From positions 400,965 to 464,964 of the forward strand of contig BLSF01000035.1 in assembly GCA_012862575.1 (NCBI GenBank): a DNA stretch of 64,000 nt. The letters run 5' to 3'. Source of the DNA: Parietichytrium sp. I65-24A. Its lineage: Eukaryota > Sar > Bigyra > Thraustochytrida > Thraustochytriidae. A model generated the notes under the pieces. That model did not search any database and had not been told where the DNA came from. It saw only the letters and a program-made list of their open reading frames with translations. A program made the translations under genes and the position numbers. The stretch's first letter is position 1. Each line of letters starts with the position of its first letter. Shown one piece after another: positions 1 through 64,000 of this stretch.

Positions 1-1667
1 TCCCCGGACCGTGCGATTGGCCCTCGCTCGTCAAACGAACGAACTGGGGACAGAGCGTATAAATGATCATTACCTTCTCTTCATGCCTGGCGCGCCGCAA
101 CGAGGTTGCTGAGCGCGACCGGTTCAAACCAAAGATTTTTTTTACACAACTATCCTCATTTCCCCTTACGCATGTTGCCCCACGAGTCGACCAACTCCTC
201 CGGGTCAGAAACGGTTTCATTCGACTCTTTCCGGACCGGCCCCGGTCCCGTTAGGCCCACGCCGGAAAAGCCGAAATGCGAAAGCGACGGACGAAATGCT
301 TGAGCTGGAAATGACCGTAAATTGTTTTCATTGACTTTGCACGACTAGAACTGGGACGATTTTACCCATTTTGTTTTAATCCACTTTGAGAAACCTCGCG
401 TTCCTGGCACATCTTCTCTATTCTTACATCCTTACATCCTTACATTCTCATCTTGCTCTCACTCTTCGTGCATTATTGCCGACGCAAGCATCATCGACAG
501 ATCTCACAGCACTTGCACGGCTATTATTAGTGTATGTTGGTGTGGTCCCACGTTCAACCTGAATTCTGCCGTCCTTGACGTTTCGTCAATTAGAGTCTCT
601 CATGAACAGCAACACGGCCGACCAGCAACTCTGTTGAACAAAAACTTTGCTCTGAGTTCTGACCACGTTCTGGCATTTAAAAATTCTAAATTCTAAATTT
701 GTTCTGTTCTGAATTATTCTGAACCGAAACAGCTTCTTCTGAATTTCTGAATTTCGGAACTCTATAAACTCTATCATAGAGGCAAGCCGGGAGAGGTGCT
801 AGCACGTCAATACTGTTTGATAAGACAGCACTCTTAGACAATTTGCTACTTATTTCAACAATAATTCGCTACTGAATCGCGGTCGCCATTAAATCATTAC
901 CGGCATCCCAACGACTACCACGATATCCGAAACTATCCTTGGCTACTGGATCGCCTAGGCCCCGTCTCCTGGCGACGGTCACGGTGTCAGTGTCACAGAA
1001 TGTCACAGAGCTCAATGCGCCTTCTTACTAATTTAACCTAAGCAGTGGTTGCAGAGCCCGGGTAATGCCCACATACACATTAACGTAGCATGGTGCAGAG
1101 TATGGGATTGTGAAAATTGTGAAAATAGAAAGTTTGTTTGTTTGTTCGGAGTGAACAATTATTGGATTGACAGCGAATGCAAAGACAGTGAAAGCAAAGA
1201 CGGCACAGCACGTCAATGGCAAGAGAGGAAACGTGGTTGTGAGACTGTGAGATTGTGAGATTGTGAGATTGTGAGATTGTAGGACTGTGCGACGGAGTGT
1301 GGGGCTGAGACGCCAAAAGCAATCAACGTCGCGGCGAGAGGAAGGGCTGATTTGGTACGTCTTCCCAAGCTGCTTCCGACGAGCGCGGCCATAATCTCTT
1401 TCACTTTCGGTGGCTTCGTCCACGGTGTTCTTGGTGCCCTTCGCTCAGGGTGATATATATATATTCATATATATATATTCGACGGGCCACTCGGCAGGTT
1501 TGCTCTCAGAGGTGAATTAGTTGGAACCCTTCAGCCAGACGTCTCGCTGTTGCTGGTTTGGGGTAGCACCTGGCCGGAGAAGCAGAGGGCTCGCGCCTTC
1601 TCGCCTGGTGAGCGAGCCGGCCCCGCTGCATTCGATCAACGGCAGTCGTTAGGAAAGGAGAGCCAAA
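1..1667. other. Intergenic region, no gene supported
   Basis: No reading frame here looks like a protein. It holds AT-rich stretches, a run of TGTGAGAT octamers near 1241-1284 and a TA-dinucleotide tract near 1450-1482. The last 150 bases are the probable promoter and 5' leader of the cotransporter gene that starts at 1668. Confidence 0.6.
1241..1284. repeat. Short tandem repeat (TGTGAGAT)n
   Basis: Four to five near-perfect copies of an eight-base unit. A simple satellite with no coding meaning seen. Confidence 0.7.
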
Positions 1668-4600
1668 ATGCTGGAAATGAGGAAGCAGCAACTGGCAACA
1701 CTGCTGTTTGCCGGAGGAGAGCCGGGAGGCCTGGTACTCGACGACACGAGCCGCTCGGGGCTGAGACAATGTGATGTGGAATCTACATCTGGCCCGGCGA
1801 AAGCTGGGCCTGCCAAGAAGCAGGGCACCCTGATGGGCGTGTACATTCCCGTCGCGGCGAGCATGTGGGGAGTGCTTATTTTCATTAGATTTAGCGTAAT
1901 TGTCGGGTATGCAGGGTGGATCATGGCGGTGGGCTTTGTCCTCCTCTCTGCTTTTGTGCAGGTTTTGACGACGCTCTCGCTGTGCGCGGTGCTAAGCAAT
2001 TCGAGCAATTACTCGGGCGGGACGTTTGGGATCTTGAAACGCAACGTAGGGGGCGAGATTGCGGGCGTAGTCTGCCTGCTTTATTACCTTGGCATGACCA
2101 CCATGGCGAGCGTGGAGCTCCTTGGTAGTGTGCAAGCCATTGACTATGTGTTGACCGGCACGGAAACGTATCACGGGACCAGTCTCACCGGGAGCACGTA
2201 CTGGGACCAGCTTATGCTCGGCGGGCCTCTTCTCTTCGTCCTCGCCTTTGTCCGAGCCTTTGACGTCCGCTACGTCCACATCATGACGTTCTTCATTCTA
2301 TTGGTGGTGCTGGTCAGCTACCTATTCGGTTTCCTCGGGCTGTTCCTCACGGCGGGATCCTGGCGCGGTGCGTTGGAAGGCATCCCTGGTGTCACGGGAA
2401 TAAATGAAACCACGTTCTTGTCCACAGCCCTCCCGAATTTTGCGGCACCAGAGTACAGCGAGGAAGACCTGTACGATATTTACGGCGTAACCGAAGAGAT
2501 GGTGGAAGAAAATAAACTCAAGGACCCCACATCGGCCCTCTCACTAATCTTTCCCATGTTTTTGGGAGTCTTCCAGGGAGGGAACAAAGCCCCGGACTTG
2601 GAGCGGCCGAATCACAGTATCGTGAAAGGCACGCTCATGGCCATAGCTACCTCTTTCTGCATCTATACGCTCCTCTTCTTGCTCTTTGGTGCCGTAGCGG
2701 AGAGGGAGGTTTTAAAGGTCGAATTTCTCTTGTTTTCCGATCTAACCTGGCCATCGAAATACATTGGCGTCATAGGATCGGTGCTCGTAGGTATCGGCGC
2801 CTGCGTAGAACTGCTGGAGATTGGGCCAACAGTTCTTCATGCTGTGGCTTCGGATGGGCTGTTCTCCTTCTTGCAGCGCTTGGGCCTGCATAAAAAGACT
2901 GCCAAAGGCGAGCCAGTTCGCGCCGTGCTGGTTAGCTTTTCCATCAATTTTTGCCTGCTGTTCATCACAAGCGCGTACTTTGAAACGCTAGCCACGGTCG
3001 TAACCTTGCTTTTCATGCAGGCCTACTTTTGCATGCACCTTGCCCTGGTCCTTAACGAATTTCAGCGCCACGCAAGCTGGCGCCCCACTTTTAAGTACTA
3101 CCACTGGTCGACGGCGTTGATTGGCTCCGTCACAACGTTTGTGCTAATGTTTTACATCAGCTGGGAGATTGCTCTCGCGGTGCTCCTCATCGCCCTCTTG
3201 CTCATGGTCATTGCCAAGGTGATCGAGGAGCCCAAGCGCAAAGGTCTCGCCACGCAAACGCTCATGAAGGGCAGGGCACTCAACTTTATGCTTACCGATA
3301 CGATGCTCGTACACCGCGCCCTTCTAGTTAAACGGGAGAAGAAGCGCCATGAATTTCGCTTGGGCAAAGATTCGCAGGTACAAATCGAAGTTGTCAGTGA
3401 AAACAGCGACAAAGACAAGAACATTATCCTGCCCAAGAGGAAGACGACTTCGCGCTTGATTCATCTAGAGAAAATGATTCAAGATGATGAGCATGACGAG
3501 GACCGTTTCTGGGAGCCCCAGCTCTTGTGCCTCATTGATGACCCGGAGAGCTCTTCTCGTGAGATGGGCCATCTTAAACTTCTGCACTTTGCCGAGCAAA
3601 TCTGCACTCGCGGTGTTGCCCCTCAGTTGGCAATGGTCGCGAGCGTCCTGACAGCGGGCCAAGCTTCAGTTCGCACGCAGGTTGCTGAGCAAGCATTAGC
3701 TCTGCGCCTCAAGCTGTTTTCGCTCACCTCCTATACAAACTTGCCGGCCTTTCCGCGCGTTGTGATTGCACCCTCTACCGCCACCCGGGCAGACAGTTAC
3801 ATCATGCTCATGCAATCCGTTGGCGTTGGCATGTTGACACCAAATCTCACCTTGCTCTCTTTCGAGCATCCGGACCTCTTCAAGCTCGTCCAAAACGCGG
3901 ATCTCACTACCAAAGAATTGATCATCCTCAAGGACGAACTTCCGCTGGAGTACAAGCACAAGGCTTCGAAAGTTGTCAAATTGCGCACCCCAAACAACTC
4001 TGTCATAAGGCGTATTGAAGGCAGGGATACGGCACCCCGCAATGGCTTGGGTACGGAACCCACGCCGGAAAGCTCCGTGCACGAAGGTTCCGTTCATGGC
4101 AAGCAAGACGGGTTCCGCCAGCCCTCAGAGAGCGTCATTCGGCAAGTTGCACAGGAACTCGAAGCTGCTGTCGAGGAGGATGAGAACGGCAGAAATGAAA
4201 ATGTTTCGGAAATGTCAAGGCGGATGTCAAGGCGCCTAAGCCGAAGAGCGAGCCGGCCTCGCTTTCAAAGCGAAGAAGAAGACGAAGATGAGGACGACTC
4301 GGAGCATGTCGACCAGGACACTATTGAGGATCTTGACCTCTTACACTTTAACCGACGAGACCGTAAGAGAAGGGCTCGCCTACTCCGCAGGTATGGCACG
4401 ATTGACGTGTGGTGGATTCTCAAGCAAGGCGGCCTCCCTGTCATCGTTGCACAATTGCTCTCCACGCACAGGGTGTGGAAAAATTGCGATCTTCGCGTAT
4501 TCGTGGTAGTGGAGGCGCATCAAATGGACGACGTGATGACAGCAATGCTCACAGTGCAAGTGCAAGGGTTCCTGAAAGCTATGCGTGTACACGCTGAAGT

Positions 4601-5108
4601 CGAGGTGCTTCAAGTTGATCCAAAGACTCGGGTAGTATTGCGCAACACGATTATACGCGAATTTTCCGATATTGAGGACGGAGCGAGTATCAAACGATCA
4701 AAGACAACTGGAAACAACGTAGAGGATAGTTTGTTTTTCAAGAATTTGAAGAACGATGGAGCTCAAAGTGAGGGGGGCTCTGCCGCATCTGACTACACTA
4801 GGCGGGTAGGATCGGGTTACCAGCGCATGCCCGCAGTCATGGACCTCTTCCCTGAGGCCATGCCCGAGACTCAAAACAGCGCTGAGCAAAAGACGATCCG
4901 CAAAGCTGCAATTCAGCTCTACAACAACCTTCTCGTGGAACACTCTATTGATGCTGAGCTGGTCATACTAAACTTGCCTGCGCCAATGCCGGATCAGAGC
5001 GCGAAAGAATACAAACAAGACTTGCTGGAGCTCACGGAAGCAATGGATCGCGTGGCATTCATTCACACTCCAGGCAACTCCAACAACTTGGACAGGTTTA
5101 CGGCTTGA
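1668..5108 (+). CDS. SLC12-type cation-chloride cotransporter
   Basis: Intronless gene for a 1146-residue membrane transporter that should move chloride together with potassium (KCC-like) or with sodium and potassium, and so control cell volume and ion balance. The start of the transport core carries the family hallmark GTLMGVYIP at about residues 44-52, followed by about twelve hydrophobic segments up to about residue 515. The amino-acid-permease-like core contains the FPMFLGVFQGGNKAPDL stretch. The remaining cytosolic half matches the SLC12 C-terminal domain in length and order (LCLIDDPE, LSTHRVWKNCDLRVFVV). It has acidic and basic low-complexity inserts near residues 860-900. The ATG at 1668 is preceded by a purine-rich leader. 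An AATAAA lies about 75 bases after the stop. Which ions are carried cannot be decided from sequence alone. Confidence 0.93.
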   Translation: MLEMRKQQLATLLFAGGEPGGLVLDDTSRSGLRQCDVESTSGPAKAGPAKKQGTLMGVYIPVAASMWGVLIFIRFSVIVGYAGWIMAVGFVLLSAFVQVLTTLSLCAVLSNSSNYSGGTFGILKRNVGGEIAGVVCLLYYLGMTTMASVELLGSVQAIDYVLTGTETYHGTSLTGSTYWDQLMLGGPLLFVLAFVRAFDVRYVHIMTFFILLVVLVSYLFGFLGLFLTAGSWRGALEGIPGVTGINETTFLSTALPNFAAPEYSEEDLYDIYGVTEEMVEENKLKDPTSALSLIFPMFLGVFQGGNKAPDLERPNHSIVKGTLMAIATSFCIYTLLFLLFGAVAEREVLKVEFLLFSDLTWPSKYIGVIGSVLVGIGACVELLEIGPTVLHAVASDGLFSFLQRLGLHKKTAKGEPVRAVLVSFSINFCLLFITSAYFETLATVVTLLFMQAYFCMHLALVLNEFQRHASWRPTFKYYHWSTALIGSVTTFVLMFYISWEIALAVLLIALLLMVIAKVIEEPKRKGLATQTLMKGRALNFMLTDTMLVHRALLVKREKKRHEFRLGKDSQVQIEVVSENSDKDKNIILPKRKTTSRLIHLEKMIQDDEHDEDRFWEPQLLCLIDDPESSSREMGHLKLLHFAEQICTRGVAPQLAMVASVLTAGQASVRTQVAEQALALRLKLFSLTSYTNLPAFPRVVIAPSTATRADSYIMLMQSVGVGMLTPNLTLLSFEHPDLFKLVQNADLTTKELIILKDELPLEYKHKASKVVKLRTPNNSVIRRIEGRDTAPRNGLGTEPTPESSVHEGSVHGKQDGFRQPSESVIRQVAQELEAAVEEDENGRNENVSEMSRRMSRRLSRRASRPRFQSEEEDEDEDDSEHVDQDTIEDLDLLHFNRRDRKRRARLLRRYGTIDVWWILKQGGLPVIVAQLLSTHRVWKNCDLRVFVVVEAHQMDDVMTAMLTVQVQGFLKAMRVHAEVEVLQVDPKTRVVLRNTIIREFSDIEDGASIKRSKTTGNNVEDSLFFKNLKNDGAQSEGGSAASDYTRRVGSGYQRMPAVMDLFPEAMPETQNSAEQKTIRKAAIQLYNNLLVEHSIDAELVILNLPAPMPDQSAKEYKQDLLELTEAMDRVAFIHTPGNSNNLDRFTA

Positions 5109-5238
5109 AGTGGTTGGTTAGGGAGCGGGCAAAAGGCACAACATAATTCTTGAGCCGTGTGTAACTATTTTCCAAGTTTTTTTTAATAAATAAAAAATAT
5201 ACAAGTATGTACCGTAAGGAAAAATGCTGTTCTGGAGG

Positions 5239-5411
5239 GAGCAGTAGTTAAACTGGCCACACTGCCGTTTGCCGGAGGAGAGCCGGGAGGCCTGGTACTC
5301 GACGACACGAGCCGCTCGGGGCTGAGGCAATGTGATGTGGAGTCTACATCTGGCCCCAAAAAAGCTGGGCCTGCAAAAAAGCAGGGCACTCTGACGGGCG
5401 TGTACATTCCC
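5239..5411 (+). pseudogene. Truncated duplicate of the cotransporter N-terminal coding region
   Basis: This stretch repeats positions about 1688-1850 of the cotransporter with only scattered substitutions, including the codons for the GTL-GVYIP motif, then stops matching right after them. The copy has no transmembrane core and runs into unrelated sequence. It lies 130 bases after the parent gene's stop, in the same orientation, so it is a recent partial tandem duplication. An open frame of 92 codons crosses it but encodes no transporter. Confidence 0.85.
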
Positions 5412-8299
5412 GGCACCAAGCTTTTTCTCACAAAGACAGACCTCTTAAGTTCATGGCTGTCCAGCGCTGTGTGTCAAAACAAAACAGATATCGCAACTTT
5501 AGGTCAGACACAATGTCCAATTTCAACAATACAAAGCAAAAGCAATATCCCAACAACACGCTACGTTTCCGTAAGCACTTTTTGCTCCACGTTGAACTCA
5601 GAAGGAAGGCAGTAAGGTATGTGTATTTTCATGCTTTTCCTCAAAAAGGGTTTGCTAACATCCATTTCCTCATCGTCGTTCAAACGCGTGTACAGCAAAC
5701 ATGCCTACAGAAAAGATCCATATCAGATGGATCGAAGGAGCCGCAAAGCCCCGGTAGCGATTTCCCTCCCCTTCTCCTCTCTCCCTTTCGACAATTGTAC
5801 TTCACCCCTCAGAGATCTTGGTGATTTTTTGTCGTCACGCAAACGTCAAGAGTAGCAAGTATTACTTTACATCCTTGGGGATTCGCGCAAATGCCGAACT
5901 CTTCCAGGAGAGCAAGATGTTCTATTCTTTCTCTGCAATAAAAACTCACCTCAATTTAGAATGAGATCCGACGGGATGGCTCGCACAGAGAAAAATATCA
6001 TGACACCACTGTACATTCTGTAACAAATAAACAAGTGTCCACGAGATTAGTCAATCGTCCGTTCTATACACGCTTGCCGCAATTTTTGAACCAAACAAAC
6101 ACAATGCATGCCACGCAGCCAAAAGTCCTCGGGTTCACGTTGATCATCATGGTATTCAGAAGACCGTCGTGTGAAAAAGATTATCTTCACAGGACTCTTT
6201 GACCACATGTTTGCGGATGGGCAGAGGTTCAACTATAAAAACCAAGCCCAAGACAGGAGAGCAGCCATTTCACAAAGAGATGAGAAGGGTTGGTTGCGCG
6301 GAGAGCAATGCCTCTCTACTGGTGTTGCGATCTCCACCTCGCCAGTGACTGCTCTGAAGAAAAAGCAAGCCGATGGCAGAACAAGGGCAGAGAATCGCAG
6401 AATATTCGCTCTTGCGCATTTGAGTGGCTGATATCACCCCTGGGAGTAGAATCAGTGATACAGTTAAAGCGATGCGCTGGTATTAACCCTTTTCTCTGAT
6501 CCATCCTGACCCTCAACAACGATCTCTCTCTAGTTTCGCATTGGCCTTTGCTCAATCCATTGCCAGCAAGGAGATGCTGGGACCTTGGGTATATCTATGT
6601 ATCCGAGATTATTGGGTTAAGTGTTTTGCATCCTCACGGAAATCAGAGTGGTGCATGACTAAACGTTGTCTTCATCTACAATGACCCAGCATCCCATGCG
6701 GACTTGCCATGTGCGCGCGAACGTATCTCTCTTCCCTTATAACCCCTCCGACAGTTCGAGCTTACCTCTTATCAAACCCGTGTTGCGTCTCCAAGAAACC
6801 CGCGATCAAGATGAGCGGTGCTACTCAGTACTTGGGAGTACACTGTATGAAAACAATCCACGCAAACAAGAACAATGTTAGATGAGTATGACCCGGAAAC
6901 AACCAGTTGGAGAGTGGTTGTGGCCTTAAGGCCCATCGCGACCAAGCACGCCTTTTTGCAATCACACAGAGTCGCAATTAAATGCAATCCCGTGCCATAA
7001 GCCTGCCAGCAGAACGCCAACAGAAAACACGAGATCCCTTATGCAACGCTCCAAGGCAATACCCGCCATATCTATCTTCCACAAAGGGTCCTCCGAATGC
7101 GTGGTGCAAAATAGCCACGGCACTCCGTCTCCGACAGCGAGCCGCCAGAGAGCATCGGACCCCGGTGGTTTCGGCGCGCGCCAACACGACTCCCTTCTTC
7201 CCCCCACCCCACCCCACATCACGCATTCCACGCCAGGGAACCACCGCGAAATGTTCGAGCGCTCCAAAGAGTTTGCGCTTTCTTGGTATACAGCGCCAAC
7301 CCAAACGATTGGATGCTCAATCCATCTTGCACTGACTCAAACAAAAAATGGCATAGTCACCGCATCATCATCCCGAGCCCGAAAGCCCGCTAGACACGGC
7401 CGGCTTAATGTGCAGTCACCACCTCTCCACCACCACCACCTCCCACAACACGCGCCCCACGGAATACTACCACACAATCCCGACTCTCCAGACTCCATGA
7501 CACTCTGCATTTTCCACGTACCTTTTTGCAGCTTGTCACTCTTTCGGCGCTTTCTTGCCGCGGCTGAGATGGCCAACTTCAACTTCGTCCATGTCGCCTA
7601 CGCGAGAGATCTCTCAGCCGCCGCGTTCCATCGTGGGCGCTTCACAAAACCACACTGTGGTCAAGTGGTCAAGGCGTCACCCGCGTTTCAAGTTTGCTCA
7701 GTGTCATTCATTCACAGTGTCTATCGCTTCCATCGTCTTCCATCGCCCCCACCCAACTTTGCCAATTCTGCTAGTCTGCTAATTCTGCTAATGAATTCAA
7801 TGAACGCAACTTACGCAACTTGTCTTTTTTTGCCAAGTCGCAACGCAGAGTGCTAGGTGGTACTAGTGGCTTCGCGTAGCCAGCGGCTGCCAGCGCGTGA
7901 GATGGGAATGGATGGACGTGTGGAGGCGTAGACCGCGCCGTAGGAAATGGATGGATGGAACAGAAAGAACAGGGAAATGGGTGGAGGCAGCAAAGAGAGA
8001 CTCACAGATGCCCTCGATGGACGCTGGGCAAATTTAGTGTAATTTAGACTTAGAAAAAAGAAACGATTTTGGTGTGGAAGAAATGTAGAAGGTGATGACC
8101 CTACCCTATGCCCCCGCATTTTCTCGTTCTTTTCTTTTTTTATACTAAATAGTGAAGGGAAAAAAAATCGTTTTAGGGAGAGCCTCGTAGTCCATCAAAA
8201 CATTCCTCAAGTGCAGGAAGCCTTGCGTTTCAGCAGCACGAAAAATTATGACGGAACTGATTACGTACGTATACACAGAGCACCTGCCAGGAGGCCACT
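5412..8299. other. Intergenic region, no gene supported
   Basis: Several open frames occur, the longest at 7041-7856 on the plus strand, but their translations are compositionally random and carry no domain, signal peptide or membrane pattern. I cannot rule out short exons of a spliced gene. Confidence 0.5.
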
Positions 8300-9118
8300 T
8301 CATCTCGACAATGTCATGCGAACTGAGCTGAGGATCTCCAGGAGCTGGGCACCGAGGGAATTGAATAGGTCGCTCTTTGCTGCGACATAGCACGCGCCAG
8401 ATACGAACGCAACTGATACTGTGAGAAGTCCGTACGCCAGAAACTTCATGAAACCTATTCGGCGCTGGAACTCTTTGGTGTCGTTTACACGCGGAAATGG
8501 GACGGGTGGAACTGGCTTGTCCAAAAATTTACAGAGCGGTTCCCAGCCTTCCGCGACGCTGAAAACGAGTAACTTCTCGCTTGGAACCCGCTTTTTGACG
8601 TAGGCAATGTGTTCGTCGTAAGCCCGGATGACCTTTTCTTTGTCTGGAAATGCATCGCGAAAGAGGGACCGATTCCAGATCAAGTCTGTGGTCATTTTGG
8701 CAAAGCTGCGCATGATTGTGGTGGAGAGAATCGGGCGAAATGGGAAGGTCTGCGTGTAATAGATGGTCGCCATCATGCTCTTGTACCAGCCTTCACCGCC
8801 ATTTGGATGCACGTTGAGGAGGATTTTCGCGTTGGGGTTCGCCTCCCACAGTTCTTCCCAAACGGATGTGGTCGGGAAATCTGTCACGGCGTCATAGTCA
8901 CCGAGAACCTGGTCCCAGTCGCACTGAGCGCCTAGAGGGAGCTTGGCGACACGAACCCAGAACGGCAGGTGCGTCCCCATGTTGAGAAAGACTTCTTTCA
9001 TATGATAAGTTTTATACCCGAGGATATTCAGTGCCTCCATTGTCGACATGGTGCCGCATCGCCCATACCCTGCGCCAATCACCTTGATCCCATTGCCCCT
9101 GCGGCCCGAGCGCTCCAT
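8300..9118 (-). CDS. Sulfotransferase-like P-loop protein with C-terminal membrane anchor
   Basis: A 272-residue protein. Its N-terminus has a phosphosulfate-binding loop of the sulfotransferase family (GAGYGRCGTMST, about residues 15-26). Next come the usual MEALNILGYKTYHM and DYDAVTDFPTTSVWEELWEANPNAKILL segments, which match the Sulfotransfer_4 type found in algae, fungi and animals. A hydrophobic segment near residues 229-248 suggests tail anchoring, perhaps in the Golgi. The expected reaction is transfer of sulfate from PAPS to an alcohol or amine; the acceptor is unknown. The frame is open four codons upstream of the chosen ATG but has no earlier ATG. The VRxPxxR-type motif that usually follows the beta strand reads LNVHPNGGEGWYKS here, so activity is uncertain. 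Confidence 0.8.
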   Translation of the reverse strand: MERSGRRGNGIKVIGAGYGRCGTMSTMEALNILGYKTYHMKEVFLNMGTHLPFWVRVAKLPLGAQCDWDQVLGDYDAVTDFPTTSVWEELWEANPNAKILLNVHPNGGEGWYKSMMATIYYTQTFPFRPILSTTIMRSFAKMTTDLIWNRSLFRDAFPDKEKVIRAYDEHIAYVKKRVPSEKLLVFSVAEGWEPLCKFLDKPVPPVPFPRVNDTKEFQRRIGFMKFLAYGLLTVSVAFVSGACYVAAKSDLFNSLGAQLLEILSSVRMTLSR

Positions 9119-9919
9119 CTGCTCCAACACACTTGACCCGTCTAACTATCTCCAACACCCCAAAGTCACTGTCGAGTCGACAGAAAGAAGCTCTGTTTGT
9201 TTGCCCACGCCAATGCAAACACTGAATCGTCAAATGAGGTCTGGCTCGTCAAATGACAGCTGCCCTCTGCTGCCCCGAGGGATTGGAAAGTAGGAACGAA
9301 TGATAGAATTAAAGAATGCATCATTGAATGAATGAATGAATGAAGGCTTGATGGCGACCGTGTCGCGAGTGTACCCACTTGGGCATTGGCTTGAGTGCAT
9401 TCATTGATCTTCACTCCAACCGAGACTTTTCTCCTTTCTTTCCTAACTGTTCAGAAATATCCAGACTTACGAGCACGACAGCCAGGCGCTAGCGCACATG
9501 CGAATCATCTTCTTCCTTTCTCATTGCGCAACTGCACGTCTCCTCACAGTGAGCACCAAATGCTAGAATTCTAAATCTGAATTCTGAATCTTTCAATGCC
9601 GACTGACACACCTGTGTCGAAGCGAAGGAAGCGTGTCGTTGATTGTGCAAAACAATCAAAATTCGAAATTCCCAAGTGTGAAAAGATTTTTTATGGTTTA
9701 CAAAACTTACGCGTCGTCACGACCCCAAACCAACCCGCCAGCGTACGGGACTTTATGGAATACAGTGAGAGAAAAATTCACTACCGATTCGAGTAGTCTG
9801 GAGAACCGGGTGTCTGGAGCGAACGTGCGAGAACCGGGATTAACGGGATGACGACACACACATACACATGCACATAATGCACATACACATTCGCAGAGAT
9901 GGAGGTTCGAAGCCAAAAG
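9119..9919. other. Intergenic region between two minus-strand genes
   Basis: No gene seen. It contains a short (ATGA)n run near 9325-9342 and a CA-rich tract near 9855-9890 just after the end of the ferric reductase gene. Confidence 0.55.
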
Positions 9920-12025
9920 CTAAAAGCCGAAAGGCTCCTCTTCAAGAGTCATTGGAAGACCGGTACTCTTGCGTTGCTGGCCGCAAGCTTTGTAGCAGCT
10001 TTTGACCAACGCACTTGGCCCGCAAACGAGCAGCGCATGGGACTCTGCCCCCTGGGATCCCGTTCTTGAAACCCAGGCCTCAAGAAGCTCAGCAAGGTCT
10101 GGCCTTCCATCTTCGACCTTGAGGTCTGGGTGGCTGGACACTGAAGTTGGCATATCAACAGCAGTGTCAACCTTGTCGCCAGAGTAAGAGGTCAGCTGCG
10201 ATGCGACGACGGCGTCTGCCTTCGAATATCGTTTCACAATGAAGGAAATGCACGATGAAGTGAGAGCTGCAGCAAGAATGAATGCGAGAGACACCCCGAA
10301 AACAATGAGTTTTGGAACCAAGTTTGCCCACCCAAAGCTGAGCGAGCGGGTCTCAATTTGGTCCGAGGCGTAGTACCCTACAATCACTCCGCTCACTCCT
10401 GCAATTGTCATTGCAAAGTACGACAAATGGCTCGACAAGGTGGTGTGATTCCACTTTCTGGCACTGACACCAGGTGCTTGAGAGAAGGCAATGTCGCTTT
10501 CCCGCGTCTCCTTGTCCTTTTGGGACGCAGTGTAGTAAACCTGAACTTCGCACCCAGCATTTCGAAGGTTCTGTAAGCGGGGAAGCTGAGAATCGAGCAG
10601 GGCCTGAGACGGAGTTACCCACACAAGAATAGTTGGTTTTCCGGCTCTGACTGACTCCGCGGCGGGCAAAAGGTGGGCTGTGACTCCAATCCCGCCAGAG
10701 ACAAGTGCCACGGCGTCCTTGCCGGTAAAGTGACTGCTACCGCCAAACGGTCCATTAACTCGAATAGAAAGGCTGGAAAGCTCACCATCGTCCATCTCCC
10801 CGAGAACCTTGGCGAGTTTTGTGGACCAAGGACCTACCTGACGAATGTCCAAGGTAATTTGCAACTTGTCGGTGTCGAGAGCAGCAATGCTCATTGGATG
10901 CCATTGAATCGGGGACACTTTTGGAATGTTGATGAACACCCACTGTCCATAGCCTCGCAATGGTGTGGAGCCCTCCTTGAGTCCAATCACGAGACGAGTG
11001 AGATCGCCAATTTTTTCTGCGTGGATGAGTTGGCAGGATTTTGCTGCGCGACCTGAAGTGATGATCTTGTCCACACAGTAACTGACGAGTCCTGGAAGCG
11101 CCGCGAGAAAGACAGAACTATCGTGAATTGCCCCGAGCACAATGAACGGAAGCCAGAACCAGTGCGCCACGTAGAAGAGGCGGTACCACCAGCGCCGGAC
11201 TGGCTCGAACGCGGTGATCGCAATGACAAGCCCAGACGCCATGGACAGAGCCCCATAGATATTGAGGGAGATTGTCCTGTCGCGGCAGCCACGAGCACCT
11301 TCTGGTACTTCGGTCGTCAAGCCAATGCACTGCCAGAGTACACTGTCCTGTGCGTAGCTGAGCAAGCCGAATACAGTGTGCAGCGCAGCAAAAAGTAGCG
11401 TTAGCCAAGCAAGGACCCTGTGCCAAAAGACTGCTCGCTCAAAGCCAAGGTCAAAAAACTCGAGCCAAAATGAGTGCTTGGAGACCGGCAGCAGCGCAAA
11501 CATGAAATTAATTGCCATAGCAGCGCCAAACATACGACCAATGGAAAGGAATTGAGCTGAGGCGGTGAGCTCCCCGCCTCTCTCGGTGTAATGTTCCGTA
11601 AGCCTGTGGTACCACATGTACATTGGGATGGACTGGGCTGCGACGAAGTTCAGAAGCACGATGAACTCGCTGATCTTCATGTAGCCAACCAGTGGTACCC
11701 GAATTACATATTCCATCGCCTTTGCGTGCAAAGCAGACCGGCTCCACCGCCAGTGGTCCAAAGGATTGCGGGCAAAGTAGAGAGCAGCGAGGGCGAAAAA
11801 GGAACCAAAGCCAATGAGAACGATCAGAGTATTCCACACTGCGCCGAGTTCTCTCTTCAGGGGAAAGGCTTCACTGATGCCGCTCTCTTCTAGACCATCA
11901 GAGATGAGTGAGGAGAACCCATCTTCGTACTCCAGGGTAACGTAGACGATCGCCCATAGAAAGCATGCACAGGCCAGGATGTTGGCCACGTTTGCCACAA
12001 CCTTGCGCATATTGAGCTGAGTCAT
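9920..12025 (-). CDS. Ferric reductase / NADPH oxidase-like flavocytochrome
   Basis: A 701-residue membrane enzyme that should carry electrons from NADPH through FAD and two hemes across a membrane, to Fe(III) or to oxygen. The heme-ligand pairs are visible: His202 and His216 in one helix, His288 and His301 in another. An FAD-binding HPMS motif lies at 376-379 and an NADPH-binding GGIGVT loop at 444-449. A typical LLVCGPSALV strand is near the C-terminus. Two extra hydrophobic segments interrupt the NAD-binding domain between about residues 530 and 600, which is unusual. The first in-frame ATG is at 12025. The frame is open 71 codons further upstream without an ATG, so a 5' exon is possible. 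Iron-uptake reductase and NOX-type oxidase cannot be separated here. Confidence 0.92.
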   Translation of the reverse strand: MTQLNMRKVVANVANILACACFLWAIVYVTLEYEDGFSSLISDGLEESGISEAFPLKRELGAVWNTLIVLIGFGSFFALAALYFARNPLDHWRWSRSALHAKAMEYVIRVPLVGYMKISEFIVLLNFVAAQSIPMYMWYHRLTEHYTERGGELTASAQFLSIGRMFGAAMAINFMFALLPVSKHSFWLEFFDLGFERAVFWHRVLAWLTLLFAALHTVFGLLSYAQDSVLWQCIGLTTEVPEGARGCRDRTISLNIYGALSMASGLVIAITAFEPVRRWWYRLFYVAHWFWLPFIVLGAIHDSSVFLAALPGLVSYCVDKIITSGRAAKSCQLIHAEKIGDLTRLVIGLKEGSTPLRGYGQWVFINIPKVSPIQWHPMSIAALDTDKLQITLDIRQVGPWSTKLAKVLGEMDDGELSSLSIRVNGPFGGSSHFTGKDAVALVSGGIGVTAHLLPAAESVRAGKPTILVWVTPSQALLDSQLPRLQNLRNAGCEVQVYYTASQKDKETRESDIAFSQAPGVSARKWNHTTLSSHLSYFAMTIAGVSGVIVGYYASDQIETRSLSFGWANLVPKLIVFGVSLAFILAAALTSSCISFIVKRYSKADAVVASQLTSYSGDKVDTAVDMPTSVSSHPDLKVEDGRPDLAELLEAWVSRTGSQGAESHALLVCGPSALVKSCYKACGQQRKSTGLPMTLEEEPFGF

Positions 12026-15000
12026 CCCGCGAGCTCTTTGTGAACACGGAAAGGAAGTTCTGCTCGAGTGGACTGCTCGGCAGTTTGGGGTCTGATGCAA
12101 GGCCGAAGACTGCAAGATCGCTTGCAGCTGGTTGCATTCTTTTGTGCGATTGTAGAGTTTGGGGCCGATGTTGATTTCATTGCGAAGAAGTTGAGAGCAC
12201 CAGGAATAAACTCCCGAATGTTCTCGGCTCAGGCTCAAAAGACCTATTAATCAGGAAAAGACAAGTGGAATACCTCTCTTTGAGCACATTCCAATTTGCT
12301 CTACGGAAAAATTGCAATCGCTCGCAGATTTACACTGAGACACACTCAAAGCCTTCTAACATTGCCAGTAAAGAGCTCTTCATGCTCTCATTTCGTCGAG
12401 ATAGTTCCGGGTCGCTGAAATCCGATCCGCCAGGTCTTTTTGAGGATTTGTATCCCTTAGTGTTTTTAGGTTGCGACTGTAGATTCTTTTGAGCCAAGAT
12501 TGTTGAGGCCACCCAAGAATGTTGAGGCCACCGACAGCAAATTGCTGAGACTTTCCCGGTTCAAAGGATGACTCCAGTCGAACAAGACAAGTGCAGTTCT
12601 CCTTTTCTACGAACACGCTTCGATTTACTTGCGGGAAAAGGAATCGCTCAAGAAGGCTCGGAGATACCACCAAAGCCTCCGAACATTGCCAGTACGACCA
12701 AAACCACCTTTTGATGTACTCATTTCGTCCAAAAAGTCTGAAGCCTCCCCTGGCGTTGCGCTACTGACATTCCATTTGTCACTTTTCGCGATTTGTATCC
12801 TCGTGTATCGGTTGACCAGGATGAAATGCGCTCCAAATGTATGCAATGCGCGTCACGCCCGAATTAGGTGAAGGCCTACCGGAGATGGGCTAGCCTTCCG
12901 CTTGACAATTCAGGTTTGGAAGACATACTCACATCTCAAATGCAGTTTGGCAGTTTTCCTCACAAACCCAAGTACCAATTTGTAGATGCAACTGATCTCA
13001 CGATTTGGCACCAGTGGCGCCAGTCGCACCCGCCAAAAGAAAAAGATACGCCCGCCCGTGAAAACTTCGGGCAATAACTTAGCCGATAGAAAGAACGACT
13101 GCCAAAGTTCGGAGATACTGTCAGGATTTTTGTTGAGTCAAAAGTTGTCACATGTGTGAAAGAGCCCAGTGCGGCCGATGCGTTTTTCCCGAAGACAAGT
13201 TTGGGCGTTTCGTGCACACTGTTCCGATGCATCTGCTGGGTTAGAAAAGCGATTCGCTTTCGCCGCCGCAAGTCTCCAAAGCGCCCGTCCCATTGAAGAC
13301 ATCCATTCAGCAGTGCCAGTCTGCTCTTGGGAGCATTTCACGGCAGTGATCGAGAGGAGAAAATTCGAATGATGGAATTTGGATTGCACTGTCCCCGGCA
13401 TGCTCCCTAGAGATAGCTACCGCGATAGTTTAGTGTCGAATCACTGCAAGGTGCACACCACCCGCTACCATTGCCGTAGCAGGGGTTACCGCTGTGCACT
13501 ATCGCTCGCTACGGCTGGGTGACTCTGATTGGAGCTTTGATTTAAGTCTTCACCGAGGTCATTCGCGATCAGGTTGCAGGAGAAATAGGCTCTTTCATTT
13601 GACTGTAAAAATGCAAAGAAACCAATCGGCACTCGCGGTGTTCAAAGTTAAGTGGAGCCACGAGGTCTCGAGTGTGGCGTGATCAAACCCTATTGGAAGG
13701 TGGGCGCGCTATGTTGAGCGAGCTCTTCGAAGTCAAAGTTCCCGCCGTCCAAAATGATCAAAGATATGGCTCGCCATGGCGACTCGCCACCTTGATGTAC
13801 CATGTCAGCTCGGACTGTTGTCCGCTGGTATTCGGTGCCTTAGTCCTTCCTCCCAAACTCCCGGGTCAGAGCAAGTATTTACCCCCCGGGTTCAATCTCC
13901 CACCTGCCTGTTCCAGCGGAGCGAACGAAAGTAAGCAACAGTAACCCCCCCCCATAGCGGGGTCACCGTCTGCCAGCGAGCAGCGCTGAGAAAAATTGCT
14001 CAGCAGGAACTTCGGAAATGGGCAAGAATGGCGTAAGATTTGTGAGCTGTGCACGCACTAATAGATAGGTCGGAAAGGCGCTGTCAAACTGAAGACTGCG
14101 GTGACCTTGAGGTGTGCATGTGACTTTTGCCACATGCGACTAAGGAACATGTAAGTTCCGCTCGCGGAGTTCGCGGAGTATTGTTTAGAACAGTACTAAA
14201 TGTAGCTGCTGGCGCCATTCTCGAAACGACAAAAACTAACGAAAGGAAGCGAACGATAGTGAGCAGTGGTGCTGACAGTGTATACCCTGCCATCGTGGCG
14301 TGACGTGCCGAAAGGGTGTTGCTGTGGATATGGAGCTGCTGCACGTATGACTTTTAACTACTTTTGCTTTTAAACTTCGCAGAGCTTGTTGGGTCAGGCA
14401 GACAGATGGTCCGACTCTGAATGACTTGAGGTGCCAACCGATACTGTCAGTTGAGAAAGACTCACAATTCGGATTTCAGCTTCACAGCTTGTACTGCGCG
14501 TCATTACCAAACACTTCCTTACGTTTCCAAGACCCTCGGCGGACGGGATCTTTTTCTTGGCATCGGTCGTGAAGACGAAGCCATGGAGTTTGTTGATGGC
14601 CGACTTTTCGTTCTTCGACAACAAGCGGAGATGCTAGATCAGATTTACCTCGCAAGGCCCCTTTAACCACGCCTCAAGAGCGAGCAATATTTACTCCAAA
14701 AAGAAGCAAAGGCTGCTCTTCCAGATGCCTCACAAAATGAACTCGCTTGGATGCAAAGACGCAGTCAGGAGTTCAAACAAAAGTCCGCCTGGGCGGTCGA
14801 CAGAGCAGCATGCCTTCCAGACTTTAGAACCGACACCATAGCAGCCCCTCTGACGCAATTTTCGTTCGTATCTCAAGAACCACACAAACGCAAAGCGCCC
14901 AAGAAAAGCAAGGTCTCCATCAGAACCAAGAGAGCAGCTAGTACCTAGCCTAGCTAGAGTAACGACAACACAAAGAAAAGAACACACTGATTGATTTGGG

Positions 15001-15297
15001 GGACTAATTCCTTGTTCACAGAGATTCCTTGTTCTCTTCAGTTCTTTGTTCTCTAAAATTCCTTGTTCATTAGAGTCTGGCATTACATGGTCAGCTAACC
15101 CAATCTCTAACCCTTCTCGCCTAGTTGCTGAAAAGACATACCAAACTATCAGATTGACATAGACTGACTAAATTTCTATGATTTGAATAAGACGGCACAC
15201 GCACACCGAAAAGAAAGCACTGACACACACAGAGCAGTTCGCACAGTGGAGGTCATAGGTGTCGTTGTTTGTCTGGAGGCTGATACAACGGAGAAAG
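12026..15297. other. Intergenic region with weakly repeated sequence
   Basis: No convincing gene. Two segments about 315 bases apart (about 12345-12480 and 12660-12800) share several short blocks and look like a diverged duplication. Between 13.4 and 15.3 kb the open frames are short and random-looking. Upstream exons or the promoter of the leucine-rich-repeat gene may lie at the right edge. Confidence 0.5.
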
Positions 15298-17652
15298 ATG
15301 GGAAGGTACGACGACCGGGCATTTTGTGGCTTCAGGTCGAGGTTCTGGTGTGTGGCCTCGTTGGACGAAGGACTAGACGCTCTCGACCGAGAGGTGGCCG
15401 TGTGGTAAGTGAGGTGACGTCGCTGAGTGAAAGAGCTGCCCGAGTTGATTATCTGACGGTGAATTTGTTTTCACGCACAGGTTTGATGGTCGCGTGAGGC
15501 AAGATGGAGCGATCAAGGTGGCCATGGCGCTCAATGGAAACAAAACGCTTCAACAGTTAGGGTAAGTCGTGCATGGGGCGAGTGTTGCTGGGGCAACTGA
15601 GCTAGTACGCTTGACTTTGACACCGGTTTGGTTTCGTACCTTACTAAACTTTTTCGGACTTGGTGGCTGACGATTTCATGCCTTTTTGCAACGAAATAGT
15701 CTTTATAAAAGCGAGATTGGCGCTGAAGGAGCATCAGCGATCGGTCGCACATTGGAGAAGAACACTTCGCTGACTACATTGATGTACGTGTGGCTTTGGC
15801 ACCGGTTTGATTTCGTACCTTGCTGAACTTTCTTGGACTTGATGGCTGACGACTTGATGCCTTTTTGCAACGTAATAGTCTTCATGATAGCGAGATTGGC
15901 GCTGAAGGAGCATCAGCGATCGGTCGCACATTGGAGAAGAACATTGCGCTGACTACATTGATGTACGTGTGACTTTGACACCGGTTTGGTTTCGTCTCTT
16001 GCTGAACTTCTTGGACTTGACGGCTGACGACTTCATGTCTTTTTGCAATGAAATAGTCTTTATTTTATCGAGATTGGCGATGAAGGAGCATCAGCGATCG
16101 GTCGCGCGTTGGAGAAGAACACTGCGCTGACTACATTTATGTACGTGTGACTTTGACACCGGTTTGGTTTCGCACCTTGCTGAACTTTCTTGGACTTGAT
16201 GGCTGACGACTCCATGTCTTTTTGTAATGAAATAGTATTCATTACAACGAGATTGGCGATGAAGGGGCATCAGCGATCGGCCGCGCATTGGAGAAGAACA
16301 CTGCGCTGACTGCGTTGTAGTACGTGCTACTTTGACACCAGTGAACTTTCTCGGACTTGGTGGCTGACGACTTGATGTCTTTTTACAATGAAATAGTCTT
16401 CTAATGAATAACATTAGCGATGAAGGAGCATCAGCGATCGGTCGCGCGTTGGAGAAGAACACTGCGCTGACTTCGTTGGGGTGCGTGTGACTTTGACACC
16501 GGTTTGGTGATAAAGGTTTGTCTCTTGCTGAACTTTCTCGGACTTGGTGGCTGACGACTTCATGTCTTTTTGTAATGAAACAGTCTTTATAATAACGAGA
16601 TTGGTGATGAAGGAGCATCAGCGATTGGTCGCGCGTTGGAGGAGAACACCGCGCTGACTTCGTTGAAGTACGTGTGACTTTGACACCGGTTTTGTGAGAG
16701 CTAAGTTTTCTCGAAGTTGATGGCTGACGACTTCATGTCTTTTTGTAATGAAACAGTCTTTTTTATAACAAGATTGGCGATGAAGGAGCATCAGCGATCG
16801 GTCGGGCGTTGGAGAAGAACACTGCGCTGACTACGTTGTAGTACGCGCTACTTTGACTCCAGTGAACTTTCTCGGACTTGGTGGCTGACGACTTCGTATT
16901 CTTTTGCAATGAAATAGTCTTCATAATAACGAGATTGGCGCTGAAGGAGCATCAGCAATTGGTCGCGCGTTGGAGAAGAACACTGCGCTGACTTGGTTGG
17001 GGTACGTGTGACTTTGTGACCGGTTTGGCGGAAAGGTATAGTGCCGTGTTAATTTTCCTCGGACTTGGTGGCTGACGACTTCATGTCTTTTTACAATGAA
17101 TAGTCTTGACCACAATGGCATTGGCGACGAAGGAGCATCAGCAATCGGTTGCGCGTTGGAGAAAAACACTGCGCTGACTAAATTGGAGTAAGTGTGACTT
17201 TGTCACCGGTTTGGTGAAAGAGATTTGTCTCTTGTTGAACTTCCTCGAACTCTGTGGCTAACGATTTCTTTTCTTTTTTGTAATGAAATAGTCTGACGGA
17301 CAATGGCATTGGCGATGAAGGAGCATCAGCGATCGGTCGCGCGTTGGAGAAGAACACTGCGCTGACTACATTGATGTACGTGTGACTTTGACACCGGTTT
17401 GGCGACAATGTTTACCACCCTACTAAACTTTCTCGGACCTGGTGGCTGACGATTCATGTCTTTTTGTAATGAAATAGTCTTCAAAATAACGAGATTGGCA
17501 CTGAAGGAGCATCAGCGATCGGTCGCGCGTTGGAGAAGAACACTGCGTTGATTAGATTGGAGTATGTGTGAGTTTCATACCTGTTTGGTGAAAAGTTTAA
17601 CACCTTGGTGCCTGGCACCAGCACAGGTCATGCCGTGAACTATTTCAGCTAG
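15298..17652 (+). CDS. Multi-exon leucine-rich-repeat protein, one repeat per exon
   Basis: Spliced gene model read directly from GT..AG borders. Exons: 15298-15404, 15481-15561, 15700-15783, 15879-15962, 16057-16140, 16236-16319, 16397-16480, 16584-16667, 16757-16840, 16918-17001, 17104-17187, 17292-17375, 17478-17561, then a stop reached in a last exon from 17649. All introns are phase 2. Eleven exons are exactly 84 nt, and each encodes a 28-residue repeat of the ribonuclease-inhibitor/NLRC3 type with core IGDEGASAIGRALEKNTALT. The product is about 371 residues, or about 399 if the last acceptor is at 17652 and the stop at 17740. It has no signal peptide, so it is probably a cytosolic protein-binding scaffold. 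The ATG at 15298 keeps frame through the first junction; further 5' exons are possible. Binding partner unknown. Confidence 0.85.
15700..17561 (+). repeat. Tandem exon-plus-intron duplication array (eleven units)
   Basis: Units start at 15700, 15879, 16057, 16236, 16397, 16584, 16757, 16918, 17104, 17292 and 17478, so spacing is 161-188 bases. Introns are conserved like the exons: a GTACGTGTGACTTTGACACC donor side, a shared GGCTGACGAC block (likely branch point) about 30 bases before the acceptor, and ATGAAATAG or a close variant at the end. Introns 4 and 7 are both 77 nt and share the same shortened start. Confidence 0.93.
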
Positions 17653-17740
17653 CAGCAGATGCGTTACGAGCAGGAGATCAAAGCAGCAAGTCCAGTGTGC
17701 TCGGGTCAGTTACAGAAAAAGCCTGATCCGAAGCAACTGA

Positions 17741-18277
17741 ACTCGCTGAATGCCGGAAAGTGATTACGTCCTCGAACCGGAGCAGATGATAAACACATCA
17801 AGAGCCTTGCGCAGCCATCGATTACCGGGACAACTTGAAAGGTGGTAACGGACACGATAAGTGAATGGGGGGAGACACGTTTGCAGGCGAGGCGAGTGTA
17901 TATGAGCAAGTGGTACTTCTCTTGTGCCTTCGTCAGGCTATGGAAGACGGCGCTCACGACTGCAAGTGTATTGGGGTGAAGGGTGGAGCTTGGCATATTG
18001 GAGCACATGGGAAAGGAGAAAACTCAGTTGTCACAAGGAGCAAATTGCAATCCTGCGTGCACAGAGAATTCGCTCTTCAACACAGCATTTTTCTTGAGAA
18101 TTTGATCGCAGTCCTTGCGTTGGTCCCATGTGCATTGGCTCCAGCTATTAAGTCAAGTTGAGATATTCACGGGGTAAGCGCTTAGTCCCCGTTTGACCAA
18201 GTTTACATCTCTCAATTTGCAAACAAACAAAAAAATCGCTCTAAACAGCTTTTTTAAAAGATGTTGTCGAAAGGAAT
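17741..18277. other. Intergenic region
   Basis: No gene supported. Short open frames exist on both strands without any recognisable feature. Confidence 0.5.
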
Positions 18278-19246
18278 TCACGGACTACACATGTAAGAAA
18301 TAATATTTTCCGCAATGGTGTCGTCGGTGTCACCATTCATACCGGGGTAAAAAGTTTCATCGCAGATTGCGTCGAAGAAGCTCGTGTCGTGCTCTATGCG
18401 CGTGCGAAAGCAAATGACGGTGGGCATCTCTGACCCTAGCCTCGTAGCCATCTCATTCTTTTTTGCGAGCTGGTCGTCCCAATTATCCTTTTCAAGAAGG
18501 CGTCCATCAGAAAAGAGGATTATGTAGCTGCTCACACTGGGATCTGACACAATGTCTCCGGTTCCGGTGAAGAGTTTCCAAAAGTTAGTTGCACGGTGTC
18601 GCCATGATCCGTACATTCCGGCCACTTTGGCTTGAAGCAAGGACTTGTCCGTGGATGCGGGGCTGCCGAAAGCAACTTTCCAGCTGACCGTGTGATGAAG
18701 AAGGTTGAGGATGCCGAACGCGGCGTTGGTCCCGAACTCGAACTTGTCCACGACCAACGTAAGCATATTCAGTGCAGTTTCCATGCTATCTTTGGTGTCA
18801 TCGGTGTACGTGCGGTCCATTGCTGCCAAGATGCGCACGTCACAGCCAACTGGGCTGAAGGTGTAGCAAAAGTAGGATCCAGCCTTGAGTGTCGATATTG
18901 CGCCGGTCCCGCTCTGGCCAATGTTTCTGAAACTGGCTGTTGGAGTGAAATCCGTAGTCTGGACACTGTCAATATCTCCATCATCAAAGAGGCAGATGCA
19001 CCAGTTGCTCGACGGGTTGGTAGAATCAAAAATATTGAAGCCAAGACAGCCTGTTATGGAGCTGCACTGTGTTTCGCAGTCTTGTACCGTATTAATGTCT
19101 GAATACTGCCATGCAATACGGTCATACTCATTGTTGGACGAGTCAACGCAGACCCCGTTCCCAAGGAGACTGGCTGCTTCAGAAATATCGAACCACGCCA
19201 CGCCGGCCGCCGCTGACAACGCCAGCGAAATTTGCCTGCTCCGCAT
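18278..19246 (-). CDS. Secreted protein with apple-like and VWA-like domains
   Basis: A 322-residue protein. An N-terminal signal peptide (about residues 1-24, cleavage near SEA) is followed by a cysteine-rich PAN/apple-like module (GNGVCVDSSNNEYDRIAW through CLGFNIFDSTN, about 30-95). Next comes a von Willebrand factor A-like fold (CDVRILAAMDRTYTDDTKDS to the end), with the expected strands VAFGSPA, YIILFSDGRLL and VICFRTR. The metal-binding DxSxS motif appears as DRTYT, so threonines replace the serines. Probable role: cell-surface or wall-associated adhesion. The first ATG of the longer open frame lacks a signal peptide, so the ATG at 19246 was chosen. A related VWA gene lies at 59.4-61.7 kb. 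Confidence 0.75.
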   Translation of the reverse strand: MRSRQISLALSAAAGVAWFDISEAASLLGNGVCVDSSNNEYDRIAWQYSDINTVQDCETQCSSITGCLGFNIFDSTNPSSNWCICLFDDGDIDSVQTTDFTPTASFRNIGQSGTGAISTLKAGSYFCYTFSPVGCDVRILAAMDRTYTDDTKDSMETALNMLTLVVDKFEFGTNAAFGILNLLHHTVSWKVAFGSPASTDKSLLQAKVAGMYGSWRHRATNFWKLFTGTGDIVSDPSVSSYIILFSDGRLLEKDNWDDQLAKKNEMATRLGSEMPTVICFRTRIEHDTSFFDAICDETFYPGMNGDTDDTIAENIISYMCSP

Positions 19247-20252
19247 CTTCGAGATCCTTTGACCCTCTGCCCGACTCCTCTTTGCTTTCAGATGACCGGG
19301 ATGTGTCGCTCTTCGTTTTGGGTCTGTACTGGTTGGTGTTCCTGCCTTGTTCAAATGGAAGAAGCATTTGGAATCTCCATCTACGCAGAAATCTAGCTTA
19401 ATTGGCCCCTAGAAATCCCTGGAACAGCAGCATTTGTTTTCAGCTGTATCTGAGGCGAATTCGGATGTGGAGGTCTGGCCAAAGGTACTGCGATGTTCTC
19501 CAATGTACTGCGAACACTTATCATCCATCACCTATTGGCGCGCAAGACCTTGCTTGAACAGATCTGCAGTGGTGATCAGGCGAAATTTTAGAATTTAGAA
19601 CTCCTCCTCTTATCATCGCTATTTATATATCCGATTGTGGCACTTTCTTTTCTGAGTTGAGTTTACAGTCAGTCTAGTATCAAAGTCAAACCTTTACTAT
19701 TCAATTTCAAAAGCGTGCGGGAATTTACTACCTCTACACAGTTTTACACCACGTGCTCACTGCCAAACTTGTGCTAGTCCATTCATCATTGCGAAGGCGA
19801 TACGGAAATACGGTGTTCAATTTTCTCGACGATTTTAGAGAGACATTGATTGATTGGTTGATTGATTGACCCGATCTTAGGTTAGGAAACAAAATCCGAT
19901 GCAGTACATTTGATTTGTAAAAGAGAGGGATCGCATACACGTGCGTCATTCCCGGTAGTCTTCGCCAATCTGACAGACTACAATGCTTCGCATCCTTGAC
20001 GTTGAAGTCTTGATCCAGTGGAATTGGCAAGAGTACCTGTAGCTAGAGCATGCTAAAGCTTCCCCTATCTATGGTATCTCAAGACCCTGAAATTTCTCGT
20101 GGTGGACCACTTTGGTCCCAATAAAAAGGAGGAAAACAAGAAAAGTAAAAAGGAAAGGGGGAGGTTAGAGTCACTTTCAACACTGTTCATGAATACTGCC
20201 TGGGGATAGGTTTTTCCCCAGACGGCTGGTCGTCTAAAAAAAAAATAAGTCG
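19247..20252. other. Intergenic region up to the assembly gap
   Basis: No gene supported. A short (GATT)n-like run lies at about 19848-19868. The frame that runs into the gap on the minus strand is not protein-like on this side. Confidence 0.5.
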
Positions 20253-21070
20253 NNNNNNNNNNNNNNNNNNNNNNNNNNNNNNNNNNNNNNNNNNNNNNNN
20301 NNNNNNNNNNNNNNNNNNNNNNNNNNNNNNNNNNNNNNNNNNNNNNNNNNNNNNNNNNNNNNNNNNNNNNNNNNNNNNNNNNNNNNNNNNNNNNNNNNNN
20401 NNNNNNNNNNNNNNNNNNNNNNNNNNNNNNNNNNNNNNNNNNNNNNNNNNNNNNNNNNNNNNNNNNNNNNNNNNNNNNNNNNNNNNNNNNNNNNNNNNNN
20501 NNNNNNNNNNNNNNNNNNNNNNNNNNNNNNNNNNNNNNNNNNNNNNNNNNNNNNNNNNNNNNNNNNNNNNNNNNNNNNNNNNNNNNNNNNNNNNNNNNNN
20601 NNNNNNNNNNNNNNNNNNNNNNNNNNNNNNNNNNNNNNNNNNNNNNNNNNNNNNNNNNNNNNNNNNNNNNNNNNNNNNNNNNNNNNNNNNNNNNNNNNNN
20701 NNNNNNNNNNNNNNNNNNNNNNNNNNNNNNNNNNNNNNNNNNNNNNNNNNNNNNNNNNNNNNNNNNNNNNNNNNNNNNNNNNNNNNNNNNNNNNNNNNNN
20801 NNNNNNNNNNNNNNNNNNNNNNNNNNNNNNNNNNNNNNNNNNNNNNNNNNNNNNNNNNNNNNNNNNNNNNNNNNNNNNNNNNNNNNNNNNNNNNNNNNNN
20901 NNNNNNNNNNNNNNNNNNNNNNNNNNNNNNNNNNNNNNNNNNNNNNNNNNNNNNNNNNNNNNNNNNNNNNNNNNNNNNNNNNNNNNNNNNNNNNNNNNNN
21001 NNNNNNNNNNNNNNNNNNNNNNNNNNNNNNNNNNNNNNNNNNNNNNNNNNNNNNNNNNNNNNNNNNNNNN
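20253..21070. other. Assembly gap (818 unknown bases)
   Basis: Run of N. It interrupts a minus-strand gene whose N-terminal part lies at 21071-21762. Confidence 1.
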
Positions 21071-21762
21071 TTCGCACAGAACACGTCAAACCACACGAAC
21101 TGCTTGGCGAGGTCCTTGCCTTCGTAGTACTTTAGCAACGAGTCCACCAGCTCTGGAAAGCAACTCTTGCGCGCCTGGCTCAGAAAGGCGCCTTGGAACC
21201 GCTTGCCAACATCCGCCTGTTCCATGATATCCAGGTAGAACAGCTTTTCGTCGCGCGTGTCTTCCAGGACGACGTACTCGCACACATCCTCGATGGTCCA
21301 ATGGGCCCGTGATTTTGGCGCGAGAGGTGCGTCCTTTGGTGCTGTAAATACACCGATGTATGCTGCTCGACAGCTGAGGTTGCCGTTGCCGAGTTTCCGC
21401 TTGACACGCACAGAGCATCCCTCCGCAATCTCCTTTATATCGCCCTTGATAGTTTTGACCTTGAAGGATTCTGTGGCGACCAAGAGCTCAACATCCTTCA
21501 CCAACACCTCGTTTAGCAGCTGCTCCTTGAGCTCCTTGAGAAACCGCACCGAGACGCCGCTGTACCGCACGACCTTGTTGTCCTCTGGACCATTCCTCAG
21601 GGACTTGCTTTCGACTCCCATCAACCTCATGCTGACCCGCTTGACACTATTGCGCGCGCCGCTGAATCGTTTGGCGATGCCGCTGCTCGTTCGCCTGCTC
21701 AGGCTTGCCTTGCCACCGTCTGCCATCCTCGTCTTCGTTGCCATCGTTTCCATCGTTGCCAT
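21071..21762 (-). CDS. Unrecognised protein, 5' part only (cut by gap)
   Basis: The first about 230 residues of a protein whose remainder falls in the gap. It begins with a basic, serine-rich leader and continues with a regular alpha/beta-looking sequence (KVVRYSGVSVRFLKELKEQLL, then AHWTIEDVCEYVVLEDTRDE). The last residues before the gap read KQFVWFDVFCA. Large protist families carry a motif of the form W-F-D-x-F-x-x-N-Q at such a place; this resemblance is from memory and rests on few residues. The next residues, which would decide it, are missing. The ATG at 21762 is one of four close in-frame candidates (21762, 21753, 21744, 21726). Confidence 0.6.
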
Positions 21763-22630
21763 CGGCTTCGCGTGTTCCGCGTGCTTCGTTGACTTCTCTG
21801 ACTCGTTCGTTCTTGGTTTGCACGTCAACCAGAGAGTTGTCAGGCACAGAGTCACCAAAAGTGACTAATTTGATGAAAGCTTTCTCACAAGACTGGTCCT
21901 GAAGATCAACATTAAGTAATTAAACTGTACATATCTCTCTGCTTCGAGTATAATGAATGGCTCAAACCTTAATCAGTTTGTGTACGTAGTGTGCACACCC
22001 AAGTATGGAAGACGTACGAACACTTACTGCACACGTCTAAATGCACTTCTTTTAAACACTATTAACAAAACTGCTATACACTATTACCAACAGCGGTACT
22101 AGTGCAGTACTCTTCTGTCGACGCTCAAGTTACTACACAACGTTCGTCCTCCTAAGGTATTTGCAGATCCTCTTGCCCCACATATATTCCCGATACTGCT
22201 AGTAGGCGACAAGCTATTGGCTTCTTTCCTTTCCCCTTTCTCCCCGCTCCCTCAAACTCGCTCTCACTTGCGAGTCTTCGTCTTCAGTAGGTTGTGAGAC
22301 TCTACAGGTTCACCGAGTTGGTTTGCGCTACTTAGTGCCTGAGTGAAGACAGGGGGGCAGAATCTGGGGTCCCTCTCCGCCAAGTTCTCTGCGACGGCTC
22401 CAAAAGCGATGACAAGCTCCCACCCGTCCGCCAGGATACCAGTACCTTCACGGTACGTGCCTCCGAGCCTCTGAGTCTTGCGAGTCTAACGCACAGTCGA
22501 ACGCCATCTCGCTCGTAGCCGACTTCTTACGCATATCGCAAGCAAGCTTATGTGTGCACTGACATATTGCGAGTTGGTAATACTCATTTTATTAAACTGA
22601 TTCATCTACACCGGTGCTTACTTGCGCTCA
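21763..22630. other. Intergenic region
   Basis: No gene supported. The sequence is more AT-rich than its neighbours at 21.9-22.2 kb and shows no repeat I can define. Confidence 0.5.
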
Positions 22631-23374
22631 TCACCACGACTGAGGCATGGAGTCTGGGTTTTCGATCATCTCGCGCAGCTCTCCCGCCAGCTTCGCGCCA
22701 AGGCCTTCTCCAGTATGCGATGACGTTCGTGGCGCGGGCATGGAGATCTCGGGGAAGCAAATGTCGTGGGGAGGGATGTTCTCTTTATCTGCCTCGCACT
22801 CCCTGAGAGCGTCTTGCTCGATGGTCTCGTGGCACAGCAGTTCGTAGTCCCAGCTCGGGACTTCACTCGAAGTGCGGATGTGTTCGAGTGCAAGGGATGG
22901 CGGGAACAAGTCGAACTCGGGTGAGAACTCGTTGTCGTCGTCCCCGGCTACCTGGAATGAGGATTGAAAAGGGTGCTGGAGGGGGGTCTGGAAGGAGTGC
23001 TGGAAGGAGTGGTGCAAGTACTCGTGATAGGGCGTGAACGCCACGGGCTCGCGCAGCACGACTGGAAGCGGCGGCGGAGGCGGAGGGGTCTGCTCGACTA
23101 GCACCTCCTCGAGAAGCCGCAACACCTCCTCGTCGACGGGATCGCTCCTGGAGGCGCCCATGCTTGGAGGTTCCCAAGCATGCGATGTTTGCGAGGCTTG
23201 CGAGGTATGCGATACCATTGCGTGCATGGTTTTCTCTGTCGGCTTCCTCCGGAGCGGGAACTCGCTGCGCTTCTCAGCGACGGCAGAGGCGGCAGAGGCG
23301 GCAGCGGCTGCAGCGAATGAGACGCGGAGACCTTTCCCCGGGGCACTGGACAAGCACGTGCGTTTGGACAACAT
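22631..23374 (-). CDS. Unrecognised low-complexity protein
   Basis: A 247-residue open frame with ATG at 23374. Features: an alanine run near residues 20-32, a proline run near 95-102, a Phe/His/Gln-rich segment (about 115-140) with repeated SFQ-type units, and an acidic second half with an IEQDALRECEADKENIPP stretch. KENIPP resembles a KEN-box plus proline context, but that is a short match. No signal peptide or membrane segment. High GC and an even codon pattern support real coding. Function unknown; an intrinsically disordered regulator is possible. Confidence 0.55.
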   Translation of the reverse strand: MLSKRTCLSSAPGKGLRVSFAAAAAASAASAVAEKRSEFPLRRKPTEKTMHAMVSHTSQASQTSHAWEPPSMGASRSDPVDEEVLRLLEEVLVEQTPPPPPPLPVVLREPVAFTPYHEYLHHSFQHSFQTPLQHPFQSSFQVAGDDDNEFSPEFDLFPPSLALEHIRTSSEVPSWDYELLCHETIEQDALRECEADKENIPPHDICFPEISMPAPRTSSHTGEGLGAKLAGELREMIENPDSMPQSW

Positions 23375-23863
23375 CTTTGCCTCTCTCTCTCTCTATGTTC
23401 TGTTCCGTTTCCGACTCTGCTCTTTTCTAGCTTTCTTTTCCTTCTTTTGACACGAGCACGAGTGATTCCTTTTCTTCGCGAGCGTTGGTGGTCTGGCCTT
23501 TTGTTCGAGTCATCTGTTTTCTGGTTTCTCTGGTTTTTCTGGTTTTTTCTGGTTTTCTGTTTTCTGGTTTTCTTCTCTCCTGATCTCTGTTTGGGCTCTC
23601 ATCAGTATATCCTAGCCTCGCCCACTTGCACACTAGCCCTCGTGACCCAAAATAGTCATAATAGCCCCAACTAGCCCACTTCACTCCTCCTATGTTTAGC
23701 CCCATAAAAACCCTGGTAGGGCCACTTAGTCGAATCTCGTAGAAGCTGGATATCAAAAAAGCCCCACACCAAGAAAAAAGCCCCTCAGAGCCTCCAACCC
23801 CACACCATCAACGTAACCCCTTACTTAGCGAACTGTATAATAGTCAAATGATGAGGATTGTTA

Positions 23864-25192
23864 TTAGAGCGAGTAGTCGCGAACTTTGGCTGCTGCACAG
23901 AACTCCTCTATCGCCCACGCGTTCACGCCTCGCTCGATCTTCACAGATCCGCCATCGCCCCAATTCTGGCCCCACGAGTTCCGCGCCAGCCAGTACTTGA
24001 CACCGTTCGCCTCCCCATAGCCGTAGAGCACAAGAGCGTGGCCTCCGCCGCTGAAGCTGGTGGTGTACTCTTCCCCGTCCATCTGCGGCCTTGCGACATA
24101 GCCTTTGGTGATGAGATCAGAGTAATCTCCCCAGAGGCTGGTCTTCTTGAGCGACCACGCGGGCCCGGAGCCGTCGTTCCGCTTGTAGTACGAGAGCCCG
24201 CAGAGTATTGGCCCGGCCTCAGTGATCTCCTTGAGCATCACTGACTCCCCTGCGATGTGTTTGATGTCGTAGGTCTCCAGCACGGGCTCGAGCGGCGAGC
24301 CATCCACGCACTCGGTGCGCGCGGACTCCTCGAGGCACTGCGTAGTGACAACACTTCCAGGGCAGGACAGGTAGCCGTCCGCTCGCGAAGCACCGCACTC
24401 TGTGTTGCAGTAGGGAGCGTCTCCAGCAAAGTAGGGCACACACGCAAGAGGTGGGACGCCCCTCTCCGCGAGTGTAAAAGCTGCCGTTTGGGAGTTGCCG
24501 TTGCACCTGCCAAAGCTCGTGCTCGTGCACTGTGTTTCGCCTTGGCTGCTGCCCCAGTCCTCGTCCAGGGAGAGGATGTACTGGGGACTCGCGAACCAGG
24601 TGGACACGTCGACGCCAGCGGGGCTGCACGCGGTTTCAGCTGGCGGCAGTTCGCGGTTTTGGTCGAGGAGAAGCTTGTGGTACCGCGCGGAGATGACAGT
24701 GGCACCCGCCACCGCCCAGCAAGAGCCGCATTGGCCCTGGTCGATCGGCGGTGGGAGCAGGGCGGCGAGGTCCAAGGAGCGCAAGTCATTGACCTGATAG
24801 CCAACGGGAAGCGAGTCCTCCACGGGGAGATCGTCGGCGCCGGACCAAGCTGGTGCGAGACCGAGCCGAAGCTCGAGGTTCTCGGCCGAGAAAGGGTGAT
24901 GCCTCACTCCCAGGACGACCAGGGCGACCGCCAATGCGAAGGAGACAAGCAAGAACGTCGCTTTGACGCGCCCGTGCACGTATGACCGAAGCACAGAAGC
25001 GACGGCGAAAACGAGGAGGAGAGCGCTCACGAGCAAGTAGAACCACCAGACACCAGAGGAGACCCGGATGGCGAACGCCTCGGTGGTGAAGAACCAGAAG
25101 CCGAGCGCGATGATGCCAGCCACGAGGCCAAGCAATAGCAACGTGGGTCCCAGTTCGCTCCTCGCGAATGCGATGGCACCCCCGCTCGGCAT
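23864..25192 (-). CDS. Membrane-anchored papain-family (C1) cysteine protease
   Basis: A 442-residue protein. Residues 1-100 hold three hydrophobic segments (about 15-35, 48-68, 78-96) instead of a usual signal peptide and propeptide. A full papain domain follows: the QGQCGSCW active site with catalytic Cys158, His385 in [12 protein letters not shown] and Asn405 in [16 protein letters not shown]. Many cysteines between 189 and 296 suggest disulfides, so the domain should lie on the luminal or outer side of a membrane. Papain-type proteases fused to membrane segments occur in protists and in large DNA viruses. It is the first gene of the unusual block that runs to about 52 kb. The ATG at 25192 is the only sensible start. 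Confidence 0.92.
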
Positions 25193-25448
25193 TCTCTCGC
25201 GCTCCTCCCCCTTGCTTCTCGGTGCTCTGTTAACAGGATTTCTTCACTCTCGTCCTTTCCTATCTCCTCCTCTCCTCTTTTCTTTTCTCTCTTTCCTTTT
25301 CTCTTTCCTCTTTCTTCTATTTTCTTTCTTCACTGGTTTCCTCTGTTTTTCCTCTGTTTTTCCTCTGGTCTCTGCCTCTGCAGCCTACCTCGCATTTTAA
25401 TTTTATTTTCCTTCTCTTCACACCTCGCTCGTGCTCTCGTTTGGCGAC
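25193..25448. other. Pyrimidine-rich spacer
   Basis: The plus strand is rich in TCT and TTTC runs between 25205 and 25380, so the minus-strand leader of the protease gene is purine-rich. The same kind of tract precedes the next gene at 26170-26230. No gene. Confidence 0.5.
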
Positions 25449-26161
25449 TCAGTGAGACAGCGACACCCACGCAGAGCTAGAGGATCTAGATGGATCGGCG
25501 AAGGACGCGCGACCGCCCTCGGTGGCGAGAGGGAAGGTCATCTTCCCGAACATGGACTTCTGCGGCCTAGAGCTGGGGTCCACCATGGTTGGAAACTCCT
25601 TGAGCGCAGCCTCCTGGTGCGGTGCAAAGTCTTGGTTCTCGAACATGGCGAGCCTGACCACGTCCGGACTCACCACGGCGCCGTTGATGTCCACAGGCCG
25701 GATCTGGCCGTCGCCCTTGGTCGCGAACTTGATGTCTGTAATGACTCCCTCGCCAGAAAGCACGCGCTTTCCAGTGCGCAGACTGACAGGACCGGTGCCC
25801 ATGTTTGCGAGCAGCGTGGCGCTGGACGCCGACGACCCCGAGGAGATTCCTGGCCCAAGGTTGGAGACAGGGACAGAGCTGACAGAGCTGACAGAGCTCC
25901 CAGAGCTGCCTGTGCTGCCTGTGCTGCCTGTGGTGCGCGCAGCGCTCGCATTCTCCACAGAAGCAGCAGTAGAGGTATCAGTGCCGTCTCCCGTGCCTCT
26001 CAGGATCACGAACGCAAAGGCAGAGAACACCGCGACGAACGCAATGCCAAGGACGAGGAGCGAATCGAGCGTTGCTCGCTCACGGGCAAGTATTCCCGAG
26101 GACTTGGAGGGAGCATTGCCTGGAATGCATTGCGCCTCGATCTGGCACTTGATGCTCTCAT
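25449..26161 (-). pseudogene. Single-pass membrane protein, paralogue of the 37.4-kb gene, apparently frameshifted near its start
   Basis: The main frame encodes a transmembrane segment (SLLVLGIAFVAVFSAFAFVI), a Ser/Gly/Thr-rich spacer and a conserved module ending VRLAMFENQDFAP. The protein at 37407-38018 has the same order, with VRLAMFENNNFAP. The frame is open up to 26243 but has no in-frame ATG. The only plausible ATG, at 26161, is in another frame that reads a basic leader and would need one single-base shift just before the membrane segment. This is therefore either an old gene with one disabling indel or a sequence error. Function unknown; the shared motif defines a two-member local family. 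Confidence 0.6.
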
Positions 26162-26504
26162 TGCCACACGCTTCCTTTTCTCCTTTTTCTCTTCTTCTTT
26201 TCTCTTTCTCTCTCTTGCTTACTTTACTTGATTTTCCCTCGTTCTATTCTCTCCCCGCTCCCCTGCACGTTTCTGCTTACTCTCTCCCACCACGCAGAGA
26301 TTTTTTCGTTTGAATGGGCTCGAAGTTTCTTACAGGATCGCCAGACCTCTTGACGAGAGAAAGTGGTCGAAAAAGTTGTCAGGTGGGAAAATTTCTCTCC
26401 TTCACTGCAGGAAGACAGCAACCAAATCCCGGACCGCCAACCAAAGAATCGGAAAAGAGAAAAGAGAGAGAGAGAGAGGAAGAAAGACTATACGCTTGGA
26501 GAGA

Positions 26505-27641
26505 ATGGCAATGAAGCGACAGGCACTTCTCGAGGCAAGCCTCAAGGCATTCAAGTCCTCGCTTGAGACGCACCCTCGTGGATACAATGCCCTGGCCGCT
26601 CTTCGCACTGCTCTGACCAAGCAGGAAGACATCAGCCCTGTGACCGTCAACAAGATCCGCATCGTGCAGCAGAAGATGGCCGAGTGCCTCGAGGATGGCA
26701 AGGTGACCCGCCGCCGCGTCCCTGGTACTGGGGAGCGCGTGACAGTGGAGGACACCTACAAGGACACTGCAGAGAACCGCAAGCACGGTCGCGTGGGCCA
26801 GGTGTACACGCGCACCGTCTACAAGGACGCGGTATACGTGGACCACAAGCAGCAGAAGATGCGTCGCAAGAAGGTCAAGCGCTCCGACGACGACAAGCTT
26901 GGCTTCACCAAGCCAGTGCGCCGCAACTTCTGGATCGAGGCAATGGCTCAGGCTAAGGAGAACCTTGGTGCACCGGCATTCGTGGTGGTGCGCAAGGAGG
27001 TGACCGACCCCGCTGACGAGGGCCAGGTGATCGGGCACAGAGTGTACAACGAGGCCTGCCGTATCGTGGATGAGCTTCGCGCACGCGCAGAGGATGCTAA
27101 ACAGGAGCACGAGGCGGAGTTCGAGATTCTGAAGGGTGTCTTCGACCCTGAGGTGGTGGACGCATTCGTGCAAGCTCGCAGCACCCGGGAGTTGAAGAAG
27201 CTGGTGTCGCGCCACGGGTCTGTGGTCCATGAGGCGGTCATGGCCATCAAGTCTGGCGGGGACTGGCAAGCCGCGGCCAAGGAGGCGGAGCTCGCGGACA
27301 GGCAGCGCACCGAGGAGCAGCAGAGGCGCGCGGCGGAGAAGGCCGAGGAGAAGGCTATGCTCCGTGCTGCGGCCAAAGAGGAAGCCAAAGAAGCCGCCCG
27401 CGCTGCAAGGGCTGCTAAGGCGGCGGAGGTGGCCCAGGCGAAAGAACTTGCCCGCGCAGCCAAGGCAGCGGCAGCGCTAGCAGCCAAGGCGGCGGCCAAG
27501 GCAGCGGCTAAGGCAGCGGCAGCGGCCGCGAAGAAGACGGCTCGTAGCAGCAGCAGCAGCAGCAGCACCGAGAAGGCCCACAAGCGCCCACGCAAGCGCG
27601 TGCGTATGGAGGAGCCACAACAGGAGCCACAGGCAGTTTAA
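26505..27641 (+). CDS. Basic, alanine-rich, probably DNA-binding nuclear or virion protein
   Basis: A 378-residue protein. Residues 1-100 are a compact alpha/beta-looking part. The centre has a basic patch (KMRRKKVKRSDDDK) followed by GFTKPVRRNFWIEAMAQAKE and LGAPAFVVV...VYNEACRIVDEL. A tryptophan, an LG-x-x-x-F stretch and a late tyrosine-helix in this order recall short modules common in large DNA viruses; that comparison is from memory. The last third is an Ala/Lys/Glu helix like the tail of histone H1, then a serine run and a nuclear-localisation-type KRPRKRVRM end. Codons are strongly GC-biased. No membrane segment. Probable role: chromatin or genome packing. Confidence 0.75.
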   Translation: MAMKRQALLEASLKAFKSSLETHPRGYNALAALRTALTKQEDISPVTVNKIRIVQQKMAECLEDGKVTRRRVPGTGERVTVEDTYKDTAENRKHGRVGQVYTRTVYKDAVYVDHKQQKMRRKKVKRSDDDKLGFTKPVRRNFWIEAMAQAKENLGAPAFVVVRKEVTDPADEGQVIGHRVYNEACRIVDELRARAEDAKQEHEAEFEILKGVFDPEVVDAFVQARSTRELKKLVSRHGSVVHEAVMAIKSGGDWQAAAKEAELADRQRTEEQQRRAAEKAEEKAMLRAAAKEEAKEAARAARAAKAAEVAQAKELARAAKAAAALAAKAAAKAAAKAAAAAAKKTARSSSSSSSTEKAHKRPRKRVRMEEPQQEPQAV

Positions 27642-27687
27642 AAACAAGTCGATCAATCGATTTTTATTTTTTATTTTTTGTAATTGT

Positions 27688-27703
27688 AATTGTAATTACA
27701 ATT
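27688..27703. repeat. Perfect 16-base palindrome after the basic protein gene
   Basis: AATTGTAATTACAATT is its own reverse complement and lies 47 bases after the stop codon at 27641, within an AT-rich 3' region. It could form a hairpin in the 3' untranslated RNA. Function not known. Confidence 0.6.
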
Positions 27704-27975
27704 TGGAACAACAGCAGCAGCAGTTGGGAATGTAAACAGCGACATTTCCAAGGATATTTCTTGGTCGCTGGCGTCAGCTTGATCTATAGTTGATATGATG
27801 ACGCAATTTAGTCAAGGCACCCTCCCGACAAATGCAATATCCTCTACTGTATTTTCGAATAGGCCCTACGATAGTGTCTACTATAGCCAGCTAGTAGTAC
27901 AGCTACAGGGTCCAAGTAAGAGAAGAATTTTCCTGGAATGACTGGTACTGGATACCTGGTATCTGGTCTCTGGCA

Positions 27976-28045
27976 CAGAGAGAGAAGAGAAGAGAAGAGA
28001 AGAGAAGAGAAGAGAAGAGAAGAGAAGAGAAGAGAAGAGAAGAGA
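27976..28045. repeat. Pentanucleotide satellite (AGAGA/AGAAG)n
   Basis: About 14 copies of a five-base purine unit. It creates open frames in all phases, which should not be read as genes. Confidence 0.9.
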
Positions 28046-28048
28046 GCA

Positions 28049-28381
28049 ATGGAGCATAGCTGGAGCCACTTGCACACCGTGGTAGCCCTCCTAGGCTTGG
28101 TACCTTTGCATCGGGGTGGCGTCGGCGGTGTATTGGGTAAAGACGCAATGCGCGAACGGATCTCTGGAGGAGTGCGAGGCGGCGGCGGCGGAGGAGTGCG
28201 GCCGGGGGCGATCGACACCGCGGAGGGTTGCAGCGCTTTCGTAAACTCGGTGGAGCCGTGCTATTGCTCCAAGTGTCGGTTTTGCCTGGCGTCGTGGCAG
28301 CGAAGCCACTACGACAAGAGTGCTGACGAGAGGATGGCTCTCTGCGTGAATCAAATGGATCAGATGGATCAAACATTATGA
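28049..28381 (+). CDS. Possible small secreted protein with a cysteine cluster
   Basis: A 110-codon frame starting right after the satellite. It begins with a hydrophobic stretch (HTVVALLGLVPL), has a glycine run and a CYCSKCRFC cluster near the C-terminus. GC-rich codons make accidental openness likely, and no homologue is recognised. Its last four bases overlap the stop of the minus-strand remnant at 28376. Weak call. Confidence 0.25.
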   Translation: MEHSWSHLHTVVALLGLVPLHRGGVGGVLGKDAMRERISGGVRGGGGGGVRPGAIDTAEGCSAFVNSVEPCYCSKCRFCLASWQRSHYDKSADERMALCVNQMDQMDQTL

Positions 28382-28728
28382 ACCCGACCTGGCTTTCCGC
28401 CAGGACGAGAGGAAGACGAGGATGAGGACGGCCGCGGCGACCGCTGCCCAGAAGAGGATGGAGCTGCCGGCCGTTGCCGCGAGGGTAGTGGAGCCGGAGG
28501 ACCCAGAGGAGTTGTGTTCGTGTTTTGTGGATGCTTCGTTCTGGGCACCGTGTTCCGCGAGAGCACATCGATGTACATCGACCCGGTCCGCGGTATCATG
28601 GTCGGGCCCGTCGGAACACTGTTGTCCGCATGGATCTCGGTGCAGGTGACGGCCCTGACTGCTCTCGTCACAGGAGAACAGGCGCTGCTCGCGCCGATGA
28701 AGTTCGATGCCCCTTTATCTGCTCCCAT
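28376..28728 (-). pseudogene. Tail-anchored small membrane protein, apparently frameshifted
   Basis: From the ATG at 28728 one frame reads a protein-like sequence (GADKGASNFIGASSAC ... TGSMYIDVLSRNT). The strongest signal in the 3' half is in a different frame: a Ser/Gly/Thr spacer, then a clean hydrophobic anchor (SSILFWAAVAAAVLILVFLS), a basic WRKAR and a stop at 28376. The layout spacer-anchor-basic tail-stop is shared by other genes of this block. One indel near 28540-28570 would connect the frames. Either a decayed gene or a sequence error. Confidence 0.5.
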
Positions 28729-28788
28729 CCGTGCCTCAGGATGACTAGTACTAGTAGTAAGGATTTTTAACGCCTTTCGTGTAAGCAA

Positions 28789-29782
28789 GGCTATAGCCTC
28801 TTAACCCAACGCCATGAACCTCTAACCTTTTACGCGCAAGCGATAAGATAAGAAAACAACGGAATTCTTCCCTCACGTTTGAGATTTTGTGGCAAGTGCA
28901 TGGGGCAAGAGGCGTTAGCATTTTATTGGTCTATTGTGAGGGCCTACATTTGTTGAAATTCCTGCCCTATAGCTACGGCATCGACACTTCATGAAGGACA
29001 TCTCTACTAGTAGCACCCCTTCATTCACCATCAGTTCTTATTTGACAGTGAGCATGAACTTGCTTTCAAGGTGAGACAATGGTGCAAAGGCGTAGACTTG
29101 GGAGATTTGTTCTGGTGAGAGTAATAACGCCGTGACAATAAATAATCCGGCGCAAAGTTTCACCAACTCACCACATCATAACCTCCGCTTGATAAAAGAA
29201 AATAAGGTAAAGAGTTGAGTCCATAATAAGGGAGCGCTGGTTTGGACTCAACTGAACTTTATTGAGTCAGAAAATTTAAATGATAGAATAATATTCCTTC
29301 GAAAGTACCCAGGCGAACACCAAGAGGAAAAACACGGGGGGCTCAGAATTCAAGATCCTGGCTAGCGGTAACTACTTGGTTTGGAGCGTCGATGGATCCG
29401 TTTCAACATAAACCATCATGATGATCATGATGCGCTAATTATTTTAGTTTGATGAAATCGACCGAACGGAAAGCTTATTCCGCCTGAGAGCCAGCGACGC
29501 AACGCAATGCTTCGCCATGCCTTGTCCGTTGAAATTTGTTGAGATTGACTGCGAGTATCTGAGTTGACGCAGTTATGATTGGGAGAAGCTGCCATCCCTC
29601 TTGCACGCATATGGTTGCATACATCAAGTTGACTCTAACCTAACCTAAAATGGCATGCGTTTAAAATCGATGCGACCTTGAATCTCCGCAGTTCGGCAGA
29701 CCCAAAACACTTTGCACTTGCCTGACTTTTGCTTCGAGTTTCTTCCGTGCTAGGAGGTCCAGAGATATCACCACGTAGAAAA
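28789..29782. other. Intergenic region, no gene supported
   Basis: AT-rich spacer without a convincing open frame. Its last 100 bases are the likely promoter of the secreted-protein gene that starts at 29783. Confidence 0.5.
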
Positions 29783-30424
29783 ATGCAACTATCGCACCAA
29801 GCTCTCACCGTGGCAGTCCTGATATGCGTTCCCTGGGGCTCAAACGCAGCGAACGTAGTTGTCGGAGCTGAAGAATACGAGTATCTTGGAGCCGGAGTGT
29901 GTGCGGACGCTACCGGAAAAATATTTGATCTTCTTGACTTCAGCAAGAGAACTGTCGAAGAGTGTGCGAATATGACATCATCTCTCCTTGAATATGGGGC
30001 AATTGGATTCACTGTCGACGAAACGAAAGAGTGTTATGTCGGGTTTCCCGACGGCATTGCTGAAAATCTTGAAGTTGGCCAAATTGGCTTTTACGAATAC
30101 GGAGGCGTTGGAGGTGTTGTGACTGCTCAGAACATTCAGTTCAAAGACATGTACACTTGCTACGCGTACATGACCTTGGCACCCACAGCGTCGCCAACAC
30201 TAAAGCCCACCAGTTCGCCAACCACCAAGTCACCAACAGTGGAACCAACAGTCACGCCCACCAAGTCACCAACAGCAGCGCAAACATCGGGAATCGATCC
30301 ACTCTCAAGCAACTCTACCGATATCCTGTCTGATCTTCTGAGCTCGGGTCACAACCTGCAGCCACCTTTGATAGTATTAATTTCGCTGTTTCGTGCTCTC
30401 CTGCAACTGGTTGAGCAATGGTAA
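29783..30424 (+). CDS. Small secreted apple-like protein with Pro-Thr linker
   Basis: A 213-residue protein: signal peptide (about residues 1-22, cleavage after SNA), then one cysteine-bearing module (GAGVCADATGKIFDL, VEECANMTS, CYVGFPDG, MYTCYAYM). This order resembles the apple-like module of the 18.3-kb gene. A linker of PTASPT and SPTTKSPT units follows, then a C-terminal hydrophobic segment (LIVLISLFRALLQL) that may be a GPI signal or an anchor. Probable cell-surface protein. The longer frame starts 18 codons earlier without a signal peptide, so the ATG at 29783 was chosen. Confidence 0.7.
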   Translation: MQLSHQALTVAVLICVPWGSNAANVVVGAEEYEYLGAGVCADATGKIFDLLDFSKRTVEECANMTSSLLEYGAIGFTVDETKECYVGFPDGIAENLEVGQIGFYEYGGVGGVVTAQNIQFKDMYTCYAYMTLAPTASPTLKPTSSPTTKSPTVEPTVTPTKSPTAAQTSGIDPLSSNSTDILSDLLSSGHNLQPPLIVLISLFRALLQLVEQW

Positions 30425-30608
30425 TTGGGCCTTTTTCAGCCTGTTGAGGTTGCTATATTGGAAACAGCCCTGGGAAAGCTGTTGGAAAAATGCGAACTGC
30501 TTCCCTTCGAAACTTCCTGGCACTCGAGGCTTAGGATAGGTTGTAGTTTAGTTTAGGATTTCGATAAATTATTCGAGAAAGAGAGGAAAAACGAATTTGC
30601 TTCATTTG
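30425..30608. other. Short convergent spacer
   Basis: 3' ends of the 29.8-kb gene and of the 30.6-kb remnant face each other here. Nothing else seen. Confidence 0.5.
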
Positions 30609-31208
30609 TTAGTTGGCTTCGCGAAAAACAACGAGCGCTACACGTAGTCCAGCATCATCATGGTCCCCCTCCTCCAGGTGGCGAAAGTATGCCACTGCCT
30701 CTCGAAGGTCATCAGCACGCATTCGCGGAAGCGAAAGCTCGTTCAGAATTTCTTCTAGCGTTTCGGGTCTCGCCGGACGAGATCTTCCAACCGCTCGGCA
30801 CCATGCTCCTCAAAGGGGTCCTATTGGCGCGAAGATGCTGAGGAGGCGCCAAGAGTGGCACTTTCAGTCCCTTCATGCCGCGGACGGCGTCGTTGCGCAT
30901 CGCCTCCCCGCCGCCGTAATTTGCGATGTGGCCGTCTTTCTCACACTCGTTGCTGTAAATAACAGACGTCACTGCCTCCAGAGCAGCAGCGAGTTGCAAG
31001 CTGTGATTCCATTTTTTAATTCGTTTCGCCACGAGTTCTTGTCCGTTTCGTAGAGCTATTAAAGACGGGTGCTCTCGATCTCATCGACTGGAGAGAATAC
31101 CTGGACCGGCCAGATCAGGACGAAGAAACCAAAGGCACACACGAAGCCTAGCGACCGAAGCACGATGGACAAGGAACGGCTATACACGAACGCAGCGAGC
31201 AAGAGCAT
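30609..31208 (-). pseudogene. Remnant of a membrane protein gene with several frameshifts
   Basis: Protein-like segments follow each other in order but in different frames. Two hydrophobic helices (VMLLLAAFVYSRS and LGFVCAFGFFVLIWPVQVF) end at a stop at 31059. A second frame continues with LRNGQELVAKRIKKWNHS and ECEKDGHIANYGGG. A third reads DPFEEHGAERLEDLVRRDP. A fourth ends ETLEEILNEL...EEGDHDDAGLRVALVVFREAN with a stop at 30609. At least three indels or one extra intron set would be needed to join them. The frame of the first part is open into the heptamer satellite at 31260-31416 and has no good start. Most likely a decayed gene of about 200 residues. Confidence 0.6.
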
Positions 31209-31259
31209 AACGAATCCCGTCGCCGCGACACACCCCCATGCGAACTCGTCTGGATTGCG

Positions 31260-31416
31260 AAGTTCTTGGTTCTTGGTTCTTGGTTCTTGTTTCTTGTTTC
31301 TTGGTTCTTGGTTCTTGGTTCTTGGTTCTTGGTTCTTGGTTCTTGTTTCTTGTTTCTTGTTTCTTGTTTCTTGGTTCTTGGTTCTTGGTTCTTGGTTCTT
31401 GGTTCTTGGTTCTTTG
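31260..31416. repeat. Heptanucleotide satellite (GGTTCTT)n with GTTTCTT variants
   Basis: About 22 units of seven bases. Variant units (GTTTCTT) sit in two clusters, which suggests internal duplication. The unit length makes all three plus-strand frames open and creates spurious GSWFLVL-type open frames. Confidence 0.95.
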
Positions 31417-31421
31417 GTTCT

Positions 31422-32002
31422 CTAGGAGTAGAGAAAAAGAAGAGTTCTTTTGCTCGTTGATAGGAGTCGTTAATTTAAGGCTAGGTTACATTGCCCTACA
31501 TAGTAGTCGTTACCTCCAACTAACCAGACGACTCCTACACTCATATAGCGCTAACTCACTAGATAACTACTAATATCTAGACACCAGTGCTATACCACAT
31601 CAGTTGTTTAGCCTATGGGGTCCCATTGTTTTGGTCTTAAGCTAATAGTGGTAGTAAGACTTATCCAACTTTTATCATGACGAGTCATGAAAGTCTTCTC
31701 TCAAAACCTCTAAGTTTTACGAACATTAGTGCATACTAAATAGTCAAAACAATAATGAAAGAGTAAAAGGTAACTGCTTAGGAGTAGGTAGGACAAATAT
31801 GACTACCTTAGCGGAAACCCTAAGAAAAGTCGTTTAGGGGTAACTGGTAATAATTATTAGCCATCCAAGACCTCGAGAACTTCGAAAGGCATAATTTTCT
31901 GTTCTGATGCTCCCAAGAAGCTCCCAAGAAGAGCTCATTGCTCGAGATGCTCGAGAACTCAATCGAGCTTCGCCCTGGACCTTTACCATTTTACTCGCCC
32001 AT
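31422..32002. other. Intergenic region, no gene supported
   Basis: AT-rich, with many stops in all frames. It marks the change from damaged genes on the left to intact genes on the right. Confidence 0.5.
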
Positions 32003-33172
32003 TCAAATCGAAAAGAAAATTTCAACTAAAATGCCCTCCGTAACAACGGGTCCTTCGTAACTTTCGTAACTTTCGTAACCCACAGTCGCGCCACCTCCAA
32101 AAAGCACAGAGACGAAGAGTTGTTCGTGACTTGCCCGGGAAAGTTGGCTTTGGAACGCTGATCTCGCGTTCACAACGGTCGCATTAGATTGTGCGTCGCA
32201 TTCGTGGCGCGGTGTCAGGTCGATCCACGACAGCACCGCAAGCTGGCCGTCGAAACACCCTGACGCCGAGTCAGTGCAGGTCGTGGCAGGCGAGTGCAGA
32301 AAGATCCTATCGAGCCAGACGCCGTCTTTTCTGACATTAGACGTGGCTTGCGCGTGGATGAAGACGTCGACGTAGCTCGGGGCGTCTTTGTACAGCTCCT
32401 CAAGCGATGAGTGGCGCGACCGAACTCGCACCCACTTCTGGGCAGGATTGACGAAGGCCCCTTGCCGCGGTGCTTCAGCACCCGGAAACGGGACAGCCCA
32501 CGACGGTTTAACTGGGCCCATGCCCACGCCTAGATCTCGATTCGGGCCGTCGAGGCTGTCGAGGCCGTTGAGGCCGCTGAAGAGCGACCTGGCGAGATGG
32601 TCAGCCGTGCCGGACTTTACCACGGTTATGCCGATCTGATGAGGGGAGACTGATATGAACGGCGGATCCTGGATCATGGCACGCACCAGAAACATCTCCA
32701 AGTCGACCCCATGGTGTTCGTTGAGTTCCAACAGCATGCACACAGTCCCAAGTCCGCTTATTTGATAGGAGTTTATCTGGTCCGAGAGGTGTGACTCTTC
32801 GTTCGCGATCACGCACAGCTCCTGGAGGGATTGCGGATTCGAGTCGATGAGCCGAAGCTTTAGAAAGTACGCATTGAATCCTTCAGGCGGTGCCAACTCC
32901 GTCCAATCGACATCGCCGGTGTCCGTGATCGTCGACGTTGGGGGAAACGCATGGGCGTACTCGACGCCATTTTCGTCTGCAAACTTTTCGATGTAGAGGA
33001 CTAGGCGGAGCCAGCAGTTGTTCCTGGTAGGCGATATGTTCTTCACCACGCCCTCGGGGAAGAATACACTGCCGAGCGCTACGCGGTTGATCTTGTGCGA
33101 GGGCACTGGGAGCTTCACTGAGAGAACTGAGGGACTGAACGGGTCAGCAGCGACCTTGACGACTTTGGCCAT
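32003..33172 (-). CDS. Unrecognised 389-residue protein, likely beta-rich
   Basis: Intact frame with ATG at 33172. No signal peptide or membrane helix. The sequence alternates short hydrophobic strands and loops (FSPSVLSVKLPVPS, CWLRLVLYIEKF, NAYFLKLRLIDSN, YVDVFIHAQATS, VWLDRIFLHSPA), which suggests one or two beta-sandwich domains. The C-terminus has a near repeat (YESYESYEG). It lies 69 bases downstream of the stop of the DD3-3-like gene on the same strand. A structural or surface role is possible; I recognise no family. Confidence 0.75.
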   Translation of the reverse strand: MAKVVKVAADPFSPSVLSVKLPVPSHKINRVALGSVFFPEGVVKNISPTRNNCWLRLVLYIEKFADENGVEYAHAFPPTSTITDTGDVDWTELAPPEGFNAYFLKLRLIDSNPQSLQELCVIANEESHLSDQINSYQISGLGTVCMLLELNEHHGVDLEMFLVRAMIQDPPFISVSPHQIGITVVKSGTADHLARSLFSGLNGLDSLDGPNRDLGVGMGPVKPSWAVPFPGAEAPRQGAFVNPAQKWVRVRSRHSSLEELYKDAPSYVDVFIHAQATSNVRKDGVWLDRIFLHSPATTCTDSASGCFDGQLAVLSWIDLTPRHECDAQSNATVVNARSAFQSQLSRASHEQLFVSVLFGGGATVGYESYESYEGPVVTEGILVEIFFSI

Positions 33173-33240
33173 CCCTGCGCAAGGAGGGAAATGATGAGAA
33201 AAAATAGAGAGATGTGATTTTTGGATGAATATGGCATGAT

Positions 33241-36045
33241 CTAACGCCGTCTATTGCGGTCGCTTCTGCGGTTATTGCGGCCGGTGAACGAGTCGCCCGA
33301 ACCGCCCGAACCGCCCGAGTCCCGGTCAGTTTTTCGTTTTGTGCTTTGCCCGTGGCGCCACTGATCGTATGCATCGTCGTCCGGATCGCGATCGGATTCG
33401 TGGCGATACTCGCGGCGATACCCGTGTCGGCGCTTGTGATATTCATGCGATTGAATTCGTGGAGGCGGTGGGGGCGCGACCAGACCTCTAGAGTTTGTTT
33501 TTTGCAAAGCATGGAGAAGCCGAGGCGAGCGCCGCAATTTCTGGGGTGATTGTTGGTTTTCGCCCTCCCTCGTTTGCGCGAACTCATTGAAAATATCATT
33601 TTCAACGCGTCCTTGGTTTTCGCCGAAAACAACAGGGTGCCTCCCATCGTGGCTCCAGAGTCGAGCTTGAATTTGCTCGCGTTTCAAACAGAGTACCGCG
33701 ACGCATATGGCAAACACGAGCACCATGAATGCGATTGCAGCTTTTTGCCCAGGTGTCATCAGTGATTCGTCAGTGTAGTATTCTTCGGTAGCACCGCTTG
33801 TATCGCTCGTGGTATGGGGATCGATGTCACCTTCAGTGTCGCTATGCATCTTGGCATCGCTCACTTTGAGTCTGAACTTTTGTTGTCGGTTGCTAAAGTT
33901 ATGATTCCGCGTACACATGGACGTGTAGGCGCCGGGCGCCTTTGTCACGCGGAACACTCCGCCGTCAAAATACGGCGTCGACGCTCTGGAGAGCTTCATG
34001 CAGTTGTGATGGGAGTTTTCCCGCTCGGCGCGATTCGCAAAGTTGGCGTAGAGCCGCTGGAAGCTCCAGCATGTATCGCTCTCAATGGCCTGGTCAATGA
34101 ACGCCATGCGCAGCCATACATTGGCTTCATCGAACTCATCGTCTCCGCCGCCCTCGAGCGAAGGGTAGTGCTTCGGTTCGAGACCCGCAAATGTTGAGAA
34201 CAGAGACATGTTTCTGATGGGAAATGTGGCACCTGGTAAGTCCATCGGTACGAAATTGCTGCGGTCTGACCTCGTCTCCTTGTTCTGGTTGTTGGCCGCG
34301 TACGGACCGCCTTCACCGTCGTCGCCCCCGCGCGCTGGATTGTAGTCTGAGCCGGTCCACTGGACATGCACACAGTCCCCCGGATGCACCGCCAGTTCGG
34401 ACGGGGAGAAGTCATACTCGACGGCTGGAAAAACCTGGACGATGTTACCCCGCTTCCCTCTGACATTTACATTGAAGACCCGTGTACAGTTCACGACATC
34501 TTCATCCTCCTTCTCGGCGCGGTTTTGCACTTGTTCTTGAGTGTCACTTGGCCGCGCAGCAAAAGTCGGGGCACTTGTCGCGGCAGCCGAGCGCATCTCG
34601 CTTCGCGGCTTGATGACGAACGCATGTGAGCGGTCTTCGAACGTCCTGGAGTACTGGTTGGTGTTGATTGCGAAACCTAGCATCGCCTTCTTGTCTACCG
34701 AAACACCCGCGTCGGACAGCTGGATGTAGCCGCCTCCCTCGCCAATGTCGTTGTCATGCAGAGGACTAGACGCGCCGTTGAGTCGAGCGTCAACCTCGCC
34801 GATCGCAGTTTCTGGTCCAAAGTCATCGCTACTGATGTTATATCTCACACGGAGAACGCATCTGGTGGACTCGCTTACATCAGGCACAGTCCATTGGTAT
34901 ACTTGCATATCCGCGCCGGTTCCTAGGTAGTTGGCATGGCTCTTGTTTGCGACGACGCACTCGGGTGGCAATATGTCGTGCGCGGGATCCTGACACCATG
35001 TAAAGCCTCGCGCTTCACATTCTTCCTCATTATTCGGTTTGTCACCGTCCCCAGGGCAACCCTGGGAGCTGTTCCCAAAACCGTCGCTGAGCCGGCAGTC
35101 GCAACGCCCTCTGACTGCGACGTTCTGTGAGTCACGCTGAAATGTGTCACACACACTGTCGTCATGCACAAACACCGCAGCATCCTTCCATGGCGTGTGA
35201 TGCCAGTATGGGTAATAGTCCTTCTCCTCCTGGCATTCAAAGCCGTACCGGACCCCACTCGGGTTCTGGCGAGTGAAGCGCGCGTCGTTACCTTGCAGGA
35301 GCTGATCGGCAGTCCATAGTCCTCGGTTTCTGGCCCTATTGCGACACTCTTGAAAGTACGAGAGGGTCTCATGTCTTCCGTATCGCAAATCGTCTTGTAG
35401 CTCCGGGTCCTCTGACAGAGTCCTCGTTGCTTGGACGTTCAGGTCTGGGTCGGTCTCGTCGATGTTGCGCACTGGAGTCCCGTCGCGTACCGAACAGACG
35501 TCGTTCGAGGCAACCCCGTTCGGCTTGAATGGCGATGTGCATCTCGCAGCCCCGAAAGCAGAAGTGGGGTGCTTGGCGCAGTTATCACGAAGCGTGTCTT
35601 CACACGCGTACTGGATCACGACGGTGCTGACACTCTCACCAGTCTTGCCGAGCCCATGTTGCACGGTCCACTCAATGGGCAAAATGGAGCCGCCGTAGAA
35701 ATAGATGATGTCAGTGTTGGTTGCATCAGGATTGTTGAGGTTTCCAGATGCGTCCAGCAAGTCTTTGCTTGGCTGGTCGTTGTTTGCAAGACACTCGGCA
35801 AAGAGAACGTTGTCGTCTGTGAATTCGTAACAAGGAAATGGCCATGCCCTTGGGGCTGCGTACCCACCCTTGTCGTTGTTCTGGCTATTGAATAATCGTG
35901 ACGGGTTAGAGACCGTTTCAGCCAGCCCACTCTCGGCGTTGCGATTGTTCGAGCCCCGTGGGTTGTGCATGTAGATGTCACCTCGCACTGCCCATGCATG
36001 CAATAAAGTCACGACGACTAAATTCACGATCGACGTAAGCCGCAT
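33241..36045 (-). CDS. DD3-3-like type I membrane glycoprotein
   Basis: A 934-residue protein. The ATG at 36045 gives a signal peptide (RLTSIVNLVVVTLLHAW), and the mature end begins with DIYMHNPRGSNNRN, the hallmark of the family of Dictyostelium protein DD3-3, found in many protists and animals. Family-like blocks follow: a cysteine-rich middle (RGRCDCRLSDG, EECEARGFTWCQDP) and the VEYDFSPSELAVHPGDCVHVQWTGS stretch. A single membrane helix (AAIAFMVLVFAICVAVLCL) lies near residue 765-785, then a basic, His/Arg/Asp-rich cytosolic tail. The long tail exceeds what I remember for the family. The frame is open 57 codons upstream, but that part is only basic leader sequence. Function unknown. Confidence 0.85.
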   Translation of the reverse strand: MRLTSIVNLVVVTLLHAWAVRGDIYMHNPRGSNNRNAESGLAETVSNPSRLFNSQNNDKGGYAAPRAWPFPCYEFTDDNVLFAECLANNDQPSKDLLDASGNLNNPDATNTDIIYFYGGSILPIEWTVQHGLGKTGESVSTVVIQYACEDTLRDNCAKHPTSAFGAARCTSPFKPNGVASNDVCSVRDGTPVRNIDETDPDLNVQATRTLSEDPELQDDLRYGRHETLSYFQECRNRARNRGLWTADQLLQGNDARFTRQNPSGVRYGFECQEEKDYYPYWHHTPWKDAAVFVHDDSVCDTFQRDSQNVAVRGRCDCRLSDGFGNSSQGCPGDGDKPNNEEECEARGFTWCQDPAHDILPPECVVANKSHANYLGTGADMQVYQWTVPDVSESTRCVLRVRYNISSDDFGPETAIGEVDARLNGASSPLHDNDIGEGGGYIQLSDAGVSVDKKAMLGFAINTNQYSRTFEDRSHAFVIKPRSEMRSAAATSAPTFAARPSDTQEQVQNRAEKEDEDVVNCTRVFNVNVRGKRGNIVQVFPAVEYDFSPSELAVHPGDCVHVQWTGSDYNPARGGDDGEGGPYAANNQNKETRSDRSNFVPMDLPGATFPIRNMSLFSTFAGLEPKHYPSLEGGGDDEFDEANVWLRMAFIDQAIESDTCWSFQRLYANFANRAERENSHHNCMKLSRASTPYFDGGVFRVTKAPGAYTSMCTRNHNFSNRQQKFRLKVSDAKMHSDTEGDIDPHTTSDTSGATEEYYTDESLMTPGQKAAIAFMVLVFAICVAVLCLKREQIQARLWSHDGRHPVVFGENQGRVENDIFNEFAQTREGENQQSPQKLRRSPRLLHALQKTNSRGLVAPPPPPRIQSHEYHKRRHGYRREYRHESDRDPDDDAYDQWRHGQSTKRKTDRDSGGSGGSGDSFTGRNNRRSDRNRRR

Positions 36046-36156
36046 TTCTCTAAATTTTCTCGAATTTTTCTCGAATTTTTCTCGAACTCTCTTGGTTTCC
36101 TGAATTTCTTGGTTAGCTTCTTTTGATCGATTGGTTTTGTAAGTCTGGAGTCTGGA

Positions 36157-36184
36157 GGGGTTCGGGGTTTGGGGTTTAGGGTTT
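36157..36184. repeat. Short telomere-like G-rich tract
   Basis: Degenerate copies of a TTTAGGG/TTTGGGG-type unit (ttcggggtttggggtttaggg), upstream of the DD3-3-like gene on the minus strand. It may be an interstitial telomere relic or chance. Confidence 0.4.
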
Positions 36185-36413
36185 GAAAGCATGATGTGAC
36201 GCCGTAGCACTGACACAGAGCGGGGTGAATTGAGTGAACTATGTGAACAAGGCGCAAAACGGACTGCACACCAAAGACACCATGAAAATATGAAATTTTA
36301 TCAAAAGTGCGAGAATTGCAGAGAATTGCGAAAAGAACGCAATAATTCATTTTGTTCCTTGGCGCAATTGTGCGCTCATTTACAATGCTAGTAAATATAT
36401 ATATATATATATA

Positions 36414-37142
36414 CTAAACCTCACTAGGAAGCGATTGCATGGTCCCGTCACTACTCAAGATAGGGTCAGGTGCTAGCGCTGCTGAGAAGCGTCTCAGCTC
36501 CGGCTCAGATGTGTCTGAAGCCCAGAGCGACTGCGGAGTCCACACACTCGACGCGGTTGTGCCGAGACCGAACGGCATGGTGTTACAGGCGCTCAGAAAG
36601 CTGAACGGGTCCATGTCATGCAGGTGCGGGATTTCCTGATTCTTTATGTTGCGGTAGACCAGAGAAGATGGGCCAGGCGCATCAGATGCCTCTGGTGCCG
36701 CCTGGTTGGCCAGAACGCTTTGCACGACGCTGTAATTGTTTACGAAGAGCGCGAACTCCGCAACGGTTACTTCGCACCTGACGTCGCCGATGATGAGAGG
36801 AAACTTGCGCTGGAGATGCCTGAGATGGTCACGGAGAGTCTGGAACGGCTTGACATCGTGACGATCTCCTGTAGCAAAAGCACTGTATGCGTGGGACGCC
36901 GGGGACGCCGGAAGATGTACAGAGGATGACGCAACGTCTAAGAGAATGAGCGAGTGAAATTGCGCGCGGCACACCGGGCACTTTGTCGCGTCAACGAACC
37001 CGTGCAGTCCCGAGCTTAAGTGGCGTTGGAACGTTTGCCGAACGCACTCTAGACAAAATATATGGAGCTTTTGGCATTGCGAAAAGGCGACTGGCTCGAT
37101 GCACTCTGACATGCATATATTGCACTCCAATGCCAATGCCAT
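36414..37142 (-). CDS. RING-finger protein, probable E3 ubiquitin ligase
   Basis: A 242-residue protein with a C3HC4 RING at its very start: CNIC (residues 7-10), then C24, H27, FCLEC (C30 and C33) and CPVCRAQF (about 56-63), ATG at 37142. The remainder has no known domain; it contains a predicted helical part (LRDHLRHLQRKFPLIIG) and a Ser/Pro-rich tail. The expected role is transfer of ubiquitin to a target in the cytosol or nucleus. Short RING proteins of this build occur both in cells and in large DNA viruses. A TA-dinucleotide tract lies just after its stop (36396-36413). Confidence 0.88.
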   Translation of the reverse strand: MALALECNICMSECIEPVAFSQCQKLHIFCLECVRQTFQRHLSSGLHGFVDATKCPVCRAQFHSLILLDVASSSVHLPASPASHAYSAFATGDRHDVKPFQTLRDHLRHLQRKFPLIIGDVRCEVTVAEFALFVNNYSVVQSVLANQAAPEASDAPGPSSLVYRNIKNQEIPHLHDMDPFSFLSACNTMPFGLGTTASSVWTPQSLWASDTSEPELRRFSAALAPDPILSSDGTMQSLPSEV

Positions 37143-37406
37143 CGTCAAGTCCCGGGCTTTCGTCCCTGCCGTTCTCCGGAGTACAAGGTCGTCTTGGAAA
37201 CAATGTGTGCTAGTCTGTAATCACAGGAAAAAAAAGCAACGATGCAAGCAACGATGCGTCATCGAGACTCGGGCTTTAAAATTTTTTTTTGGGGTGTCAA
37301 TCAAGAACAATCGCGGAGTCGATTGCGCGGTGGTGTCGGCTGGGGCAAGCAAGCTTTTTCAGAATTCAGTTGTTTAATTCTCGTGTATGACTGTATAGAG
37401 AGAGGA

Positions 37407-38018
37407 ATGTTGCGAAGGGGCTGGTTTATCTTTGCTACGGCGTTTATCGGATGTGTGATCATCACAGTTGCTATCGTGGCAATATCGTCTAATCAGAATA
37501 GCAATTTGGAGCTAAAGGAAGCCCAAATGGCAAGCAGATTGCGTCAAGCGAACACTGTGACCTCCGAGAAGATGGCGCTTTTAAAAACTGACGGGGGAGA
37601 GAACGGTACTCGCGAGGAAGGAGGTGACATGGCCAAGCAACCAGGTCATGTCATTTCGAAAAGTGCTTCAGATCTGTACAATGAGCACATGATGCCTCTG
37701 ACGATGCCCTTAGTCTCTTACGGTGCCGAGGACCAGAGGCGGCCCAGTGCGTCTTCGCTCATATTTGACATCGGGAGCAAGCTCGGTGCCAGCTACTATC
37801 CGTCGGAAACGGAGGTCCATATTGAAAACCCGTCCGATCTTGCTAATGTTCTCAAGGTATTGAAGCCCGTCGTGGCCAATGATGCGAGCCCTCGAAAGAT
37901 TAAGTACCGGGATGTTCACACTGGTCGACTAGTAACTCTGGACGAGGCCATTGTGCGACTGGCGATGTTTGAGAACAACAATTTTGCGCCCAGTGATGAA
38001 GTACGCGCGTTCGTGTAA
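37407..38018 (+). CDS. Single-pass membrane protein of a two-member local family
   Basis: A 203-residue protein: an N-terminal membrane helix (WFIFATAFIGCVIITVAIVAI), a polar helical spacer and a conserved C-terminal module (YRDVHTGRLVTLDEAIVRLA then MFENNNFAPSDE). The same module closes the damaged gene at 25449-26161 on the other strand, 11 kb away. The frame is open for 55 codons before the ATG at 37407, but that part lacks any pattern. I recognise no outside homologue. The topology suggests a cytosolic or luminal module held at a membrane. Confidence 0.75.
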   Translation: MLRRGWFIFATAFIGCVIITVAIVAISSNQNSNLELKEAQMASRLRQANTVTSEKMALLKTDGGENGTREEGGDMAKQPGHVISKSASDLYNEHMMPLTMPLVSYGAEDQRRPSASSLIFDIGSKLGASYYPSETEVHIENPSDLANVLKVLKPVVANDASPRKIKYRDVHTGRLVTLDEAIVRLAMFENNNFAPSDEVRAFV

Positions 38019-38093
38019 CCCAACGAAACGAAAAGAAAAGAAAAGAAAACGTAAACGAAAGTTCTTCAATCGGCTTGATTGTACTTCCGTAAT

Positions 38094-38933
38094 TTATCCG
38101 TCCAGAGCAGAGTGCAAAGTGGTGTCCGGGTGAACGGATTCGAGTCTTGGTACAGCCAATGCATCAAGTGTTCCCTCAGTCGCTGTTGTTTTCACACGCG
38201 CGGTGCCCAATGTGGGCAACAGTACGTCTGGCAAATCCACCAGTGTCTCCGCGTCCGAATTGCTGCTACCGTCGCGGTTGACCACGAGTATGGTGCCGTC
38301 GTCTTGCGGAAGAACGAGATAGTTGTGTGCAATGGCAACCCCTGCGGCAGGTAAACTAGAGCCGATGAGTGTGGTCGTGATAATCTTCATGTTGGTTACT
38401 CCGAATCCGAAATAAGCGGTTCCGGCTTCAGTCATCGCGCGGTAGTAGAACACCACGAAGAAGATGAGCCCCCATGCCGAGAAGAACATCACGACAGTGG
38501 GGAGCTTGAGAAGAATGGACACGATGACCAGAGCAATCAGGCCGAGAATCATCATTGGAGAGATGACTCTAAGAAACTGGTACAGCGCCGTGGTAATTTG
38601 CGCAGTCCTCGCCGCTGCGTCTGGGTCCATGTTCCCGCTATTGTTAATTCCATATTGTTGTTGGGCCAGAATCTATTTGTTTAAAGAATTTTATGGTGAT
38701 GAAGCATTGTTGTTAGTCCTGTTGTTGTTGATTTACGAAAATTTCTCTTCAAAAGCCCAGTCGAATCAATCTAAACGTACCTGTTGCTGGGTATTGGCAG
38801 TATTTGCCAAAGCCTGGTGCATCGCAGCATTGGATGATACTTCTCCAATGGTCTGAATGCGCTGGGTAGTCGAGTAAAAGAATGCCGTTCCAAGAAGATT
38901 TCCTATTCGGTCCAGAATCAGCCCGAACACCAT
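38094..38933 (-). CDS. Spliced multi-pass membrane protein (two exons)
   Basis: Exon 1 is 38781-38933 (ATG at 38933, 51 codons, ends NTANTQQQ before GTACGT). Exon 2 is 38094-38672 (starts ILAQQQYGINNSGN after an AAATAG acceptor). The intron is 108 nt and phase 0. The protein has 243 residues with two strong adjacent helices (VISPMMILGLIALVIVSILL, TVVMFFSAWGLIFFVVFYY) and a weaker third (ITTTLIGSSLPAAGVAIAH). Its C-terminal region is polar. No family recognised. Without the splice, exon 2 alone would start at Met 38630 and lose the N-terminus, so the intron matters for annotation. Confidence 0.75.
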
Positions 38934-39153
38934 GGTTCATGCCCCGTGGGGGGAGGGGGAGGGGTACCAGTCTAGAACGTATCCGAACTGTGATCCGTGG
39001 TGACTCGAGAAAGAAGAATGGAAATAAATAGTTTGGATAGAGCATTGCATGCGTATTTTTTTCTTTAGCTTGAAGGTCATGAATGAGATCCTCTGTTTCA
39101 CCTATTTTTTCGGTCTCGTTTGCAATTTCGGGGAGAGAGTGAGTGGGTGAACG

Positions 39154-39516
39154 ATGTCAGCTGCTTCTACTGGCTCCGCTTTAAGCGGCTCAATAACGTC
39201 CATCATTGAAGTGGTCTTACTTATTTGCACAATCGGAGGCATTGGAGTGCTCGTTTACTACATCATCAAGGCGCTACAAGAATTGTTTAGTCAACTCCCT
39301 GTTTTTTTGGGAGGAACAGGGGGAACTGAAGCGCCATCATCAGATGCAAGCGAAAGCGATGGTGATGATGCCGTAACCACTACGGAGGCGCCTACTACGA
39401 CCAAGATATACGTAGAGAAAATTGCGACTTACGAAGCGTGGCATTATTTTGTAATAGGCTTCGTCTGCCTAGTCATTCTATTTGAGCTTGTCTATCTCTC
39501 CCGGCACTTATTCTAA
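39154..39516 (+). CDS. Small two-helix membrane protein
   Basis: A 120-residue protein with helices at about 17-40 (IIEVVLLICTIGGIGVLVYYII) and about 97-116 (YFVIGFVCLVILFELVYLS), joined by an acidic, Thr-rich loop (SESDGDDAVTTTEAPTTT). ATG at 39154. Divergent from the membrane protein at 38.1-38.9 kb. No homologue recognised. Confidence 0.7.
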   Translation: MSAASTGSALSGSITSIIEVVLLICTIGGIGVLVYYIIKALQELFSQLPVFLGGTGGTEAPSSDASESDGDDAVTTTEAPTTTKIYVEKIATYEAWHYFVIGFVCLVILFELVYLSRHLF

Positions 39517-39622
39517 CCTAAGCTCTATAACCTTAACACGAAATTTAGTACGAGTAGAATAGTGCATACTATCGTTACGATAAACGGGATAGTCTGGTCA
39601 TTTCACTATCGACATTAGCGTT

Positions 39623-40377
39623 TCACTTTGCCTAACATAAAAACAATAAAAACAAAGAAAGGTTGTTGTACGTAGAAAACTCACCTGTTGCTCGCCTTCT
39701 GACCATTGCCTCTCAGGGCCGTACGAGATTGGTGTGTAATAAGAGAATGTCAACCCCGAAAAGATGGCAATGATTGCGTCCACGATGTACCAGATGCAGG
39801 CGCAAACCCCAAGAACGATGGCGATGGCGAGACCAGCGTCCAAGTTTTCTTTGAATTTTCAATGTTTCAATATTTCAATGTTTTCAATTTTCAATGTCCC
39901 CAATATCCGCAAATATTCCAATTTATCACATAATTATCCAATAATATTTGAAAATATTTGAAAATATTCAAATTTCAAATTTCAAATTTCAAATTTTAAA
40001 TTTCAAATTTCAAAATTTAAATTTCAAAATTTTCAAACCAAAAAAACAGGATTCAGAATTTTCAGAATTCAGAAATTATGTCAAAGTACCATGCGGTCCA
40101 ACTTACCAGTTGAGAGGTTTAATACGTCAATGTCATTGATCGCAATGTCATTCCCGTCATTTTGTTTCAAGAGTTTAACCAGCACGACCACCATTGGCAC
40201 CACCCAAAAGAGCAGTTTCAGAACTCCGAGCACAGGCTGGCCCATGTAGAAACGATCAAGTCCAAATAGACCGATGATAGCGAGAATCAGGAAGATGGTC
40301 TTATTTGGCAGTCGTGGCCGATGGTAGTAACTGTCGTCATTCTGGACATCTTGTTGTTCGAGATTTAGCTGATGCAT
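39623..40377 (-). CDS. TM2-domain membrane protein, three exons
   Basis: Exon 1 is 40107-40377 (ATG at 40377; ends LST plus one base before GTAAGT). Exon 2 is 39685-39848 (starts after CAAAG; ends SEGEQQ before GTGAGT). Exon 3 is 39623-39631 (two codons and stop) after a TTTTTATGTTAG acceptor. Introns are 258 and 53 nt. The 147-residue product joins the two halves of a TM2 domain: GLFGLDRFYMGQPVLGVLK in exon 1 and CIWYIVDAIIAIF in exon 2, the G-x-x-RFY-x-G and W-x-x-D hallmarks. TM2 proteins are small two-helix proteins of internal membranes. Intron 1 is extremely AT-rich, with repeated AAATTTC units. The last exon is inferred; without it the frame continues 28 codons. Confidence 0.8.
39957..40045. 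repeat. AT-rich tandem repeat (CAAATTT)n inside an intron
   Basis: About ten copies of a 7-9-base unit, within intron 1 of the TM2 gene. A related AAATTTGAAA tract lies upstream of the F-box gene at about 42680-42715. Confidence 0.85.
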
Positions 40378-40558
40378 GGCGACCCTGGTGCGTCCCGGCC
40401 TAGATTACCACGTACTTCTTGGATAAAAAGGATCGGGAAAAAAAGTTTCTCACCGTCAGTAAACAATTTTTTTTCTCATGTATACTTAACGAGCGGGGTG
40501 GAAAGAACGGAACGAAAAGTTTGGAGAGAATACAAGTACTTCAAGAAGAACTACAAAG

Positions 40559-40735
40559 ATGCCAACTCATCGCATCCGTAAGAGCCGTCATAGGAGAATT
40601 TCGACCACTGCCGCCACAGGGGCGAAGAGGCGTAGACGTCATGGTGCTCGAGGTAGAGTTAAAGTCACTGTGGTGTCTAGTGCTGGAAGGAAGCACCACA
40701 GTCACAGAAGACGCCATAGACGAAGACTGGCTTAG
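40559..40735 (+). CDS. Very basic Arg/His-rich 58-residue protein (protamine-like)
   Basis: An ATG-to-TAG frame of 58 codons: about 20 Arg, 4 Lys and 9 His, arranged in blocks (KSRHRR, AKRRRRHG, RKHHSHRRRHRRR) around a short hydrophobic VKVTVV. Such composition is typical of sperm protamines and of the small basic DNA-condensing proteins of some large DNA viruses. A longer frame (40419-40811) overlaps it, but its translation shows no pattern. The basic frame uses CGT, AGA and CGA arginine codons freely, which argues against a simple repeat artefact. It lies 2 kb from the HMG-like gene. Expected role: compacting DNA or binding RNA. Confidence 0.55.
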   Translation: MPTHRIRKSRHRRISTTAATGAKRRRRHGARGRVKVTVVSSAGRKHHSHRRRHRRRLA

Positions 40736-40835
40736 AGCTTTCGCTTTCTCGATCTCTCACTCTCTCGCTCCTTCTTTTTCATCAACACAAGTCGAAAATG
40801 TAAAACTGTGAAAGAATTTCTTTTCCACTTCTTAT

Positions 40836-41879
40836 TTACCATTTTTTTGCGTTACTGGGCTTGCCAGGGCCAAAGATTCCGGACTTGATGATCCGTGAGA
40901 CATTCCCGATTGCATGCGCCAGCGAAGGCCGGTGTGTTTTCTTCCACGCAACCCATGGCTCGCTTCTTACCACCATTTGCTCTTCGCTTGATTCGCGATG
41001 TGTGACTTGCGCGTCAATAGATGCTTCAATAGATGCTTCCCCCCACGATCTGGTTTCGTGGTCTCCTTCCCGGACCCCTGCCTCTGTTTCAACGAGCGAA
41101 GCAGCCGCGAGCGTTTGCGTTTGCTCAAGAGCCTCTTGGATCTCCCCCAAACGCGTCTCACGAGGCTGCTGAGACCTGAGCAGGTCCACCGTGTCGTTCA
41201 GGTCCGGGAGCGCACAGCCCGCAATATCCTCGCTCGAGGTTGAGGTGCCCGATGTTCCCGATGTGCCCGATGTGCCCGAGGTTCCGAATCCAGAAAGCGA
41301 AACTTCAACGCACTCCGCCAGCTCGTCTAGTGAACTCCAATCACTGGCATCAAATATGAGATGGAGCGCATTTGCGTCTGTGAATGTCGTGCACAGACGT
41401 TGAAGCGCGTTTCGCACCGCCACACTGGTGTTCAGCGAAGCGGTTCGCGTGCTTTGCTTTAGCGTAGAGAAAAAACGATTGGGTACCATCATGTACCAGA
41501 CTGGCGCGGTGGAACGAGGGTTCCGATGGGAACTCTTCGCGAGCAAATTCCCGCCCACTGGAATGTAGTACTGGCCCGTCGGTGACGCGAGCCCCCTGTT
41601 CCGCACCATCCTGGGGACTGTGCTGGACAAGACGCGCTGGAAGAAGAGCAACGTGTCTCGAGCTTCGCTTTTTGGCACGTGGCCTGTGAAGGAGCTACAT
41701 CCATGCACAAAGACTACCTCGCGTCGCGCGCCTCCATCTTGCTCGAGGGCAGTGTTGATCACATCGCACGCGGATCGATCAGTGAGTCGAATGATTACGC
41801 GCTCATCCTCATGTACGTCTTCGTCTTCCTCGGTGTTTACTCCCCTGACACTGCAAATAAACACGCTCACCGAAGACAT
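40836..41879 (-). CDS. Unrecognised 347-residue protein with two-part layout
   Basis: ATG at 41879. The first about 190 residues look like a compact alpha/beta domain (SVSVFICSVRGV, VVFVHGCSSFTGH, PTGQYYIPVGGN, VWYMMVPNRFFS, LHLIFDASDWSSLDEL). A Gly-Thr-Ser repeat (GTSGTSGTSG) forms a hinge. The second part is helical and acidic and ends in a basic tail. The VFVHGC and late DASD patches recall nucleotide-binding folds, but I cannot name a family. No membrane segment. It is probably cytosolic. Confidence 0.7.
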   Translation of the reverse strand: MSSVSVFICSVRGVNTEEDEDVHEDERVIIRLTDRSACDVINTALEQDGGARREVVFVHGCSSFTGHVPKSEARDTLLFFQRVLSSTVPRMVRNRGLASPTGQYYIPVGGNLLAKSSHRNPRSTAPVWYMMVPNRFFSTLKQSTRTASLNTSVAVRNALQRLCTTFTDANALHLIFDASDWSSLDELAECVEVSLSGFGTSGTSGTSGTSGTSTSSEDIAGCALPDLNDTVDLLRSQQPRETRLGEIQEALEQTQTLAAASLVETEAGVREGDHETRSWGEASIEASIDAQVTHRESSEEQMVVRSEPWVAWKKTHRPSLAHAIGNVSRIIKSGIFGPGKPSNAKKW

Positions 41880-41992
41880 TATATAGCAAACTAGTACATG
41901 TCTTAGCCTGATGCAGTCTCTATTCTATGGCGTTCATGTGAAAGAAGAAAATAAAATAAAATAAAAATGGCTCAAGGATGCTCAAGGTTAGT

Positions 41993-42631
41993 TTAGTAGG
42001 ACGACTCGTCCATCAACGAGTCTAACGGGGACCATCTCTCTCGGAACTTGGAGCTACTCTCGATGCTTGGAAAACTCTCTCCATCGATGAACTTGACGTC
42101 TTCAAACTTGCTGAGAACGGTCTTCATCAACGAGCGATCCACCGCGTCAAACCAGCATTGCTCCACGCTCACGTACTCTAGATTCGGATGCACAGCTCTT
42201 ACAATCTTCTCCATCATACTACCCCATCCGAGTGGGAAAATGCACCTTCTGAAAGTCAGTCCACTGACGCGGGTTTCAGGCGCATTCTCAAACGTCATTG
42301 CCAACACGAAAAGACTCCACGTGAACATGTGGGAAACGCCACATACAGTCACGTCCGTTTTCAACCCACGACAAGCCTGCATGATTTCTTGTGACTCGGG
42401 CAAAATTCCCTCGTCTATGTAAACGCAGACGCGCAGTGGCGTTGGCGTTGGTACAGAATCTGGCGCAGAATCTTTGCGCCCATCAGAGAGGACAGCTCTC
42501 AGCGCATGGGCATCACTGAGACCGAACAAATTGATATTCCCCAGGTATCCCAGAATCTCTACAATCAACTCACGTGGAAGTATAGGAGTTGTCTCATTTC
42601 TCTCCACACTCCAAGCCTTATTAGTATTCAT
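41993..42631 (-). CDS. F-box protein with leucine-rich-type tail
   Basis: A 212-residue protein. Residues about 17-50 match an F-box (LPRELIVEILGYLGNINLFG), which normally binds SKP1 in an SCF ubiquitin ligase. The rest shows irregular strand-helix units (TRVSGLTFRRCIFPLG, HPNLEYVSVEQCWF, FEDVKFIDGESFPS) like degenerate leucine-rich repeats that would recruit a substrate. ATG at 42631; the frame opens seven codons earlier without an ATG. With the RING and OTU genes nearby, it makes a third ubiquitin-pathway gene in 8 kb. Confidence 0.8.
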   Translation of the reverse strand: MNTNKAWSVERNETTPILPRELIVEILGYLGNINLFGLSDAHALRAVLSDGRKDSAPDSVPTPTPLRVCVYIDEGILPESQEIMQACRGLKTDVTVCGVSHMFTWSLFVLAMTFENAPETRVSGLTFRRCIFPLGWGSMMEKIVRAVHPNLEYVSVEQCWFDAVDRSLMKTVLSKFEDVKFIDGESFPSIESSSKFRERWSPLDSLMDESSY

Positions 42632-42809
42632 AGTAAGACTATTATACTCCAATCTTGAATTCGAGTAGGAGAGAAATTTTCAAAACTTTGAAAATTTGAA
42701 AATTTGAAAATACGAAAATACTTCAACAATGAACATTGAACAAAGGTTGATCTTGAGAGAATGGAAACAAAATTTCAATTCTAAGATTCTAATTTTGGCA
42801 GGTCAAGGC

Positions 42810-43097
42810 TCAATGCTTATGGTGTCCGGTTTGAGATTTGGATTTCTCTTCGTGATACATCTTGCCTAGAATCTTGGCGACCTCCACCATCGACGCGTTG
42901 GGATGCGCGCGCCTCACATTATCTCGGTGCTTGTTTGCAAACGTCATGTACGCATTTAACGTGCGTCTCTTCTTTGTCTTACTTGTTGATGATTTTGAGT
43001 GCCTGTGATTTCTTTTCCCATGAGAGCAATGTGCACCTTTACAACCACAACTTTTCCCCGCGTGAGTTGATTTGGAAGTTCTATGTCTTTTCGGCAT
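42810..43097 (-). CDS. Small HMG-box-like DNA-binding protein
   Basis: A 95-residue protein with a Lys/Ser/His-rich basic N-terminus that includes a CGCKGAHC cysteine patch. It is followed by one short HMG/YABBY-like box (LNAYMTFANKHRDNVRRAHP, then MVEVAKILGKMYHEE). Aromatic, proline and helix positions fit that fold, though the box is shorter than in animal HMG proteins. Short HMG or YABBY-like proteins are also common in large DNA viruses. Expected role: non-specific DNA bending or chromatin binding. Confidence 0.8.
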   Translation of the reverse strand: MPKRHRTSKSTHAGKSCGCKGAHCSHGKRNHRHSKSSTSKTKKRRTLNAYMTFANKHRDNVRRAHPNASMVEVAKILGKMYHEEKSKSQTGHHKH

Positions 43098-43166
43098 TCT
43101 TCAGCGTCTTGTCCTGTTCTCCCACGAAATGAACTGACCAGAAAAAAAATGGAACGAACAAATTCG

Positions 43167-44298
43167 TCATCCATTGGTGATAGCTAGAGGTGCACTCTTC
43201 AATGGTAGCAAAGCGTCGTAATGAGTTCTCCCGTTGTATCGCACGAAAACTGGCAAAGAGTCATCATGTCCTGGAGGAGCGCCATCCTCGGAATATTTAT
43301 TGGCATAATACGGCCGCGTATACTGAAGATTGAACGAGCCGTCCACCACGATCGACGTAATGTTGCGTTTTAGGACGCGGGCTATGTACGCCATCGCTTC
43401 ATCACCGCCCCATGCTCCTTCTCTCAGTTGGGAGTTAAGTTCTTTGCTAAACTGAGGGAACGATTCTGACAACTTAGGAGGGTAATGTCCGACAAATTTT
43501 TTGCTTGGAACTTTCCGAAATTTTCGCAATTCTCTCCTGAGTTGAACACCGTTAGCGACTTGAACCCTCTTGACGAAGTTCCCATCCGCGTCATGGAAAT
43601 CTAATGAGATCTTCTCATGTTTCTGGGTATGCGGATCTTTTCCTGAAATCGCTGCCACTATTGAGTGATACATACATGATCCGTCACCTTTAACTATCGC
43701 TAGTTTCATGCGAGATATGCCTTTCAGACGCTCGCGTATCTCAGGTTCGAGCTTGTATAATACAGATCTGGGTTTGTCTCTATCACCGGGGATGACGATT
43801 CGCAGTTCGTCTTCGGCTTCGGCTTCGTATTCGGGGTTGTCATTTTCGTTGGCGTTTTGTCCCCTCAACTTCGAGATCCAAATGTATGTAACAATCATGA
43901 AGGTTAAAGCAGCTATCGCGATGACAAAGGCTATTACGTTATTTCTCTCCACGATTGCTGGTTGATGTGCATCGATGTGAAAAAAAAAGTTAGCTGAGCT
44001 GGCAAAAGCGACACATGAGTGCAAAATGAATCGACTTACATGTATCTCCATTAACATCTTCGCTCGCACTCTTACTTTCGGCAGCGTTTGTAGAAGCGCG
44101 CATGGCATTGAAAATTCTCCACAGAAAATAGATTTCCAGCACTAAAACCACAGTGATGCTGAAGTCGACGAAGCGATGGACCCTCCCCGAGGCCTTTGCT
44201 TTTGCCTCGTCACTTCGGGAGTGTGGCGAGTGCGATTCCATGTTGGCTGAGGATCCATTCTCGTCTTTGTGCGATTGGACATTCGGCGCATGCATCAT
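43167..44298 (-). CDS. Membrane-anchored OTU-family deubiquitinase, two exons
   Basis: Exon 1 is 44040-44298 (86 codons plus one base, ends GEDT-type sequence VNGDT before GTAAGT). Exon 2 is 43167-43957 (after a CCAG acceptor). The intron is 82 nt and phase 1. The product has 349 residues with two hydrophobic segments (FSITVVLVLEIYFLWRIF and NNVIAFVIAIAALTFMIVTY), then a complete OTU domain: GDGSCMYHSI with catalytic Cys near 181, GAWGGDEAMAYIARVL, and a late His near 332 in RTHYDALL. It should remove ubiquitin from proteins at a membrane. Exon 2 alone gives no convincing N-terminus, which supports the splice. OTU proteases are frequent in both protists and large DNA viruses. Confidence 0.85.
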
Positions 44299-44551
44299 AT
44301 CACCCGCTTCGAATAAACTCTCGATTACTGAGCTCGACAAAGAAAATGAATGTAAACCTGCTCCTCAATTCAAATCGAAAAAAATTAGAACCAAGGAATG
44401 GAAATGCGGATGCGAGTTTTTTTTCTCCGAGCACGTTTCGTAAACAACAGCAGCCCCGGGTCACTCACTGGTTACGCTAAAGAAGATAAGATCCAACGCC
44501 CCGCAAGGTCTGGGAAAAGCAATTGGTAGCTCGCCAAATAGCATTCGTACA

Positions 44552-46558
44552 ATGCCGCCATCTTTGACGAACCTTATGGGTATCTACGTCCTAATCCGCG
44601 TCATCAGTGTGATGTCAACCAGCAGACCGGTGGGCAAGCTGCCGAACCATGCGGGCGTCCCGGCGCGTAAATCTGGCGGATCTGCGAAGCGAGCGAATGT
44701 CGTCGGCGACGAGTTACACGACACAAAAGACAGCGTCGAAGAAACTCTCGATACCATCAGATCGAATGCTGATGCTGTTGAGAAGAGCGGTATGTCACCA
44801 ACCAGGAAGCCACGTAGCTCGAGGCTTTCTCCGCGTGTGATCTCACTGATCCTCATGATCGCAATCTTCGTTGCAATCATCGTCTACTCCTTGTACATGA
44901 TGGATTGTCAGTCATGCGGACTAACCGATGGACTCACGGAGGGAGAATCTGATGAGAAGGCAGATACCAAGGAAGTCGCAGGAATCGATCAGGAGAGGTC
45001 TCGACTGGTTATTCGCGACCAAAGTGATCAGATCAACAAGCCCGATGACGGTGGAATCGTCTCCAGACTCACTCGCCTGCTGGTACCAGGTTGTATCCGA
45101 GATCTCTTTGCAATGCCGGTGGATTCCCCTTCCACAGCACCTGTGACATCGGCTCGCGGCCATGCAGCGCCTTCGGGAAACGGGCTGATTAAACCAGTCA
45201 GTCGCGAGAACTTTTTCGAGAGCGTGGGAATCAGTGATCTCGATGACGATGGCAAGTATCAGCTCGTCAAGTCGCTCAAGGAACGTGGCGTTCGCTTACT
45301 TGGCATCTCTCGCTGTATCTGGACGATGCGGCAGCGTGAGCTATTCGGAAGCCGCTCCAAGGCCCGGTTGCTTTTGGAGTCCGGCGTCTACACCGAGTGT
45401 GCCCCCGGCGACAAGATGTGCGAGGGCTTGCCAGGGTTCCCAGCGTGGCGGGTCGAATCGCCCGATAGGACGCTCGTGGGTTTCCAGAAGTTCAATCAGC
45501 TGGAAGAACTTTTGCGCGACATCGAGAGCGACATCGAGAGCGACGTTGAAAAGAAGGCTGACGGGGGTGATACCATTGAAGAGGAAAAAGATGATGAGCA
45601 TGATGATCATGATCATGATGAAAACAACGCCCGCGATGACGTCGACGACTGCAACGACGGTGAAGAGGAGTCTGTAGATGCCCCAGGTGGTGCTAAAGGA
45701 CAATCACACATGAGCATTGAGGACCGGTTCTGGGATGACATGAGCAGTAGGTTCATTGATTTCATGCAGAAGACAAATAGCAAGCTTGAGCGCCTTGACA
45801 AGCGCCTTGAGTCAATTGCGTCAACTGTCCCCGTCTCCTCGTTCGAAGAGAGCGTTCCAAAAACTGACGAGGACGCAGACGGCGTCGACGTGATCTCGGA
45901 TGCGCTGCGCCACTTAGCAATCTCCCTTCCACCGCCATCTGTCCCTAAAGTATATGGTGTTCATGCGTCTCCTGATGAGGCTCCTGAGCAAGTTCCCAGT
46001 GTCCCCGGTGTCGTCGTGGCCGATGTTGGCCCACTCCAGAGGAGCGAGGCAGTGAATGTCGAACCCTCTGGTACCGACACCACGGAAAACTCCCCAAAGC
46101 GCGCCAGGCGCTCCCGGGCAACACGGTCATCCCTCGCAACAAAATTGAAAGCACCCGGTGCGGAAGAGAGTGCATATGTAGAACCCATAGAATCACGTCC
46201 ACTTGACGTGAGCCAGCCAACTGAAATTGATGCTCCTGACGCCGGTACCGATGCCAGAATTGAAAAGATGAGAGGAGTTGAGACCCTTCCAACACGTCCG
46301 GGACCAGTCATGCATCCTGATCAGCTTTTGAATGGTGGCACCGTGACTGGATGGGCCTCGCAGACTTCGCAGACTTCACCGCAAACTGCTGCACAAGTTC
46401 TAGCGTACGAGAAGGCTTATGCAGCTGAGAGTGCGAATGCACCTGCTCCTCTCAAGCAGATGTTCGACGCCGAAGTAGCGAGGATGAACGCTTCAGACGG
46501 GGATCCAACATCGTCTGACCTTCGCGTTGCAAGTCTCCCATGGTCTCGTCGTGTGTAA
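44552..46558 (+). CDS. Large single-pass membrane protein with acidic and disordered regions
   Basis: Up to 668 residues; the ATG at 44612 (648 residues) is an equally good start. One membrane helix (VISLILMIAIFVAIIVYSLYMM) lies near residue 95-117. After it come charged and proline-rich segments, a structured middle (DDDGKYQLVKSLKERGVRLL, about 225-320), an Asp/Glu/His-rich run (DDEHDDHDHDENN, near 350) and a coiled-coil-like helix (FMQKTNSKLERLDKRLESIA, near 405-425). No family recognised. Divergent from the OTU gene, with about 250 bases between the starts. Confidence 0.75.
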   Translation: MPPSLTNLMGIYVLIRVISVMSTSRPVGKLPNHAGVPARKSGGSAKRANVVGDELHDTKDSVEETLDTIRSNADAVEKSGMSPTRKPRSSRLSPRVISLILMIAIFVAIIVYSLYMMDCQSCGLTDGLTEGESDEKADTKEVAGIDQERSRLVIRDQSDQINKPDDGGIVSRLTRLLVPGCIRDLFAMPVDSPSTAPVTSARGHAAPSGNGLIKPVSRENFFESVGISDLDDDGKYQLVKSLKERGVRLLGISRCIWTMRQRELFGSRSKARLLLESGVYTECAPGDKMCEGLPGFPAWRVESPDRTLVGFQKFNQLEELLRDIESDIESDVEKKADGGDTIEEEKDDEHDDHDHDENNARDDVDDCNDGEEESVDAPGGAKGQSHMSIEDRFWDDMSSRFIDFMQKTNSKLERLDKRLESIASTVPVSSFEESVPKTDEDADGVDVISDALRHLAISLPPPSVPKVYGVHASPDEAPEQVPSVPGVVVADVGPLQRSEAVNVEPSGTDTTENSPKRARRSRATRSSLATKLKAPGAEESAYVEPIESRPLDVSQPTEIDAPDAGTDARIEKMRGVETLPTRPGPVMHPDQLLNGGTVTGWASQTSQTSPQTAAQVLAYEKAYAAESANAPAPLKQMFDAEVARMNASDGDPTSSDLRVASLPWSRRV

Positions 46559-46854
46559 GCACGAGCGGCAAGAAAGAATGTGGTCTCTACACCTTCTTGT
46601 AAAACCGAACTACTTGAACCGAACTATCTCTATTCATACATGCCCAAATAACTTTTTTTTCCCCCGCTCCATCTCACCTGAAGCCATACAGGCACGTGCC
46701 TGAGAAATCGCTACATCTAACACGGACCATATTTCCCATCGCCGGGAGTAGGTGTCACACTTGGAGACTGGCATACTCACAGACCCCAAACGCTGTAAAG
46801 CACGCGCTGGTTTCCTCTCTTTTCACCTTTCACCGAGAGCATCGAGAGCATAAA

Positions 46855-48876
46855 ATGCGACCCACTAGCGACTCTGCTGACCAAGGCCGCGAACGTCGCG
46901 ATCCCGCAACGCCTATGTCACCTCGTCCGGTCGATCAGCGAGAGGCGGATACACTCAACGGGCTTTATGAGAACGTTGAAAACTTATGCGCTGCGTTCGA
47001 TTGTCCCATTGACCCTGACATGATCAAGCAGATGATCGAGCCATTCGCCGGAGGCAACTCTCTGCAAACCATCGCAGCACTCGCTTCTCAGGCGCTTGGC
47101 AAAGACATGTCTCGCGGTCGTAATGGTCATGCCAAAGCGTCATCGTCGCCATCGGGACAAGGGACAGACGCTGTGCATGAAGGCAATGTTACGAGACCTG
47201 GACTGAACCTCCATGCCATCACCGGCATGGAGGACATTCTGTGCATGCCGTTCGTACTTCTTTGCCTCTGTATCACTTTTCCATCAAGCATCTTAATCCG
47301 TTTGGCATCGCTCGTGATTTCCGGGAGCATATTCTGCTTCTGCGCGTTGCACCGATCCCAGCCCATCGCTGCCAAGTTGGTGATCTTCTATATGGACTAC
47401 TTGCGCAACCAAGTACTCGCTGCTGCGAGCGATGCACGAAAGGAAACTGCCCGTTCCATCAAAGACAATGCATCGCGCTTCTTGCATAGCGCATCCGACA
47501 CCATGTGGAACATGAAAGGGCTTTCTGGCTTCGATGTAGTTTCCATGAGAAACACGTTCGCAAATGTGAAAGACCAAATCGCACAACTCCGGGATGCATT
47601 TGCAAATATCAGCGTCGGAACGCATGGCAGCCTGCATAGCGGCCTGCCTGCTGGCCTGTCCGACGGCTCTTCAATCGGTTCTGTGATCGGCTCTAAGCTC
47701 GGAGCGATCCTGGGGTCTGCAATTGGCGCACTCTTCGGTCGATCGAGATACGTCCTGCAGACACACTTTATCGGTGGTCTCTTTTCCATTCTCACGAGCT
47801 TGTTCGCGTCCATCGAACGGGTGCTCTTTGTCACCGAATCAGACGCTCTAAAATTGCGTGTGACTATGCTACCAAGTAAGCGCGCTGTTCATGCATTTTC
47901 AATATCGTCATGGTTCCAAGGATCACATCTGTCCGAAAATTGGAGACTTCCATGGAGCGCATCCTGTGACCGCAGCGAAGAGTCTGACGACATCCGGCCT
48001 CCTCCTTTAGGAACGTTGACGGCCACAAAGGGGTTTCCCGATGACCAGGCGAGCTTTAATGCAACGTTTTTCGATAGCATCATTGGCTCCGTGTTGAAGG
48101 AGAATCTCCTACCCGAGCTGGTGATTCGCGACATTGTGCCGTACGAGACGCTTCGAGAGATGACCGAGGACCCGAGCTTTGAGTCCAGCGATCCTTTCAC
48201 CAACCCGATTATTGACGACCGTGTCAAAGACGACCGCGCCGAATATCGAGGCGGGAAGAAAGCGGGAAGTCCAATCGCGCTCGCCCTTGTTTCTGTCACA
48301 TCGCGTTCTCTATCACACGTCCATGTTGAACTTGCCCCGAATCCCCCCGAGGTCTTGCATGTCTTGGATCAAATGAGATACTTGTGTGGCGAACTCAGCG
48401 ACTGCTACTTCCTTCATTCTGACACGACCGGGTGCAATGCAGGTGCGAATGCGAATGTGAATGACCGATGCGACGCAAGCACTGACAAAACACGCGACAC
48501 TCTGCAGCCACTTGAGCCAGAAATCACCGAGCTCTCCGAAGGCCGGTTCGAAAAGCTTGTTGACGCAACAGAGATCGTTGTTCGGACCCTTCCGAACGCA
48601 ATCATGCTGACGACCAGGGTTGCAGACCGCGTTGCCACTAAGCGCGACCTCGTCGACCTCGCATACCTCTTTAGAAGCGTATGTCTGTCGTGCGATGCCC
48701 TGTGTAGCTCGGCGATCGTCCACAACACCGAACGCGTCAAAATGGACATCCGCTGGGGCACGAAGAGAATCGGCTACCATCGCACCACTCTTGTACTCGA
48801 CACCGACGGCGTCCATGCATCGGTAGACACGATCGCCAAATCAGCGCTCCTTCTGCGCCACGTCGAAGACTATTAA
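46855..48876 (+). CDS. Unrecognised 673-residue membrane protein
   Basis: ATG at 46855 was chosen because the 53 upstream codons show no pattern. A polar N-terminal third (AADTLNGLYENVENL-type helices) precedes a hydrophobic region near 125-180 (MPFVLLCLCITFPSSILIRL, LVISGSIFCFCAL) with two helices. A glycine/serine-rich stretch (SVIGSKLGAILGSAIGALFG) follows, and then a long soluble C-terminal half. It sits in line with the preceding and following genes on the plus strand (spacing about 296 and 113 bases). Function unknown. Confidence 0.72.
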   Translation: MRPTSDSADQGRERRDPATPMSPRPVDQREADTLNGLYENVENLCAAFDCPIDPDMIKQMIEPFAGGNSLQTIAALASQALGKDMSRGRNGHAKASSSPSGQGTDAVHEGNVTRPGLNLHAITGMEDILCMPFVLLCLCITFPSSILIRLASLVISGSIFCFCALHRSQPIAAKLVIFYMDYLRNQVLAAASDARKETARSIKDNASRFLHSASDTMWNMKGLSGFDVVSMRNTFANVKDQIAQLRDAFANISVGTHGSLHSGLPAGLSDGSSIGSVIGSKLGAILGSAIGALFGRSRYVLQTHFIGGLFSILTSLFASIERVLFVTESDALKLRVTMLPSKRAVHAFSISSWFQGSHLSENWRLPWSASCDRSEESDDIRPPPLGTLTATKGFPDDQASFNATFFDSIIGSVLKENLLPELVIRDIVPYETLREMTEDPSFESSDPFTNPIIDDRVKDDRAEYRGGKKAGSPIALALVSVTSRSLSHVHVELAPNPPEVLHVLDQMRYLCGELSDCYFLHSDTTGCNAGANANVNDRCDASTDKTRDTLQPLEPEITELSEGRFEKLVDATEIVVRTLPNAIMLTTRVADRVATKRDLVDLAYLFRSVCLSCDALCSSAIVHNTERVKMDIRWGTKRIGYHRTTLVLDTDGVHASVDTIAKSALLLRHVEDY

Positions 48877-48989
48877 ATTATCAGTGCATGTACGGACCAA
48901 CAAAATTGCAAGATCGAGTCTTGAGCGAATGACGCCGCTTCATTTTTTTTGTTTGTTTCTTCCTTGACTTCACAAATTCTATCGTGAGA

Positions 48990-49661
48990 ATGTTTGGTTA
49001 CGCGATCAACTTTCAATTGACAAAATCATTCTCCTTGAGGCACCCGTTCTCGCGTCTCCGTGTTCCGAACGAAGACATACATTTGAATGGCACACACAGC
49101 GTTGCACACGAAACTCGCGCGCACGATGCCGTTCGAACTGTACAACAAGACCAACAAGTAGAGCAACAAATGCCCAAAGCGCCGCTGGTAGAACACCTCG
49201 AAGAGGAAGAAGATGTTGAATGCTATCAAGATGTCCCTGCGCTACTAGACCTGTCAGATCTGCCAAAAACGTCTGCTGCGTCTGCTGCTGATGATTATGA
49301 AGATGAAGTCCGTGCCGTGTTGAAAGAGGATGAAACCGGGACAACACCTGAACTTAAAACTGTTCCCAATGCTGAAGATTCAAGCACCGCTGGGTCTGGG
49401 CTCTGGAGACGAGCACGTGTGTTCATATTTTCAATGAAGAGGCTACAAAAAGCGCGCAAGTTGAAAGAAAATGTGGCGCAAGGCGCTGGACGCGGTGGTG
49501 CGCAGGGAGCGAAACCAATCATGCCGAAGCCAGCGCCTCCTCCCAAAACCCCGGATAGCATGCCTGCTGCCCCAGTTACTTCGCCACAAACGCATGCACC
49601 TCGCCGGAGGTACAACCTGAGACGGACGCCCATGAAGCGCAACTACAAAAGCTTTTTCTAG
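48990..49661 (+). CDS. Unrecognised 223-residue protein with acidic centre and basic tail
   Basis: ATG at 48990. The centre is acidic (EEEEDVECYQD, DDYEDEVRAVLKEDE). The tail is Lys/Arg/Pro-rich and ends RRRYNLRRTPMKRNYKSFF. No membrane helix. The charge layout suggests a nucleic-acid- or chromatin-associated protein. No family recognised. Confidence 0.6.
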   Translation: MFGYAINFQLTKSFSLRHPFSRLRVPNEDIHLNGTHSVAHETRAHDAVRTVQQDQQVEQQMPKAPLVEHLEEEEDVECYQDVPALLDLSDLPKTSAASAADDYEDEVRAVLKEDETGTTPELKTVPNAEDSSTAGSGLWRRARVFIFSMKRLQKARKLKENVAQGAGRGGAQGAKPIMPKPAPPPKTPDSMPAAPVTSPQTHAPRRRYNLRRTPMKRNYKSFF

Positions 49662-49717
49662 ACATATGTAGTACAAACTGAGAAACACAGAGATAAATGG
49701 CGTAACCTACCACGGCC

Positions 49718-49828
49718 GCAATCTTCGTCATGATCTTCTATCTCGCCCGATCACCGGGATCGACGAAAGCAGTGGCAATACCTGATCAAACACAACCGCA
49801 ATTCGCGCAACCACAGCAATCGTCATAA
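49718..49828 (+). pseudogene. 3' remnant of a third copy of the tandem tail-anchored gene
   Basis: This stretch encodes only the end of the family: membrane-helix end and tail (VMIFYLARSPGS, IPDQTQPQ) and a stop at 49828. It matches the end of the next gene (VMIFYLVRSPGS, LPDQTQPQ) codon by codon, and its downstream sequence (TTTTTATCCGAG) matches that gene's 3' flank. The 5' part is missing. It shows that the 50.0/51.0-kb pair was once at least a triplet. Confidence 0.88.
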
Positions 49829-49957
49829 TTTTTATCCGAGTTATCTCAAACACGGGAGTTTGCATATACGCGTGTAACAATTTTCTTGACGAAGAATAAA
49901 GTTCCAGCATATCACTAAGGATCACACAAAAGTTGAACAATACAGCCTACACCCACA

Positions 49958-50836
49958 ATGGCTCGCCAATGTCACGATATCAGTGAATTTCCAAACAAGA
50001 CGTTCTACGATTCGGGGCGAACCGTTGAGTTTGCCATGCCTCGCGTGGTTTTATCCACTAATGAGTTCGCGGAGTTAATTTGCACCAACAAAGCCAACAT
50101 TCGTTCCGGCCTTCCGCGAACGGATGCGTCCATAGGTATAATTGTTAGCAGCACGCCGCCGCTTGAAGATGGCTTCAATAACCTCGCGAGTGTGTCAATC
50201 GTATCGAAGATTCAAATCAGCAGGGGCTCGAATTCACCTGTCTATGCGTATATTGTTGTCACGGATGCGTTCCATAACGTCTTGACATGGATTCCAATCA
50301 GTTATAGGCTTGGTGACACGAATAACAACGACGGGTTTGATAGTATAGATCTCAAGTCGACTGTCACTTCTGCTCGTGTCGATATTGAACAAACCTTTGA
50401 ACCGACAGGCAATCTACCTCTCAGCTCCGGGATCCTTCAAGGTTTGAAAGGCAAGAGACTTGGCGTTGCCTTTCTATTAGGGCCCAACGGGGGAACGGCG
50501 GTCTACGTCGATCCGTTCGTTTTAACACTCAGAAAACCAACGCCTGCATCAACGCCTGCATCAACGCCGGCTTCGGCTTCAACATCAAGACGTGTAGGCG
50601 ATGTCACGGGTGGAACGCAGACAGCGGCCAGCACTACAACATTGACATCGTCCATTCCCGCATTTTTGACCAATGACGACGGAAGCTGGAATTACACCAT
50701 GATCGCCATGCTAACTGTAGTCTTCCTGCTCATTTTTGTGATGATCTTCTATCTCGTCCGATCGCCGGGATCGAAGAAGTCAGTGGCACTACCGGATCAA
50801 ACACAGCCGCAAGTCGTGCAACCACCATCCCTGTAG
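49958..50836 (+). CDS. Tail-anchored beta-rich protein, tandem copy 1
   Basis: A 292-residue protein. Residues 1-190 look like a beta-sandwich (CHDISEFPNKTFYDSGRTVE, then SVSIVSKIQISRGSNSPVYA). A short Thr/Pro/Ser spacer with three TPAS-type units follows, then WNYT, a membrane helix (IAMLTVVFLLIFVMIFYLV) and a basic tail. No signal peptide, so the beta part probably faces the cytosol or a virion/vesicle surface. The next gene is a close paralogue (strong identity over the beta part). ATG at 49958 is preceded by an ACAGCCT-CCACA leader also found before copy 2. No outside homologue recognised. Confidence 0.82.
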   Translation: MARQCHDISEFPNKTFYDSGRTVEFAMPRVVLSTNEFAELICTNKANIRSGLPRTDASIGIIVSSTPPLEDGFNNLASVSIVSKIQISRGSNSPVYAYIVVTDAFHNVLTWIPISYRLGDTNNNDGFDSIDLKSTVTSARVDIEQTFEPTGNLPLSSGILQGLKGKRLGVAFLLGPNGGTAVYVDPFVLTLRKPTPASTPASTPASASTSRRVGDVTGGTQTAASTTTLTSSIPAFLTNDDGSWNYTMIAMLTVVFLLIFVMIFYLVRSPGSKKSVALPDQTQPQVVQPPSL

Positions 50837-50956
50837 TTTTTATCCAAGCTGTATCAAATACTTGAGCATTCACATTCGCATTCACATTCAAATTCACGTC
50901 AGTGTCGAATAGAGTTGTGGAATTGCATTTGTAATAACACACAGCCTGTGTCCACA

Positions 50957-51985
50957 ATGGCCCCCCAATGTCGCGATATCAGCGAATTTCCAACGCAAAA
51001 GTTCCAAGACTCGGGACGAACCCTGGAATATATCGTGCCTCCAGTGTTTCTTTCCTTTGGTGATTTCGCGGAGCCGACTTGCTCCAACAAAGCCCATATC
51101 CGCACCGATCTCCCACGAACGGATGTGTCAACCGGTCTAATTCTTAATAGCACGCCGCCGATTGACGATGCTTTCAATAAACTCGACAGTGTGACAATAA
51201 TTTCGAAAATGCGCACCTTAAATGGCTCGGATACACCTGTCTATTTGTATATTGTCATCACGGACGCGTCCCACAATGTCTTGACATGGATTCCAATCAG
51301 CTATAGGCTTGGTCACACGAATAACCAAAATGTGTATGATAGTCTTGATCTCAGGTCGGTGATCACTCCTACCCGCGTCGATATTGCACAAACCTTTGAA
51401 CCAACGGGCAACATAACTCTCCGCTCCGGGATCCTTCAAGGTTTGAAAGGTAAGAGATTTGGTGTTGCATATCTGATGGGGCCTACACAAGGCACATTTG
51501 TCTCCGTCGATTGGTTCGTTCTATCACTCACAAAAGCACAGGCGACGCCCACACCCACACCCACACCCACACCCACGACACCAGTCGTGACTAGCTCTCC
51601 GACACCGACGCCAACTCCGACGCCAGCTCCAACTCCGACGCCAACGCCAACGCCGGTGGTTTCCTCGAAGCCTGTCGTGACCATCCGCCCGACCCTTCCG
51701 GTCGTCACGACCAGTCCGTCATCGCCATTTCCAACGCCAACGCCGACCCCGGCCGTCACTATTAGACCGTCATCGCCGTCCGTGATTTCCTCAAAGGCTG
51801 CGGGCACCAACTCGACCGTTTCTCCATCTCCAAAATCAGCTACAGAGATCTCAAGCTTCCATCAGTATTTCGTCACTGCGAACGGCGATTACAACTATTC
51901 CCATGTCGCCATCGCTGCATTGGCCCTTGTGTTGAGCCTTCTCGCTCTCGCCCTCGTAATCAAACGATTGAGAGAGCGAGCTTGA
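50957..51985 (+). CDS. Tail-anchored beta-rich protein, tandem copy 2
   Basis: A 342-residue paralogue of the preceding gene with the same layout: beta-rich part (CRDISEFPTQKFQDSGRTLE), spacer, YNYS, a membrane helix (VAIAALALVLSLLALALVI) and a basic end. It differs by a much longer spacer built of PT dipeptides (PTPTPTPT) and VVT/SSP units at about 200-300. This spacer comes from a minisatellite in the DNA (51541-51660 and 51735-51760). The two copies keep the beta part and the order of elements while the spacer changed quickly, so the beta part is probably under selection. ATG at 50957. Confidence 0.82.
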   Translation: MAPQCRDISEFPTQKFQDSGRTLEYIVPPVFLSFGDFAEPTCSNKAHIRTDLPRTDVSTGLILNSTPPIDDAFNKLDSVTIISKMRTLNGSDTPVYLYIVITDASHNVLTWIPISYRLGHTNNQNVYDSLDLRSVITPTRVDIAQTFEPTGNITLRSGILQGLKGKRFGVAYLMGPTQGTFVSVDWFVLSLTKAQATPTPTPTPTPTTPVVTSSPTPTPTPTPAPTPTPTPTPVVSSKPVVTIRPTLPVVTTSPSSPFPTPTPTPAVTIRPSSPSVISSKAAGTNSTVSPSPKSATEISSFHQYFVTANGDYNYSHVAIAALALVLSLLALALVIKRLRERA

Positions 51986-52149
51986 GCGACGAGCTTGAGC
52001 GCGCTGGGAATGACTTCAACTTCACCACAACTCCACCACCACCACACCTAACCCCAGCTTCGCTCCCCTCGAATAACGCTTTGGCATTTCGGAGTTACGT
52101 TGGGTTAGGTTAGGCTAAATTAGGTTAGATTAGGTTTTAATCTAGGTTC
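51986..52149. other. Spacer with degenerate TTAGG units
   Basis: Between the tandem gene and the foldback element. Degenerate GGTTAGGTTAGG/AGATTAGG units lie at 52099-52135. Confidence 0.5.
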
Positions 52150-53905
52150 TATCATCAATGCATTTCATAAGTCACCATTTTACACCCAGCAAACTCCACG
52201 TCTAAATCGTTTCTCGGGTATGGAATTCATTGTCACTTTCCATAAGTCACCATTTTACACCCAATGGGCTCCATGCTCAAATCTTCTTTCGACTATGCAT
52301 TTCATTCACTGTCACTTTCCGTAGGTCACCATTTTACACCCAGTAGACTCCACGTCCCAATCTTCTCTCGGGTATGCATTTCCTTATCACTTTCTATAGG
52401 TCACCATTTTACACCCACTGGGCTCCATGCTCAAATCTTCTTTCGGGTATCCGTTTTCTTATCACTTTCCGTAGGTCACCATTTTACACCCACTGGGCTC
52501 CATGCTCAAATCTTCTTTCGGGTATCCGTTTTCTTATCACTTTCCGTAGGTCACCATTTTACACCCAGCAGACTCAAAACGTCCAAATCTTCTCTCGGGT
52601 ACGCATTTCATTGTCACTTTCCGTAGGTCACCATTTTACACCCAATGGGCTTCATGTTCCAATCTTCTTTCGGGTATGCGATTTATTATTACTTTCCGTA
52701 AGTCACCATTTTACACCCAGCGGGCTCCACGCGCAAATTGAGTATGTAGACTGTTCATTTTGTTCTTCACCACGCTAGGAAGCTTGATGTTGTTCGTTGC
52801 AGAACTCATAGAATGCTCGTTTATTCTGTGACAGGTGCCCTCTCCGACCTAGGTTTGGTTAGGTTTACCGCGGTATTTGGCGGTACATTTAGAATTACCG
52901 CGGTACTCGACGGTACGTGACGGACATACCGCGGTTCAACAGTTGTCAGTAAAAGGTCTGGTATATCAGCACATCTTCATCAATGTAGACACATATACAA
53001 GATACAGAGTCAGTATCCCGTAATAATCACGGTATTGACACCGGTTCGACTTTGGTGAAAGTCTACCCGAGCGTGGAACATGGTCCCAGACATTCCCCTG
53101 AGAGGTGTATAATACACTGTGTCCGGTGAAGGTTTGACCGTGGACTTCCCTACTCCATGGGATCCCTGGGAAGTCTACTGGAAGACTCACCGAAGACTAT
53201 CGGAAGTCTACTGGTTAACTTCCTCTGGATCTGAAGAAGTCAACAACCATAGGTCGAGGAATAAAAGGAACAACCACAACCTAACCAAACCTAGGTCGGA
53301 GAGGGCAACTGGCACAGAATAAACAAGCATTCTATGAGTTCTGCAACGAACAACATCAAGCTTCCTAGAGTCCTGAAGAACAAAATGAACAGTCTACATT
53401 CTCAATTTGCGTGTGGAGCCCGCTGGGTGTAAAATGGTGACCTACGGAAAGTGATAAGGAATCGCATACCAGAGAGAAGAATTTGGACGTGGAGCCCGCT
53501 GGGTGTAAAATGGTGACCTACGGAAAGTGATACGGAAATGCATATCCGAAAGAAAATTTGAACATGGAGCCCGCTGGGTGTAAAATGGTGACTTATTAAA
53601 AGTGGTAATGAATTGCATACCAGAGAGAAAATTTGAACATGGAGCCCATTGGGTGTAAAATGGTGATCTACGGAAAGTGGTAATGAACTGCATACCCGAG
53701 AGAAGATTTGGACCTGGAGCCAATTGGGTGTAAAATGGTGACTTACGGAAAGTTCTGATGAATTCTATACCCGAGAAACAATTTTGACGTGAAGCCCACT
53801 GGGTGTAAAATGGTGACGTACCGAAATTGGTAGTCACGGCAACAATTGAGTGAATATTTTGATGTGGTGATTCGTGGGTGTAAAATGGTGCCGTGAGTAA
53901 AGTCA
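52150..53905. mobile_element. Foldback-type element: long inverted arms made of about 75-bp tandem repeats
   Basis: The left arm (about 52150-52866) holds eight units marked by GTCACCATTTTACACCCA, starting at 52171, 52246, 52325, 52400, 52475, 52550, 52627 and 52702. The right arm (about 53277-53905) holds seven reverse-complement units at 53436, 53512, 53587, 53662, 53737, 53812 and 53887. Inside the arrays, 52748-52866 is the inverse complement of 53278-53400 (shared blocks around the CCTAGGTTTGGTTAGG end). The unique loop is about 410 bp. Long inverted repeats with inner subrepeats are the mark of foldback transposons. No transposase is encoded. Outer ends and target duplication were not found. 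Confidence 0.85.
52867..53276. other. Loop of the foldback element
   Basis: Contains three TACCGCGGT palindromes (about 52868-52935) and repeated GAAGTCTACTGG blocks near 53170-53215. No protein-like frame. Confidence 0.6.
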
Positions 53906-54303
53906 TCTTGCTCGGCTGGAACCCATTCGACTTGGGGTCTGCTGAGCGATTCTCTCATCACGCGCCTTTGGCACAACTGCCCGGTGGACGGTGTTAGAAA
54001 GCGTTTCATTTGCTAACTGTTGTGTAAACTGATTTCGCTCATTCAACGAAACACACGCTTTGTGTTCTCGTCACGTTGGCGATGAAGGTACGGAGAGGAG
54101 AGCACACGTTCTATGATTTCGCACACTGGTCCAACGAAACCAAACTGGGAGAGGGAGGAGTCAAAGTTTGTGCCAATGTGTGCGCTGGTAGCCGATGTTT
54201 AATCTAATATAGAAATCTTTATTAGCATGGCCTAACCTTCTTGTCCCTCGCACGCTCCTCTATCAATCGCACACATCTTGCTCAGCTTTCCTTACTTGTT
54301 TTC
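53906..54303. other. Intergenic region before the GTPase gene
   Basis: No gene supported. Probable promoter region for the GTPase. Confidence 0.5.
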
Positions 54304-56505
54304 ATGACGAAGAAGCACCACGACCACCAACACCACGAACAGCGCCAGTGTCAGCACGACGACCACCGCGACCGCGACCACCAGCAACACCCGCGACAGC
54401 AGCACGGAACACAGGCGACAATGCAAAAAGTGAAAAACATTCTCAGTCGGCGACGAAGCAGCCGGGCGCGCGAACTGAGCTGTTTGCCCAAACCTGTACC
54501 CGAGTTCGCCAAAAGCGTGACCAAACTTGCTTCTGCTGATTGCCTTCCGGGCTTTGCTCCCGACTTTCTCGTAGTTGTCTCGGACGATGAGGAACAGCGC
54601 GACAACCAGTGTAAGGCCCTTGCATACTCTAAAAATTTGGAGACGCTGATGATAGAAGAAAAGCTCTTCATGGTGACCAACGAGGTGGTAAGCGATCCGC
54701 AGCTCAAGTTTGATTTCTCCAACTGCGGAGGGTCAAAAGAGCAGGTGCTGTTCCAGAGGCTTCCCAGGAAAGACAAGCGCGTATATGTCCCTGCGTCGGA
54801 GTACGTTGAGTACTATGCCCGTTTCATTGCCTCAAACTTTTACATGTTCGTGAATAGTTTGTGGGCGAAGAGCGTGAAGATCACCTTGGGCGCTCACACC
54901 AGTAGCAGCAAAGCGGTCTCTTCTGCGGTGCAATTATTGGCCCTTGGCAATGGCGCTGGACCAGGCTACTCTGAGTCTGATGAACAGTCGCGCGGAGCAA
55001 CTCTCGTCTACAATGAGAGTTATTCTTGTCCGACTGCGGACGACATGAAAGTGTCGGACGCGATCGATTATTACTACATTGCGCATCTTAAGAATGCCCA
55101 CCTCGTGCTTGGTGCGGTCGGTGACAAACAAATGTTGCGCGACAAGGACATTGGTGTCTCTTTGGACATCTCGGACGACTTGCAAGAGGAGCTGCTCATC
55201 CAACTCACTTTGAGATCGGTAAAAGATCAAGTCCCGCAGATCACGAGACTATCTTACTCGACTACTTCTGAGCAAAGTATCAGCAAAGCCGCAAAATACA
55301 GCATGAAAGTAAGTGTGGGTGCAAATAGCGGGGAAGCGGACGTGAGCAATTCATCTGGAAAGGCATCCAAACGGGAAATATCTTTAGAGGCTGAGTTTTT
55401 CTCGAACGAAGAAATCACCAAACTTCGCCCTGACCGACATGGTGACATTCAAACCTTCCATGAGAGTGAGTACTACAAAAAAATTGCCAGTGTCGCGCGG
55501 CGTTTATTCGAGACCCGAAAGCCAAATCGCATGGGGAATCGCGCTCATTTGATCGGTCTCGTCATCGGAGATGTATCAGCAGGGAAGAGCTCGTTCGTGT
55601 ACTCGTGCATTCGCGCTGCTGCAGGGTACCTCGGCTTCGGATCATCTCAAGCCCGCATGGTGAATGGGAAGCTTCCTCCAATGATGCAGATTCGAGCGCT
55701 CGGCGGGGGTCAATATGATGGGACCATGGTGGAAACGTTTCGCCAGTACGAGCTCCGGTTCGGTGGAACAGAAACTGGCATCCAAGACGACTTTTTAAAG
55801 TTTCAAAGGAAGGAGCGAAGAAATGGGAAGCTGAATGGCTCCATTCTTCTGCACGATACTCAAGGGCTTACTAGTGATGTAGACTGGGCAGATAAGATTA
55901 CCAAGTGGATTGACGGTGAAATGCCCGAGGAGAATGTTGACGACAAAGCCATCGCGCGAGCTAATGCAAGGCGAGGGACCATTTTGCCCGATTTCACCGT
56001 ACTCGTCATCGGCGCAGATGATCTAGTCGAGCAAATGAACTCCAGAGAAGTCGGAAATCCGAAGCGTGGAATCCTCGGGCGTTATATCGAGCCTTTGAAA
56101 ACAATAAAAGGTCGGCTTGCGGGTACAAAAGTTGATAACATCAACCATCCAGTCATCGCTCTGCTCACGAAAGCCGACCTTGTCACTGATCAAGATCTCG
56201 AGGAAGCTAAATCCACTGTACAAGATCTTCTCGGAGAGTCTGTCGACCTCGTTCTTGATGTTCAGAACTACCAGTTCAAACCAGCCGAGCACAACAACAA
56301 ATTGGCTAAATTACATGAAGAGGCTGTAAACGGCAAGCGGGAAGCTTTCGATGAACTCACGGGATACACAGAGGGATGGATAAAGCAAAATGACCGAATT
56401 TTGTCTGTTTTGCATCAGTGTCTTTCAGAAGTTTCCCCTGAGGCATACAATGCTCGAAAGATCAGTCTAATAAAAAACTCTTTGGATCAAATAGCAGAAG
56501 AATAA
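54304..56505 (+). CDS. IFI44/dynamin-like large GTPase
   Basis: A 733-residue protein (694 if it starts at 54421). The first 40 residues are His/Gln/Asp-rich. Residues about 60-400 form a soluble domain I do not recognise. The C-terminal third is a TRAFAC-type GTPase: P-loop GDVSAGKSS (about 422-430), DTQG (about 518-521) and TKAD (about 622-625) as the base-reading motif. The order FVYSCIRAAAGYLG, then ILLHDTQGLTSDVDW, then KITKWIDGEMPE resembles the interferon-induced protein 44 family and related GTPases of protists. It has no membrane helix, so it is cytosolic. A role in membrane remodelling or cell-autonomous defence is known for relatives, and only inferred here. Its stop overlaps the opposite gene by 19 bases. 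Confidence 0.85.
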   Translation: MTKKHHDHQHHEQRQCQHDDHRDRDHQQHPRQQHGTQATMQKVKNILSRRRSSRARELSCLPKPVPEFAKSVTKLASADCLPGFAPDFLVVVSDDEEQRDNQCKALAYSKNLETLMIEEKLFMVTNEVVSDPQLKFDFSNCGGSKEQVLFQRLPRKDKRVYVPASEYVEYYARFIASNFYMFVNSLWAKSVKITLGAHTSSSKAVSSAVQLLALGNGAGPGYSESDEQSRGATLVYNESYSCPTADDMKVSDAIDYYYIAHLKNAHLVLGAVGDKQMLRDKDIGVSLDISDDLQEELLIQLTLRSVKDQVPQITRLSYSTTSEQSISKAAKYSMKVSVGANSGEADVSNSSGKASKREISLEAEFFSNEEITKLRPDRHGDIQTFHESEYYKKIASVARRLFETRKPNRMGNRAHLIGLVIGDVSAGKSSFVYSCIRAAAGYLGFGSSQARMVNGKLPPMMQIRALGGGQYDGTMVETFRQYELRFGGTETGIQDDFLKFQRKERRNGKLNGSILLHDTQGLTSDVDWADKITKWIDGEMPEENVDDKAIARANARRGTILPDFTVLVIGADDLVEQMNSREVGNPKRGILGRYIEPLKTIKGRLAGTKVDNINHPVIALLTKADLVTDQDLEEAKSTVQDLLGESVDLVLDVQNYQFKPAEHNNKLAKLHEEAVNGKREAFDELTGYTEGWIKQNDRILSVLHQCLSEVSPEAYNARKISLIKNSLDQIAEE

Positions 56506-58058
56506 AATATATTAAAATCACATGATCGAGCACTTTTTGTTGTTGGCAGTTGTAGTCTTTTTTTTGTTTTGACATGTTCGTCCGGGTCTGCGGGCCTGTA
56601 CCGTGGGGTGATGCGCTCTTTTGCGTGCGCCGCAAATGGGACATACCAGGGCTGGATAACAGAGACGTGTTTGTAGCGTCGGAGATCCTCGAATGTAGGC
56701 TCAGGGTAATCTCGAAGGAAGAGCCACCGAGGAAACAAGTGCCTAGACTTCATCGCAGATTCAATGACCTCCAACGCCTTATCGGGCATGAGACTCCTCC
56801 CTGCCTTCTTCTCCTCGCGAAGGTACCAGGTGCCGAGAAAGTGTCCGTCACGCATCAATGCCGCCCAAGACGGTTGCAAATTCGCATGTTCTTCAAATGT
56901 TTCAAGTCGCCTTGGGCGCTCGAAAAATATTTCGTCGCCCCAAGGGATACCGAATGGAATGTAGTCGCTGCCTGGAAGACGTGTCCAGTCAGCAAAGAGG
57001 AAGTTTCCACCACACAGCATCCATAATCTGAGAAACAACTCTTCACGGGGATATCCGCCGTAGTCGGTCCATCCAAAGACCTTCAAATCAACTGTGTTCA
57101 AATAAAATGCAAAGTCTTGGGTGGGTAAAGAAGCGAAAACAGATTCCAGCTCAAAATCAAATAAGAAGGTAAAGTGCCGCACGCCTCCTTCTCGGTGAAC
57201 CATCAGAGCGTCATCTAGGTTTCTTCCCACAAGATTGAACTCATCTCTCGAACGGATCGTCAAATCTCTCCGACCGGGTTCAGCGTCTGACTCTGATATC
57301 TCTGTGCTGGTACGCATAAAAATGTAATAGATCCTTTCCACGTCATATTCGGGGCACATTGCGTCAACTTTCTCTTCCATAAAAATGAAACGCTCCAAAT
57401 TCGACTCTTTCCAGGGATCATCTGCTTTAAGTTCAACAGGACTCTCAAAATCTGCGTCCATGACAATGACAGCTCGTGCGGGTGTTTTCTCAAACAGCTT
57501 TTCACCTCTCCAGTAGAGTGGGAGGGTGAGCCGGTCTGGGTCGCGCTCCTTGTCCACTGGAAACAGAAACCTTCCGCAACGAAGGCAGCAAACTGAGCGA
57601 TCCTCGATGACGACGGTGTTCATGGTGCGTGTAAACGTAGCAGCAAACCACCCAAGCTGGGCGTCTGGGCGTCGGCAGAGATCAGCTTCATGAGCCACTT
57701 GCACGCCACATTCTGTGCACCTGAACACCTGCAGCTTGCGCCCTTGTCTTCTCGGGAGCAAGTAATCCATCACCGCCTCAACGTCTTCTTCCTTGGAAGG
57801 CCTAACGCGAGGATCCCCCACGAATCGTGAGCGCCCTGCCCCAGCTTGCGGCGAACTGTCCAGAGGCGAGGCTAAAGGATGCAGCCACCCGAGACCGTCC
57901 TTGAGAATCTGCGCTCTGGTCTTGCTGCTATTGTAGCTCAACATCATCGCATCCCACTCGGGGTGAGCCGATGTTTCGGGCCAATTCTTGCTCCCCGGAC
58001 GGCCTGGCCACTTGCCAGGGGGCCATACCGGCAGCTGGTCTGGACGCCTTGCCTGCAT
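56487..58058 (-). CDS. Unrecognised 523-residue protein with a putative zinc ribbon
   Basis: ATG at 58058. Near residues 114-161 two CxxC pairs (CTEC and CLRC) could bind zinc. The centre has acidic and aromatic alpha/beta segments (ARAVIVMDADFESPVE, RIYYIFMRTSTEI, TFLFDFELESVFASL, LFLRLWMLCGGNFLFADW). Tryptophan-rich C-terminal parts follow (HFLGTWYLREEKKAG). No signal or membrane segment. The last 19 bases overlap the 3' end of the GTPase gene on the other strand, so transcripts of the two should be complementary at their ends. No family recognised. Confidence 0.75.
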   Translation of the reverse strand: MQARRPDQLPVWPPGKWPGRPGSKNWPETSAHPEWDAMMLSYNSSKTRAQILKDGLGWLHPLASPLDSSPQAGAGRSRFVGDPRVRPSKEEDVEAVMDYLLPRRQGRKLQVFRCTECGVQVAHEADLCRRPDAQLGWFAATFTRTMNTVVIEDRSVCCLRCGRFLFPVDKERDPDRLTLPLYWRGEKLFEKTPARAVIVMDADFESPVELKADDPWKESNLERFIFMEEKVDAMCPEYDVERIYYIFMRTSTEISESDAEPGRRDLTIRSRDEFNLVGRNLDDALMVHREGGVRHFTFLFDFELESVFASLPTQDFAFYLNTVDLKVFGWTDYGGYPREELFLRLWMLCGGNFLFADWTRLPGSDYIPFGIPWGDEIFFERPRRLETFEEHANLQPSWAALMRDGHFLGTWYLREEKKAGRSLMPDKALEVIESAMKSRHLFPRWLFLRDYPEPTFEDLRRYKHVSVIQPWYVPFAAHAKERITPRYRPADPDEHVKTKKRLQLPTTKSARSCDFNIFYSSAI

Positions 58059-59410
58059 CTCGTTGTTTTAGTGACTGCGTGGCAGGATGGGTGTGGGACT
58101 GAGCGAGCACAGGTGGTGTGCACTATTTGCACAATTTGTATAGTTCGATGAACAAAATGAGCACAATTTTGATCATTAAAAACCCTAACCTAAAATGAAC
58201 AAACCTAATCGGCCCTGGGCGGGAGAATGTAGTAGGTGGGGCTGATGCCTTGTGACACAACCTGACCGGGAAGAAAGTGTAGGTGGAAGGAAAGGGAAGT
58301 AGGAGGGGAATTGAGCGGAATTGAGCGGAGTCTCGAAATCGCCCAAATTGACCTCGAAAAGCTGTCCTGAACGCCTCGTTTGAGCCCATTTTCGATGCAC
58401 GTGGTCTTCCAGGAGAAAGAAGGGGATGTGAGAAGAGAAGTTGTCGTGAGGGATAGCACGTGCTTAAGCACAGCTCTAATCCAGATCGGAAGTATATCTA
58501 CATCTAAAAAAATCTGACCACATTTGCTAATCCCCCAGCAAGTGGAAATTGTACGGTTAAGGCAGCGGTAGCTGCCTAATTCCCCAGCAAGTGGAAACTG
58601 TACGGCGGAAAGGGAGCGGTAGCTGCCTTGGGAATGCACGTTTCGTTCTACTGCTTTGCACGTCGCATTCTACGGAGAGGAATAGAGCTGCCGTAAGGCA
58701 GTTCTATCCGATCCTCCCGTTAGGCGGTTGAGTACGCCTGCCGAAGGCATGGCGCTACTCAAGAGCCTATGCACCGAGTAAGCCTGGCTCTGGCAGGCGC
58801 AACTCGCGAAGATGAACTGTGAACGCAACGAGTAAGCCTGCCGGAGCCTGGCGCAACTCTCAAGCACGAAGAAGACCGCCGAAGGTTTGAAAATTCGCTT
58901 AAAAACTTTATCTATAGAGAGACGGATCTACGAGCCTTTTAAACAAGAAGGCGGGCGCACTTTGGGTAAGCTAGAAAAAAGCGCTATGCAACGAATCTTG
59001 AACCACTCTTGAAGAACCACTGAAAATTCAAGAATTTGATTTGGATCAAAATTTGTGTTGACAGTTAGTTTCCAGGAGCGTGGATGACACCATGACGAGC
59101 GCTCAGTCAAGAGACAAGAGATGGCGGACAGTGCGCGAAGAACGAGAGGTCGGCCAATAACAAACTCCACACGGACACCTTTCAGCGTCAAGGAAATTGA
59201 CGGGCTTTTGATAACCTGACTATGGGTGCACGTAAGTTCATCAATGTCTACTGTCCACTGGAAGCTGAGAGTGTGGTGTAGTTTATTTAGGTCACGATGA
59301 TTGACTGTAAATCTTTTTGTTTTCGTTTTTGTAACTGCTAGCAGAATCCTAATTCTTTAGGCTCATTAGTTCCGAGCTCATTCAAGCGGTGTTTACTTCC
59401 ACATTCTCAA
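58059..59410. other. Intergenic region with structured repeats
   Basis: No gene supported. Near 58180 is a short AACCCTAACC telomere-like run. The part from 58515 onward is full of short hairpin-forming repeats. Confidence 0.55.
58515..58782 (+). repeat. Dispersed repeat, copy A, with many small hairpins
   Basis: Shares long near-identical blocks with 62132-62320 in the same orientation (GACCACATTTGCTAATCC, CGTTTCGTTCTACTGCTTT, AAGAGCCTATG-ACCGAGTAA). Internal inverted units such as CTGCCGTAAGGCAG and CGCCTGCCGAAGGCATGGCG could fold. The AGCAAGTGGAAA-TGTACGG block is doubled here but single in copy B, and a GCAACTCG..CAACGAGTAAGCCTG-type unit continues to about 58860. Confidence 0.85.
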
Positions 59411-61681
59411 CTAAAACGCGGTACAGTCTCCACCATCCCCGCCCCAACACACAATCGTGGCATCATTCTTCAGCGCAACAAAAGCCTCCCTGTTCGAGTA
59501 TAAACTTGTCACACCTGAGGCTACTTGGCCAGCGACTGTACTCAAAGACCCCCCACAAGTTGAGTCCCCCCAAGCCACTACCTCCCCTGTGGACTTCAAC
59601 GCTGCAAATGCGCAAAATGTTGATTCAATGCTAGTGACTCCGCTGCTCAACTGACTAGCAACAGTGGAGGTGTCTCCTCCAGTTGAGCTGTCACCCCATG
59701 CGTACACGGAGCCGTCACTCTTCAGGGCTGCGAAAGCCTTTTCAGTTCTCGCAATTTTGGTCACCTCGCTGACACTGACCAATGGCGAGCCGCCGTATGC
59801 GGCATCACCCCAGTTGACTACAGATCCGTCGGATTTCAGGGCAGCGAAAGCTCTGGAACTGGCGTATACCTCTTGAACGCCATCCGCCAAGAGAGTTGCT
59901 CTTGCGCTTGTATCACCGCCAGCCACTCCATCCCCCCAACCCACAACCGAGCCGTCCCCTTTCACGGCAACAAACGCGCCAGTGTTGCTAGTTATTGAAT
60001 CGACACCGGAACTTAGCTCTGTAGAGACTGCAGAAGCATCACCTCCACGTGTCGAAGCGCCCCATGCAATCACTGATCCATCAGTCTTGCGAGCAGCGAA
60101 AGCCATGCCGGTTGTGTAGAGTTGCACAACGTCAGAAGACAGGTCTGAAGATACTGTGCTCAAATCACCGCCATATGCTGTATTCCCCCATGCTACAACG
60201 GACCCATCCGCTTTGATCGCTGCGTGTGATATCATTCCGGGAACTACATCGGTCACGTCGCTCTGTACCCCAGCAATACTGCTCACGTCATACTTTGCTG
60301 GCCCTGATCCCCAGCCCACTAGGCGCCCACCACTCTTTAACGCATAAAAACCGTAGGTGCCTGAGAAAAGTTTGGTCACACCGCTGGTGAGATCCGAGGC
60401 GACTGTCGTGGTTGAGCCACCCTGCGTGGAGGACCCCCACGCGACTACAGATCCGTCATTTTTCAGTGCAGCCATAGAGTATTTAGACTGCGCAAGCTTT
60501 GAAACACCACTAAACAAATCTGTCGATACCGAAGTCGAGTCGCCCCCGTAACCCGAATCTCCCCAGGTCACAATTGCGCCACCTACTGTCTTGGCGGCAA
60601 ATGCATATGATGGAGAGACATTGAACGAGTAGTCAAACTTGTCAGTTGTGCTCTCTACATCGTAAACCGCGGAAAACGTCGCTTTTGTTGGTGGGGTTGT
60701 CGGTGCCAGAGTTGGCGATCCTGTCGGCGCCGATGTTGGTGCATCTGTCGGCGAGGCTGTCGGTGCAGCAGTCGGCGAGACTGTCGGCGACGCTGTCGGT
60801 GTATATAGTTTTTTATACTTTGGGTACACCGTGCAGCCTTGTTGCCGCTTCCAATAGCAGTACGGGCGCAACGTCGAACTGAATTTACCATCGTTGTCGA
60901 GGCCGCGAAAGTTCTTTTCCAGTGACAAGCACGTCTTGCGCTTGGCCTTCTTGTTGAGCGATAGCTGCATCACAGCTTCGCATGGATCGCTCAGAATGTC
61001 TGTAGGCTGGCACACATGGTTTTGGAGCACCTCGGTCGCCACTGCTGTCACGGTGTACTCTTTGCGCGGGTCATTGGCGAGCCACACGGCGTCGCAAGCA
61101 CACTTGAAAAATGTCTGAGTCGTCGTCTTTCGTGTCGGCTGCAAGCACAGTACTTGAGCCTCCGGGTTGGATTTCTTGTACTTGGCAGCGGCCTTGCATG
61201 CAGCTCGCACTGCCTTTTTGCCTCCACGGTATCGTTTCGTGAAAGGCTTGCCATCCGAGAGGATTAGCATGTTTGGGTACCTTGCTGAAGTTGGCAGCAA
61301 AGAAGCCTGGGACGATTTGAAAAGGTCCTCAAAGTCGGTGTAGGTCTGTCGCGATTTAGGATTCGCAAAGAGCGTTGAGACGGCGCTTTTAACGCTGTTA
61401 GTGTCAATGCCATTCGTCAGCGACAGCAAATTCTTGGTTCGCGATCCAAGGCGAGACACACCGACCTTGACACCATCAGTTCCTCCGATGGGCATGAGGT
61501 CTACGAGTTCTTCGACAACATTCTGTTGAAATTTGTATTCTGTAGAACCTATGCTACGCGAGTCGTCGAGCGCGATCAGCAAGCTGGTGTCTTCGCAATT
61601 TGCGTAGACTGAAGTTGGCGTTGGCTCAGCCAACGCCACAGGGGTGGCTAGCAAGGCCGCAATGATACAAGCGACTCGCAT
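59411..61681 (-). CDS. Secreted VWA protein with PT linker and ten RCC1-like repeats
   Basis: A 756-residue protein. Signal peptide (ACIIAALLATPVALA) and ATG at 61681. Residues about 25-190 form a von Willebrand A domain with an intact metal site (LDDSRSIG) and NMLILSDGKPF. A cysteine-bearing region follows (about 195-290), then a PTxxPT linker (SPTAAPTASPTDAPT). The last 410 residues hold ten repeats of the pattern A-F-A-A-L-K-S-D-G-S-V-V-x-W-G-D-x-x-x-G-G, the form seen in RCC1/alpha-tubulin-suppressor-like propellers of marine microbes. Probably a cell-surface adhesin. Related in its VWA part to the 18.3-kb gene. Confidence 0.88.
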   Translation of the reverse strand: MRVACIIAALLATPVALAEPTPTSVYANCEDTSLLIALDDSRSIGSTEYKFQQNVVEELVDLMPIGGTDGVKVGVSRLGSRTKNLLSLTNGIDTNSVKSAVSTLFANPKSRQTYTDFEDLFKSSQASLLPTSARYPNMLILSDGKPFTKRYRGGKKAVRAACKAAAKYKKSNPEAQVLCLQPTRKTTTQTFFKCACDAVWLANDPRKEYTVTAVATEVLQNHVCQPTDILSDPCEAVMQLSLNKKAKRKTCLSLEKNFRGLDNDGKFSSTLRPYCYWKRQQGCTVYPKYKKLYTPTASPTVSPTAAPTASPTDAPTSAPTGSPTLAPTTPPTKATFSAVYDVESTTDKFDYSFNVSPSYAFAAKTVGGAIVTWGDSGYGGDSTSVSTDLFSGVSKLAQSKYSMAALKNDGSVVAWGSSTQGGSTTTVASDLTSGVTKLFSGTYGFYALKSGGRLVGWGSGPAKYDVSSIAGVQSDVTDVVPGMISHAAIKADGSVVAWGNTAYGGDLSTVSSDLSSDVVQLYTTGMAFAARKTDGSVIAWGASTRGGDASAVSTELSSGVDSITSNTGAFVAVKGDGSVVGWGDGVAGGDTSARATLLADGVQEVYASSRAFAALKSDGSVVNWGDAAYGGSPLVSVSEVTKIARTEKAFAALKSDGSVYAWGDSSTGGDTSTVASQLSSGVTSIESTFCAFAALKSTGEVVAWGDSTCGGSLSTVAGQVASGVTSLYSNREAFVALKNDATIVCWGGDGGDCTAF

Positions 61682-61976
61682 GATGGGTATTTGTTTCTCT
61701 CTTGTCTCTCTCTTTTTCCTGGTGGCTTTCGTTTTGGGTCTGCCGGGGCTCTCGTATTTCTGTCATCATCGATGGACCTATGGAGAGATGCACTGATTGT
61801 TGAATGTGAATGGAGAAATAGAAGGAAAGAATGGCCTAGTCGATCATCAGCGATCTTGTATCTAAAAGGTAAGGCAGTTCTCCTCGACATGTCTTTCAGG
61901 AGTCTTTTCTTTTAAAGACTGGCCTGCACACTTGCTTTTCGAAGTTCAATCCCAAGCGTGTCGTTGGTGTGAAGCA
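61682..61976. other. Upstream region of the VWA gene
   Basis: Promoter and leader of the minus-strand gene; no further gene seen. Confidence 0.5.
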
Positions 61977-61984
61977 GGAGTGCT

Positions 61985-62458
61985 CACGTGTAGGGTTGAA
62001 CCAAAAGTTTGGCAACATATGCCTAATTTTTAGAATTTGGTGCCCGTACACCCCCCCCCCCACCCCCACCCCCCATAAGAGCGTTTATCGAGGGGAATTA
62101 TTTCTGACTACACGCAATAAATGAGACCACATTTGCTAATCCTCTAGCAAGTGGAAACTGTACGGCGAAGGCACGTTTCGTTCTACTGCTTTACACGTCG
62201 CATTCTAGGGAGATGAATAGAGCTGCCGCAAGGCAGTTCTATACAATCCTCCCGTTAGGCGATTGAGTACGCCTGGCGAGAGCATGGCGCTACTCAAGAG
62301 CCTATGAACCGAGTAAGCCTTTTGGAGGGTAGCGGAGAATATTCACCGGCACTAGCAGGAAAATTAGGAAAAAACCGGGAAAGGTTAGATCTGAGGAGCA
62401 AAACACCCCTCCCCCCCCCGCATAGGTGTCAACATTTTTTTGCCCAGCCCTACACGTG
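61985..62458. mobile_element. 474-bp hAT-like MITE with 8-bp target duplication
   Basis: Flanked by perfect direct repeats GGAGTGCT (61977-61984 and 62459-62466). The ends are inverted: CACGTGTAGGGTTG on the left and CAGCCCTACACGTG on the right (one mismatch in 14), with further imperfect pairing inward, including C-runs at about 62049-62074 and 62406-62419. An 8-bp duplication and a TAGGGTTG-type end fit the hAT superfamily. No protein is encoded, so it would move only with a transposase made elsewhere. It contains copy B of the dispersed repeat. Confidence 0.88.
62132..62320 (+). repeat. Dispersed repeat, copy B (inside the MITE)
   Basis: Near-identical in blocks to copy A at 58515-58782, same orientation, shorter by one internal unit. 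Keeps the hairpin CTGCCGCAAGGCAG with a compensating-type loop change relative to copy A. Confidence 0.85.
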
Positions 62459-62774
62459 GGAGTGCTGACAGTTTTCTTGAACTGCGAATACTACCGCCCT
62501 CAGGGAACCAAACTCGAGGTTCTCTCCTCTTTTTCCTTCTGAGAAGTAACGACAATGTGTTTAATGACTTGTCACAAGCCTTTGCACCTCCTGCGCTGGC
62601 AACTGTGACAATTCTTTGCAGGAGTATGCAGGAGGTCTATATCCATGCAGACAAGCAGAAATGAGGCCCCCAACTCAAACATTAGAAAGCAGCCTTCTCT
62701 TGCTCGGTGAGAAATGACTCTTTATCCTGCTAAATATGGACAGCGAGTTGGACAGCACCGTAATGTGTCCCCCA

Positions 62775-63120
62775 GAATTCGGGGAGTTCGTGCGAGGTGC
62801 AAGTGAGTAGTGTTCCTTTACGGATTAATAAAGTGCAACGGTAAAGAACTTACATGTGACTTTCTCAGATGGCGTCAAGCTTAACACTGCTTCTCCCAGC
62901 TTCGTTCTTCCCTCAAATTTATTAGAATTGCCATGTCATCGGTTGGCTCGGCCCCCCAAGATCCCGCATACATTTGCTGAGCTAGCCGGAGATTGAACCC
63001 TCACTCGGGAAGGATTGAGCTCACTTCGCTATTTTCTTTTATGATGGAGAGTCTTGATGCAGATTGATAATTGTTACAATTATCGGTATATAGTACTAAT
63101 AAGTCAGCCAACCGCTAAAT
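62775..63120 (+). repeat. Diverged repeat, copy 1
   Basis: Shares ordered blocks with 63625-63920: CAGAATT-CGGG-AG, GTGCGAG/ATGCGAG, a CTTTCTCAGA block, GCGT-AAGCTTAA/GCGTGAGGCTTAA, CAGCTTCG-TC, CCCGCATA/CCCGCATG, TTGCTGA, GAACCCTCA/TAACCCTCA, and AGCCAACCG-CTAAA/AGCCAACGGCTCTAAA. Looks like a decayed mobile element duplicated in tandem. Confidence 0.6.
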
Positions 63121-63624
63121 TGGTCAGGTTCGTGAAGAGTAAACGCATTGTAGGACGGCCACGAGCAAAGTGCAAGCTGCTGCGGAGCTGGAGGGAAAAG
63201 TGGAGTGACCAACTGTGCTTGGGTGGATAGAGGAGTTGGAATTCTTCCTCTAAAACGGAAGCCAATGACAAAGGTGCCCCTCCCAACGGAAAAACGAAGC
63301 ATGTGCAAGCTGGGATGTCTGAGACAGCATAGAAGCGAGTGGCCTCCATCCAGTCTTAGTTTTTCGGCACGCTCAATATGACATAGTCAGTCAATATTTC
63401 TTGCGCCTCAAAAACAGGCCCATATTTGTAGTTCAACAGGTGGAAAGTACGTTGATCGTCCTGCTTTGTTAATAAGATTGCTGAAGGCATGGTTCTAAAT
63501 CTGAGCGGCGCAACTACGCGCTATGGCATGAAATTATCAACTGCATAACAAGAGAATTTGACGGCGAGACCGAACTACATATCCATTCACACTTTATCGG
63601 CAATAAGGCACGGCATCGAATAAG

Positions 63625-63920
63625 ACCCTACAGAATTTCGGGAGGTCATGCGAGATAATTGGTTCTCTCATTTACTTTTAATCTATTTCATCTACTATTA
63701 TGGCTTTCTCAGAATTAGAATTCTGATAGCGTGAGGCTTAAAACTGCTACTCACAGCTTCGCTCCATGTCCTCGCTAGAACCTGTCCCGCATGTTGCTGA
63801 ACAAATCGGGAATTTAACCCTCATACAGAGTGGTCGAGAACTTCGCAGCCTGCATAAGTCTACACAGGTACGGGGTACGGGGTAGTAGTGAGTTATCCAG
63901 CCAACGGCTCTAAAATTTAA
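63625..63920 (+). repeat. Diverged repeat, copy 2
   Basis: Second copy of the sequence at 62775-63120, about 850 bases downstream in the same orientation. Many substitutions and indels. Confidence 0.6.
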
Positions 63921-64000
63921 ATTAATTATTTCTTCCCAGATTCTTATCTTGTTGAAGTCAGCAACTGGCAACCGCAAGGCTACGGGCAATAAAACCTCCC

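Follow-up and report, generated by a model that had tools for sequence, protein, structure and literature searches.

We analyzed a 64,000-nucleotide stretch of contig BLSF01000035.1 from Parietichytrium sp. I65-24A (hereafter, the window; all positions refer to it). A dense block of genes on both strands occupies about 20 kb at 32,003–51,985. We call this block the island, and its features are as follows.

32,003–51,985: the island proper, with dense genes and raised CpG
32,003–33,172, minus strand: 389-aa protein of no known family, with a broken partial copy on contig C169
33,241–36,045, minus: DD3-3-type protein with one hydrophobic anchor (Kyte–Doolittle; paralogues), 934 aa from the ATG at 36,045
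36,414–37,142, minus: RING-like protein, 242 aa (zf-RING_5)
37,407–38,018, plus: 203-aa single-anchor protein (Kyte–Doolittle; no Pfam family), from an internal ATG of a 258-aa ORF starting at 37,242
38,094–38,933, minus: two-exon membrane protein, 243 aa, intron 38,673–38,780 (108 bp)
39,154–39,516, plus: 120-aa protein with two hydrophobic segments (Kyte–Doolittle; no family above cut-off)
39,680–40,377, minus: TM2-domain protein (E = 1.5e-11), 3' end uncertain, predicted intron 39,849–40,106 (258 bp)
40,559–40,735, plus: 58-aa very basic Arg/His-rich peptide, protamine-like in sequence
40,836–41,879, minus: 347-aa protein, no Pfam family
41,993–42,631, minus: 212-aa protein, F-box unsupported by Pfam
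42,810–43,097, minus: HMG-box protein, 95 aa, basic N-terminus
43,167–44,298, minus: membrane-anchored OTU-like protein, two exons, intron 43,958–44,039 (82 bp)
44,552–46,558, plus: 668-aa single-anchor protein (Kyte–Doolittle), with a broken copy on C68
46,855–48,876, plus: 673-aa protein with two hydrophobic segments (Kyte–Doolittle), with pieces on C41, C155 and C7
48,990–49,661, plus: 223-aa protein, no Pfam family
49,697–49,816, plus: leftover tail end of a third jelly-roll gene copy, 65% identical to residues 251–290 of the 292-aa protein
49,958–50,836, plus: 292-aa protein, predicted jelly roll (structure model) and C-terminal anchor
50,957–51,985, plus: 342-aa tandem paralogue of the 292-aa protein, 53% identity

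The original prediction of dense packing on both strands was borne out for this interval: it contains 12 ATG-initiated ORFs of at least 200 aa (Markov simulations, n = 30: mean 0.30, maximum 2), 83% of its bases are coding with the exons chosen, and greedy ORF coverage was 0.79 versus 0.41–0.65 in five 20-kb flank pieces. The predicted abundance of small membrane-anchored proteins also held, with hydrophobic segments, some borderline, in 12 of the 20 ORFs over 22.6–52.0 kb and in 10 of the 14 ORFs at 32–52 kb (Kyte–Doolittle scans). Rfam gave no match over 22–54 kb up to E = 0.1, and PHROGs gave one weak match (E = 0.0021) to a family without an assigned function.

Among the protein identities proposed earlier, the HMG-like protein was recovered clearly (HMG_box, E = 8.2e-10), whereas RING (zf-RING_5, E = 7.3e-5) and OTU (E = 6.4e-4) found matches that lie under the Pfam cut-off. 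The F-box identity of the 212-aa protein was rejected, as Pfam gave no match up to E = 5. The DD3-3-like protein (983 aa if counted from the first ATG at 36,192) has paralogues in the genome, but Pfam gave no family and the name is carried over from the original prediction. The TM2-domain protein has two hydrophobic segments by Kyte–Doolittle. The AF2 model of the 389-aa protein was unusable (pLDDT 34), and the best PDB match of the 668-aa protein reached only E = 0.028. The 292-aa protein was modeled as a single jelly roll; together with the 342-aa gene and the tail of the third copy, it accounts for the local paralogues noted before.

Jelly-roll proteins, here predicted from a model, and a block size falling within the 14–40 kb reported for Polinton-like viruses of protists (PMC12220804, in part) would fit a whole or nearly whole Polinton-like virus about 20 kb long. 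Against this, no gene carries a Walker-A motif on its own frame, as an FtsK/HerA-type packaging ATPase would, and the block's sole Walker-A-like match falls within a 62-aa frame that runs antisense to a gene. Moreover, no terminal repeats were found in the stretches compared, and polymerase, integrase and capsid were not recognized in Pfam scans of the block ORFs. We regard a Polinton-like virus as very improbable. With respect to the double jelly-roll major capsid of such viruses, the 292-aa protein gave a model with a single jelly roll, and the model of the 389-aa protein was unusable.

Three genes were predicted to have spliceosomal introns, and we found three plausible GT–AG introns (108, 258 and 82 bp), of which the first two are top-ranked models and the last, in the OTU gene, was picked by eye with four other models ranking higher. 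These introns favor another explanation, namely a lineage-specific host gene cluster, close to a contig end, that encodes fast-evolving membrane and secreted proteins and was duplicated and partly pseudogenized like other unstable families. The RING, OTU, HMG and TM2 domains are common among eukaryotes, and they count for the same explanation. However, introns are a weak objection to a viral origin, because the VLTF3 gene of this genome (see below) itself carries three, as judged by eye.

Base composition was compared with host controls comprising one 100-kb flank and the 64-kb window itself. CpG observed/expected was 1.09–1.20 in all four 5-kb island bins versus 0.88–1.04 in 20 flank bins, and it was raised (1.06–1.27) in every 2-kb window of 32–52 kb, with a step at both ends. 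The mean for the 14 island CDS was 1.13 versus 0.99 for 31 host ORFs (p = 1.3e-5), and 6 of the 14 exceeded the host maximum of 1.15, although CpG was also raised outside the island at 15–17 kb (1.13–1.15) and 54–56 kb (1.08–1.10). Codon usage lay about 2.8 sd from host subsets, yet within their maximum. For codon usage, CpG, the paralogue comparison and the coding fraction, the DD3-3 gene start was set at 36,051 (two codons beyond the ATG at 36,045). In the proposed k-mer comparison with the flanks, three of five island tetranucleotide bins exceeded the flank maximum, but bins outside the island did so too. Thus, the expectation of a layout unlike both flanks was upheld by CpG and coding density and only marginally by codon usage; in the first two respects, composition and gene organization are distinct from the host flanks, as for an endogenous viral element. 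Codon usage close to the host's is what a host cluster would have, whereas the CpG step at both ends and the dense gene packing argue against such a cluster.

The original limits, 23,864–51,985, stood for approximately 32.0–52.0 kb but not for the left third (23.9–31 kb), where CpG is flank-like (0.89–1.01 in 2-kb windows starting at 23–30 kb). The predicted papain protein is present (Pfam, E = 1.7e-21), but its gene lies in this 23–30 kb part, outside the CpG block, as does that of a 378-aa basic protein. Both were rejected as island members and left out because their CpG is flank-like. Yet their codon usage deviated more than any other (0.119, against a mean of 0.058 and a maximum of 0.098 across 500 host subsets), and the 24–29 kb tetranucleotide bin was the most distant from the flank; the two genes may represent an insertion of their own. 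For the 378-aa protein, the genome gave no paralogue at E = 0.01 and IMG/VR no relative.

Pieces of four island genes occur on five other contigs, and four of the five copies are broken. The 389-aa gene copy on C169 is 92% identical and has a stop and a frameshift; on C68, pieces of the 668-aa and 342-aa genes are fused, with one stop and the intervening 4.5 kb missing; and pieces of the 673-aa gene lie on C41 (two stops), C7 (five stops) and C155 (48 residues, open). That the copies are gene pieces, once with two genes fused across the missing 4.5 kb, speaks against a host cluster, whereas an LRR-like array, present in the window too, adjoins the copies on C155 and C169 and speaks for it. Intact DD3-3 paralogues also favor a host cluster: the island protein is 40–49% identical to six complete paralogues, although on a long branch, and its gene has a CpG of 1.20 versus 0.84–1.03 in those six. 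Stop-containing DD3-3 pieces on C47, C49 and C69 may derive from host paralogues. The dN/dS was 0.27 (0.18–0.38) between the 668-aa gene and its broken copy and 0.47 (0.33–0.67) within the jelly-roll pair (292-aa versus 342-aa), and dS against two broken copies was 0.08 and 0.56. Values of dN/dS below 1 show that selection acted on the proteins. They do not establish domestication, because the constraint may date from when the genes were viral, as it probably does.

Elsewhere, the genome contains nucleocytovirus (NCLDV) genes. C116 carries an intact 446-aa capsid ORF (PF16903, E = 2.1e-27; 0 of 14 controls) that matches 11 solved capsid sequences and is adjoined by a resolvase and DUF5760. C148 carries a VLTF3 gene (E = 1.5e-12; 0 of 14 controls) whose coding parts are split by three GT–AG introns. 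The genome thus has both an NCLDV capsid and a VLTF3 gene, as expected for one with a giant endogenous viral element (GEVE) of the Nucleocytoviricota, and their presence weighs against a host cluster; on the whole of the evidence given here, we consider that explanation unlikely. The nine ORFs of the capsid locus had a mean CpG of 1.08 (p = 0.011), two of them, including the DUF5760 gene, falling below 0.95; their codon usage was not distinct (about 1.1 sd from host subsets). Partial copies of this locus occur on other contigs, some of which may be repeats. An A32-type packaging ATPase (PF04665) was not found in the genome at E = 0.1, at which intron-split or decayed copies could escape.

As originally observed, the block showed no recognizable capsid, packaging ATPase or polymerase (Pfam scans, Walker-A check); Pfam scans of the island ORFs, the sole search for D5 and PolB, found none of the hallmarks capsid, VLTF3, A32, D5 and PolB. 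On no contig did we see island pieces together with pieces of C116 or with hallmarks, apart from one 40-bp C116 match on C35 at 59,167–59,206, and by eye we saw no promoter motif common to island and C116 genes. IMG/VR held no relative for four island queries, though it likewise held none for the C116 capsid or its neighbor; with the 378-aa query included, all eight scans were negative. Because the island has no hallmark and no contig joins the two, the 40-bp match aside, its kinship with NCLDVs and its place in the Nucleocytoviricota are inferred.

The large-DNA-virus origin originally proposed is indirectly supported by the CpG step, the broken gene copies, and the capsid and VLTF3 genes, and is weakened by an island without a hallmark. 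We conclude that the 32.0–52.0 kb block is probably an endogenous large-DNA-virus fragment in a protist nuclear genome, with a nucleocytovirus as its likeliest source. The source could instead be a different nuclear large DNA virus, for example a mirusvirus-like one, with virion genes already intron-bearing before insertion: mirusviruses have many introns, enriched in virion genes, with one chromosomal integrant known (PMC12768974, in part), and a thraustochytrid harbors an integrated mirusvirus in one of its subtelomeric regions (PMC12911909, in part). This source appears improbable, as the capsid gene of the genome is of NCLDV type.

Under the nucleocytovirus reading, a single kind of virus would have supplied both the block and the C116 and C148 genes, and related viruses may have inserted more than once. 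The island genes could represent a late or virion module, in which the C-terminally anchored jelly-roll proteins would be virion surface proteins and the other membrane-anchored proteins would belong to the same module. The very basic peptide and the HMG-box protein could condense DNA, and the membrane-tethered OTU-like and the RING-like proteins could act on ubiquitin. The introns may have arisen once the genes were inserted, or they may have arrived with a virus that had a nuclear phase. More tentatively, the block might be the virion module of an undescribed intron-bearing large DNA virus lineage, whose repeated insertion left one intact and several broken modules, and some intact genes may serve the host. 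If so, an orphan-rich virion module that marker-gene searches would overlook could be recognized without a hallmark gene, through CpG and a trail of broken copies. The copies of unequal divergence (dS of 0.08 and 0.56) would then reflect recurrent infections of a single protist, and the VLTF3 gene with its introns would bear on whether viral genes gain introns before or after insertion.

Compared with Polinton-like viruses, the block is of similar size (PMC12220804, in part), but no packaging ATPase motif, terminal repeats or capsid were recognized in it. Similar to the Aurantiochytrium limacinum mirusvirus integrant (parts of PMC12911909 and PMC12768974), it would represent a large DNA virus in a protist chromosome with introns in viral genes, whereas the capsid gene in the present genome is NCLDV-type. 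Nucleocytoviricota GEVEs are known in Phytophthora parasitica (PMC8204020), Amoebidium (PMC11244446) and Euglena gracilis (PMC12455990), with introns noted in some GEVE genes in the last of these reports. Although a 20-kb block of mostly orphan membrane proteins, without a hallmark and indirectly linked to the NCLDV contigs, is unlike these GEVEs, the present genome resembles them in having viral genes within a protist genome, broken and duplicated copies, and both capsid and VLTF3.

The dense 20-kb gene block at window positions 32,003–51,985 (hereafter the island) is probably a piece of a large DNA virus of the nucleocytovirus (NCLDV) kind that became endogenous; it has intact genes, and broken copies lie elsewhere in the genome. 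A viral origin is likely, as the original prediction of a candidate domesticated virus island had it, while the domestication part gained no support; we infer the NCLDV membership. The window is the terminal 64 kb of contig C35 (464,964 bp) in a 42.5-Mb genome of 172 contigs.

The CpG observed/expected ratio was the sharpest marker of the island limits, at 1.09–1.20 across 32–52 kb (four 5-kb bins) versus 0.88–1.04 in the flank (mean 0.97, sd 0.04; twenty 5-kb bins). In 2-kb windows, a plateau of 1.06–1.27 spanned those starting at 31,001 to 51,001, with 0.96 just before and 0.82 just after it. The left limit originally placed at 23.9 kb was not borne out by CpG, the ratio at 22–32 kb being 0.95. 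Per gene, the 14 island CDS averaged 1.13 versus 0.99 for 31 host ORFs (p = 1.3e-5), and 6 of the 14 surpassed the host maximum of 1.15. Counting against this marker, CpG was also raised outside the island, at 15–17 kb (1.13–1.15) and 54–56 kb (1.08–1.10). The composition of the island differed from the flanks in the CpG step at 32–52 kb, but its codon usage, about 2.8 sd from host subsets, was within the subsets' maximum; a single flank and the window itself supplied the controls. At 23864–27641, the genes for papain and the 378-aa basic protein had flank-like CpG, the most deviant codon usage (outside 500 of 500 host subsets) and the most deviant tetranucleotide bin; we left them out of the island, and they may be a separate insert.

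The features around the island were as follows.
52166–53890: foldback-like element directly at the island's right edge; a 75-bp repeat forms two mutually inverted arrays (554 bp, 85%)
30558–31102: repeated element of about 540 bp, with two further copies on C98 and another on C170 at 78–86% identity
15604–17589: 179-bp LRR-like tandem array, also on contig pieces L033 (1–761) and L034 (2239–2893)
5805–5880, minus strand: SNORD24 snoRNA (Rfam, above gathering score)
1690–1851 and 5251–5412: direct repeat pair, at the start of an SLC12-like gene and just past that gene
58632–58785 and 62167–62320: direct repeat pair
Both direct-repeat pairs in the flanks are 154–162 bp long with 92–93% identity. 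Positions 20253–21070 read N (818 bases).

The genes originally described were present in the ORF list of the window. Pfam matches confirmed the papain domain (1.7e-21) and HMG box (8.2e-10) and added a TM2 domain (1.5e-11); those for RING (7.3e-5) and OTU (6.4e-4) were sub-threshold, and the proposed F-box lacked Pfam support. In a simple hydropathy scan with borderline cases counted, hydrophobic segments occurred in 12 of 20 ORFs at 22.6–52.0 kb, in agreement with the reported small membrane proteins, and in 10 of 14 within 32–52 kb. Plausible GT-AG introns occur in three genes, in line with the number originally given: the 38-kb gene (108 bp) and the TM2 gene (258 bp), each by the top-ranked model, and the OTU gene (82 bp), where the model was picked by eye with four others ranking higher. 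The coding share of the island was 83% with exons chosen by us.

Searches with island DNA and three island proteins detected partial copies of island genes on other contigs. The C169 copy of the 389-aa gene is 92% identical, with one stop and one frameshift. C68 carries a fused copy, in which part of the 668-aa gene runs directly into part of the 342-aa gene; the intervening 4.5 kb is absent, and there is an internal stop. Three contigs hold pieces of the 673-aa gene: the one on C41 has 2 stops, the one on C7 has 5, and the one on C155 is open over its 48 residues. The 179-bp LRR-like repeat also adjoins the pieces on C169 and C155, at contig start and end. DD3-3 pieces with stops on C47, C69 and C49 could derive from host paralogues, and three further DNA matches (C35, C62 and C22) were only 50–56 bp each. 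The dN/dS was 0.27 (bootstrap 0.18–0.38; dS 0.56) for the 668-aa gene against its broken C68 copy, 0.47 (0.33–0.67; dS 0.48) for the tandem jelly-roll pair (292 and 342 aa), and 0.47 (0.20–1.01; dS 0.08), not separable from 1, between the 389-aa gene and the C169 copy. By these sequence comparisons, the island proteins are real and were constrained over much of the copies' separation. The pattern is compatible with copies that diverged in circulating viruses and were later inserted and decayed; pseudogenised host duplicates could also have produced it.

Beside the likely viral origin of the island stand NCLDV genes elsewhere in the genome. The NCLDV capsid model matched a single site (C116:55,654–56,310, E = 2.1e-27) and none of 14 control genomes. 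The capsid ORF is intact (446 aa; minus strand, positions 4808–6148 of L029, C116:50238–60237), and 11 solved capsids match it in sequence, at best with E = 7e-36. The ORF is adjoined by a resolvase (6.6e-16), which we take to be IS607-like, and a DUF5760 protein (3.5e-7), a domain not found beyond C116 in the genome at E 0.1 and matched in 1 of 14 controls, below the cut-off. By itself, this region qualifies as a viral locus. Its nine ORFs had a mean CpG of 1.08 (p = 0.011; 2 of 9 below 0.95), with codon usage not distinguished from host. VLTF3 matched on C148 (0 of 14 controls), where three GT-AG-ended stretches, seen by eye, split the coding parts (L030, about 1–1750), and the stop reported within the best match sits at an intron end; a second match on C65 was weak (E = 0.095), and A32 had no match in the genome at E 0.1. 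C116 and the start of C148 share a resolvase-bearing 1.1-kb stretch at 99% identity, which may reflect one mobile element on both or kinship. Parts of the C116 locus recur on further contigs, and some of these may be repeats. Because no contig was found to bear pieces of both the island and the C116 locus, the exception being 40 bp of the window (59,167–59,206) that match C116, we infer their link.

IMG/VR returned relatives for none of eight scans; since the capsid and its neighbour were among these queries, this indicates only that no close relative turned up in that collection. Published reports describe comparable systems. NCLDV core genes have been surveyed across eukaryotic genomes (PMC5294986), and in Phytophthora parasitica an NCLDV insertion that includes a capsid gene lies broken up in the genome (PMC8204020). 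Nucleocytoviruses are described as intron-poor, decaying endogenous elements being among the listed exceptions, and mirusviruses as intron-rich, with introns enriched in virion genes (PMC12768974). Intron invasion has been noted in some genes of giant endogenous viral elements (GEVEs; PMC12455990), the majority of genes in the many GEVEs of Amoebidium are without introns (PMC11244446), and a thraustochytrid carries a mirusvirus in a subtelomeric region (PMC12911909).
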